Shown here: positions 1 to 64,000 of the stretch, in pieces | How positions within the stretch are numbered: position 1 is the stretch's first letter | Layout of the letters: every line of letters begins with the position of its first letter | Assembly (NCBI GenBank): GCA_946699065.1 | Contig: CAMPDV010000437.1 | Coordinates: 219,073 to 283,072, forward strand | From: Loxodes magnus | Taxonomy: Eukaryota; Ciliophora; Karyorelictea; Loxodida; Loxodidae | Length of the DNA: 64,000 bases | Reading direction: 5' to 3' | The notes under the pieces: generated by a model | Told to the model about the DNA's origin: nothing | Databases searched by the model: none | Seen by the model: only the letters and a program-made list of their open reading frames with translations | Program-made: the position numbers and the translations under genes

Positions 1-2505
1 ATATCTCCGTTTAAAACCAACTTTTTTTAAGTATTAACAATAGACTACAAACTTAAAAATAATTGCAGTGAGCCTTTCATTGAATCATAAGCTAAGCTAT
101 TTGTATCCTTTTTAAATCTGGAAATTTATTAATATCCTCACTTAAACTTAATCTAACTATTTTCTTATTTTTAAACAGATTTATAGATTAAATCTAAGAA
201 AACTAAAATAATTAGAAAAATGAATTTACCTACATAGTAGATTTGCAACTTTTGTAGTAGGTCTAGAGAAAGGTGCCTATATATACTATAATGTGGAGAT
301 TATATCTGCTAAGGATGCTTTGATTTATATAGGGATCCTGAGAATAAATTAAAATGGTAGAAATGCCACTAAGATGTGAAATTAACTGATAGCAACTTAA
401 TTCAATGTAGTTAAGAAATTATACAAACATAAGATTAAAGTAAGCACAATGTTCAACAAACCTACATTTGAAAGAATAAAAACATACTTAATCAAATATT
501 CTAGTTCTTAAAGAAAAGGGATATTTGCAGACTCCAATAATAAAGCAAATATCTTAATCAATTTTGCTACAATTTTAAAAGACTCAAGATACAGAAGAGT
601 AGAAAGGTTAATTATTAGAATACTTAAAATAAATTTGAATGAATTTTCAGATAGATTGCTCACTCAAATGTGTCCCAAATATTAATAAATGCTGGATAGT
701 TAAAAGACAGTTTGTGTACATAAATCCAGCTAATGTTTAATAAGTGTATTTTATTCAATCAGAACAATTAAAGCCAAAGCAAGCCAGTTAGAATATAAGA
801 AATCTAAATTCATAATTGACCTTCTAGTGTTACTCTGCCTGATATTTTACTATGCTAGAACTTATAAAAGTTAACACTTTCAGAATTCATTTTACAAGAC
901 TAATAATTTCAGTTCATAGAAAATGTATCAAAACTTGAATTTCTTTAGCTGTATTAAATCAAACAGGTTAAAGGTAAGTTTCTGGTAGATTATTGCTAGA
1001 ATTTAAATTTAAAGACTCTAGTCATTAAAAGTAAAGAAGTAGACTATAGGTATATAAGACAATTTCTAGAGGTAAAAGGAAACTTAATTGAAAACATAGA
1101 AATAAACCGAAACCAAGAAGTTGATTAATTTATAGATTTATGCACTAACTTAAAGGTTATCGATTTATTTAGAGTTTAGAGTTCTTCAGATAATATTTTA
1201 TAAACACTTAGAAATAGAAATTTAGAATACCTTTCAATTTGAATAGCCAACTTCAGTAACAACTCCTTTACTCATTTCTTCTCAAAATAATGGACCAAGC
1301 TGACTTTTGTAAGGATTAAGAACTGCCCTTTCTTTAACGATGATAACTTGAGTCTCTTGCTTAAAAATACACCTGGGTTATAAAAGCTATGATTATCAGA
1401 GCTAAAGTAAATTACAAATGAAACACTTTAAAAGATAGGAGTTTATGGAGTTAAGTATGAGTAAATAACAATCTAAAGCATTAATTGCATAAAAGATGAG
1501 ACACTTAGATTCATTTTTTAAAATTGTAAATTGCTTAAGCATATTGAGTTAAAAGCTATTAAGGAAATTAAGAAAGAGACTCTAGAAATTCTGAGCTAGA
1601 ACTGTCAATAATTAGAAGTTTTAGAAGAATGTAAAGTAGATGGAGAAAACTGAATCTAAGATATAGTTAGAATATAAAGACTAAAATAGTTAAGCTTAAG
1701 ATTTTTCTCTCTAAAGGATTCATAAGTAGCATAGTTAATATAAAACTGCAAGTTTCTTAACAAGTTGGATTTAAGTCAAAATAAAGATATTACTGAAAAT
1801 GGATTTCCTTTAAAAGATGAATAAGGCCTAGTTTGTCCTATTTATAATAACTTAAGATCTTTAGACTTATATATGTGCTCATCAATTAGCTAGGAGTGAA
1901 TTAAAGAAATTAAGAATAAATTTAAAAAGATAAACATTGGAGTTTACTAAAAAGAAATAGAAAAAACGGAAATTTATTTTGAGTGAAGTTAATTTGAACT
2001 GAAAGTTGTATAAATATTTTATTTTAACTAAAAATAAAGAAATAAAATTTCTTTACTAACTATAATCTTCTTAATCAAAGAAACTTATATCAACTATCAT
2101 ATATAACACTTTATAACTTCCTTTAAATAAAGGGAATAAGATATTATAATATTTTAATTAAATATAATTGTTAAGAAAGATACCTGAAGCAAATATTTCT
2201 AGCAAATGGTAATTAGCTTAAAGAGATCAAAAACTATTGAAATGATACGATAATATTTAACAATATCTTACCAATTATCTGATATCTTCAAAGACAGAGT
2301 AAAGATATACATGAGTTTTTATAGGCTTTTATTTAAATTTCCTTCTTCAAATTATTAAAAGTTATAGAAAGCTTAATCATCTCTTTTTAATAGCTTATTC
2401 ATATATTTGCTTAATTAGATAAGCATTTTGAAAAAAATTAACAAAGGTTTGGTTTTATTAATATCTATGAAATAATTTATACTTAGAAATCAAATAAAAA
2501 TTTAA
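1..2505. repeat. Left arm of a 2.5-kb inverted repeat
   Basis: Bases 1-2505 are the reverse complement of 20686-23190, with few differences seen (for example near 115-135) and no net indel across the F-box/LRR gene (position n pairs with 23191-n). Similarity stops at about 2505. The arm carries the whole F-box/LRR gene and its 3' flank and probably continues left of the window. The arms flank about 18.2 kb of mostly unrelated DNA. Confidence 0.93.
220..1986 (+). CDS. Zinc-finger / F-box / leucine-rich repeat protein, copy 1
   Basis: A single open frame of 588 codons under TAA/TAG=Gln and TGA=Trp, ending at TGA 1984-1986. The N-terminus has a Cys cluster (C9, C12, C19, C25, C30, C33, then C49-H50) that looks like a zinc finger. 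Residues about 88-120 fit an F-box (ILNQIFQFL, KKRDICRL, SKYLNQFCYN). From about residue 190 to 560 run leucine-rich repeats with LxxLxL cores and N/C caps (NCKFLNKLDLS, NNLRSLDLYMC). Such proteins usually serve as substrate adaptors of SCF ubiquitin ligases, binding Skp1 through the F-box; that role is inferred from architecture. Seven of nine Trp codons are TGA. The start ATG at 220 is the first before the Cys cluster; the frame stays open upstream to the window edge, so an upstream exon is possible. I noticed no differences from copy 2 within the CDS. Confidence 0.8.
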
Positions 2506-4201
2506 TTCAATTCATACTAATTTTTTAGATATATTGCATACGTCAAGGAAGGCTAAGTATTTTTAAGCTTGAATATAGAAGATTTGAAACGTAAATATAG
2601 TAAAAGTATTTGCTTAAAAGAGAGGAGATAGGTTACTTTAAGGTTTCGTTAGAAATCTATAAATTAATATTTTTAAGAATAAATGACTGTTTTAGAAAAA
2701 GTTTCTTTAGATATTTCGAAAAATAGATTTTGAGTTTAAAAATAATCTGAAAAAACAATTAGGAGAAAAACACTCTAATATATATTATAAATTAAGATAT
2801 ACCAGCAAAAATTGTAGTAAGAAGGTTAATAATTTTTAAATAATGATTGATAAAATTCAATCAGAAAAACCATATATAAGAACCAAAGCTTGATTTAAAA
2901 ATTTAAGTTGGTTTTTAATAAAAATTGGTTTCTTAACTTTTATGAGTCAAATTTAAAATCTAAAAGAATTTATCTTGCTCAATAATATCAGATGAAGTAG
3001 TAAAAAATCTAAGTAAAAAAATTATTTAATTTAAAAAAATTTAAGTAAAAATTTAGTTTAAAATAGTTGATAAATAACTTAGTTTATTTATTTAAATAAT
3101 AATAATAAGAAATTTATTATATAATTTTAAGTTAAAAAAAATAATTCAAAAATATTAAAAAACATTAAATAAAATTAGTAAAAATTGGTTAATTATTACG
3201 TGAAAGAAAGAATTAAATCCAAAAAATTAAACAATAAGAAAATTTGAAAAATTTAAATAATAAATAAATATTATAAAAATGAAATAATTTAAGAATCAAA
3301 AAAATAAAAAAGTAAATAGTTAAAATTCTAAAAAGATTAAATAATAAAATTCAATAATTATTTAGATGATAAATTTAAATAAAAATAATTAATAAGAGAT
3401 ATATTGATTATGATTTTGCGAAAAAATAGATTTTATATTTATTGATATCATCTTTACTTATGAATCTGATATACCAACTTTTTGCTAATACTTCTTCTTA
3501 AGTTGTATGCTTTAATTTTTATAGATTGAAAGGTTTACTAATCTAAATGGTAAAAGTTATATAGTGCATCCAATAATTTTATTACTTGTTATAAGTTAAG
3601 GATTTAGTATTTAATTATGCAATATCTTCAAAGTTAAATATTAAGTTAAGTTATTCTAAGATATTTTGATTACATTTCTTAAATGCATGCAAATCATTTA
3701 ATTTTAGAAAGGATAAAGTTTATAAAAATTTAATTTATGAAAATAAAATCTAAGAATATTTTTTGAGTTTTTCAACTCCTAAACGTTTTACTTCCATTCT
3801 TTTCAAATACGGAAGGGCTTCTAGGACTCCAACTCGTTGAATAATGATTACCTTAATAATATTTTTCTTTTGCTTACTATTGTCTATTCACTTTCCTTTT
3901 CTTGAAAATTATTTGAGGTGATTTTGGACTTAATTAAAAAGTATTTAACGTAGGTTATTAAATTTAATAGTAGACTAAAATTTTTAAAGTTTGGATAGAT
4001 TCGAAAATTTAATCAATAGGCGACCTTTAATTCTACATCAGAAAGAAAGCAAGGGAAAAAAAAATCTACATATATATGAAATATTATTCCTTAGATAAGT
4101 TTTTATGCCAAATTTTTATTTCTCCAAGCTGTACTTAAAGTTAATTTTTAATAAATAAATAAAAATTAAAAAATTAAATGCTTCGCGTTCTTGGAGGTAT
4201 T
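1987..4201. other. AT-rich intergenic stretch
   Basis: Extremely A+T-rich, especially 2100-3430, with homopolymer and TTTAAAT-type runs. The first 520 bases still belong to the inverted repeat. A slightly more GC-rich block at about 3770-3990 reads openly on the minus strand in more than one frame, but no product was recognised and no gene is called there. Confidence 0.5.
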
Positions 4202-5157
4202 TCAACCTCTTTCACGCCAACCTTTAGATTGCTCTAGAGACCAAATAAAAAAGTTTGAAAATCTCTATAATTCTCCTTGACATACATTTTGTCCTTGAAT
4301 TCTTCTTTCTTCTAGATGCTAGATATCTTTTTTCTTGTAAATTTCCCCGAATTTGTTACAATATAATTTTTCTCTTTTTCTTTATAGATTTAGTTGTTAT
4401 TGTCTCTTATTTTTGTTCTTCAACTACTTCTAATAATTTCAATATTCTTATTTGAAATTGAGAAATTTCTAACTTCTTTACCGCAGATGCTTTTGAGAGT
4501 TACAATAATAATATCTTTTTGCTTGTAGTTTAAGTTTAAATCTTGAGTTATTTTCTCCTTCAATTATCATTAGATAATTCCTTTATTAATTAAATTCCAT
4601 TTAGTGCAGCAATCTGTATTAGCTTTATTCTATTTTTTCTAACTTTTTGATCAGCTCTTTCTGCTTCTATTGTTATTTTTGAGATTAACTGCTCTAGTCT
4701 AGTTATATTTCAAAATGCGTTAAGGTCTCTTTCTTAGGTCATGAATCTTGTTTTATTTTCTCTGCAAGTTTAAGTTTTTCTATTAACTTCTTTTTGTCTT
4801 TCTTCAAATTTTTAATCTCTTCCTTGAGGTCCAGGCCACTTTAATCAGCTAATCGTAGTTTATTTACTAGTATGTGGTGAAATTCGAGACTTCCGAACGC
4901 GTTTTATTTTTAGCCTATTTCCTAGGCTTTTCTTCAGAGATAGACTCATTCTGGAGGGTGACTTTTTTGATACCTTTTTCCTGAACATAGCCTTTCTGGG
5001 ATGTCGTTAATTCCTGCTTTTTGGAAATACTGGCTTGAATCCTGCCATTTTAAAGAGAAGATAAACAAAATTATGCGCATAATGAAGAGGAAGGCTTTGC
5101 AGTCTCCTATCTCTGTCTTTAATGATTCTTATTTCATAGGCTTTAACTGACTATCAT
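4202..5157 (-). CDS. Coiled-coil protein with three tiny introns
   Basis: Read on the minus strand from ATG 5157 to TGA 4204-4202. One protein of about 297 residues results if three GT-AG introns are removed: 4823-4839 (17 nt), 4667-4689 (23 nt) and 4406-4427 (22 nt). Each removal restores a lysine/glutamate-rich heptad pattern (EEIKNLKKDKKKLIEKL; KKKDIQHLEERRIQ), and the total comes out divisible by three. At least two internal TGAs fall at plausible Trp positions (SLWNK, DSWPKK). The N-terminal third is polar and low-complexity. No catalytic motif was seen, so a structural or adaptor role is only a guess. It has the same size class and layout as the gene at 40185-41027. The introns were chosen to keep the frame and are not proven. 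Confidence 0.5.
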
Positions 5158-5333
5158 TTGAACATATTACAGCTAAACTTTTTCCAATCCTATTTTACAA
5201 TTCGGAAAGAAGCTAAGAAATTCGAGAATCCGATATAGAAAGACTCTTTAAATGCAATTAGAACTAGGGAATCTTTGTATTTTTAGTAAGTAAAAAGGTT
5301 TTATTTTTATGGAATAAATAATGACAACTAATC

Positions 5334-5900
5334 ATGATTTATAACTAACTTTCTATTGAAAAACTTATTGAAGATAAAATAAGTAACAAACTCTATTAAG
5401 AAGCAACTCTACACTATAGAGATATGTCCATTGCATAGATATTCAATGAACAACTTGAAGGAATTTAGAAATTTCTCGGATAAAAAATACTAAACTTAAC
5501 AAGGAATATAAGAAAGAAATTATTTCAATCTTTAATTTGTACATTTATCTTATAGTTTTAAATATGATTTATATACGCGTCATTATTCCGTGAAAAAGTT
5601 ACTATGTCAATGAGGATGTAAAGACCATTTAAACACATTTTTGAATATGTTTATTATTTAGACTCAATTAAAAATCTTTCTGGAAAAAGATTGGAAAATT
5701 AATAATTTATTGTCAATTATACATAAATTAGCTGCTCATTCTCATAAATAAACTATATAAACCTTCAAATAAAAATATTTCACAGAGATCTACTGAAAAA
5801 AGAATCGAAATTTTAGGGATAAAACAAAAATACTTATTTGGAGTCTAAAGAAGAATAGCAAGAAAGTCTAGAAGCAACGGGGAGGAGTTGGAAGATTAAA
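5334..5900 (+). CDS. Possible small coding region, unrecognised
   Basis: A plus-strand frame from ATG 5334 reads a charged helical stretch (SIEKLIEDKISNKLYQEA, DMSIAQIFNEQLEGIQKF) with almost no TGA over 190 codons. About four would be expected by chance at this base composition. A competing frame becomes more protein-like after about 5510, so a short intron or a frame break is likely. No family was recognised and the end is not defined. Confidence 0.25.
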
Positions 5901-5967
5901 AGAACGGTGCTTGAATTTTATTTAATATATATTTTTTAAAACCGCCATAGTTGTTCGAAGGTGAACA

Positions 5968-6232
5968 ACAAGGTCATCTTCATCAGAGGTTGGGGAAGTT
6001 AAGTACCCATAATCGACTTTATGTCATCCTCTGCATTGGTTTGGCCTCGAGACATAAGATAGACCTTCGACACTGGATTGGCTTAGCTTAGCTTAGTTTA
6101 GTTTTAATTCTGGAACGAAATAATATTGCGAGCTTCATCGGAGGTGGGGAATTTAAGTACCCATAATTGACACATGTCGTCCTCTGCTTTGGTGATGCAA
6201 TGAGACACAATCATGCCATGTCCTTGGACCTC
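5968..6232. repeat. Two diverged copies of a ~100-bp GC-elevated repeat
   Basis: The unit at about 5968-6066 and again at about 6128-6232 shares CTTCATC, GGAGG/GAGG, a GGGGAA..TTAAGTACCCATAAT core and a CATCCTCTGC-type end. The outer CAGAGG/CGGAGG and CCTCTG segments can pair in both copies, with a G-U change preserved. Between them lies a five-base microrepeat, GCTTA three times then GTTTA (6081-6100). Could be a short interspersed element or a structured RNA; no family assigned. Confidence 0.5.
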
Positions 6233-6290
6233 CAACAAGTAGAAAATATTACGAGTATTCTTAAATTATATCAATATTTAATATTTTTAT

Positions 6291-6376
6291 CAGTACTGAA
6301 TAATTATACCAGTATTGAACAAGGTCTACCAGTATCTGATAATTTTATCAGTAACAAACATTCTTGTCAGTATGAA
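6291..6376. repeat. Degenerate 19-20-bp tandem repeat, about five units
   Basis: CAGTA recurs at 6291, 6310, 6330, 6349 and 6368, that is at intervals of 19, 20, 19 and 19 bases. A semi-conserved spacer of the type TTGAATAATTTTAC lies between. Confidence 0.6.
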
Positions 6377-6427
6377 ACATTTTTTTTAAAGAGCTGCGCA
6401 CCAATAAGAGTGCTAAACGCTCTATAA

Positions 6428-6830
6428 TCAAATTTATTTATTTATTTACATAATTAAAATGAAATATATGATTTATATCGTTAGCTTCATTTAATTAACA
6501 ATTTTTATTAAAGAACATTTTATTCAATCAAGTATGTTTATTCCTTTTCCTATAAATTTTCCAAAATTCAGTGCAATACAGCAATATTCTCTTCTTATTT
6601 TTGCTTCGGCAATATCTTTCTTGCTTTATCAAATTCGCCTTTCATTTATCTATTCCTTGAATTAAATTAAATCAATTTGCTGCCTTCTTTATAAAGATGT
6701 CCTTATTCTTGCAATAATAGCATATTCAATTATACATTTCTAACTAGATTAAGACTTTAATACTTCAGATAGTACATTGATAAGATTCGCAGCTTTTGGA
6801 ACATTTGAAAATTGCTAGAATTGGAAAAAG
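6428..6830 (-). CDS. Possible coding region, unrecognised
   Basis: A minus-strand frame ends at TGA 6430-6428 and reads a basic, alanine/isoleucine-rich polypeptide (AIIARIRTSLQRRQQ, SKKDIAEAKIRREY) with two internal TGAs. The 5' end is unclear: upstream of about 6830 the frame becomes purely hydrophobic, and a GTAAG...CTAG pair of about 40 nt could be an intron. No family recognised. Confidence 0.28.
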
Positions 6831-7565
6831 ACAAATAAAACATTTTTAACTTACAAGAAGAAAAAAATATAGTAGATTTTAAGCTAAAGCCTTATACAAA
6901 AGTAGAAATGCTAATATAAATAAGCTACTGCAATTATTATTGGTTGATATAGGTAAGTTATTTTCTAATTTTTTTGTAAGAATCTAAACAAATGCTTATT
7001 TAACTTTTCCTTACTTTACTCCTCGTAGTTTACATATTTCTTTCTTATTCTTATGATAAAAAAGAATCGATAGAAAAAGATTTCCATAAGGACTTTGTAC
7101 ATAATTATTTCTACAGTAATCTAGTTAGATAAATTTATCGAGTTTTACCCGAAAGAGACGAGTTCGATTCTAGATGTTGAATTTTTGTATAAATGATAAT
7201 TTTAAATTAACTTAAACTTAAAAGATTACGAACAGATTAACTATAAGGAAACTACTAATGAATATCAAATATATTTAAGTAACTTTTAGATATACAACAT
7301 ATTTTTTAATTCAAGGAGTGTAATTCAAAAATGATTTACTTCTGATGTTTTTTCATTTTTTGTTAAGAGATTTTAGATTTTGAAAATTAAAAAGTTGCTA
7401 CCAGAATGATTGATTATGCTTAATCTCTTCAGAATTCATTCTTTGAGAGATGAAGATTTTCGCTGTTTGATATTTTGTGTTAGTGATTTATAAATATATT
7501 TGACTTAGTGCTGACCAGAATAGATTATTTGAAAGCTTTTTTATTTATATTTAGATAAATAAAAA

Positions 7566-7638
7566 TGTCGGTGCAGAGACTTGAACTCCGGTTTCGACGG
7601 CCACAACGTCGTGCCCTAACCACCTAGACTACACCGAC
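7566..7638 (-). tRNA. tRNA-His (GUG), copy 1
   Basis: A 73-nt cloverleaf on the minus strand. The acceptor stem GTCGGTG pairs with CACCGAC and the discriminator is A. The anticodon stem CGACG/CGTCG closes the loop TTGTGGC, giving anticodon GTG. The T arm is CGGAG-TTCAAGT-CTCTG. A T5 run directly after the 3' end fits a Pol III terminator. The eukaryotic G-1 is not encoded (A at -1), as expected when it is added after transcription. Three copies of identical sequence occur in the window, each 1.3-1.4 kb upstream of an actin gene on the other strand. Confidence 0.93.
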
Positions 7639-8852
7639 TTACTATACTATATCTTGATCAATATTAATATGGAATTATAATGCTTAAACTTATAATATAC
7701 CAAATCATAAAATTACTTACTGAAAGAAAAAATATCTAGTTGATATAACCGCTAATGGTGATAGGTGAGGATATTATTTTCTTTATTAACAAAATGATAT
7801 AAAAATAAGCACGAAAATAGAAAAGTAAGTGCATCACTTAATTAGATTGAACAAATACTCTAATAATAAGCCAAATAGGTATATGGAATTAATATTATAC
7901 CTATCAATGCTTATTTAAGAAGATTATATACTAAAATTTTTAGAGCTCTTAATAACTAAATAAAGAGATATAAAGAGTTAGATAATTCAAATTCTAGCAT
8001 TGCTACCTAGGTGTGAATAAACTTTATTGTTTCTTTTTTATGCTTTAGAAAGATTTTAAAGCTGGTAAAAATATATAATCCATCCGAATAAATACAGAAT
8101 TGAGTATCTTAAATAATACTAATTTTATAATTTATAAGGAAAGATATAATTTAAGTGTTAAGAACTGAGATTATTTTAGTATAATGTGAGTTTAAGAATT
8201 TACTCAAAAAGGAAATTGCTTTTTATATATTTTTATGCTTTTAAAGGAAAATTTTTTCTATAGAATCGAATAGCTATTTAATGAAATATATCCTTACATA
8301 AATTAATAAGCTTTATATACTAAGCACATACTAAATTTTTATTTATAATTTATTAGATTTAAAAGTAAGGAAAATATTATTATTTAGATTTAAAAATAGA
8401 ATATAGCTAATAAGTAAAATTGCTTAGGATTTTATATTTTATCTAGAAAAGTCAAACAAAACTTCTCTTTATTGTATCTATTTGAAAATAACTTTATTTA
8501 CTTATTTTAAAATTATTGGTTCATCTAAGTTGCATTATATGAAATTAATTAGCTAAATAAAAAATTAACTTGTAGAAAATAAAAAGGAAGAGCTAAGAAC
8601 ATTTCCAAAAGTTCAAGAACTATAAGTGTGATGCTGTCAATTATAAAATGATAATTAAATAAAAAATATAAATTAAATTTAGACTGAATGGTTTTTGATT
8701 TAAAAACTTATCTATGTATCTAATTTCCAAATATCTAATCCTTTATATATAAACAATAAAACCAAACCTAAATAATTAAATTATTACTGAGGTAAAATAA
8801 ATTTAATTCTTCTTTACATCTAAAGCTTTTAAAATTTAGTTTATTACTTACC
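7639..8852. other. Spacer between tRNA-His and actin copy 1
   Basis: No gene seen. The spacer is recognisably homologous to 29786-30970 and 51384-52569, but with many substitutions and indels, in contrast to the near-identical actin block that follows. Confidence 0.5.
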
Positions 8853-8994
8853 CCATACTTCTATTCGTTTCTGGTATATCTTCTTTATCATATCTGGCTC
8901 CGTTTACTCTCTTAATTATTATATGACTATTTTAAAATTGGTAAACGGAATTAATAATGATTTAAAAGATGAATTTGCTATACTTTTATAAAAA
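8853..8994 (+). promoter_or_regulatory. Conserved actin upstream block, copy 1
   Basis: About 140 bases before the ATG are the same, bar one or two changes, in all three actin copies although DNA further upstream has diverged in copy 1. The block holds a perfect 9-bp inverted repeat, TCCGTTTAC (8899-8907) and GTAAACGGA (8941-8949), centred about 75 bp before the ATG. A promoter or 5' UTR role is inferred from position and conservation. The last part is also open in frame with actin (TAA read as Gln), so an N-terminal extension cannot be excluded. Confidence 0.5.
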
Positions 8995-10128
<1,134 letters not shown>

Positions 10129-10163
10129 GTGAGCGAAGGAGAATTAGAAGGAAGACTTTCAAG

Positions 10164-10189
10164 AGGAAATAAACTTTGAGTTTATTCCT
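10164..10189 (+). terminator. Hairpin downstream of actin copy 1
   Basis: AGGAAATAAACT pairs with AGTTTATTCCT around a TTG loop, about 10 bp with one bulged A, starting 36 nt after the stop. It is present after all three actin genes; copy 2 has a loop change only. A role in 3'-end formation or mRNA stability is inferred. Confidence 0.5.
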
Positions 10190-10307
10190 GAATTAAGCTT
10201 CTTTCGAAACATTTATTTTATTACTTCCCAAAATATTTTAAATATAGTAAAAAAATTATCTATTTATATTCTCTTTTGTATATACTTTTTATATATAACA
10301 ATATAAA

Positions 10308-11155
10308 ATGAAAAATTTATCTGAAAAATCCTCACATACAGAAGATAAGAATCATTCTTAAGCATCAATTCGAAAATTATCCTCGAATAAATTCAAAATA
10401 TCTAAAATGAAATTGATAAGCTTTAATTTCAAGTACAAGAATTACAAGGAAAATACTAGCATCTTATTTCAAGCTCTTCAAAAATAAAGAGCGAAAGCTC
10501 ATAATCAATTAAGTTCAGAATTTATTAAATCGAAATAAAATTTAATAGGCAAGGTGAGATAACTCTAAACTTATTTCTTAAAAATATATCAATGAAAGAC
10601 CCAACAAACGGGAAGCAGAATTTTCAACCAGAAAAATTCACAACTTGAGAAAAAAAATTAATAGTGGTATTGCAGGATAAATGAATAAATTTAAAGATAA
10701 TGCTGAAGATTAAAAAAAAACTAGAAAGTTTAATGTTAGGAGATGATTAAGCAATCTATAATTTACTCCAGAAGGTTTATTATACAGAAAAAGATGAACA
10801 AAGGGTATGGAATCTTGATGGACATTACATTAGTTCAACATAGAAGAACCTTAAATATGATCTAAATTGAACTCAATTTAAAAAGGTATCTTAAATTAAA
10901 AAGGATTCACGCAGTATTGGCAGATATTATGATTTAGAAGAAGACTAGAACTTTATTATTTAGCAAAACTAATAAATTTTAAAAAAGTGAGGAGTCTAAT
11001 TGAAAGGTGGTATCAGTATAATTAATAATAATTACTATTATAACTAATTCAAATAAAATCTCTTAAAATGTTAAAATCCTTAAAGTAAGCCCGATTCATC
11101 TTTTTCAGAATAAGGTTTTCTATTTAATAGTTTAAAAATTTTCTTTTAAATTTGA
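10308..11155 (+). pseudogene. Unrecognised gene with two unexplained frame changes
   Basis: Coding-like from ATG 10308 (MKNLSEKSSHTEDK, a Ser/Lys-rich start) to TGA 11153-11155, but in three successive frames. The first change lies near an A5 run at about 10580 and the second near an A9 run at 10712-10720; removing one A at each site would keep a single frame. The last third is the most convincing (DDQAIYNLLQKVYYTEKDEQ, SIGRYYDLEEDQNFI). No clean GT-AG intron of the right length was found. It may be a decayed gene, a gene with longer introns than its neighbours, or one with base-calling errors in homopolymers. No family recognised. Confidence 0.4.
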
Positions 11156-11607
11156 TATTTGATATTTTAAGGGAATATTTCATCTCAATTATTTATTTTG
11201 GCTTTTCTGAAAATAATATTTTTGAAGACCAGAAAATTCAGTGGATGAGCAATATAAATAAATTTTAGTTAGCATTAATTATTGGAATGATTCTCTTAGA
11301 AATGCTTAGCTAGATTTAAAATTATTTAAGTATTGATTTTTATTTTAAACATTTAACTTAATATATAACTCATTTAACTATTGCTTCCTCTTATTTACTT
11401 CTAATTTACACTATCTTTTCATAATTACTAAGCAGATATTTATTTTTCTCTTAGTATTAACCCTCTTTCTATCTTCCAACTTGCAATTAAATTTTTTTTC
11501 TGTCATTAACCTGCTTTAGTATACAAAATAAATCTTCTGATATATTTCGAATTTACGATTTAAGTTGATTTATTAATTAAGAAGAGCAAATTATTATATA
11601 TATACAG

Positions 11608-13044
11608 TCAATCTTTATAGATTGATACTATATTTTTACATCTTCAGTATCAAATCTTATATCTTTACCTATTTCTAAATGATCTATACTGTTTAGATTT
11701 AGATTCTGAATATTATTCCAGTGAGTAATTAGCTATCATCTTTCTTTATAAATATAGCAAAAAACTAAGCAGCTCTTGATTTATATCTAATACCATCTTA
11801 TTTTAGCTATATTTGGTATTTTATAAGTTTGATGATTGTAGTGAAATCACTCTATTAAAATGTATCCCAATCGAATATTTTACAAAGCTAGTAATTTAAT
11901 ATACAGCTATTAATCTCTAGTTTCTAAGCTTATTGAATATGATTATATATGCTTTTAGTAGGTAAATATATCCTTTTATTAGACCAGTTTGTATGTCTTA
12001 ACAAACTAATGATTTCTGCTCTTTTTTATCTTGATTGATAGTAACCTCTAACAGAATTTATAGTTAAACCTATTGTCTTTAGAACTATTACTTAAACATT
12101 GAGCTGCTTTCAGCTTTAGTTCATATAATAAATCTTAGGAAACATATTTTAAGCATTGTGTTCTTCTTAAGAATCTTTATCTCCTTAGAACGAGAGATTC
12201 TCATCAGCCTTTTTTAGGCTAAAATAAATAAGGTTTTAAATATTTAGATATTAAGCTAAATATGACATACCATAACCTTAGTACTCTAAACAAAGCATCT
12301 AAATAAATTAATCAAAGATAGCAAACTTACTGTAAAGAAGAACCTATCTTATACTTTAATTTCGGAAGTTTAATGTAAGTTAAATAATTAAAATGTTTAT
12401 TTCCAAGTTAAGCAAAGCAAAAAGACTAAGAATTAAAGAATTATTCTCAAAATAAGCTTTATCATTAAAAAGTATAAGAACTGAGTATTTTTAATGAGCT
12501 ATAATAATTAAAAGGAATAAGCAGAATACAATATTCCATGGATAAATTAAGACTGCTGAGTATCAAATTTAAGATTATAAGCTTTATCTCTTTTTTGTTT
12601 TATAGAACGCATCTTCTTAGAGTAAAATTTAAGATAATAGTAACCATATTTTATTGTATATATTGTCATTGCTAAAGGCAACAAATAGTAAATAAGTTTA
12701 GATGGGTATTTAAAATTTATTTCTACTATGATGAGATAAACTTTTAAAAAAAATAAAGAAAGAGAAAAAAAAATGTTAATAGGTGATGTTTCTTTCAATT
12801 TTATCGGAGTTAAAACATAAAATCTTATAAATTAATTATTATAAAATCTAACTATCACTTTATTGTATATAGTTCTATGTATTTAGTAAGTCTTAACGAG
12901 TACTCATATCTTACAAAATATTTATTAAGAAGAAACCTTCAAGTATGTTGATTCATACTGATATTTGAGAATATAGAAGAAAGCTTATATATAAAATATG
13001 TATTAGTAAATAAGACATTTGATTTAGGCTTATCAAATATACAT
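11608..13044 (-). CDS. Putative multipass membrane protein
   Basis: A minus-strand open frame of about 478 codons, with only a few TGAs read as Trp. Hydrophobic segments are INIFFSLSLFFLKVYLII, KLIYYLLPLAMTIYTI, FLYFLMIKLILRIILQFLV and RFFFTVSLLSLINLF, pointing to three or four transmembrane helices. A basic stretch (KRLMRISRSKEIKILKK) and a long hydrophilic tail follow. The ATG at 13044 lies 45 bp after the CDPK-A stop; the start could be further inside. The stop is taken at 11610-11608, but two TGAs 39-47 bases earlier could be the true end. No family was recognised. It points the same way as CDPK-A and could be read from a nearby promoter. Confidence 0.5.
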
Positions 13045-13088
13045 ATATGATTGATAAATAAATATTAAAAATTAGATTTAGATGTTTA

Positions 13089-14920
13089 TCATGCCAATAT
13101 TTATTAGACACTATCCAGTATTATTTCTTTAAATTTTTCTCTGCTTATACTATTTTAATCATCAAGATCTATTTCTTAAAATATTTCTTACATTTGCATT
13201 TCATCTAATTTGCCTCTAAAAAATTAGTAAAAATGTTTCTTTTAAATTTTGTTCGAATTTTGTGAGTCTAATATTTAAATGACTAAGTCTAATATTTTAT
13301 CTTCAATCAGGAGTTTCTTTCATTATAAGCAAGCTATTAGAAATTTATCCCATTCTAAATATCCACTATTATTAATATCTAATATCTAGAAAATTAGCTT
13401 TACTTCTTCTTTATTTGCCTTGTATTTTTCTATTTATTTGAATGACTTCAATAAATCTTTATTTGAAATTCTTCCATCTTAGTCTTAATCTATTAACTAG
13501 AATCCTTATCTTAAATCATTAAACACTTATGTATCAAGTAGCAAAGATACTATATACCAATAGATAGCTATTGTTAGTTTTTTATTCACTTCAAATTATA
13601 TTAGCTTATCTAAAAATTCTTCTAGTTAATTAGGCTAAACTTTCATTATATCACTGAACCACTTATGTCTTAAACACCTTTTAGCGCTCGGTCTTTATTA
13701 TGGTTCTACTTCCAACATCTTCTAAATCAGGTCTTTTGCGTCTTCTGATATTGAATATCATTTTTCTTATCAAAACTTTACCTTAAACTTTTTTCTATCT
13801 GATTGCGAACTTGAATGCTTTTAGTTCTTACCTACTTAGTCTTCTATATTATACGTTTTGAAAGGAAAAGATCCTACTAATAGTAAGTATAAAATAACGC
13901 CACAACTCCAAATATCACTCTTACATGAATAGTTGCCAGAGCATGTCTCAGGGGATAAATAGAGTAGAGTACCTAATATGTCTTAATTTTCTAGGGACTT
14001 CTGATTTGTTGATAGTCCAAAATCTATAATTTTTACTAGTATTTAATTAGGACTTTCAAAGTTCTAGCATAGTATATTTTCCAGTTTCAAATCTCTATGC
14101 AAAACTTCAATTGAGTGGCAATAAGAAACTCCTTGAAGAATCTATTTCATTATAATTTTGGCTTTCTATTCGCTTATTTGACACTTCTAGTTGATGACTT
14201 TTAAAAGGCTATGTCCTTTTATGAATTCAGTTACAAAGAAAGTTTTATTTTCTTCCTCGAATATTTCATAAAGCTTCATTATATTAGGGTGATTCTAAAA
14301 TTAAAAGTTACTATATTCTTCAGTATTTAGAACTCACTCTAAATTCATTTATCGTTTTTATTAGACTTCATCGTTTTTACGGCAACTTGTTTCTTACTAA
14401 GTTTATTTCTCGCCAGGTAAACCTTTCCATAGCTTCCTCTTCCTATTTGACTTAAGACTTCGTAGTTTTCTGAAAATTTAGTATTATTAATTATTATGAA
14501 ACTTGAGCTGAACAGTTAGATTTTGGCAACTGTTACAGGACTTTGGCTGTCTAATTTTTTTTTCAAAGGAGAATCCGAATTCTCATCTTAGAATAAGTTT
14601 AGCGAATATCTTTTCTTAGAGTACAAGTTTATTTTCTTATCTTTGACTGGTGATTTATCTTTTCCTACTTGTATCTCTGACTTCGAACTTATTTTATATA
14701 TAATGCTACTCTATTTTGAGATTGGATTGCTTGTTTATGGAAGAAAAATGTTTTTATCCTTCAGCTATAAAACTTCCTTAGAAGCCTGGCCTTACTTTTC
14801 AGCAATTTAATTTGTAATTTACTCAACCTGCTACTACTAGCAGATCTACTCAGTTTAAGAGCAACTAAAACAGCTTAATAAGCTTTACGTCTTTAAATTA
14901 GAGCATTTACTATTCCCCAT
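13089..14920 (-). CDS. Calcium-dependent protein kinase, CDPK-A
   Basis: Minus strand, ATG 14920 to TGA 13091-13089, 604 residues after removal of a 17-nt intron (14295-14311). The N-terminus starts MGNSKC and then has a Cys-rich SCFSCS, fitting N-myristoylation plus palmitoylation at a membrane. A polar linker of about 150 residues leads to a Ser/Thr kinase domain: IGRGSYGKV, the VAVK lysine, [11 protein letters not shown] (in IDFGLS), SPE, SDIWSCG. EF-hands follow ([22 protein letters not shown]; weaker C-terminal ones). CDPKs couple calcium binding to kinase activity and are abundant in ciliates. TGA encodes Trp at four sites (for example KWI, EKWYSIS, CLQWK); TGG is used at SDIW, where CDPK-B and -C have TGA. 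No broken motif seen. Confidence 0.9.
14295..14311 (-). other. 17-nt intron in CDPK-A
   Basis: GTAACTTTTAATTTTAG lies between codons, after the ILKNI and before the NHPN motif. It is at exactly the same place as the 17-nt introns of CDPK-B and CDPK-C. Removing it restores the kinase frame. Confidence 0.85.
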
Positions 14921-17900
14921 TTAAGTATTATATTAAATTATTAATTATTTAGTTAGTTTTATAATTCTTACCTAGCTATTTAACATCTAAGCACAAAGCT
15001 AGATTAACTTAAATCCAGTTACTATTATTTTAACACATATAGCATCAATCTAATTTATTCTTTCTTTATTAATGCTTAACTTTGCTTTATCTAATTTTTT
15101 TCCTACAAAATAAAAGTAGATTTGTAAGAGTATAACGGCAGAACTTTCTAGACTGCTCCACTTAATTTTAATAGTTAAGTTCTACGCCTTTTTTTGAGAG
15201 TAATTGTGAAATGTTTATTATGCTCTGATACTAGAAGATAAATGAGAAATATAAGATTTTAGCCACTAATATAAAGCATCCTTTCTATTTTCCTCTCTTT
15301 TTCGACCAATCTTAGTTATGCTAAATAAATACGCTGATCTACCTTAACAGTCTCAGTACTCTTTTGATGTGAAACTTGCTATAGATATAAAATTTAATTT
15401 TATTAGCTTTAATTTTGATAATTTAGGTGTTAGTTATAATCAGTTTTCAGGTGTATGTCTTAGCTATATTACTTAAAACAATATTAAAGCGTTTATATAC
15501 ACTAAGTAGTGTTTATTACTCATATTGGTATTCTAGCTATAATAATTTATTCAAAAAGTAATTAAACTAGATTTAGTTAATGTTTAGATTTTATTCCTAG
15601 CCAGGATGATTAAGTTACCATCTTTATTTATTATATTAGGTTCTACTCTGAACTAGTTATTATTTACTCATTCGAAGGATATTTAACTACTACTGTCCTT
15701 CTCATAGATCTATTCATTAAATTATATGACACCATGTATTAGTATAAGGGGATTCAGTTTTATACTCTTTGCATCTAGAACTTCAATAAGTTAGCTATTT
15801 AAAATTTTAGAGTATGCAGAAGACAATTTTAATTTTTATATCAGTAAGAATACAAAAAAGATAGGAAATGCTTAGAAGAGGCTTAATAGGATGATACTAG
15901 AGATGAATGATGACTAGATATGGCGCTTATTATTAGCATCTTAATCTTGTAAGTTTATAGCCTTTTATTGATTTTCATTATGAGATTTATTTATAAGAGC
16001 TTGTAAGATAGATGCTATATGAGTATAGATTAAGATAACTTCATAAGTTGTGAAGTATGATAGTCGATGATATCTTATTAGATAAGCTTTATCTTTGAAG
16101 ATAGAAGATAAGGAATAGATTTGATTATCTAACTGATAACCTTAAATATTCCTTAGATTTATTTATTATTACCACACTATTGATCATTTGACAAAATTAA
16201 TGCTTCAATAGGAGCTTTATATTTAACGGAATTAGTATCTAAAGAACATCAGACTTATCGATAATTTTGGAATTTGCTTTATAATTCCTTTCTGTAAAAC
16301 TAGAGCTAAGAAGTTTAGAGAAGGTTAGCTAAAAATAAGCTTGAAAGATGTGAAGAGCTCAACTTTGAATCAAAAGCTTTTACATTTTCCTCGACATTTC
16401 GAAACTAATGATACAATAGACAAATAAGTAGGATAATTAAAATCAAATTTTTACTTAATGACAATACAAAACTAAGTAAATAGAAAGAATTCGCATCTAA
16501 ATATTCAGTTTTTGTATACTGAAAACTTGCTAAATTCAAAGATAGTTTTAAAAGTTTTAGAATCTAGCATATAGAAAAGATATTTTTCCAGGTTTAATTT
16601 GAGAAAGAAAATCTAACAAGCACTCAAATATTTTTCTTTATCTCCTAGATTTATACTAACAAAATTTAGATATATATGAGTGAAATTTATGAAGCTAAAG
16701 ATAGTTAATTCTGCATAGCTAGAAATAAATATATAGGAAAGATCTAGATTTTACCCTTTAATAATATCCTTTTTAAAGGCTTTTTGCAAGTCAAAAATAA
16801 AGTAGATGGATATTATTTTGCTTGCTAAGGCTTAGCATTTTTCTTTTGATGTCTTCAAATTAAAAAGTTAAAACTTAATAAATTTTTCCAGTTAAAGCAA
16901 ATTATTAAATCTAAGCTTAGATCATTTCTATTGATAAGAGTATATTAAAAAAGTTAATCTCCAAACACATGAAGATCCTTCTGTAAAATAATGCATTTAA
17001 AAGGTATGATTAAGGAGATTGTCAAATACTTATTATGAAAGCTATCTTGTGCTTTAATCATTCCTTAAAATAAAGCTTTAATTTAAAGCATATAGTCATT
17101 TTTTCCTTTATTTCTAACAATTAGGATTTCTCTTTTGATCTAATTATTGGAAAATGATCTTTTCAAAACTAGTTTTGAACAATTTTTATGAAAAAAGGAC
17201 AAAACTAAAAGACAACAAATCATTTGCTTATAATTAAATATGAAGCTCTAAATAGACTTATAAAGCTGATTATGATAACAAAGATTTTACAGAGTAGTGA
17301 GTTTTGATTACTTTATAATCTCAACTTTATCTCAGACCTTATCTATATGCAATATGTTTATGTAGAGAACTATTTGACCTTAAGTTATATATAACTTTAT
17401 TTATTTATGATTTAATATTTGAAACCTCTTTTATCTGAAAATATCTTTGAAGCATCAATTATTTATTAATTTGTACAGAGAACTCAAATTTTATTATCTT
17501 ACAACCTTATATAATTTAAACTTACCAAATCTTTAATATTCATTCAGTATTCTTATATTATTTGAGTTCTTAGAATAATTATAACTTGTAAGGCTTATAA
17601 ATTTATAAAGCATTTTTAGCTTATGATGAATAAAATAAATCTCGGGTATATAAAACTAAACTTTTTATAAAAATAGGGTTGCTAATATAATTGATTGTTG
17701 TAGAAAGGAAATTGTAGATCTGAAGTTGTATATAAGAATCTCAGAATTTTATATTTTCTTTCCCCTTTTTTAATCTTCGTATCTATTATCTTTCTTCCTC
17801 ATTTTACTACTAAATGAGATAAAACCAGATTAAATCTGATGTTTGCTCAAAAATTATCTCTATATTGATCTAGCTTGATAGAATTATCATCTTTAGTTTG

Positions 17901-20900
17901 AAAGACTCAGAGTATATTTTGGCTGTGGAATCTTATTCTAATTTGAATTTTAAACTAATTTAAAGCTTATAAACTAAGAGCAAATTAATTTAAAGGAGTC
18001 TGCTTTATTATGATAATGATTATTTCTTTTATATATTGTCTAAGTTGCTATCCTTTTATTATAACACAAGCTATCTAAAGTCATATTTTGACTTGTTTAC
18101 TTATCATGAAACTGTATTCTTTAATATTGATTTTCTTAAGATTTCATGCTTTTAAAAATACCAATTATATCATAAGACAATCATAAATAAGTTAGAACTG
18201 TTTGCTAGCACTTTTTCTATTATTATAGAGTTAAGGATTTAGGTAAATTTACGACTGATTATACTAAGCATTTAGTACTCTAGTTTGCTTGCTAGTGAAG
18301 TCTAGATTTTTTCTATAAGTTTAAGAAAACCTCAAATTTATATTCTTTTTATCTGTGTAACTATCTAAATTTAGAAGCGGTTCTAGCACCTTTTATAATT
18401 AATATATAAAATACTTGCTAGAAAATTATTAAAATGAAAAAGGTTTTTAAAGTTTAAAGGGTAGTATTATAAAATTCAGCTTTAAAGCAAGCTTTGAGAA
18501 ATAAAAATTTGAAACTTCTAATTTTTTAATGTAAAAGTCTTTTAGTCACGTAGACTCAGATTTCTTATCCTTTAATTTTAAAGAAAATTTGAATGAAAAA
18601 AGCATTTTTTCATTCTCTTTAGCTTATAAAATTTAGCCTACTTATTTAAATTTAATTAAGTATGTAAAAAATTTATAAAAATTCAGTATAAAACAACCTA
18701 ATATCATTTATAATAAAGAGCTAGTTGATAAGTTATATTCCATAGAGAAAAATAAGTATTTTGCTAAGTAGTCTTTATATCAAAAATGCTTTACTAAAAA
18801 AAGTGTTAGAATAACCTGATTGATATCAAGTGGGAAATAAAAATAAGCTTTCACTTTATTACAACAAAAGATAAAATGCTTGCACTTTCTTAAAGATTAT
18901 TCAATCTTGAAAATAATAAAATTAAAAATTGCGATTTAAGAGAAGTCTTATATAAATATGATATTCTTTGATTTTAAAAGAAATCGGGGATTAAAATTTG
19001 TATTTTTAATTATAAAATACCTTCAGTTACATAATCATAAAAAATCTTTGTCCTTCACTTTTTATTATTTTAAATGATGCATTCAAAATAACGATTTAAG
19101 TTTTATCAGAAATTTTTATAAGCAAAAAAGGATCTATTAAACTACTAATTTGATTCTCAGGTTTTAAAGGTTTCACTGCTTTTTAGTTTTATGAACTAAG
19201 TGTAATTTTTTTTAATTCTTGCTTTAAAATTTTTAATTTATGTTTGCTATATTTCGAATATTATTGCAATTATTCAAATTTTTGTGATTTCCAGGTTTTT
19301 TTATTTATCTCGTTCTTTCACATCTTTAATCAACTTTTTACTAATTTTGCTTACCTCTTTAAAAATATATTTCCATTAGATTTTTAAGTTTAGATTTTTA
19401 TTTGTTTCTTGCTTTTAATACTTAAGAAATCAGCCTAAGATTTTTATCAAGCATTTATAGTTAGAATTTTATGTTACCAATAATTTAAAAGGCATAATAT
19501 TTTTCTGATATCTCTTTTTTACCTTGCTTTATCTATTTTTCTTTAATAAGATAAATTCTTTCAGATTTTTAAATTTGTCTCATAAAGTTTTAAATTCCTT
19601 ATATATTCAGAATCTGTCCTAAATTTTCAACCGAGCTTTGATTCTTATATATGACTTTTCGATTAAATTCTACCAATCACAATTACCAAATTATTAGCCC
19701 CCTTATTTTAATTTTTTTCGTTGATATCTCTCAGTATATAAGTCATATTGGGGTATCTTTCTCTTAATTATTCGTAATATCTAAAGAAACCTTTTATGAA
19801 TGATGCTTGCCCTAAAAAATGAGGTTTATAAATTATTAACTAAGAGCTTAAAACTAGACAATATAAAAATGAGACTAAATTTAAAAAAATGACTTATATA
19901 ACAACAAGTAAAGAATTAATAAAAGAATAAAAATTAATTTATAGACTAAGAACGCAATTAATATTTTTTAAAGCTGATCTCTCAGAAAGACATATTGATT
20001 AAGAGTAGATACTATGCATTTGTTATCCATAAGAAAAATTTGAACACGTCTTTGATTGCTAGTATTGCAGATAAATTATATAGGAAAACAGTCTTCAGAT
20101 ACAAGAAAAATTATAAAACTTACACATAAACATAAATCTGAAAAGAAGGAAATAATAAATATACAATAAACAATGAAACTAATAAAAAATAGAGAAAAAT
20201 TTAAAAGAAATGGTAGAATATAATCAAATATTAATAAATTAAGAAACAAAAAAGAATAAATAAATCCTAGAAGATATTGATCTTAAGATTAAAAAAACAT
20301 GGTCTAGCATAAAACAAAAACATTAACAAATAACTTGATTCTAAGAATGTTTGAGGGGAAAATAAATCCATTAGTAATATTTGAATAAAGAAGATTTAAA
20401 ATAATTATTTTTAGAATGAACAAAGATACAAGAAGAAGAGAAACTAAACTAAAAAAAATCAAATAAAAACAATAATGAAGACCTAAGAGTTTCAGAATGA
20501 GAGTGATTCATAAAAATTATTTGATTAAGCTGAAAGGCGAATATTATTTAATTTAATTTAATTTAAGAGCTTAAAATAATCTATCTTCTCACCTTTTTAA
20601 TAAAATCCTTTTACTATATTCATTATTCAAAATTTCATATTAAAGCGTCCAAAAACACTGAACTTTCTTGATATTAAGTAATATAATAAATTTTTATTTG
20701 ATTTCTAAGTATAAATTATTTCATAGATATTAATAAAACCAAACCTTTGCTAATTTTTTTCAAAATGCTTATCTAATTAAGCAAATATATGAATAAGCTA
20801 TTAAAAAGAGATGATTAAGCTTTCTATAACTTTTAATAATTTGAAGAAGGAAATTTAAATGAAAGCCTATAAAAACTCATGTATATCTTTACTCTGTCTT

Positions 20901-21204
20901 TGAAGATATCAGATAATTGGTAAGATATTGTTAAATATTATCGTATCATTTCAATAGTTTTTGATCTCTTTAAGCTAATTACCATTTGCTAGAAATATTT
21001 GCTTCAGGTATCTTTCTTAACAATTATATTTAATTTAAATATTATAATATCTTATTCCCTTTATTTAAAGGAAGTTATAAAGTGTTATATATGATAGTTG
21101 ATATAAGTTTCTTTGATTAAGAAGATTATAGTTAGTAAAGAAATTTTATTTCTTTATTTTAAGTTAAAATAAAATATTTATACAACTTTCAGTTCAAATT
21201 AACT
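14921..21204. other. Long unresolved region with coding-like minus-strand segments
   Basis: No complete gene could be assembled. On the minus strand, 15000-17200 gives leucine-rich pieces (SLNFLALVLQKGIIKQIPKL; KLSKLKLIKLNFISI) that recall the F-box/LRR family, in changing frames. About 17300-19780 gives lysine/glutamine-rich coding-like segments (KHKLKILKQELKK; AKENEKMLFSFKFSLKLK) with several frame changes. These may be one or two decayed genes, or multi-intron genes. From 20686 onward the sequence belongs to the right inverted-repeat arm. Confidence 0.3.
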
Positions 21205-23190
21205 TCACTCAAAATAAATTTCCGTTTTTTCTATTTCTTTTTAGTAAACTCCAATGTTTATCTTTTTAAATTTATTCTTAATTTCTTTAATTCACTCCTA
21301 GCTAATTGATGAGCACATATATAAGTCTAAAGATCTTAAGTTATTATAAATAGGACAAACTAGGCCTTATTCATCTTTTAAAGGAAATCCATTTTCAGTA
21401 ATATCTTTATTTTGACTTAAATCCAACTTGTTAAGAAACTTGCAGTTTTATATTAACTATGCTACTTATGAATCCTTTAGAGAGAAAAATCTTAAGCTTA
21501 ACTATTTTAGTCTTTATATTCTAACTATATCTTAGATTCAGTTTTCTCCATCTACTTTACATTCTTCTAAAACTTCTAATTATTGACAGTTCTAGCTCAG
21601 AATTTCTAGAGTCTCTTTCTTAATTTCCTTAATAGCTTTTAACTCAATATGCTTAAGCAATTTACAATTTTAAAAAATGAATCTAAGTGTCTCATCTTTT
21701 ATGCAATTAATGCTTTAGATTGTTATTTACTCATACTTAACTCCATAAACTCCTATCTTTTAAAGTGTTTCATTTGTAATTTACTTTAGCTCTGATAATC
21801 ATAGCTTTTATAACCCAGGTGTATTTTTAAGCAAGAGACTCAAGTTATCATCGTTAAAGAAAGGGCAGTTCTTAATCCTTACAAAAGTCAGCTTGGTCCA
21901 TTATTTTGAGAAGAAATGAGTAAAGGAGTTGTTACTGAAGTTGGCTATTCAAATTGAAAGGTATTCTAAATTTCTATTTCTAAGTGTTTATAAAATATTA
22001 TCTGAAGAACTCTAAACTCTAAATAAATCGATAACCTTTAAGTTAGTGCATAAATCTATAAATTAATCAACTTCTTGGTTTCGGTTTATTTCTATGTTTT
22101 CAATTAAGTTTCCTTTTACCTCTAGAAATTGTCTTATATACCTATAGTCTACTTCTTTACTTTTAATGACTAGAGTCTTTAAATTTAAATTCTAGCAATA
22201 ATCTACCAGAAACTTACCTTTAACCTGTTTGATTTAATACAGCTAAAGAAATTCAAGTTTTGATACATTTTCTATGAACTGAAATTATTAGTCTTGTAAA
22301 ATGAATTCTGAAAGTGTTAACTTTTATAAGTTCTAGCATAGTAAAATATCAGGCAGAGTAACACTAGAAGGTCAATTATGAATTTAGATTTCTTATATTC
22401 TAACTGGCTTGCTTTGGCTTTAATTGTTCTGATTGAATAAAATACACTTATTAAACATTAGCTGGATTTATGTACACAAACTGTCTTTTAACTATCCAGC
22501 ATTTATTAATATTTGGGACACATTTGAGTGAGCAATCTATCTGAAAATTCATTCAAATTTATTTTAAGTATTCTAATAATTAACCTTTCTACTCTTCTGT
22601 ATCTTGAGTCTTTTAAAATTGTAGCAAAATTGATTAAGATATTTGCTTTATTATTGGAGTCTGCAAATATCCCTTTTCTTTAAGAACTAGAATATTTGAT
22701 TAAGTATGTTTTTATTCTTTCAAATGTAGGTTTGTTGAACATTGTGCTTACTTTAATCTTATGTTTGTATAATTTCTTAACTACATTGAATTAAGTTGCT
22801 ATCAGTTAATTTCACATCTTAGTGGCATTTCTACCATTTTAATTTATTCTCAGGATCCCTATATAAATCAAAGCATCCTTAGCAGATATAATCTCCACAT
22901 TATAGTATATATAGGCACCTTTCTCTAGACCTACTACAAAAGTTGCAAATCTACTATGTAGGTAAATTCATTTTTCTAATTATTTTAGTTTTCTTAGATT
23001 TAATCTATAAATCTGTTTAAAAATAAGAAAATAGTTAGATTAAGTTTAAGTGAGGATATTAATAAATTATCAGATTTAAAAAGGAAACAAATAGCTTAGC
23101 TTATGATTCAATGAAAGGCTCACTGCAATTATTTTTAAGTTTGTAGTCTATTGTTAATACTTAAAAAAAGTTGGTTTTAAACGGAGATAT
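20686..23190. repeat. Right arm of the 2.5-kb inverted repeat
   Basis: Reverse complement of 1-2505, including the complete F-box/LRR gene. From 21208 rightwards it is also the left part of the 11.15-kb direct duplication, so this locus exists three times in the window. Confidence 0.93.
21205..22971 (-). CDS. Zinc-finger / F-box / leucine-rich repeat protein, copy 2
   Basis: Exact inverted counterpart of the gene at 220-1986: ATG 22971-22969, TGA 21207-21205, 588 residues, no intron. It has the same Cys cluster (residues 9-33), F-box (about 88-120) and LRR array, and seven TGA-encoded Trp. It probably acts as an SCF-type ubiquitin-ligase adaptor, by architecture only. It is transcribed away from CDPK-B1. 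The stop codon coincides with the edge of the direct duplication, so this copy keeps the original stop while copy 3 has lost it. Confidence 0.8.
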
Positions 23191-25479
23191 TTATGATATC
23201 TTAGATGAACGAAACTTATCATTTCAGTTATTGATTTAAAAGAAATAATTAGCAAAGAAGATTTCAAAGGAAATTGAAAAATATATTCAGTCAGAGTGGA
23301 CTATAGGGTGCTTTGTAGATTGTTAGAATTAACTAAAGACAAGAGAGTTATTTTGAAAATTATTACATCTTTTAGAAAGAACTTAGTACTATTTAAAAAT
23401 GATTTATTTTAAATGTTGTAGTCGCTTAATGGTAAGCTTGCTCAATCGGTAAAAAATGAAAAATAAATATAATAAACAGCGATATAAAAACTTCTATCGG
23501 AATGAATGAAGAATATAAATAGAAAAGCAGCACAATCTTCAAAATTGAATGCTTCTATTTCTAAACAATTAGGAAATGTTTAAGTTACAATTATAAGTTG
23601 CTTAAACAAACATTAAGATTAGAAGTTATATCTTAATTTATTTAAAGACTCATATGATTATCATATTGTTAACAATATCTCTTTAAAATAGAAATCAAAT
23701 TAGAAATTTTCTAGTTTCATAAATTAAAAACAGCCACCATAGTTAAAAATAAGTGACTTGTCATAATATTTATCCTTTCAACTTCTAAATTTACCTAATT
23801 ATAGTAATCCTTAAATCTAAAATTTCCAATCCTAGTAATTATTTTTTTAATTGATAACTATTAATCTTAACTTAAGCAGAAGATATACCAAAAAGATTAA
23901 AAACCTTCTTTCCCACCCATTTTATCATTTTAAAAAGTATTTTCATTTATAAACAAGAAGATAGCTATTAATGATCGAAACTTTAAATCAACTTAAGTTT
24001 CTGCTATCGTTATAGACTTTTTCACTTCTTTCAAAAATAATAAATTTGACTTAATATAATTTTAAGATTAAGGATTGCTTTATTATTGAAAAGCTAGTCT
24101 AAGAGATTATTATAAACGTAGAACTAAAATTAAAAGCAGAGTATTCTTAATACATATTAGTAAGGGCTTTGCTAAGCATTCTAATCATTTTTAGAATTTA
24201 AAATTTCTATTATGCTAAGAAGATTGAACTTGAACATTATGAATCATGCTTACTAAACTTAAATTTTCAGTGCTAATAACCTAGAGCAAAAGGTTGATTT
24301 TGCTTCATTAGCAGATCCCTCTATTTCTTCTTAATTTCTCTCCATAATGATACTTTCCTCTTGCCTTCCCTTTTTTAATTATCTTCTTAAATCCTTTGAT
24401 AAACAAGGTTAGAAGTAATAAAAATGACTAGTACAATAAATTTAGAATTAGTAAGGCAAAAATTTAAATTTAAAGTGATGAGTTAAATTTTATTAGACTA
24501 TGAGATGTAAATTAAATGGCTTTATATAAAGTGGTTTTAATAATGATTAGTAGGATATCAAAAACAAATGAACGTTTGCTTCATAATCTAGAAAGAAATT
24601 CCTTTAAATAGACTGCAAAGAGGAACTATGAATATTAAGTAGTTTAAGAGCCTTATAATATAATGCAGGATACAATCGAAAATTTACTATTCTCAGAATT
24701 GAAGTTAAAATAATTAAAGATTAATTATAATATAGCAACTTATGGAAATTAAAGAAAGGAAGTTGGCAGAAATATGATAAATGTTGCATAATATCTACTT
24801 GTATTAAATTAGCAAATATCAAAGAGATATTAAATTTGCTTAACTAAGAACAAATTTCAACTCCTTACGCACAATTTTTTTAAATTTTATGAATGTTGAA
24901 ATTTTTTTCCGTTCTTAAAACCATAAAAGCATTAAGAATATTTCTTATTCTCTTAAAATGTTTAGAATAAATGGTCCAATGTGAATATATCATATATCTA
25001 AGAAGCTATTCCTTCTAGTTTAAAAAAGTATCTATATGTTTACCAAAAAACAAGGAATTAAGGAGAAACATTTTGCTCTTTCAAAATAGATTAGTAAACG
25101 ATAGAGATGGGAACTATTTTAAGTTCCTTTTAAACTCGAGTGATACATTTATCAAACTCTAGTAGGCTTTTTTAAAGATAATATAATTGAATCCTTTAAG
25201 AATAATTTAAGTCTTATAAAAAGGAGATTAATTGAGGTCTTAGCCTGATAATGTTTTAAATAGCTAAATTATGTAGCTTTTAGATAATTATTCTCTCAAA
25301 TTAAAAAAATCAGCATTAGTCAATCTCAGTTTAAGCAGTGCATTAAGATATTAAAATTTGTTCTGTTTGTCTTCGCAAAAGCATAATTAGAGTTTTTTTC
25401 TAGTATAGGAATCAGATTTATAAGCATAAGTAATGAAAATTAAATAATATTAACTTAATTTTACTGTTAAAAAACAGGT
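22972..25479. other. Upstream region of F-box/LRR copy 2, unresolved
   Basis: No confident gene. From an ATG at about 24424 one plus-strand frame reads long with roughly chance numbers of TGA, but copy 3 has a one-base insertion near 46452 that shifts it. It is therefore either non-coding or carries an error in one copy. Confidence 0.3.
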
Positions 25480-26200
25480 AAGAAGAGATTTTAAATCTAG
25501 AGTCTAACTTAGAAGGTAAATTAAGAAATGCTTTAGAAGAAATAAATGAACTGAAGAATGAAATAGAAGTACTAGCTAACTTATGAAATCTACTAGACTT
25601 ATATTAAGCATCTGCTACTTCTACAGATTTATAAGTATATTCATCCAAATATTGCTTAAAGAGATGTAAGATGCTAGAAAGTAAGGATAATGCTAAAGGG
25701 TATAATTAAAGTTAAAGCAAATTAATAGAAAATTTGACTTTCTTAATAAGCAGGAATTGATTAGTCGTAAAATAAAGCAGCTTAGCATACTAAGATATTT
25801 ATAATTTGTCACCTCAACTTAAATAGTTATAGGTCGCTTATTTTACGAATATTTAAATGTTCAAATTTACCATTTTCATTGGAAAATTGGTTATAAGCTT
25901 AGTTATTAAAATCATTTTAAGAATTAAACTTCAACGAACTTTAAGTTCAGCAAACTTTAAAAAAGTCATCAAATTTCATTAACTAATAATCTTAAAAAAG
26001 CATTTCTAAGATAAAAAATAAGTGTATACATTTAATAGAGAAAAAGATATATTATACTAGCACTTAAAGGCAAAATTCCTCATAAATGCTTAACATTTCT
26101 AGGAGAGATGAAAATTAAGTAAATAGCAGTACTTACGACAGCAAAATTCTATTTAGAATAAATAAAAAAAGAGCAAACTTAATGTAGTTACATTTTAAAA
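25480..26200 (+). CDS. Coiled-coil coding stretch upstream of CDPK-B1
   Basis: The plus strand reads a clear heptad-repeat segment (EEILNLESNLEGKLRNALE, INELKNEIEVLANL), then KQELISRKIKQLSILRYL in a second frame, and a polar stretch (NSSQMLNISRRDENQVNS) in a third. Tiny introns like those of the neighbouring genes are the likely cause, but I could not place them all. Differences between this and the second copy include GGA/GGG and TAA/TAG changes that would be silent in these frames. The start and stop are not defined. It ends just before CDPK-B1, in the same direction. No family recognised. Confidence 0.38.
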
Positions 26201-26246
26201 GATGTGTATTAAAAAATTAATTAAATAACTATTTATTTAGATAAAG

Positions 26247-28060
26247 ATGGGAAGCTGCCAAGACTCAGGTTAAAAGGCCTAGAATCTTTTTACCTGCTTC
26301 AGTTGTTCTTAAGGTGAACAACTTATCTAGTAGTAGCAGAATGATTAAATAGCTAAGTTAGTCTTAGAAAAATAAAATTAAGACTGTAAGGAAGTCAAGA
26401 AAGCTTTGATTATAACAACTCCATTACCTCATGCAAAAGACGAAAAAGCAAAAGGAGTAAGTACTTTAAAAAAAACAGATTCAAATTTACTTAGATTAGC
26501 TGATTGAGATTAAGCTCTATCTAAAGAACAGCTCACAAGTACTGGCATAAAAAAAAATTAGATTACTAACTAAAACTCAGACTTAGGCTCAGAATCTCCT
26601 TTAAAGAAAATGCTAGAACGAAAAAGTCCTCTATCTACTTGGAAATTCTAAATAAGTAGCTCTAGCTTCATATAAATTAACAATAATAAGTTTTCTTAAA
26701 ATTATGAACTAGCATAATAAATAGGCGAAGGTAGCTTCGGTAAAGTTCATTTAGCTAAAAACAAGTTAAGCTAAAAGTTAGTTGCTGTTAAAACTACAAG
26801 ATCTATCTAAAACTGCAAGTGAATTTAAAGAGAATTTTAAATACTAAAATTAATAGTAACTTTTTTATTTAGACTCATCCTTATATAATGAAGCTTTACG
26901 AAATATTCGAAGAGGAGGACAAAACTTTTTTCGTAACTGAATATATAAATGGATATACTTTAAGTAAATTACTATACCAAAATAATATAATAAATGAGTA
27001 AAAGGCTAAAGTTATAATGAAATAGGTTCTTTAAGGAGTCTCTTATTGTCACTCAATTGGTGTCTTACATAGAGACTTAAAGCTGGAAAATATTCTATGC
27101 TATAACTAAAAGAATTTGGACTAAATATAAGTCAAAATAATAGACTTTGGGTTTTCTATAAATTAGTTACGGCTAGAAGATTAAAATATAATAGGAACTC
27201 TAAACTATTTATCTCCTGAGTCTATTTAAGGCTACTATTCATGCAAAAGTGATATATGAAGTTGCGGAGTCATTCTATTCCTACTTCTAGCTGGGTATTT
27301 CCCCTTTAAAAAGTATAATATAGAAAAATACCTTTAGAATAGATAAAAGCTAAAGTAAGATTAGGAAACTTTCAAAAAGTTATGGGTAAAGTTCAGACAT
27401 GAAAGATGGTATGAAATATCAGAGTAAGCTAAAGATTTAATAGAGAAAATGCTTACAATAAATTAACATCAAAGGCCCAGGGCTAAACAATGTCTCAGGC
27501 ATGAATGGTTTAGCGATATAATGAAAGTAGAACTTAACTTGGTAGAGGAATCTATAGAAAAGTTACTTCAATTTTCAGTATAGAGGAAAATAGCCATAGC
27601 TATATACTGGTATATAGTTTCCTAATTAATAGACACCTAAGAATTTAATGACTTAAAGCAAGGATTTATTTCATTAGATAGAGATTAGGATGGAAGGATT
27701 TCTCACAAAGACTTATTAAAATCTTTCAAAAAAGTAGAAAAGTATAAAGTAAGTAAAGAAGAAGGAAAATAGATTTTTAACATTTTAGATATAAATAATA
27801 GTGGATATTTAGAATGGGATAAGTTTCTTATAGCTTGCTTATAATGGAACTAAATTCTAGTAGAAGATAAAATACTTGACCAAGTAATCTAAATATTAGC
27901 CCCTAAAAACTAAATAAGCATAGAAAGACAAAAATTTTACTAGTTCTTTAGTGGAAAGCTAGATGAAGAATAGATAGAAGATCTTTTATAAGAAATTTAG
28001 TTTGATGAGAAAAATAGCATAAGTACAGAGTAGTTTAGAGAAATGATGCTAGAATAGTGA
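26247..28060 (+). CDS. Calcium-dependent protein kinase, CDPK-B copy 1
   Basis: ATG 26247 to TGA 28058-28060; 598 residues once the 17-nt intron 26856-26872 is removed. MGSC plus FTCFSCS at the N-terminus fits myristoylation and palmitoylation. The kinase domain runs from about residue 154 to 415: IGEGSFGKV 159-167, VAVK Lys182, HRDLK 269-273, DFG 294-296, SPE 317-319. EF-hands are DRDQDGRISHKD (472-483) and [12 protein letters not shown] (509-520), then a degenerate third and a partial fourth (from about 581). The expected role is a calcium-activated Ser/Thr kinase at a membrane. Three Trp codons are TGA (ADWD, CKWI and invariant SDIW, residue 332); seven are TGG. The first two features are shared with CDPK-A, which is clearly paralogous along the whole length. 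Confidence 0.9.
26856..26872 (+). other. 17-nt intron in CDPK-B copy 1
   Basis: GTAACTTTTTTATTTAG between the codons for ILKLI and THPY. It shares position, phase and length with the introns of CDPK-A and CDPK-C; removing it restores the frame. Confidence 0.88.
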
Positions 28061-28182
28061 AGATTAATTAACAAATCATTTAATATTATATTAATTTAGA
28101 TAGTTAAAATAGATATAGATAGTACTCTATTTAATCTAAACTTAAATAAATGTATAAATAACATTTTATAATTCAAAAATAA

Positions 28183-29448
28183 TCAAACAATGATGAATAA
28201 AGAAAAGAAAAGGAAACAAGCTTTATATTTATTCCAAAATATAAGATAAACATTTTCATTTATTTTGTCTTTCTTAAATAGCAAATTAGTTATATAAGAT
28301 AAAGACTTAATGAACCAAAACAAAACTTTTGAAAATCTAAAGATCTATTAGACTAGCATTTCTGTTTATTTCCATTTATATTTATTTTATAGTTTATCAG
28401 ATTAGCTTCTTTATTCTCTAAAATACTCTTTATTTCTCCATTATTTACAGTTTTAATAACTAAAGAGCATTTATCTCCATTGCTATTTAACATAATTGAT
28501 AATATATTAGCTTTCCACATTCCATATGATTTTCTCTTTTAGTTTGAAGCTTTTATTCATGTTAGTTACTATCTCTATAAATAAAACCATTTTACTTTCA
28601 ATTTTTAATCTCATTTACTTTGATATTTTTATCCAAAACTCTAAATTTAGAGAATTAAGGATAATCTTTTTTGCTTGATGTAGCATTTAAATAGCAAAAA
28701 AGTAGATTACTTAGATAAGATTTATAATAAGACTCTTCAGTGCTAAGTGTTCTTGTACATTCCTGTAGTTAATGTATATTCTAAGTTTATATTATGGTGA
28801 TATCATATTTCTGCTTAGAAATTGTAGTTAAGCAAAATTAGTAACCTTAGCTTGATATATTGATCCTAATAACAAATATAAGGCTTTATAACTCTCCAAA
28901 TATTAAAAATGCTATTAAGCTATTTTTGCTTAAAAGAAGTTTAGCTTGTAAGATCGTATTTTAGTAATAATCATACAACATATTTTCCAAATATAAGCAT
29001 AGTCTATTATTTATTTTACTACTGTATTAAAAACTAAGCTTTGCTAATAAGTTGTCTCATGTGTATTGTTATTAAACTACGATTGATTTATTATAGGATT
29101 ATCATATGAAAATATATTAATTAGATTAAAATAACTAAGGCTTATGAATAAAAGCTTTTGGCTTATTATTGCTTCAATCATTCTGGATCTTATGCTGCTC
29201 TCTAGTCATTATGGTCTTTATGATTTTGAAATAGCAGGTAAAAATTATCTCATAGTAGAATCTTCAGTCACTCACAGTTGTTGATCTATCTCACTCCTAA
29301 TTTAAAAAGCACTGCTTAGTGAAAAAATATGGAAATTAAAATTTCTTAAAATTACAAATCTAAGCATTTGGCAAAATTTAGTATTTGCCTTTTCTGAAAT
29401 GGAATATACTTCTCTTATTACTAAAATGAAAAATATGATTATTAGCAT
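28183..29448 (-). CDS. Hypothetical protein with N-terminal hydrophobic helix, copy 1
   Basis: A minus-strand frame of 421 codons from ATG 29448 to TGA 28185-28183, with only two internal TGAs (expected about seven by chance). It begins MLIIIIFFILVI, a signal-anchor-like helix, followed by a Gln/Asn/Ser-rich helical body and a hydrophobic end (ACFLFFSLFIIV). Differences from the second copy are silent (CAA/CAG) or conservative (Lys/Arg), which supports coding. The same frame stays open and protein-like upstream to the tRNA gene without an ATG, so the N-terminus may be longer or begin in another exon. It converges with CDPK-B1. No family recognised. Confidence 0.55.
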
Positions 29449-29712
29449 TTAAATCAAAAAGACAAGCTTACATAGTTTTCTTAGTTTGATCTTAATATTT
29501 CTTCACACTTCATAGTATTTATTAAGGCTACTAAAAAGATTGTTATTGGTTAACTTTCCTCAAATATCTATTATAATGGATTGAAGTAAGCATTGTTCTT
29601 TAATTTTTGCTTCAAGTGATTTTTAAGTCTATTTAACTAAATGGCTGCTATATTCTTACTATTTTCTATTTAGTCTCCTTTAATTTTTTATTTACACTGA
29701 GACAAATAAAAA

Positions 29713-29785
29713 TGTCGGTGCAGAGACTTGAACTCCGGTTTCGACGGCCACAACGTCGTGCCCTAACCACCTAGACTACACCGAC
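29713..29785 (-). tRNA. tRNA-His (GUG), copy 2
   Basis: The same 73-nt sequence as at 7566-7638: GTG anticodon in a TTGTGGC loop, seven-base acceptor stem, discriminator A, T5 terminator right after the 3' end. Part of the duplicated block. Confidence 0.93.
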
Positions 29786-30970
29786 TTATTATATATATAA
29801 TGATCTATATAAATATACAAATATAATACTTACACTTATATTATATCAAATCATAGTGGCAAAAGCATACTAAGGATATCTAAAAAAGAAGGATGCTATT
29901 AGAAAGAAAAATTAGCATGTTTATCTAAAATTAATGATAGTTAGTAAGAATGAAGCTTTCTACATTCACTAGTAATTATAAGTATAAAAGCAAAGCCATA
30001 ATTAAGTCTGCTTTTTTAGTAGCTTTAGCGTAATTTCTTATACCAGAGGATGAAATTATATAGTGCTATTACTATTTTTAATAGTGCTTAGTGAAGAAAA
30101 TGAAGTGCTAGTATATTTAGAGATAATAATAACTTCATTAAGAGTTTGATGCTTAATAATTAACTACTTAAAAGCTATTTAGTCTAATTTATAAAATAAA
30201 TAGCATTATAAGATTCTCCAATACCACTAATTTCAAACTCAAATTATGTCTTAATTAAGTCATCAAGCCTAAACTAATTTACAAACAAGTACATCCATAA
30301 AAATTTAGTTTATATAAGATCCGAGTAATCAGTCTTTTATGACATTAAAGGAACTATCTTATTTCTATGAAAATGAATAGTTATTTAATTAAATATATCC
30401 TTACATCAATTAATAAACCTTTTATACTTAGAAAAGCTAAATTTTTATTTTCTAAATTATTAGATCCAAAAGTAAGGAAAATGCATAAAAAATAGAATAT
30501 GGTTAATAAGTAAAATTGCTTAGGATTTTATATTTTATCTAGAAAAGTCAACAAACTTCTCTTTATTGTATCTATTTGAAAATAACTTTATTTGCTTATT
30601 TTTAAAATTATTGGTTCCTCTAAGTTGCATTATATGAAATTAATTAGCTAAATAAAAAATTAACTTGTAGAAAATAAAAAGGAAGAGTTAAGAACATTTT
30701 TAAAAGTTCAAGAACTATAAATGTGATGCTGTCAATTATAAAGTGATAGTTAAATGAAAGATACAAATTAAATTTAGACTTTATGGCTTTAGTGATTTAA
30801 AAAATTATCTGTGTATTTAATCTCCAACTAGACAATTTTTATTTAATATACAATAAAGCTTAATCTAAATTGTTAAATACTTTATTTAAAATAATTAAGA
30901 GAAGCTTTAAATATTAAATTTGAATCTTTTGCAACTAAAGCTTTTAAAAATAATCATAATTAACATACTC
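29786..30970. other. Spacer between tRNA-His and actin copy 2
   Basis: No gene seen. Nearly identical to 51384-52569 and more distantly similar to 7639-8852. Confidence 0.5.
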
Positions 30971-31111
30971 CATACTTCTATTCGTTTCTGGTATATCTTC
31001 TTTATCATATCTGGCTCCGTTTACTCTCTTAAATATTATATGACTATTTTAAAATTGGTAAACGGAATTAATAATGATTTAAAAGATGAATTTGCTATAC
31101 TTTTATAAAAA
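30971..31111 (+). promoter_or_regulatory. Conserved actin upstream block, copy 2
   Basis: The same block as before copy 1. The 9-bp inverted repeat is at 31016-31024 and 31058-31066 with identical spacing. One substitution (CTTAAATATT) lies between the arms. Confidence 0.5.
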
Positions 31112-32245
<1,134 letters not shown>

Positions 32246-32280
32246 GTGAGTGAAGGAGAATAAGAAGGAAGACTTTCAAG

Positions 32281-32306
32281 AGGAAATAAACTTTAAGTTT
32301 ATTCCT
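32281..32306 (+). terminator. Hairpin downstream of actin copy 2
   Basis: Same stem as after copy 1 (AGGAAATAAACT with AGTTTATTCCT), but the loop is TTA instead of TTG. Begins 36 nt after the stop. Confidence 0.5.
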
Positions 32307-32359
32307 GAATTAAGCTTCTTTCGAAACATTTATTTTATTACTTCCCAAAATATTTTAAA

Positions 32360-33406
32360 TATATATAATAAAAGTTTATTTTTTTCTAATCTTTTATAAT
32401 TTTTATTTTATCTAGATAAATTAATTAACCTTGAATTAATTTAAATTTTTAGTAGACTAATGCGACCTGATTTATATCCTTTCAAACTAGGATTTCTAAA
32501 TTTAAAATTTAAAAAATTCTATTTAAATTTTATTATTTTAATTTACTTTTCCAATGAAATATTTTATCTAATTATTTACTACAATTTTTAAAGAAATTTT
32601 ATCTATTTAAAATATTTAAAATTTATTAAATAATAATTGACTTATATATCTTATAAATATGTAAGGTTGAAGTGTATTAGTTAAAATTTATTGAAATAGA
32701 TCATATGATTTATTTTTATTTATTTATTTGATTATTTAACCTAGTTAACTAATTCAATTAAATATTGTTTTCTCTTTTTCTTCTTCTATTTTATATCCTC
32801 TTCTTAGAAATATTTACACTCTCATTTACATTTCTCTTATTAAATCTAACTTACTAACATTAACTTACATACTAAATTTCTATTATTTCTGCTGCAAATC
32901 TATTCTATCATAGAATTGAATTTGCTGATATCTTTAAAATTTAAAGGATAGCTGGCTTTTTTTCTTAAGATAAGCAAACTTTACTTAAACTAAATCCTTA
33001 CAGATCTAATACAATACTCTTACATCTTCATTATCAAAGATTATGCTTATACCTTAAATTACTTCCAAAGTATCTTCATAATATGAATTAAATAAAGGTG
33101 ATACTTATATAAAGCACTACTACTTTTATATCCAAACATTAATTTAGCTGAACTATTTTGAGTATTTCATATTCTTGAAGATCACTAAGTATTAACTTTT
33201 AAAAATATACAAATCAGATATTTTTTCTAAGTTTTGAATTAAATTTAAACTAATAGATTCTAAGTATTAAGTATCAACCAATTAGATATAAATACATTAT
33301 ATGATTAACCTTTTTCAATTCGTATGTTCACTAAGTTCACTCTTTTTTAGACTATTTTGCTTGTCTTAATTAACTTATGGCTTAGTTTTCTTTTTTCTTT
33401 GTTGGT
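32360..33406. other. AT-rich intergenic stretch
   Basis: Unique sequence right of the duplication edge. Very AT-rich to about 32900. No gene or RNA recognised. Confidence 0.45.
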
Positions 33407-34631
33407 TCAAGATAAAATAATTAAATATTTCCTTTTTATGGGAGTTTAGTAAATCCATCGTTTTAGAACTTGTAAATTTATGTTTCTTTAGATTTCCTTC
33501 CAACTCTTTCGCATGTATGTCTCGATACTAGAAAATCTATGCTCTTCAAGTTTATCTAGTAGAAAGAATCTTTTGTTATACAATGAAGTTTTGAGAATAT
33601 TTTCCAGTGTTTGTTTCAATAATTCTTCTTATATTAATGAAATCTGTTAAATTATTTTAATTTATGATTTTTCAACCACAGTAGAATCATTTTCATTGAA
33701 CTTAATTATCTGGTCTTAGTTTCACATTAAGTCTGTTATTCGATAGCTTTCTCATTACTCCAATGTCCATTTACTTTCCTTTTATTTCCTTTAATTTGTT
33801 TTCTTATTTTATTATTCTTTCATTAAGACGAACTGCTTAGTAATTCCATTTACTTTGGATAATCTAGAAGCCTACTAGCTTCTGTTACTAGAATAAAGTT
33901 TTATCTTTCACTGTTTTCTTTTTTTCAATAGTTCTCTGAGTTTCTAATTTAACTTTATCATTTTTATAATTCTTATTAAATTTTGAAAATCTTGAGTACT
34001 AATTAAACAATCCCCACTTGTTCTGTTCCAAGATCAAACTATGCACTGCTTCATACTTTGTGACTACTATTATTTTTTAGATTTTTTATCCTTTTTGGAG
34101 TTTCAAGTGTTATAATTCTGTTTTTCTTACGTTTATGATACATTTTTTTTAGATTTAAAAAAAAGACAGTTAATTAGAAGAAGACAAACTAAAGATCTTA
34201 CGTTCCTTAATTTCACTGCTACTTTAAAAAAGACGTAAAAGAGTCTTTCCTGGAGCAATCTATAATTTTATTTTTTAACTATATTAAAATATTATAACTA
34301 AATACTAGGACTAAATGACAACACTAAGTAGCCTTTATTTATTATCACTTAAAAGCCAAAATTGATTGCATCCAAAATTTAAGACATTTATTAGTTTGAA
34401 AGCCATTTTATTTATAGCTCTGTTAAAGAAAATTAAATTTTTAATTATCCTTTTAAAAAATTTGAATGGGTCACACCATAATAGATAGATACTTGGTTTA
34501 TGTGTAGAGTTTCTCTGCATATTAAGAATAGAGTTGCAATAATATTTTCTAATTAACGCTCTTATTATATTTACAATACTTGCAGCTTTCTTACTATATA
34601 AATAGTAGATATTTCTATTTTGGTTTCTCAT
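33407..34631 (-). CDS. Hypothetical protein, coiled-coil C-terminal half
   Basis: Minus strand, ATG 34631 to TGA 33409-33407. Removing a 25-nt GT-AG intron (33701-33725, beginning GTGAAA) gives exactly 400 codons, i.e. 399 residues. The 5' exon runs some 300 codons without a single TGA, which is unlikely by chance. The N-terminal part is basic and aromatic (IYLLWCDPFKFFKRIIK). The middle is Lys/Glu/Gln-rich (KLETQRTIEKKKTVKDK; ERIIKQENKLKEIKGK), and the second exon is a good coiled coil (ISLIQEELLKQTLENILK). No enzyme motif or family was recognised. It lies upstream of, and in line with, no obvious operon partner. Confidence 0.58.
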
Positions 34632-35406
34632 ATATAAACATACTTAGCTGGCATTTTATTCTATTATCCTTACTAATAAACTACTACTTCTACTTATTTT
34701 GCTATTAATCAATAATTAAAAAAGGAAAAGTTGTATAAATTTGATTTGCTTAGATTTATAAAATGGAAAAATGATTGACTGCTCTTTTAGAGAAAAATGA
34801 AATAGCATACTTAAAGCTAGAATTACTTGAAATGATGATTTATATTAGTGGCTACTTCAATTTTAGGATATCCATAATTTAAATAATATATTGCTATTAA
34901 TAGAGTTATTTAGCGATTACTTATTCCTAATTAAATCAAATATCTTGAAGAAAATATAATTTAAGTATTATTCTACCTTAGTAACAGTTTAAATATATGA
35001 CTATGGAGTATACATTCATTACATAAGGTATTTTCTGTTTGCAGAATATCCCCATTACGTCCATTAAGAGGCAATTCAGAATAAAATAATGAAAGGAGCT
35101 AAGTTGTCCTAATCGTTAAAATTAGATAATTAATCATAAAAAATTTAAGCTTTTAATCTATTTTTAATTACTTTGACTTAGAAGTTTATTTATCTAATTT
35201 AATAATTAGCATTTAATTAAATAAATTAGATATAGCTTTTAATTTATAATGGTATTAAATATTTATAAAGATACTTTAGTTTATTTTTCTCTAATTCAAA
35301 GCTTTATACTTCTCAATTCAAAATCCATTTCTTTATACTGTTACAGCCTTTTCAGTCTTTCAGATTCTATTTTTAGATTCTTGAATTGTTGACTTACTTA
35401 ATTGAT

Positions 35407-37278
35407 TCATTAAATGTTTACCTTAGTACATTCAAACAAGCCTAATACCACCAAGTTACTCCAAACTGGATATAAAGACACAGATTAGTCTCTAAAAGGG
35501 AATGGTTCTTCCGTTATTTCATTATTTCTATCTAGATATAAAATTTTTAACTTAGAGCAATTTTTATTATTTATACTACATCTTCATTAACTAGCTATAG
35601 ATCTATTAGTTATAACATTTCTAAATTTTATATTTATACCATTTGCTATATTCACGTTTTACATCCTAAACTAAACTCTCCAAGAGAGACGCTAGATTTG
35701 TCTTAGGGTTATATGCTTTATGGTTTTAAGCTTCTCTTTTAAATTTTATTTCCTTAATAGAGACTAATTTACTTTAATCGTGTGCAGCTTTTAAAGATGA
35801 AGCTAAGAGTCTCATCTGTTATTTAATCATTTTTCTTTAAATTGAAATTCTCTAGCTTTTTTGAATAAATGCCTAGTTAATGAAATGTTTTGTTTCTGAT
35901 TTGATTCATTTTATCGAGCTCTAAAATTCTTAGATTAGGTGCATTTTAAATAATTAGTTAGATAGTTTCATCTCTAATTAAGTCACACTAATTGAAACAA
36001 ATTTCTTCCAGCTTATAAAATTAGTGAGGTACTTAAGCTGCAATGTTTTCTTAAGGTTGAATATTTACTTCTTGCTAGTTACTTTCTTATATGAATTAGA
36101 AAAAGTAACATGATTTAGGAGCCTTTTAAAGCAAGAATCTTAAAGTTCAATCACTTTAATAGCAAATATCAATAAAGGTAGCACTCTCAAGTTTAGCTAA
36201 GAATTCTTTCTCCTCAACATTAGAATTATCTAGTTAATCTTCACTCTATTGCTAGTTATCTAGTTAATCGATTCAACTATTTTGCTATCAAATTAGAGCT
36301 TTAGAGAATTAGTTAAAAAAGCTTTCTGCTAAAAGGTTTATTACTAGATACTTCTATAGTTTCAAGATTTAAATACTGACGAGCAAATAAATCCCTTAAA
36401 GTCTAATTTGAGATATCTGTGCTAATGCTTAGATTTTAAGATTATATCCTTTAATTTAATGTAAAAGTTATTCAGGTCATTTATAGTACTATCTTAAATC
36501 AATTTCATTTAAGTTAGGGCAGAAATCAATAAGTTCATTTATTTTAGTATTAGAGTTTATCTAAAGACTACGAATGTACTATCCCTTTATCTTTAAATAT
36601 TCTTTTATCTTTTGGTAATCTATCATTTTGCAATCTATATCTAACTTTTCTATTCTGAGATTTTGACAGTAGTCTTCCAGAAATTAGCCTGTTAATTGTT
36701 AGACATATCTGAGATTCACTGACTTTAAATGTATTAACTCTTCCATGAAATATAAGTTATAATCTCAAATTGTTGTATTCCAAATTGATAAATTGGTTAA
36801 GCTCTTTAATTTTGCCAGATTAGGCAAGGCAGAAAAATTATGATTAGGTCATTTTTCAATTACAATTTAGTTTAATTTCATTAGAGAAACATTCTTTTAA
36901 AATTCTCTTATCAATGGATTTCTCTAGATTCTTCCCTATTTATGCACATACATTTTAAGAATAATAATTTCCTTGTAAATATAAAGATTCTACATCAGAT
37001 TAGCTTACTTATCTTAAAATCCATTCTATCTTACTCTTCGTAAGACATAATTTTATAATGTATAAATATCTAATTTTTTAAAGAAATAGTTAAAGTTATG
37101 GAAGTATCTATTTACTTGCTGTAAGTTAACTATATCATATAGGTTTAGAAATTTAGTAAGTAAGTCTATGATATATTTATTATTCCAAAATATCTACTAA
37201 TTCAACTGATATTTCTTCTCTATATTTTATTTAAATTCTCCCTCATTATCTCTAGTTCTTCCTCTTTTCAAACTTCAT
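35407..37278 (-). pseudogene. Diverged F-box/LRR paralogue with frame changes
   Basis: Minus strand, from a possible ATG at 37278 to TGA 35409-35407. It aligns in layout with the F-box/LRR gene: KIEWILRQ corresponds to KFEWIFRQ, leucine-rich repeats follow (LKSLTNLSIWN; NLRILELDKMNQIRN; FKSCTRLKQISL), and the C-terminus (NCSKLKILYLDRNNEITEEPFPF, split by my frames) matches the NCKFLNKLDLS region. The N-terminal Cys cluster is not evident. At least three frame changes between good blocks were not explained by clean short introns. It is either a decaying copy, a gene with several introns, or affected by sequence errors. If intact, the role would be as for the other copies. Confidence 0.5.
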
Positions 37279-40184
37279 TTTTAAGCGTTTAACATTACTG
37301 GCTTACTATCTCTTATCCAGACTACAATTAATGGAAGTATTTTTAAGAACTTAGTTAGTTATTATTTAGAATTTAAGGAATAGAACTAAATTTAATTGGT
37401 AAATTAGTAAATTAGTAAAGCTAAACTGAGTAAAGCTTAAATGAAAAATAAGTTCTGAGATGATGTAATTGATTTATCAGTTTGATAAATAAGAGAAATT
37501 TACATCTCATTTTGTTTATAAACTGTATGCTTGTGTAATAAAATTTAACTGTATATTAAATTAGACTGTAAATATAACAGCATATTAATAAGTTAAATAA
37601 AGGATTTAAATTAATTAATTATATATTATAGCTTATATATGCTCAAATCATTTATCTTAATAATCAAAGAAAGAGTAGGAGCAAGATATTTAATTATCTG
37701 ATTATATCTCTAAACTTTAGAGACGATTTTGTTTAATTTAAGATCTTAAAGATCTTGAAGAAAACATATTTGAACGATTATTCGGCCTTGCTAATAGTTC
37801 AAATATATTATTGTGGATTATAGATTCATTACATATGGTAGTTTCTGCTTGCAGAAACCAATCTGAAGAAAATCTCCACTATGTGATCAGAATAAAATTA
37901 TGACAAAAGCTTAATTATCCCAATCTTTCCAAGCTAGTCATTAATCATTATCACTAAATTAAACCTTCTAAATTATCAAAATTAGATCTATAACTTCCTA
38001 TATCTTATTAAGTTTATAAACGGTTTTGATTTAAGTTATCATTTCTATATTTTTGAATGTGATGGCTTTAAAATAATTACTTTGATAGACAAAATTATTA
38101 AAAATTTTATAAATTATAATTATTAACTAGAAAAAAACTATTATTTAGATTTAAAATAATCCTTTAATACTTCAAATAAATAAATACATATTAATATTTA
38201 TCTTAAAACAGAGCTCCCATTTATATTTTTAATATTTCTAACTTTTTGATGCTATTAATTATAAACCTACTCTATAAGAATATCTATCTATGCTTTGCTA
38301 ATATATCATTATTTATTAATACCTACTATATTTTATTATTAAAGGATAAAATGTTTAATGCTAAACTTATTGCTTGTAGTATATGAATATATCAACTCAG
38401 TTTTTGCACTCCTAATTTGAGAATAGTCTTTCATTGTCCCTTATTAATAATAGCTCTCTCATTTTTATTTTTCTATTAAGTTATTTGGATAAATTAGACT
38501 ATTCTAGGCTTTCTTTTATTTTTTAAAGATGTAAGCCTTGATTACTTCTTTCTTACGAAGCAATCTAATATAGTCTAAACTAATAACCCTTTTATTAAGT
38601 TAAAATGTATAAGATAAATAATTAATTGACTAGTCCTTTTATAACTATAAATTATAGTTAATTACAAAGAGCTTTAAGCTTTTTTTATTTTTAATTGTAA
38701 TAAAAGATTAAATTGCTTATATAAGTGAGAACTAAGATTAGCTTATAATCTTACTTTAACTTAATCTTTATTGATTTACAAAGGCATTGCATATGGAATA
38801 TTTAAGTTATTAAGTTTATTTTATTTTCTCTAGTTTTTTATATTTAGGAACATCATCTTTAATCTAAATATTTCAGCGAAGCATCATAAATATATTGAAC
38901 TTACTAATTAAAAGCAAGTTTTCATTTATATAACTCAGTTTCTATTAAGTTTATCATTTCTAACTAGTTAAAGATTTAATTTTCAATTAACATTTTTAAG
39001 ATTTCTAACTCTTAGAAAAATTTAAAATTGTAAAAAAGATTATTAAACATTTATCTTTACGAACAAATAAGTCTAGAGCTATAAAACTAAACCATTGTAA
39101 AAGCAGGACTGTAATTATAATTTAATAAAGTAGATATTAAAAACAAAAATGCTATTATAGAGTGCGTAGTTCTACAATAGGGCGCATCTCTTTAAAAAAG
39201 TCAATTTATAAGTCTCTTCAATCTCCAATATTCCCAAAGCAATCTCTCTTCTAATTGCGGGTAAGGTTGCATTTCAAAATCTCCAAAGCACAGGACGCCA
39301 ACAGGCGATTACAGGTAGATTTCCAACCCATGATGAAGAGATTAGTCAGGTCCAACATTTAGAACAGGTTGCTTCACAGTCAGTTCATCTCTGGGGAATT
39401 CTTCCCATGACCTTAAAAGGTAAGGTCCACCCTTTTTAAATTAATTTATTAAGCATATATCTGAAGTTTTATGTAAGAATCTAGAATAAATTTAAATTTT
39501 ACTTTCCTTTAGTTTGGTTCTGGATGTGGATGTGGAATTATATAAAAGATAGGGTATAATAAAGGTAAAATTAAAGAAGATAAAGAGGAAATAATTTAAA
39601 AGGAAATCCTTAATAAATATTAAAAATGATATATAATTTCTTAGCATGATATGATTATTATTACACTTTATTGCTAGTTATTATCATTAAATAACACTGG
39701 AATCTTTCATACCTATATTATTACTATTAGATTAAAATCTAAAAAACATGCTTTATTTACTTAGATTTCAAACTATATTTAATAACTAATAATCGATTAA
39801 ATAAGGAATAGCAAATTAAGAAAATCGCAATTTAATAAAGTATTCTCGAAGATCTCTTGTAAACCTCATAATTTATTCTTTTTTAGATGTAGATATCACA
39901 GCATTTATAAATAATTCCTATAATGCTAGTATTGTAGTCAGCCAATTAATATCTTCCATAAGTTTTAAGGAAATAAGGTTTAGAAGTTAGAACAAAATTT
40001 AATTTAGTGTTATGAAAAGTTTGTAATAGAAGCTTTTTGGAGTAAGATGGTTTACTATGCATATATGATCCTTATTTTATAACTTAAAGCTTAAATATAA
40101 TTTATATAATTTAAGAATTTTTAATCTTTTTATACAAATGAATCTATTATTCAATTTTGAACAAATCAACTATAATAATATTAA
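37279..40184. other. Mostly featureless region with one GC-rich island
   Basis: No confident protein gene between the F-box/LRR relative and the coiled-coil gene. The only standout is the island at about 39215-39437, listed separately. Confidence 0.4.
39215..39437. other. GC-rich island, possible structured RNA or foreign insert
   Basis: About 45% G+C inside DNA of roughly 20-25%. It contains small hairpins (GGGAA-TTC-TTCCC; ACCTTAAAAGGT; CGCCAACAGGCG) and ends in a T5 run (39433-39437), as a Pol III transcript would. The plus strand is also open through about 75 standard codons, with seven Gln codons all CAA/CAG and no TAA/TAG, unlike host genes. I could not assign it to a known RNA or protein. 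Confidence 0.35.
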
Positions 40185-41027
40185 TCAAGCTATAAGAACG
40201 AGTAAGTTAAATTAAATTAAATTAAAAATTTTAAGGTTAATGGAGTGTTCCCTTAAAAGATCCATAACCCCCTGTATTACCTTTTACAGGGTCTCGGACT
40301 CACCGGTGTCTCCACCCAAGTTCACTTCCGAGCTTTCCGAACGATCTTGGAGTTATCTTCTTACGTCATAATTAACCATCCGAGGAAGGATAAAACATGG
40401 TCAATTCATTTCAAATCTTTTTTCTAATTTCCTTATTTCCCTAGCATCTTCTTCAGAGATGATATTGACTGGCACATATGTAGCACTTTTTTTTGAAGTA
40501 TTTTTCTTAAGTCATGGGTTGTTCTTCTATTATCATTGAATCTTGATTTTTTTATAGTTATTAGCTCTCTAATTTCTCTAACCTTTGCTTAATTTCTTTA
40601 ACTTGTTAAAAGGCATTTTCATATTTTTAAAAGTCTATTCCTATTTATTCATCTAGTCTAACAATATCGCATTCTATTTCTTGATATCTGTTATTAATAT
40701 CCTATTTTGTAACAAATTCAGTGTGTGCTTCTCATCGTCCACATGATCTTATAAATCTTGTTATAAACTGATAACATAATGCTCGAGATTCTCGACTTTA
40801 TCAGTGTAGTCGAAAATAATCTCCACGAGTTATTCCTTGTCTAAATTAATTAGTTGATTAAATGTATGCCTCTTTTTAGGAATTTTTGCAGGTAGTTATT
40901 TTTCTTCTGATATTTAGCAATATTTTTTCTTTTAAATCTTAGTTGGTGCTTGTTAATTCTAGAAAGATTGATCAGTAGTATTACGAGTAATCTTTTCGAT
41001 AAGAAAACCTTTGTTCCAACTCTCCAT
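40185..41027 (-). CDS. Coiled-coil protein with two tiny introns
   Basis: Minus strand, ATG 41027 (MESWNKGFLIEKI) to TGA 40187-40185. Removing introns 40688-40713 (26 nt) and 40451-40469 (19 nt) gives 266 codons, i.e. about 265 residues, in one frame. The middle is a strong coiled coil (DIVRLDEQIGIDFQKYENA; VKEIKQRLEKLESQQ). A CYIC pair follows, then REIRKLEKRF and an acidic Ser/Gly-rich tail (RSESSEVNLGGDTGESE) that makes 40250-40390 unusually GC-rich. One TGA (EMNW) is read as Trp. The 19-nt intron begins GTCAA, which is weak; a one-base change in an A8 run would also bridge the frames. It resembles the gene at 4202-5157 in size and plan. Function unknown. Confidence 0.52.
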
Positions 41028-41046
41028 CTTTTTAGAACGAGTAAGT
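40195..41046. repeat. 13-bp direct repeats flanking the coiled-coil gene
   Basis: AGAACGAGTAAGT occurs at 40195-40207 and again at 41034-41046, one copy inside the 3' end and one just upstream of the ATG. This could be a target-site duplication or chance. Confidence 0.45.
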
Positions 41047-42780
41047 AATACTAAAATCGTTTATTAAAAGAAAAAAAGGTATTAAGTTTATTAATCCTAA
41101 TGCTTAACTCCAAGTTTATAAAGCTTATAGATTCCCCTAAATAACTTAAATGTAATTTTAAGCAATAAATGTTTTTAAACCTTCAAATAATTTTTAAATT
41201 TATCACAATCAATTAATTAAATACTGCACACATTTAAAGAACATTCATCGAAAATGATATTAAATCACCTAAATAACTAGAAAAATTGAAACTTTAACTA
41301 GAAGATAAGAAATTGTAAAAATGAAGAGAATAATTCTGTATTTATATTAAGTACATACATAAAAATTATATTATAGATATATAAATCCTTAGTGCATAAA
41401 TCATAATCACTATTTCTTTTTTAACTATTTTAAAAAAAGTGCTAACATTATAAAAATGACTCTTTTAAGGAAATTTATATATAATTTTCAAAAGAAAATA
41501 AATAAATTTAAAGCTTAAGATTTATATTTACAGACTTTTTAAGATTTTTTATTATTTTTAGAGTTTAATTAGCAAACCATTTTTATCTTAATTAAATTTA
41601 ATTATTAGTTAATTATATCTATTTTTTAGAATTTTTATGCTTCATTTTTGCTTTTGTGCTTTTATGGTTCCTCATTACAATCTTATTTATATATTATATA
41701 ATTTTATATTTATTAATTATTAAATTTTTACACATTTTACTTATATTTTAATATAATTTCCTTATCTTTCATTGTTAATTTTAATATATAAATTTTTCTT
41801 GGTTATTAAAGAAATTAACTAAGAGATTTATCAATAATTTAATTTATTATAATTAAAATAAATGCTTCAAATTTGAAATTTAAGTAATATAAATTTAAAA
41901 AATACCTTTCATATTTAATTTTATAAATGAAATTAAGATTTTTTAACCAACTTTTAATCCTTACATACATGATTTTTATTCAATTCTTCTTATGATAATT
42001 ATTAACTAATTAAGCTTCTTTAAATTTTAGCTTATAAAGGAATGTCTTTTCTTTTTTAATTTGTTTAATATCTAAAAGGCTTTTTCTTTAGCAACCTTTC
42101 CCCTTAAGTTAGTAATTTTATTTGATAATTAAGAAATAAACATTTATTTTCTCTCTTAGTCTGAATTATTTCATAGGCTTTAAAATAATTTCAGGAATAT
42201 TCTTTATTTTTTACTTTTTCTATATTAATAAATAAGTCACTAACTATCAAATTTTTTACCAATCTAAATAGCTTAATTTTTACAAATTGGAGAAGGAAAA
42301 ATCTAATTAAAGCTTATAAAGAATTAATATAACTTGATTTTGTTCTTAGAATAATCAATATTTATTAAAAGCTCTTAATTTTAATCTAATCATTTTTATA
42401 TTTTTTGGTATGCTTATACGCTTCAATCTCAAATTAAATAATATATATTACAACAAAAATTTGCTATGGAAGAATTAAAAAAAGGTAGAAAATAAAAGTT
42501 ATGCTTATTAATTTTTTCTAATACTTATGCATAAAAAGATATTAGCAACGGAAGAACTTATTAAAACATATCTTCTGCTTAAAATTTATTTTTTAAATTA
42601 TCTTCTTTATAAACTAGCTTATTTATTTAAACATATTCAAATTATATTCTCCCCATTAAAAGGAAGTTAAAAGCTTTATATGAAAATTGGTATGATTTTC
42701 TTCATTTAAGAATTTTATTATTAATTATAGTTTTTTTATTAATTTATTTTTAGTTAAAATAAAGGATCTTAATGGGATTT
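41047..42780. other. AT-rich intergenic desert
   Basis: Very AT-rich, no gene seen. The last few hundred bases are faintly similar to 20990-21200, suggesting an older duplication underneath the recent one. Confidence 0.45.
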
Positions 42781-44568
42781 TCAGCTTAGTTGAATTTCAT
42801 TCAACTCAAAATAAATTTCCGTTTTTTCTATTTCTTTTTAGTAAACTCCAATGTTTATCTTTTTAAATTTATTCTTAATTTCTTTAATTCACTCCTAGCT
42901 AATTGATGAGCACATATATAAGTCTAAAGATCTTAAGTTATTATAAATAGGACAAACTAGGCCTTATTCATCTTTTAAAGGAAATCCATTTTCAGTAATA
43001 TCTTTATTTTGACTTAAATCCAACTTGTTAAGAAACTTGCAGTTTTATATTAACTATGCTACTTATGAATCCTTTAGAGAGAAAAATCTTAAGCTTAACT
43101 ATTTTAGTCTTTATATTCTAACTATATCTTAGATTCAGTTTTCTCCATCTACTTTACATTCTTCTAAAACTTCTAATTATTGACAGTTCTAGCTCAGAAT
43201 TTCTAGAGTCTCTTTCTTAATTTCCTTAATAGCTTTTAACTCAATATGCTTAAGCAATTTACAATTTTAAAAAATGAATCTAAGTGTCTCATCTTTTATG
43301 CAATTAATGCTTTAGATTGTTATTTACTCATACTTAACTCCATAAACTCCTATCTTTTAAAGTGTTTCATTTGTAATTTACTTTAGCTCTGATAATCATA
43401 GCTTTTATAACCCAGGTGTATTTTTAAGCAAGAGACTCAAGTTATCATCGTTAAAGAAAGGGCAGTTCTTAATCCTTACAAAAGTCAGCTTGGTCCATTA
43501 TTTTGAGAAGAAATGAGTAAAGGAGTTGTTACTGAAGTTGGCTATTCAAATTGAAAGGTATTCTAAATTTCTATTTCTAAGTGTTTATAAAATATTATCT
43601 GAAGAACTCTAAACTCTAAATAAATCGATAACCTTTAAGTTAGTGCATAAATCTATAAATTAATCAACTTCTTGGTTTCGGTTTATTTCTATGTTTTCAA
43701 TTAAGTTTCCTTTTACCTCTAGAAATTGTCTTATATACCTATAGTCTACTTCTTTACTTTTAATGACTAGAGTCTTTAAATTTAAATTCTAGCAATAATC
43801 TACCAGAAACTTACCTTTAACCTGTTTGATTTAATACAGCTAAAGAAATTCAAGTTTTGATACATTTTCTATGAACTGAAATTATTAGTCTTGTAAAATG
43901 AATTCTGAAAGTGTTAACTTTTATAAGTTCTAGCATAGTAAAATATCAGGCAGAGTAACACTAGAAGGTCAATTATGAATTTAGATTTCTTATATTCTAA
44001 CTGGCTTGCTTTGGCTTTAATTGTTCTGATTGAATAAAATACACTTATTAAACATTAGCTGGATTTATGTACACAAACTGTCTTTTAACTATCCAGCATT
44101 TATTAATATTTGGGACACATTTGAGTGAGCAATCTATCTGAAAATTCATTCAAATTTATTTTAAGTATTCTAATAATTAACCTTTCTACTCTTCTGTATC
44201 TTGAGTCTTTTAAAATTGTAGCAAAATTGATTAAGATATTTGCTTTATTATTGGAGTCTGCAAATATCCCTTTTCTTTAAGAACTAGAATATTTGATTAA
44301 GTATGTTTTTATTCTTTCAAATGTAGGTTTGTTGAACATTGTGCTTACTTTAATCTTATGTTTGTATAATTTCTTAACTACATTGAATTAAGTTGCTATC
44401 AGTTAATTTCACATCTTAGTGGCATTTCTACCATTTTAATTTATTCTGAGGATCCCTATATAAATCAAAGCATCCTTAGCAGATATAATCTCCACATTAT
44501 AGTATATATAGGCACCTTTCTCTAGACCTACTACAAAAGTTGCAAATCTACTATGTAGGTAAATTCAT
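42781..44568 (-). CDS. Zinc-finger / F-box / LRR protein, copy 3, with altered C-terminus
   Basis: Same gene as copies 1 and 2 (Cys cluster, F-box, LRR array; ATG 44568-44566), but the TGA stop of the other copies is replaced by TTG at the duplication edge. The frame continues seven codons (LNEIQLS) to TGA 42783-42781, giving about 595 residues. One further protein change was noticed, Glu41 to Gln (GAG to CAG). The rest is almost identical, so function is probably kept; the C-terminal tail is new. Its neighbour on the left, divergently oriented, is the second coiled-coil/CDPK-B set. Confidence 0.8.
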
Positions 44569-47077
44569 TTTTCTAATTATTTTAGTTTTCTTAGATTTAA
44601 TCTATAAATCTGTTTAAAAATAAGAAAATAGTTAGATTAAGTTTAAGTGAGGATATTAATAAATTATCAGATTTAAAAAGGAAACAAATAGCTTAGCTTA
44701 TGATTCAATGAAAGGCTCACTGCAATTATTTTTAAGTTTGTAGTCTATTGTTAATACTTAAAAAAAGTTGGTTTTAAACGGAGATATTTATGATATCTTA
44801 GATGAACGAAACTTATCATTTCAGTTATTGATTTAACAAAAATAATTAGCAAAGAAGATTTCAAAGGAAATTGAAAAATATATTCAGTCAAAGTGAGCTA
44901 TAGGGTGCTTTGTAGATTGTTAGAATTAACTAAAGACAAGAGAGTTATTTTGAAAATTATTACATCTTTTAGAAAGAACTTAGTACTATTTAAAAATGAT
45001 TTATTTTAAATGTTGTAGTCGCTTAATGGTAAGCTTGCTCAATCGGTAAAAAATGAAAAATAAATATAATAAACAGCGATATAAAAACTTCTATCGGAAT
45101 GAATGAAGAATATAAATAGAAAAGCAGCACAATCTTCAAAATTGAATGCTTCTATTTCTAAACAATTAGGAAATGTTTAAGTTACAATTATAAGTTGCTT
45201 AAACAAACATTAAGATTAGAAGTTATATCTTAATTTATTTAAAGACTCATATGATTATCATATTGTTAACAATATCTCTTTAAAATAGAAATCAAATTAG
45301 AAATTTTCTAGTTTCATAAATTAAAAACAGCCACCATAGTTAAAAATAAGTGACTTGTCATAATATTTATCCTTTCAACTTCTAAATTTACCTAATTATA
45401 GTAAGTCTTAAATCTAAAATTTCCAATCCTAGTAATTATTTTTTTAATTGATAACTATTAATCTTAACTTAAGCAGAAGATATACCCAAAAGATTAAAAA
45501 CCTTCTTTCCCACCCATTTTATCATTTTAAAAAGTATTTTCATTTATAAACAAGAAGATAGCTATTAATGATCGAAACTTTAAATCAACTTAAGTTTCTG
45601 CTATCGTTATAGACTTTTTCACTTCTTTCAAAAATAATAAATTTGACTTAATATAATTTTAAGATTAAGGATTGCTTTATTATTGAAAAGCTAGTCTAAG
45701 AGATTATTATAAACGTAGAACTAAAATTAAAAGCAGAGTATTCTTAATACATATTAGTAAGGGCTTTGCTAAGCATTCTAATCATTTTTAGAATTTAAAA
45801 TTTCTATTATGCTAAGAAGATTGAACTTGAACATTATGAATCATGCTTACTAAACTTAAATTTTCAGTGCTAATAACCTAGAGCAAAAGGTTGATTTTGC
45901 TTCATTAGCAGATCCCTCTATTTCTTCTTAATTTCTCTCCATAATGATACTTTCCTCTTGCCTTCCCTTTTTTAATTATCTTCTTAAATCATTTGATAAA
46001 CAAGGTTAGAAGTAATAAAAATGACTAGTACAATAAATTTAGAATTAGTAAGGCAAAAATTTAAATTTAAAGTGATGAGTTAAATTTTATTAGACTATGA
46101 GATGTAAATTAAATGGCTTTATATAAAGTGGTTTTAATAATGATTAGTAGGATATCAAAAACAAATGAACGTTTGCTTCATAATCTAGAAAGAAATTCCT
46201 TTAAATAGACTGCAAAGAGGAACTATGAATATTAAGTAGTTTAAGAGCCTTATAATATAATGCAGGATACAATCGAAAATTTACTATTCTCAGAATTGAA
46301 GTTAAAATAATTAAAGATTAATTATAATATAGCAACTTATGGAAATTAAAGAAAGGAAGTTGGCAGAAATATGATAAATGTTGCATAATATCTACTTGTA
46401 TTAAATTAGCAAATATCAAAGAGATATTAAATTTGCTTAACTAAGAACAAATTTTCAACTCCTTACGCACAATTTTTTTAAATTTTATGAATGTTGAAAT
46501 TTTTTTCCGTTCTTAAAACCATAAAAGCATTAAGAATATTTCTTATTCTCTTAAAATGTTTAGAATAAATGGTCCAATGTGAATATATCATATATCTAAG
46601 AAGCTATTCCTTCTAGTTTAAAAAAGTATCTATATGTTTACCAAAAAACAAGGAATTAAGGAGAAACATTTTGCTCTTTCAAAATAGATTAGTAAACGAT
46701 AGAGATGGGAACTATTTTAAGTTCCTTTTAAACTCGAGTGATACATTTATCAAACTCTAGTAGGCTTTTTTAAAGATAATATAATTGAATCCTTTAAGAA
46801 TAATTTAAGTCTTATAAAAAGGAGATTAATTGAGGTCTTAGCCTGATAATGTTTTAAATAGCTAAATTATGTAGCTTTTAGATAATTATTCTCTCAAATT
46901 AAAAAAATCAGCATTAGTCAATCTCAGTTTAAGCAGTGCATTAAGATATTAAAATTTGTTCTGTTTGTCTTCGCAAAAGCATAATTAGGGTTTTTTTCTA
47001 GTATAGGAATCAGATTTATAAGCATAAGTAATGAAAATTAAATAATATTAACTTAATTTTACTGTTAAAAAACAGGT
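44569..47077. other. Upstream region of F-box/LRR copy 3, unresolved
   Basis: Second copy of 22972-25479. Differs by scattered substitutions and a one-base insertion near 46452. No confident gene. Confidence 0.3.
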
Positions 47078-47798
47078 AAGAAGAGATTTTAAATCTAGAG
47101 TCTAACTTAGAAGGTAAATTAAGAAATGCTTTAGAAGAAATAAATGAACTGAAGAATGAAATAGAAGTACTAGCTAACTTATGAAATCTACTAGACTTAT
47201 ATTAAGCATCTGCTACTTCTACAGATTTATAAGTATATTCATCCAAATATTGCTTAAAGAGATGTAAGATGCTAGAAAGTAAGGATAATGCTAAAGGGTA
47301 TAATTAAAGTTAAAGCAAATTAATAGAAAATTTGACTTTCTTAATAAGCAGGGATTGATTAGTCGTAAAATAAAGCAGCTTAGCATACTAAGATATTTAT
47401 AATTTGTCACCTCAACTTAAATAGTTATAGGTCGCTTATTTTACGAATATTTAAATGTTCAAATTTACCATTTTCATTGGAAAATTGGTTATAAGCTTAG
47501 TTATTAAAATCATTTTAAGAATTAAACTTCAACGAACTTTAAGTTCAGCAAACTTTAAAAAAGTCATCAAATTTCATTAACTAATAATCTTAAAAAAGCA
47601 TTTCTAAGATAAAAAATAAGTGTATACATTTAATAGAGAAAAGGATATATTATACTAGCACTTAAAGGCAAAATTCCTCATAGATGCTTAACATTTCTAG
47701 GAGAGATGAAAATTAAGTAAATAGCAGTACTTACGACAGCAAAATTCTATTTGGAATAAATAAAAAAAGAGCAAACTTAATGTAGTTACATTTTAAAA
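47078..47798 (+). CDS. Coiled-coil coding stretch upstream of CDPK-B2
   Basis: Second copy of the stretch at 25480-26200, with the same heptad segment and unresolved frame changes. GGA to GGG and TAA to TAG differences are silent in the frames proposed; AAG to AGG (Lys/Arg) and AGA to GGA are not. Boundaries undefined. Confidence 0.38.
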
Positions 47799-47844
47799 GA
47801 TGTGTATTAAAAATTTAATTAAATAACTATTTATTTAGATAAAG

Positions 47845-49658
47845 ATGGGAAATTGTCCAGACTCAGATTAAAAGGCCTAGAATCTCTTTACCTGCTTTAG
47901 TTGTTCTTAAGGTGAACAACTTATCTAGTAGTAGCAGAATGATTAAATGGCTAAGCTAGTCTTAGAAAAATAAAATTAAGACTGTAAGGAAGTCAAGAAA
48001 GCTTTGATTATAACAACTCCATTACCTCATGCAAAAGACGAAAAAGCAAAAGGAGTAAGTACTTTAAAAAAAACAGATTCAAATTTACTTAGATTAGCTG
48101 ATTGAGATTAAGCTCTATCTAAAGAACAGCTCACAAGTACTGGCATAAAAAAAAATTAGATTACTAACTAAAACTCAGACTTAGGCTCAGAATCTCCTTT
48201 AAAGAAAATGCTAGAAAGAAAAAGTCCTCTATCTGCTTGGAAATTCTAAATAAGTAGCTCTAGCTTCATATAAATTAACAATAATAAGTTTTCTTAAAAT
48301 TATGAACTAGCATAATAAATAGGCGAAGGTAGCTTCGGTAAAGTTCATTTAGCTAAAAACAAGTTAAGCTAAAAGTTAGTTGCTGTTAAAACGACAAGAT
48401 CTATCTAAAGCTGCAAGTGAATTTAAAGAGAATTTTAAATACTAAAATTAATAGTAACTTTTTTATTTAGACTCATCCTTATATAATGAAGCTTTACGAA
48501 ATATTCGAAGAGGAGGACAAAACTTTTTTCGTAGCTGAGTATATAAATGGATATACTTTAAGTAAATTACTATACCAAAATAATATAATAAATGAGTAAA
48601 AGGCTAAAGTTATAATGAAATAGGTTCTTTAAGGAGTCTCTTATTGTCACTCAATTGGTGTCTTACATAGAGACTTAAAGCTGGAAAATATTCTATGCTA
48701 TAACTAAAAGAATTTGGACTAAATATAAGTCAAAATAATAGACTTTGGGTTTTCTATAAATTAATTACGGCTAGAAGATTAAAATATAATAGGAACTCTA
48801 AACTATTTATCTCCTGAGTCTATTTAAGGCTACTATTCATGCAAAAGTGATATATGAAGTTGCGGAGTCATTCTATTCCTACTTCTAGCTGGGTATTTCC
48901 CCTTTAAAAAGTATAATATAGAAAAATACCTTTAGAATAGATAAAAGCTAAAGTAAGAGTAGGAAACTTTCAAAAAGTTATGGGTAAAGTTCAGACATGA
49001 AAGATGGTATGAAATATCAGAGTAAGCTAAAGATTTAATAGAGAAAATGCTTACAATAAATTAACATCAAAGACCTAGGGCTAAACAATGTCTCAGGCAC
49101 GAATGGTTTAGCGATATAATGAAAGTAGAACCTAACTTGGTAGAGGAATCTATAGAAAAGTTACTTCAATTTTCAGTATAGAGGAAAATAGCCATAGCTA
49201 TATACTGGTATATAGTTTCCTAATTAATAGACACCTAAGAATTTAATGACTTAAAGCAAGGATTTATTTCATTAGATAGAGATTAGGATGGAAGGATTTC
49301 TCACAAAGACTTACTAAAATCTTTCAAAAAAGTAGAAAAGTATAAAGTAAGTAAAGAAGAAGGAAAATAGATTTTTAACATTTTAGATATAAATAATAGT
49401 GGATATTTAGAATGGGATAAGTTTCTTATAGCTTGCTTATAATGGAACTAAATTCTAGTAGAAGATAAAATACTTGACCAAGTAATCTAAATATTAGCCC
49501 CTAAAAACTAAATAATCATAGAAAAACAAAAATTTTACTAGTTCTTTAGTGGAAAGCTAGATGAAGAATAGATAGAAGATCTTTTATAAGAAATTTAGTT
49601 TGATGAGAAAAATAGCATAAGTACAGAGTAGTTTAGAGAAATGATGCTAGAATAGTGA
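47845..49658 (+). CDS. Calcium-dependent protein kinase, CDPK-B copy 2
   Basis: ATG 47845 to TGA 49656-49658, 598 residues after removal of the 17-nt intron 48454-48470. It starts MGNC, a textbook dual-acylation motif, where copy 1 has MGSC. The kinase core ([23 protein letters not shown]) and EF-hands match copy 1. Differences cluster in the N-terminal linker (for example Gln to Pro at residue 5 and Ile to Met in the coil) and are few elsewhere. TGA again encodes the invariant Trp of SDIW (48855-48857). It probably acts redundantly with copy 1 as a membrane-attached calcium-regulated kinase. Confidence 0.9.
48454..48470 (+). other. 17-nt intron in CDPK-B copy 2
   Basis: Identical to the intron of copy 1 (GTAACTTTTTTATTTAG). 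Confidence 0.88.
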
Positions 49659-49780
49659 AGATTAATTAACAAATCATTTAATATTATATTAATTTAGATA
49701 GTCAAAATAGATATAGATAGTACTCTATTTAATCTAAACTTAAATAAATGTATAAATAACATTTTATAATTCAAAAATAA

Positions 49781-51046
49781 TCAAACAATGATGAATAAAG
49801 AAAAGAAAAGGAAACAAGCTTTATATTTATTCCAAAATATAAGATAAACATTTTCATTTATTTTGTCTTTCTTAAATAGCAAATTAGTTATATAAGATAA
49901 AGACTTAATGAACCAAAACAAAACTTTTGAAAATCTAAAGATCTATTAGACTAGCATTTCTGTTTATTTCCATTTATATTTATTTTATAGTTTATCAGAT
50001 TAGCTTCTTTATTCTCTAAAATACTCTTTATTTCTCCATTATTTACAGTTTTAATAACTAAAGAGCATTTATCTCCATTGCTATTTAACATAATTGATAA
50101 TATATTAGCTTTCCACATTCCATATGATTTTCTCTTTTAGTTTGAAGCTTTTATTCATGTTAGTTACTATCTCTATAAATAAAACCATTTTACTTTCAAT
50201 TTTTAATCTCATTTACTTTGATATTTTTATCCAAAACTCTAAATTTAGAGAATTAAGGATAATCTTTTTTGCTTGATGTAGCATTTAAATAGCAAAAAAG
50301 TAGATTACTTAGATAAGATTTATAATAAGACTCTTCAGTGCTAAGTGTTCTTGTACATTCCTGTAGTTAATGTATATTCTAAGTTTATATTATGGTGATA
50401 TCATATTTCTGCTTAGAAATTGTAGTTAAGCAAAATTAGTAACCTTAGCTTGATATATTGATCCTAATAACAAATATAAGGCTTTATAACTCTCCAAATA
50501 TTAAAAATGCTATTAAGCTATTTTTGCTTAAAAGAAGTTTAGCTTGTAAGATCGTATTTTAGTAATAATCATACAACATATTTTCCAAATATAAGCATAG
50601 TCTATTATTTATTTTACTACTGTATTAAAAACTAAGCTTTGCTAATAAGTTGTCTCATGTGTATTGTTATTAAACTACGATTGATTTATTATAGGATTAT
50701 CATATGAAAATATATTAATTAGATTAAAATAACTAAGGCTTATGAATAAAAGCTTTTGGCTTATTATTGCTTCAATCATTCTGGATCTTATGCTGCTCTC
50801 TAGTCATTATGGTCTTTATGATCTTGAAATAGCAGGTAAAAATTATCTCATAGTAGAATCTTCAGTCACTCACAGCTGTTGATCTATCTCACTCCTAATT
50901 TAAAAAGCACTGCTTAGTGAAAAAATATGGAAATTAAAATTTCTTAAAATTACAAATCTAAGCATTTGGCAAAATTTAGTATTTGCCTTTTCTGAAATGG
51001 AATATACTTCTCTTATTACTAAAATGAAAAATATGATTATTAGCAT
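49781..51046 (-). CDS. Hypothetical protein with N-terminal hydrophobic helix, copy 2
   Basis: Second copy of 28183-29448: ATG 51046-51044, TGA 49783-49781, 421 codons, same signal-anchor-like start. Differences seen are CAA/CAG (silent) and Lys/Arg, which argues for selection on the protein. Frame also open upstream to the tRNA. Function unknown. Confidence 0.55.
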
Positions 51047-51310
51047 TTAAATCAAAAAGACAAGCTTACATAGTTTTCTTAGTTTGATCTTAATATTTCT
51101 TCACACTTCATAGTATTTATTAAGGCTACTAAAAAGATTGTTATTGGTTAACTTTCCTCAAATATCTATTATAATGGATTGAAGTAAGCATTGTTCTTTA
51201 ATTTTTGCTTCAAGTGATTTTTAAGTCTATTTAACTAAATGGCTGCTATATTCTTACTATTTTCTATTTAGTCTCCTTTAATTTTTTATTTACACTGAGA
51301 CAAATAAAAA

Positions 51311-51383
51311 TGTCGGTGCAGAGACTTGAACTCCGGTTTCGACGGCCACAACGTCGTGCCCTAACCACCTAGACTACACCGAC
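51311..51383 (-). tRNA. tRNA-His (GUG), copy 3
   Basis: Identical cloverleaf to the other two copies, with GTG anticodon, discriminator A and T5 terminator. Confidence 0.93.
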
Positions 51384-52569
51384 TTATTATATATATAATG
51401 ATCTATATAAATATACAAATATAATACTTACACTTATATTATATCAAATCATAGTGGCAAAAGCATACTAAGGATATCTAAAAAAGAAGGATGCTATTAG
51501 AAAGAAAAATTAGCATGTTTATCTAAAATTAATGATAGTTAGTAAGAATGAAGCTTTCTACATTCACTAGTAATTATAAGTATAAAAGCAAAGCCATAAT
51601 TAAGTCTGCTTTTTTAGTAGCTTTAGCGTAATTTCTTATACCAGAGGATGAAATTATATAGTGCTATTATTATTTTTAATAGTGCTTAGTGAAGAAAATG
51701 ATGTGCTAGTATATTTAGAGATAATAATAACTTCATTAAGAGTTTGATGCTTAATAATTAACTACTTAAAAGCTATTTAGTCTAATTTATAAAATAAATA
51801 GCATTATAAGATTCTCCAATACCACTAATTTCAAACTCAAATTATGTCTTAATTAAGTCATCAAGCCTAAACTAATTTACAAACAAGTACATCCATAAAA
51901 ATTTAGTTTATATAAGATCCGAGTAATCAGTCTTTTATGACATTAAAGGAACTATCTTATTTCTATGAAAATGAATAGTTATTTAATTAAATATATCCTT
52001 ACATCAATTAATAAACCTTTTATACTTAGAAAAGCTAAATTTTTATTTTCTAAATTATTAGATCCAAAAGTAAGGAAAATGCATAAAAAATAGAATATGG
52101 TTAATAAGTAAAATTGCTTAGGATTTTATATTTTATCTAGAAAAGTCAAACAAAACTTCTCTTTATTGTATCTATTTGAAAATAACTTTATTTGCTTATT
52201 TTAAAATTATTGATTCCTCTAAGTTGCATTATATGAAATTAATTAGCTAAATAAAAAATTAACTTGTAGAAAATAAAAAGGAACAGTTAAGAACATTTTT
52301 AAAAGTTCAAGAACTATAAATGTGATGCTGTCAATTATAAAGTGATAGTTAAATGAAAGATACAAATTAAATTTAGACTTTATGGCTTTAGTGATTTAAA
52401 AAATTATCTGTGTATTTAATCTCCAACTAGACAATTTTTATTTAATATACAATAAAGCTTAATCTAAATTGTTAAATACTTTATTTAAAATAATTAAGAG
52501 AAGCTTTAAATATTAAATTTGAATCTTTTGCAACTAAAGCTTTTAAAAATAATCATAATTAACATACTC
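51384..52569. other. Spacer between tRNA-His and actin copy 3
   Basis: No gene seen; near-identical to 29786-30970. Confidence 0.5.
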
Positions 52570-52710
52570 CATACTTCTATTCGTTTCTGGTATATCTTCT
52601 TTATCATATCTGGCTCCGTTTACTCTCTTAATTATTATATGACTATTTTAAAATTGGTAAACGGAATTAATAATGATTTAAAAGATGAATTTGCTATACT
52701 TTTATAAAAA
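52570..52710 (+). promoter_or_regulatory. Conserved actin upstream block, copy 3
   Basis: Same conserved block; 9-bp inverted repeat at 52615-52623 and 52657-52665. Confidence 0.5.
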
Positions 52711-53844
<1,134 letters not shown>

Positions 53845-53879
53845 GTGAGCGAAGGAGAATTAGAAGGAAGACTTTCAAG

Positions 53880-53905
53880 AGGAAATAAACTTTGAGTTTA
53901 TTCCT
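53880..53905 (+). terminator. Hairpin downstream of actin copy 3
   Basis: Same stem-loop as after copy 1, TTG loop. Confidence 0.5.
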
Positions 53906-53958
53906 GAATTAAGCTTCTTTCGAAACATTTATTTTATTACTTCCCAAAATATTTTAAA

Positions 53959-55559
53959 GCTAAGTACTTATTTATACTTTTTAACTTTTGCAAGAAAAAT
54001 TTATTTTCTTTCTTGTAGATAATAAATCTTGACTTATAAGATGCTACTTATTATTTAAAATAGAGAGTAGCAAGGTTTAATAATGATTGTAGAGAATTAT
54101 CTTTAAACATTACTAAACTAGAAAATTCTATTTGTGAAACTAATTTTTATAAAGCCTGAATAATTTTAAATAGCCATCTAATAATTTTCTATAGCTTTAT
54201 CTAATTCTTAAAATATACTCATATTGATAAAGTTAAAAAAGCATTCTTAAAATAATTGTTTTTTATCAAGTGATAATAAATCTTTATTTAGAATAAATAT
54301 TTTAGATGATAGCTTGACTTATTTTTTAGCTTTATCTCTTTAAACTTTCTTTAAGACATCAGAAGATTCCATAATAAAGATTCCTTTAGTTTCAAGTATA
54401 ATTTAACTTTATGAGATTGATGGTACAAAATTTTATTTCCAAGTTTAGCTTTTTAAGTGATAATACTTTTGCTTCTGTTTATATTAATTTAAACTGAAGA
54501 TACTACTCCAGACTTATAGTTTTAATATATATCCATTCCTCAAAAGTTTGAAGCTGTTTGATTTAACTTTTTGCTTAAAAATTGCAAGAAGCATTGTAAG
54601 TTTCTAACTCAATTGGATTATTAAAGTCACTTACATAAAGTAAAATAAAATAGGTATTTTGACTTTCATATCTACTTGCTCTTCTTCCTATAAGTAAAGT
54701 GAAGACAGATTAAGATTAGATTTGGTTATTTAGAATAGAATTAGTATTTAGTAAGGACAAATAGCCTCAAGCAAAATAGATGAGAAATATATAATACTGC
54801 TATGTCATCACTAACAAGGTATAGACTCAAAGGCTAGTTATTAGGTAATTTACTAAAGGGGTAATAAAAACAGTGGCTTAATAAATGAAGCAGGTACTAA
54901 TAATTTCTTCCTTATTGCTTCAAGAATCTATAAATGTACCAAGTATCGATTAAATAATAAATGATATTCAAAGACTCTTTTAGCCAGGCTTAGAACATTT
55001 ATTATACTTAAAGAATAATCTTATTATATGTTGGAATAGATATAGTAGAATAGAATTGACAGGATAGTGCTTATACTTTAAATTTAGGATTCAATTGAAG
55101 GTTTTGGAGATTAGGTAAAGAATACTCTATTGGAATTAAATTATTGAAGCAACATAGTTAAAATTCGTATTTAAATAACTCAGACTTTTATTGGTTAACC
55201 ATTAAAAAGGAAAGGCAAAATAGCTTTTTAAATACAGATTGATAAGGTAATCACTTAGAGATATTTTAAATACCATAGTAGGAGAAGATGATAGTTATCC
55301 TCTAGCTATTTCAGTAAATATTTTGACTTTAAGTCCTTAGAATTAACTATCTCAAGAGGAAGTTATCTATCAGAGTTAACTTAAGCTGAGGACAAATTTA
55401 TTTGAAACCTTAGTGTACTATAGCAAGCTTACTCCATTAGAACCCTTTTCCTTTTTCGAAGCTATACTTTATTATTAGGTTTTAAATGTGTTAATGGAGA
55501 TAGAGAAATAGAAAGTATCTTTAATTAAAATTTCTAAGCTTAAAGAAAGAATTTCCAAT
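53959..55559. other. Unresolved region after actin copy 3
   Basis: No gene could be delimited. Patches on the plus strand look coding-like, but frames change often. Confidence 0.25.
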
Positions 55560-56687
55560 TAAAGAGATTGATTTTAATCAGATACCTAGTTTATAGAGTA
55601 TTTGCCTTAAATTTGATAACAAAATTGAATAGAGATCTGGTTATAATACAATAGATTTTAAGCTACTAACTTGAACTTGAAATAAGTTAAACCATCCTTC
55701 AAAAAGTATTTTCAGGGATGGATATTTTTCATTTCCATTAACTTCAAAAATTTAAAAGATACCATTCTACTGTCTCTACCAAGAATAGACTTATTCATTT
55801 TAGTACTCTTCCTAAGTTTAAGCCAAAGCACATAATAACTTTCTATTATATATTAATAAAACTTATCTATAAAAATGAAATTATCTAACACTTTACTTAC
55901 TAAATTCGTTCTTGGAGAGACCTTAAAAGCTTATTACTTTATACTAAGAAACTTTATTACAATGGTCTTTATCTTTAAATCACTATAATAGGTTTAAAAA
56001 AATCTTAAGGATGATTTAAATAGATAAAGTAAGAGATTTTATAAATGACAAGAGTCTTAATATTTAAAGCTTCATTTTAATTCTTAAACTATTGCCTTCA
56101 ATAATACTTAGTCCGCTCTAGGTTTATATAACTTTCGTTTAAAGATTCTGATTTATAATGTTGAGTGAAGAGATATTACTAGAGCTTATCTAATAGTCTT
56201 TCGTTTAGATATCTAAGAAAAATTAGAGTTTTATATACAATCTGTTAAAATACCTTTTCAGAAGGATGCTAATACTGCTATCATTCTAAGAAAGATATTA
56301 AATAGTTTTTACTATAGTTTACTAATGACTAAATCTGCTTTAAACTAAGTATATTTCAACACAAGAAGTATTAAATCACACAAATGGAAATTTTACTTTT
56401 AGTCATCTATTTTAACTTTTTCATTTAGAGCAGCAGGATTTTCTTTCGAGGATATAGAAGTTGATTGAGGGGAGTAGACAAAATTGAAATTCCTTGATTT
56501 TCTTACAATAGTAAAAGAGACAAAGCCTTTATTAACTGAAGCTATTATATAAGAGAAAGAGCTATTAAAGCATAGATTATTTAATAGGCTTTATTAGCAT
56601 ATACTACAGCTAAATTTGAAACAGATACAGTTTAAAGAAAAAGCAGAAAGTCCTCTGTATTATTAAAAGCTTAGCCCGAAAAAATGA
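55560..56687 (+). pseudogene. LRR-like coding remnants or multi-intron gene
   Basis: The plus strand carries long TGA-poor, protein-like segments: IPSLQSICLKFDNKIEQ, then WRDLKSLLLYTKKLYYNG, then EKLEFYIQSVKIPFQKDAN and AAGFSFEDIEVDWGEQ, running to TGA 56685-56687. They lie in different frames. The leucine spacing of the first part recalls the LRR family here; the last part does not. Exons could not be joined with confidence, so this may be one broken gene or two. Confidence 0.33.
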
Positions 56688-56869
56688 AATATATTAATCT
56701 AATTATAATCAAATGATATAACTTAAATCAATATCCTAAGATAATATGGAGACAAAATTTAGAGAAGAAGGTAAGAAATATAAGGAAAGAAGGATAATAA
56801 TAAAGCTACTATATTACTACTAATTAAATAGATTGAATTTAGATATAATAGTTATACTATTAGTTTTGG

Positions 56870-58780
56870 ATATATATAAAATCCAATTCTTAATTGGTGC
56901 ATTCTTCTAATTTAGTCATATTTATTCATCGTTTAACTGATTCTTCTGAGAGACTTCGGTAAATTCTTATTTCTGTCTTATAGAAATAGATTTGTAGTCA
57001 AATTATATAAGCTATTTTTCTATTGAGGACATGTATACTTGCTACAATCAATTTATTAACTAGAACCCTGCATATTATGATTAGAGTATGCTTGTATTAT
57101 TTCTCACAAAGATCTGATTTCATTAATCAAATATAAAGCTGATAAGCTTCTATTCAAATTAATAATCAGCTTTCTAAATTTTTGCTATGCTTAATTCAGT
57201 CAAAATATGATGATAAATATCTTCACTGTTTTGATTGCTCACTGATTCTTACTCTCCAAAAGCTATAACTTATATAATATGCTGCTTAATTATATTGAAG
57301 ATAGAGATAATAGTTAATAGATTTAATAGCTTTAGTTTAGCTCTCTTTCTTTTCTATCTAATAACCAACCTTATCAAATTTTTCATCTTTAGCCTATTTT
57401 ATTCTAGGTAGAATTAAATGACTTAGTTTCAATAGAAATTATCCTACTTATAATTAGATTAATTATTGAGGAAGTCTAAAATACTTTGTATAGGAGGCTT
57501 AAGGTATTTTGTTTTCAGACCTGCAAAGAATCGCTTATTTATTTTACCTTTTATGTAGTTATTAGTTAGTAAATCTCTAAGCTCTTTTTAACAAAGTAGA
57601 GCTAAAAGAAGCTTTAGAAATTTAATGCTTGAGTATAGTTGCAAATTCCATAAGTAGATAGAGTGAAATTATACCTTAAGCTTAAAAATTTAATCTCTCA
57701 GCAAAAAATAAAATATACTTACTTAGTTATAGCGAGGGTACTATAAGGTAACTTTATTAAAAATAGAAATCATTTTATCTCATCAAAGATTTAAAATGAT
57801 AGAACATATATAGTGATACTTTAGTTTATTAGGCCTTAAAATTAAAATTTTAGCCATTCTCAAGTTTTTAAAAAATCTTCCTTCTTAATTTTACCTGCCA
57901 ATTAATCTCTTTTCTGTTGAGTATATTAGAGTCTTAATAACTATTGCTTAGAAATCCAAACTCTTGGCTTTAATATTGATTTACCTTAAAAGCAATAAGC
58001 TGATTATTTGATTTCAAGTATTTTTATCAGAAAGGCTTATTAAAGTATCTTACAGACTTTAATGAGTTAATTTCTAGTACATTAAGGTTATTAACTCCTT
58101 CCTCACATTTATCAGCTTCTTTTATATGTAATTTAGTTTAAGGTTCACTCTGGTCAGTCAACTAATTAAGTATAATTTCTTGAAGCTAAAAGGCTACGAT
58201 GCAATATTTAGCTACAATAGGTAGATATTTAATTCTTTACGGCCTTCTTCTTTGTTTCAAGCAAACAATCGATAGTTCATATATTCGCTTTATTTCAAAG
58301 AGTCAAAAATAAACTATTAGGTTACTCAGAAAAATTAAAAGGGATAAGAAGTTTTAAGACAGTCAATAAGCTTTAAAGAGTACTTTCTTAAAGCTTAAAA
58401 TATATAATAAATGAGACTTAGGAAGTATTATGTTGCTTCAGTTTTTTGGTAAAAAGAAGTCTAATCAACTTATTTAGAGTATGTAAAACTATAAAAAGAT
58501 CAGAATTTTGAAGATTTTATGGGACTATGATGAAACTGAGGAAGTATAAGCTTATCATATCTGAATCTTTAAAGCTAAGAAATTATATAGTTCTTAGATT
58601 CTAAAGTAATAGTTAAAAAATTTAATTTCCAGACTTTAATACTCCTAATTTCATAATAAAGCTTGCATTAGGATGCTATTAGTAGTATTTATCTGCATCA
58701 TTATCACACCTAAAACACTTTTTAGTTTTAACCTTTATATGGTGTATTAAAATAAACTGTTGAAGCAAATGAAGATATTA
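56870..58780 (-). pseudogene. LRR-like coding remnants, minus strand
   Basis: Minus-strand reading gives NNLNVLEINSLKSVRYFNK and further Leu-rich and Gln-rich segments (HQISKASFSSTLLKRAQRF; RIKQAKDEKFDKVGYQIEK), with the modest TGA counts expected of coding DNA. Its position directly downstream of CDPK-C and its composition suggest another member of the F-box/LRR group, but no F-box or Cys cluster was found and limits are approximate. Confidence 0.33.
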
Positions 58781-58839
58781 AAGAGATTTTCTAAATTGTT
58801 AATATTTAACTTAATACTAAGTAAAATAAAAGTTCCTTT

Positions 58840-60647
58840 TCACTGTTCTAGCATCATTCTCTTGAAATATTCAGTACTGATGCAATCCTTGTCGTCAAAT
58901 TAAATTTCTTAAACTATCTCCTTTACATGCTCTTTTTCTAGCTTACCTTTAAAGAATCTATAGAAGTATTTCTTGTGTATTTTGTTCTTCTTTTTTAAAT
59001 TTAATTTCTAAATAACAAGATCAAGATACTAGCTATTCTTTAAGATCTAGTCTCACTATAAACAAGCAATTAGAAACTTGTTTCATTCTAAGTATCCACT
59101 ATTGTTAATATCCAAAGAGTTAAATATTTCTTTAGCTTCTTCTTTCTTTACCTTTACTTTGTACACTGTTTTTAAAGATTTAATCAGATCTTTCAAAGAA
59201 ATTCTTCCATCTTAATCGTAATCGATAAAAGTGAAGATATTTCTAATATGAATTTTTTCTTATGGATCCATTAACTAGGAAACAATATATCAGTAGACTG
59301 CTATTTTTATTCTCTTGCTTACCTGAAAGCTTAGCATCCTTTCTATATACTCTCCAAGCAAGTTGAAGTTAATCTTTATTGAGCTTTTGAATCATTCATG
59401 CTTTAAAGCTTTTTAAGCGCTAATTCTTTCATATGGGATTTACTTCTAGCATTTTAATAATTAGATCTTTTGCTTATTCGGATATTTATAATCATTCTTT
59501 TTCTTCAAATTTAACTCTAAATGCCTTAGCTTTACTTTCTAAGCTTTGAAGTTTATTTTATGTTCTATATAAAAGTTTTTATTTCTTGGTTGCTAAAAGG
59601 AAATTCTCGTGATAGAAGCACATACATTATGACTCCACAACTTCAAATGTCACTCTTTATTGAATATTCTCCAGAATAAGATTCAGGAGCAAGATATTAT
59701 GGCGTTCCTGCTATTCTTTTTCCCTCAATTTAATCTTGGGCTATGGATAATCCAAAGTCTATTATTTTGACACACATGTTTTCATTATCTTCTATATTCT
59801 AGCATATGATATTATCAAGCTTAAGATCTCTATGTAAGATACCATTGGAATGAAAAATATGCCACCCCTTATAAAACTTACTTCATTATAGTCATAGTCT
59901 TTAACTAGTCAAATTGACTGCCTTGATTCATCAATTCTACTAAAGTTTATCCACTAATATATTCAGTGACAAATTGAGTATATTACTCCTCCTCGTATAT
60001 TCCAAATAGCTTTACAATATTAGGATGATCCTGAATAATTAACTTACAAACCTTTTAAGTATTTTATACTCTCTCCTAATTAATTATTTATCCTACTAAG
60101 CATTTATTATTTTAATAGCATAGGTTTTCTCATCAATTTGCTCTTTCCTATAAATACTTTCCCAAAGTTACCCTATCCAATCTATTTTTCCAGCTTGTAT
60201 TTATTTTAAAATTTGCTCTTATTTTTCTAGACAAATGAAGAACTGTTGATATTGAGTTTGAAGTCCTATAAAGGCCTGAGACTTAAAGCTCTCTTTTAGA
60301 AGTAAGTTCTGCTAAGATTTTTAGAAATAGGATTATAGTTAAAGGATTAGTTAGGTTAAGCACTTCCTTATTATATAAGATCTATACCTTAATCATTAAA
60401 AGTCTAAGATTGAAACAACTTTATAAGCTTTTTACTTTCTATCTTTCAACTAAAGCTTTTCAGATTAATTATCACCAAACTCAGCCTCCTTATCACCATA
60501 ATTTCCAGCCTACTATGAAAAAAATTCTTACTAACTCACAACTTAATCCATCGTCTATTCCAACTACATGCACTGTTACTAGTTTTTTTACAAAAAGCAC
60601 TTAGTAAAGCAGTTAGCAAAAGCTTCTTGGTATTAATAGTTCCCCAT
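58840..60647 (-). pseudogene. CDPK-C, calcium-dependent protein kinase with frameshifts
   Basis: Minus strand, ATG 60647 (MGNY, then Cys-rich) to TGA 58842-58840. Kinase motifs IGQGNFGKV, YAIK, LHRDLKLDN, IDFGLS, APES, SDIWSCG and EF-hands ([19 protein letters not shown]) are all recognisable. Introns proposed at 60404-60419 (16 nt), 60031-60047 (17 nt, conserved position) and 59517-59535 (19 nt) fix three frame changes. Three others remain as single-base indels: about 60145 (one A missing), 59855 (one T extra in T5) and 59434 (one A extra). TGA stands at six Trp sites, including SDIW, YWYI and LEWN. It is either a recent pseudogene or an intact gene with homopolymer errors. Confidence 0.75.
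60031..60047 (-). other. 17-nt intron in CDPK-C
   Basis: GTAAGTTAATTATTCAG between YKILKRF and DHPNI, at the same position as in CDPK-A and -B, though the sequence differs. Confidence 0.8.
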
Positions 60648-61691
60648 TTATAAATTGTAGAACTGATCTTTAAACTTAGGCTTAAGTTAATTTTAGGCTA
60701 TTATATATATATTTCTAAGGCTTATTTACAGTTATAGGACTATGAGGCAGAAGCTTATATTACCTTATATTTTAAAAGCCATCAATTTAGGCTTTTTCTA
60801 TTTATCCAATTTCTGTTAGTATACTATAAGCTTACTCTATTGAAGCATTTTAAATATTAAGGAGTGAAATAGTGAATTAAGTATGCAAAGAGTATTAAAA
60901 TGGTCTCTTGTGATCTTTTAAAGTATTATATAAAGGGAATTATTAGGTAAGTAGTATAGTCACTAGTAATTTGCTTTGTTTTAACTAGTTATTATACCCT
61001 TAAATTATACTAGCTAGGGAGATTAGAAAGGAAAGGGATTTTTGTGATATGAGCTCGTGAGAATTTATCAATAGCTAGATAGAAACTAAGAAGTGCTTTG
61101 ATCTTTGAAAGGTTTAATTTGAATAGCTTGAAGAGAATGGGGGTTATAAGAAGGAAGGGATAGAGCTAATTTAATGAGAATGGGTTGGCTAACTAATAAT
61201 TAGATATAGTTGATTTAAACGATACATTTAAAGAAAGCTAAAGAGAAATAGCATAATTTAGTTATAGTAGTTAGCTCTATATACCTTTTAGTCTTCTTTA
61301 AGAGTGTAGAATAATTTCATAAGCTAGGATTAAATAATACATTTAATTAAATATTTGAATATTTGCTAAAGCTATACATTCATTTTAACTAGGACCAAGT
61401 CTTTTCTATAAGTACTAACTTACTCTTATTGAATGCTAGTGGAATTCATTGAATAGCAGAACTTAGATTAGGAGTATTACTATACTACATAGTTAGATTT
61501 AAGAAGATAAGTCAATTGTATAAATATAAGGAGGCTACGTCTATATTAGTACCTAAAGTAAACTTGTCTAATAAGCTATTAATTAATAGCCTTTAGTTTT
61601 AATACTTAATCCTTGTTGATTAAAAGAAGAGTTAATAAACATATATAACTAGCTTCTTTAAAGTATAAGGGACAATTTATAAGCATTTTAA
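60648..61691. other. Intergenic, nothing recognised
   Basis: AT-rich, with alternating AG-rich and TA-rich patches. No gene, RNA or repeat identified. Confidence 0.4.
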
Positions 61692-63032
61692 ATGGATCAT
61701 TAAATAAGCTTTGTTAATCCAATACTCTGAACTAATAAAAGAATATTTGATATCTATGGATAAGCCCAGAAATTAACAGGTGAGAATAGAATATTTGATA
61801 AGCTCTTCAATTATAGAGAAAATGATACCAGAATACTAATAAATATTAAGGATTATAGCGCTATTAAAGATTTTGATAGATATATTATAGCTAATAATTC
61901 GAAGTTGATCTATATAAAACTGTAGTAATGATTTAAGTTATCTATGCTTAATCTGATTTATATCGATAATTATTAAACAATTAAGAAGTTATTACTCTTC
62001 TTCTTAAGGTATTTTGAATTTGATGAGTAGATATAAATAATTTTTTTTAAATATAAGGGTGAAGTCTTCTATTTTTTGAGTCTATTGAATAGAGAAATTG
62101 GGTTTTAGCTATTTAAGCTAGTTAAAAATAGGAATTATTTAGAGTTTTAAACTCTTTATATAGATGCTTAGTACTTCAAAAGATTCTAGATATTGATTGA
62201 GTTATTTAACAATCAATTTATAGTGCTAAGATTAGCTTTCCCTTCTTATTCAATTTTTCAGATACTAAAGTCATTAATATCTTTGATTAATATATCTAAC
62301 TGAGATTTAAGTGACCCTTTTAATTAATAGCAAACTAAGCATACTTCTAAAAGCTATATTATATTTCAATCTTCTTTGAGTCTTAAACTTCTTAAAATTG
62401 ATTCAAGCATTAGCTTATAGACCGTTTAGAATGATAAAGGTATAATAGCATTAACTAAGGCTATGATTATTTATTTAATTAGGTATCTAAATTAAATGGC
62501 TACCAACTTTATCTTCTATACTTTTATTTAGTTCTATTGCTAATGTAATGAGCCATTGATACTTCATAACTTAGCTCTTTTCTATTTAAAATTGAAGGTT
62601 AAAATATTACGCTTTTCTTCTCTTATTAATAGCGAAATTTAGGGTATCAAGCTTATTAGTTAGATTGAATTTTTTTTCATATCATATTTAATTGCTAAAG
62701 AAGCTTCAGTTAGAATAGGATTTAAGATGATGATAGAGATGAATTTGTCGTTTATATAGTACTATATGCATGATATGGAGTTTGTCTTTACTATTTTAAA
62801 GAGAGGTTATAAATTTGATGTTAGAGGGAGTATTCTGAATCTAATTATTTTACGAAATTGAGTGATAATAAAACAGGAACTTTTAAGAAACTAACTGATT
62901 TTTTTTCACTCATTGAACGAAGGAAAATTATATGAGTAAGAAAAGGGATAACTGAAAGTAGAGTTAAGGTAAAGAATATTTCTATATTAACTTAATGAGA
63001 AAGCAAAGCTTAAGCAAAATCAGTGCAATTGA
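61692..63032 (+). CDS. Leucine-rich, LRR-like protein
   Basis: One plus-strand frame of 447 codons from ATG 61692 (MDHQISFVNPIL) to TGA 63030-63032, with only about four in-frame TGAs and no intron needed. It is Leu/Ile/Asn-rich with LRR-like spacing (NNSKLIYIKLQQ; QFIVLRLAFPSYS; ILKSLISLINISN; LSLKLLKIDSS). The N-terminal part is polar (LTGENRIFDKLFNYREND). It lacks the Cys cluster and no F-box was recognised, so kinship with the F-box/LRR genes is only suggested by composition. Its neighbours, CDPK-C on the left and a small hydrophobic ORF on the right, are both on the other strand. Confidence 0.5.
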
Positions 63033-63233
63033 AATAATTTAAAGGTTGCAAATCTAAAGTAATCTGATTTAGGGTGTTCTAGTTATATTTTGGTTTTTAA
63101 TTTGAAGAGTAAAAGTTAAGAATTGCTTCTGCTTATCTCATGATAATGCTATATAAGCTATAAAAACTTTTAATTATAAGTTCTAAATGCAATAATTCAT
63201 AAAAAGCTTTAAGATCTACTACCAAAATTAAAT

Positions 63234-63476
63234 TCAAGTGTTCTAACATAAAGAGGCGGTTAATAAAGAAGTACGGGGAGTTTTATAATGTAGTAGTAGA
63301 TATCTGTCACAAAACAATAAATTAGCAAAGAAGAAAAACAAGAAAATGATAGGAATAGGAATAAAAAGGCTATTAACTAGTAGATTTAAACTCAAATAAG
63401 AAAAAATAAAATAAAGCAAACAGTAAAATAAAAAGCCAAGCAAAACTAGATAAATAATGAAATAAGTAGAATCCAT
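63234..63476 (-). CDS. Possible small hydrophobic membrane protein
   Basis: Minus strand, ATG 63476 to TGA 63236-63234, 80 residues. Two or three hydrophobic helices (FIIYLVLLGFLFYCLLYFIF; FIPIPIIFLFFFFANLLF) precede a short basic tail. No Gln TAA/TAG until near the end. Such runs of Phe/Leu can arise by chance in AT-rich DNA, so this is tentative. Confidence 0.28.
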
Positions 63477-64000
63477 CTAAAATAGCAAGAGAAGAAAATT
63501 ACTAAAGAAACCTAGGAGTAGAATTGGAGTGCTACTTTAAAGAATAAGTATATAATATAATTTAAAATAGCTAGATAAGTTTAGATCTATAAAGGTTTCT
63601 CAGTAAAGCAATATATTTCTAATTAAAGCAAATACAAAATCAATATAATTTAAATAACTTTTTCGTATCTTTGTCATGCTAATAATTAAATATAGAAAGC
63701 TAAAATTAAGAATGGAAAATGATTTATTTTAACTAAGAAATAAGAGATAAAGAAGCAAATATTTAGTATCAAATTAAAACTATTTCAGTCATAATCAATA
63801 GCTATTCTTTTGACATTAGAATGAAATAGAAAAAACTAATGTCCAAACATATTAATTAAATTTATTTAAAAACTAGCAGGTATATTTTTTATTAATAATG
63901 ATTTTGCAGTATAACTTTATAAAGAAGCTCATAATTATAAATCGAGTTCAGATATTTGAAATTTATTTAGAATCAAGAATTAAAAATTATTTCTTAAGAA
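63477..64000. other. AT-rich right edge
   Basis: No feature seen. Confidence 0.4.

Follow-up and report, generated by a model that had tools for sequence, protein, structure and literature searches.

TGA as tryptophan codon and usual stop in kinase genes of the karyorelict ciliate Loxodes magnus

Background

Can one and the same codon, TGA, stand for tryptophan inside the genes of a ciliate and for stop at their ends, and can this be read from a small set of paralogous genes? This is the question raised by the window, a stretch of 64,000 nucleotides of Loxodes magnus DNA that carries four CDPK copies, CDPK-A, -B1, -B2 and -C (Table 1). A codon that serves both as amino acid and as stop challenges the notion of fixed codon meaning and has to be accounted for by gene finders. 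Judged from its sequence, the window is almost certainly macronuclear DNA of a karyorelict that uses NCBI code 27, in which UAA and UAG encode Gln while UGA encodes Trp inside genes and is the usual stop at their end. This is no new code, as the ambiguous UGA code of L. magnus is already published: the passages of PMC11441545 that deal with it assign table 27 to Loxodes and name UGA as the only stop in L. magnus. Our reading shows no difference in kind from that description and shares with it UAA and UAG as Gln, UGA as Trp or stop, and the 17-nt modal intron. What is added here is independent confirmation from paralogues and from kinase alignments across the genome, together with gene counts for two forms of tRNA-Trp, which make a dosage model testable.

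Table 1. Coordinates of the features discussed; positions refer to the window unless a contig is named
Feature	Position	Strand	Remarks
CDPK-A	13089..14920	-	604 codons, end set at TGA 13091-13089; sense TGA at 14347, 13772, 13760, 13322; TGG at 13910, 13661, 13559, 13352
CDPK-A intron	14295..14311	-	17 nt, GT..AG; kinase frame kept after its removal
CDPK-A TAA TAA pair	13101..13106	-	candidate UAA stop, one codon past homologous end of relatives
CDPK-B1	26247..28060	+	sense TGA at 26505, 26820, 27257; stop TGA 28058
CDPK-B1 intron	26856..26872	+	17 nt, GT..AG
CDPK-B2	47845..49658	+	repeat copy of CDPK-B1, same 17-nt intron
CDPK-C	58840..60647	-	three frame changes; in-frame TGA at 60395, 59645, 59494, 59394, 59292, 59085, 59055; last TGA 58842
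CDPK-C intron	60031..60047	-	17 nt, GT..AG; place and length as in A and B
SDIWSCG site	A 13910-13908; B1 27257-27259; B2 48855-48857; C 59645-59643		A TGG; B1, B2 and C TGA
KWYSIS site	A 13760; B 27407; C 59494		A TGA; B TGG; C TGA
YWYIV site	A 13559; B 27608; C 59292		A TGG; B TGG; C TGA
LEWDKF site	A 13352; B 27815; C 59085		A TGG; B TGG; C TGA
CLQW site	A 13322; B 27845; C 59055		A TGA; B TGG; C TGA
HKWF/HEWF site	A 13661; B 27506; C 59394		A TGG; B TGG; C TGA
Actin copy 1	8995..10128	+	ends HRKCF-TGA (10126); 4 TGG, no sense TGA
Actin copy 2	31112..32245	+	ends HRKCF-TGA (32243); 4 TGG, no sense TGA
Actin copy 3	52711..53844	+	ends HRKCF-TGA (53842); 4 TGG, no sense TGA
tRNA-His(GTG), three copies	7566-7638; 29713-29785; 51311-51383	-
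tRNA-Trp(CCA) tandem array (L106)	C67:482318-491167		48 copies
tRNA-Trp(CCA) tandem array (L107 + L108)	C148:155459-171821		62 copies
Direct repeat	21011-32359 / 42604-53958		11.3 kb, about 99% identity (98.9-99.1%), 21.6 kb apart; holds B1/B2
Inverted repeat	1-2642 / 20570-23190		97.8% identity
Otubain-like match	38729-39646	+	weak, below Pfam cut-off

Results and discussion

TGA and TGG at corresponding sites of the CDPK paralogues

CDPK-A, -B and -C share a short GT..AG intron at one common position, and its length is the modal one given for L. magnus introns in PMC11441545. The intron of CDPK-C is one of four GT..AG candidates and was picked because its position and length agree with those of the A and B introns. 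No GT-AG intron explains the three frame changes of CDPK-C, and this copy is either broken or mis-assembled. CDPK-B1 and -B2, which differ at 23 codons of their coding sequence (12 silent, 11 not), are parts of near-identical repeat copies in which TGA and TGG occupy matching positions, so that the two count as one observation. The CDPK family as a whole is very large, with 150 places scored among 305 candidates in the genome, several of them on the contig of the window itself (C437). At the scored places the number of in-frame TGAs in a C-terminal match ranges from 0 to 5, a count that sometimes includes the stop.

The original prediction compared these paralogues site by site, naming TGG in CDPK-A and TGA in the three other copies for the invariant kinase Trp of SDIWSCG, and an alternation of the two codons at five further sites. 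The codons at the SDIWSCG site are exactly those named, and all codons of the five further sites were verified as well. The argument is thus right in substance but overstates the number of independent comparisons, and at the YWYIV, LEWDKF and HEWF sites it is the broken CDPK-C that supplies the alternation. The intact genes A and B differ in their choice between TGA and TGG at three columns (13910/27257, 13760/27407 and 13322/27845), and at a fourth (14347/26820) both have TGA and CDPK-C has Leu. For some TGAs a Trp partner is absent: TGA 13772 of CDPK-A faces Arg in B and Glu in C, and TGA 26505 of CDPK-B faces Lys in A and Arg in C. TGA 60395 of CDPK-C stands opposite Val in A and Ala in B. 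The other six of the seven CDPK-C TGAs all fall on the seven columns, among 577, that have Trp in both A and B (P ~1e-12), which argues that CDPK-C evolved as coding sequence.

TGA at gene ends and the stop of CDPK-A

Where, then, do these genes end? TGA stands at the expected place in 14 of 15 ends, several of which belong to close copies: those of three actins, two eRF1 genes and nine of ten CDPKs. The three actin copies are related, and their ends amount to about one observation. The two eRF1 paralogues, both on contig C196, end in DEDFL-TGA and have four Trp codons each, all TGG. At the homologous CDPK end TGA is found in B1, B2 and C and in all six relatives retrieved of the 150 listed, and in four CDPK ends (B1, B2, L134 and L139) it is directly preceded by TAG. 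Depletion of UGA and UAA over roughly the last 20 codons ahead of the stop is a feature of the karyorelict code. The nearest sense TGA lies 77, 267 and 71 codons from the gene end in CDPK-A, -B and -C, respectively, distances that come from these three genes only.

The end that deviates is that of CDPK-A, which has GTC where its relatives have TGA, continues with TAA TAA (13106, 13103) and reaches a TGA (13091) five codons after the first TAA. None of the six relatives has TAA within its last 14 codons, and a depletion of UAA just before stops in L. magnus is described in PMC11441545. Since the TAA pair follows the place of the relatives' TGA by one codon, the stop of CDPK-A is uncertain, and the gene may end at UAA rather than at its TGA. 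Accordingly, the earlier statement that TGA closes every intact gene is correct for the three actins, B1 and B2 but not secure for CDPK-A. Seah et al. are said to have described a minority of UAA stops in 2022, and a UAA end of CDPK-A would fit with this.

Would such an end speak for a code of the Condylostoma type, in which UAA, UAG and UGA can each be sense or stop? In Condylostoma magnum, as in the genome studied here, UGA is read as Trp and as stop depending on position (PMC4967479); all three codons can stop there, whereas no clear TAA or TAG stop is seen in our 15 ends. The TAA TAA of CDPK-A, one codon past the homologous end and with TGA only later, is what can be said for this code. 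It is opposed by the TGA that holds the expected place in all other ends, close copies though several of these are, by the TAG codons that immediately precede TGA in B1, B2, L134 and L139, and by the published L. magnus code, in which PMC11441545 gives UGA as sole stop. We thus consider a Condylostoma-type code very improbable, and the contrast with Condylostoma drawn in the original prediction is borne out by 14 of the ends and left in doubt by one. The Blastocrithidia nonstop code, where UAR is Glu and the stop is UAA, differs from that of this genome too.

TGA in kinase domains across the genome

But are the kinases that carry TGA genuine genes? If they were pseudogenes, TGA could be a stop and nothing else in this ciliate. 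The three frame changes of CDPK-C, unexplained by introns, would be in keeping with this, as would the size of the CDPK family and the 11 non-silent as compared to 12 silent codon differences between B1 and B2. The comparison of CDPK-A with the intact CDPK-B speaks against it: over 598 aligned codons, with 360 identical residues, dN/dS is about 0.11, a value that is rough because silent divergence is near saturation (pS 0.73) and that argues for constraint on TGA-bearing genes.

Kinase domains from the whole assembly (705,730,643 bases in 7,843 contigs; the published macronuclear assembly is given as 706 Mbp in PMC11441545) contradict it. The first 60 by rank of 136 scored domains, drawn from 5,592 candidates, were aligned after a translation in which X stood for each of the three stop codons. 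Redundancy in this set is small, as identity is above 90% in just 8 of 1,770 pairs and has a median of 36%. Among the 15,335 codons are 55 TGA and 103 TGG, and the two are enriched almost equally in Trp columns, TGA 73-fold and TGG 80-fold, a count from which 15 TGAs in sparse columns were excluded. The 40 TGAs in well-filled columns divide into 25 with a Trp consensus, 8 with no consensus and 7 with another residue. The SDIW column alone holds 36 TGG, 18 TGA and 6 Tyr or Phe (n=60), and in the two PDB kinases displayed Trp stands opposite the TGA of B1, which was masked as X. TGA also occurs in a frame that we take to be transaminase-like (L069), beside a gene that is presumably pelota-like, where TGWKIG-TGA-CIGP has it at a place at which we assume such enzymes to have Trp. 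As random decay would scatter TGAs and would not give them a preference for Trp columns nearly equal to that of TGG, we regard the pseudogene explanation as highly unlikely. That UGA encodes selenocysteine, as it also can in such codes according to PMC4967479, or some other residue at these sites is scarcely credible, since the TGA columns show Trp and, more weakly, Phe and Tyr, with Cys outside the five most enriched residues.

The same alignments bear on the two other codons. Gln is the residue most enriched in the columns of TAA (3.95-fold) and TAG (4.41-fold), as compared to 5.69-fold for the CAA control, although it makes up just 6-7% of the residues in the TAA and TAG columns, because kinase Gln is poorly conserved. 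The ambiguous UGA code of karyorelicts, to which the original prediction had assigned this DNA, is therefore supported from two sides, by the genome-wide kinase alignments for Trp and by the gene ends fixed through homology for stop.

tRNA-Trp genes, eRF1 and a possible role of gene dosage

How would UGA be read as Trp under this code? A tRNA-Trp(UCA) had been proposed as an object of search along with changes in eRF1. The search for the first, which covered C32 loops, gave 23 matches as compared to 32 in the backwards control, and ARAGORN recognised none of the 23 as a tRNA. By contrast with its own control, the pattern search of the genome for tRNA-Trp(CCA) gave 130 matches versus 20. The copies in two tandem arrays (Table 1) and on contig C110 account for 112 of these matches; of the remaining 18, the two examined, on C12 and C33, gave no tRNA. 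In 110 of the 112 copies examined a mismatch at 27:43 (conventional tRNA numbering, assigned by hand) leaves the anticodon stem with only 4 bp; the mismatch is A27.C43 in all 48 copies on C67 and U27.C43 in all 62 on C148, the latter count being a lower bound as the array may extend beyond the stretch retrieved. The other two (L102 and L103, on C110) are canonical, with five anticodon-stem pairs. The tandem units measure about 187 bp on C67 and 241 bp on C148.

A tRNA-Trp with a 4-bp stem is already on record for Loxodes (PMC13092985, citing Swart et al. 2024; PMC12005148, citing Swart et al. 2023). Neither the proportion of tRNA-Trp genes, 110 unpinned as compared to 2 canonical, nor the end of CDPK-A was encountered in print, and a search with supplements and subscription journals outside its scope found no published report of tRNA arrays in Loxodes. 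Tandem arrangement as such is not special to tRNA-Trp, an idea that we reject because tRNA matches of equal score are regularly spaced on C103, C158 and C78 too (at 527, 1752 and 1753 bp, respectively; 63 of 42,786 candidates scored).

The two intact eRF1 paralogues (L070 and L071) lie 35 kb apart, each as one open frame from ATG to TGA; NIKS and GGQ are kept, and relative to human eRF1 the aligned L070 shows E55A, T58R, S60Q, S70A and Y125F, with the same motifs in L071.

From published work we infer the following course of events. The 4-bp-stem tRNA-Trp(CCA) would read UGA by loosened third-position pairing and, inside the mRNA, would outcompete eRF1 at this codon. Near the poly(A) tail eRF1 would prevail, so that the meaning of UGA would be set by its position in the transcript. 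This follows the proposal in PMC4967479 (Swart et al. 2016) that translation is the default and that eRF1 gains the upper hand where the transcript is about to end. Going further, and only as a speculation that we hold to be rather doubtful, the sense reading of UGA might be set by tRNA dosage: the 4-bp-stem tRNA-Trp(CCA) would have multiplied to 110 or more tandem genes, in one array with A27.C43 and another with U27.C43, and the canonical 5-bp form would have been kept at about two genes for UGG. The same tentative model would have CDPK-A end at UAA, with an occasional stop meaning of UAA being kept.

Repeats and other content of the window

CDPK-C was the sole hit at E up to 0.001 when 1-8900, 32300-42199 and 53900-63849 were scanned with Pfam in six frames. 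The regions 8901-32299 and 42200-53899 were scanned in chosen pieces only, and further genes may be missed there. The otubain-like match is the lone one from ten further selected pieces. A codon-usage scan trained on kinases missed the A-rich CDPKs and picked up actin and two weak short segments. Actin and tRNA-His occur in three copies each in the window, which also contains a direct and an inverted repeat (Table 1), and these large repeats may reflect either biological duplication or the assembly of haplotypes.
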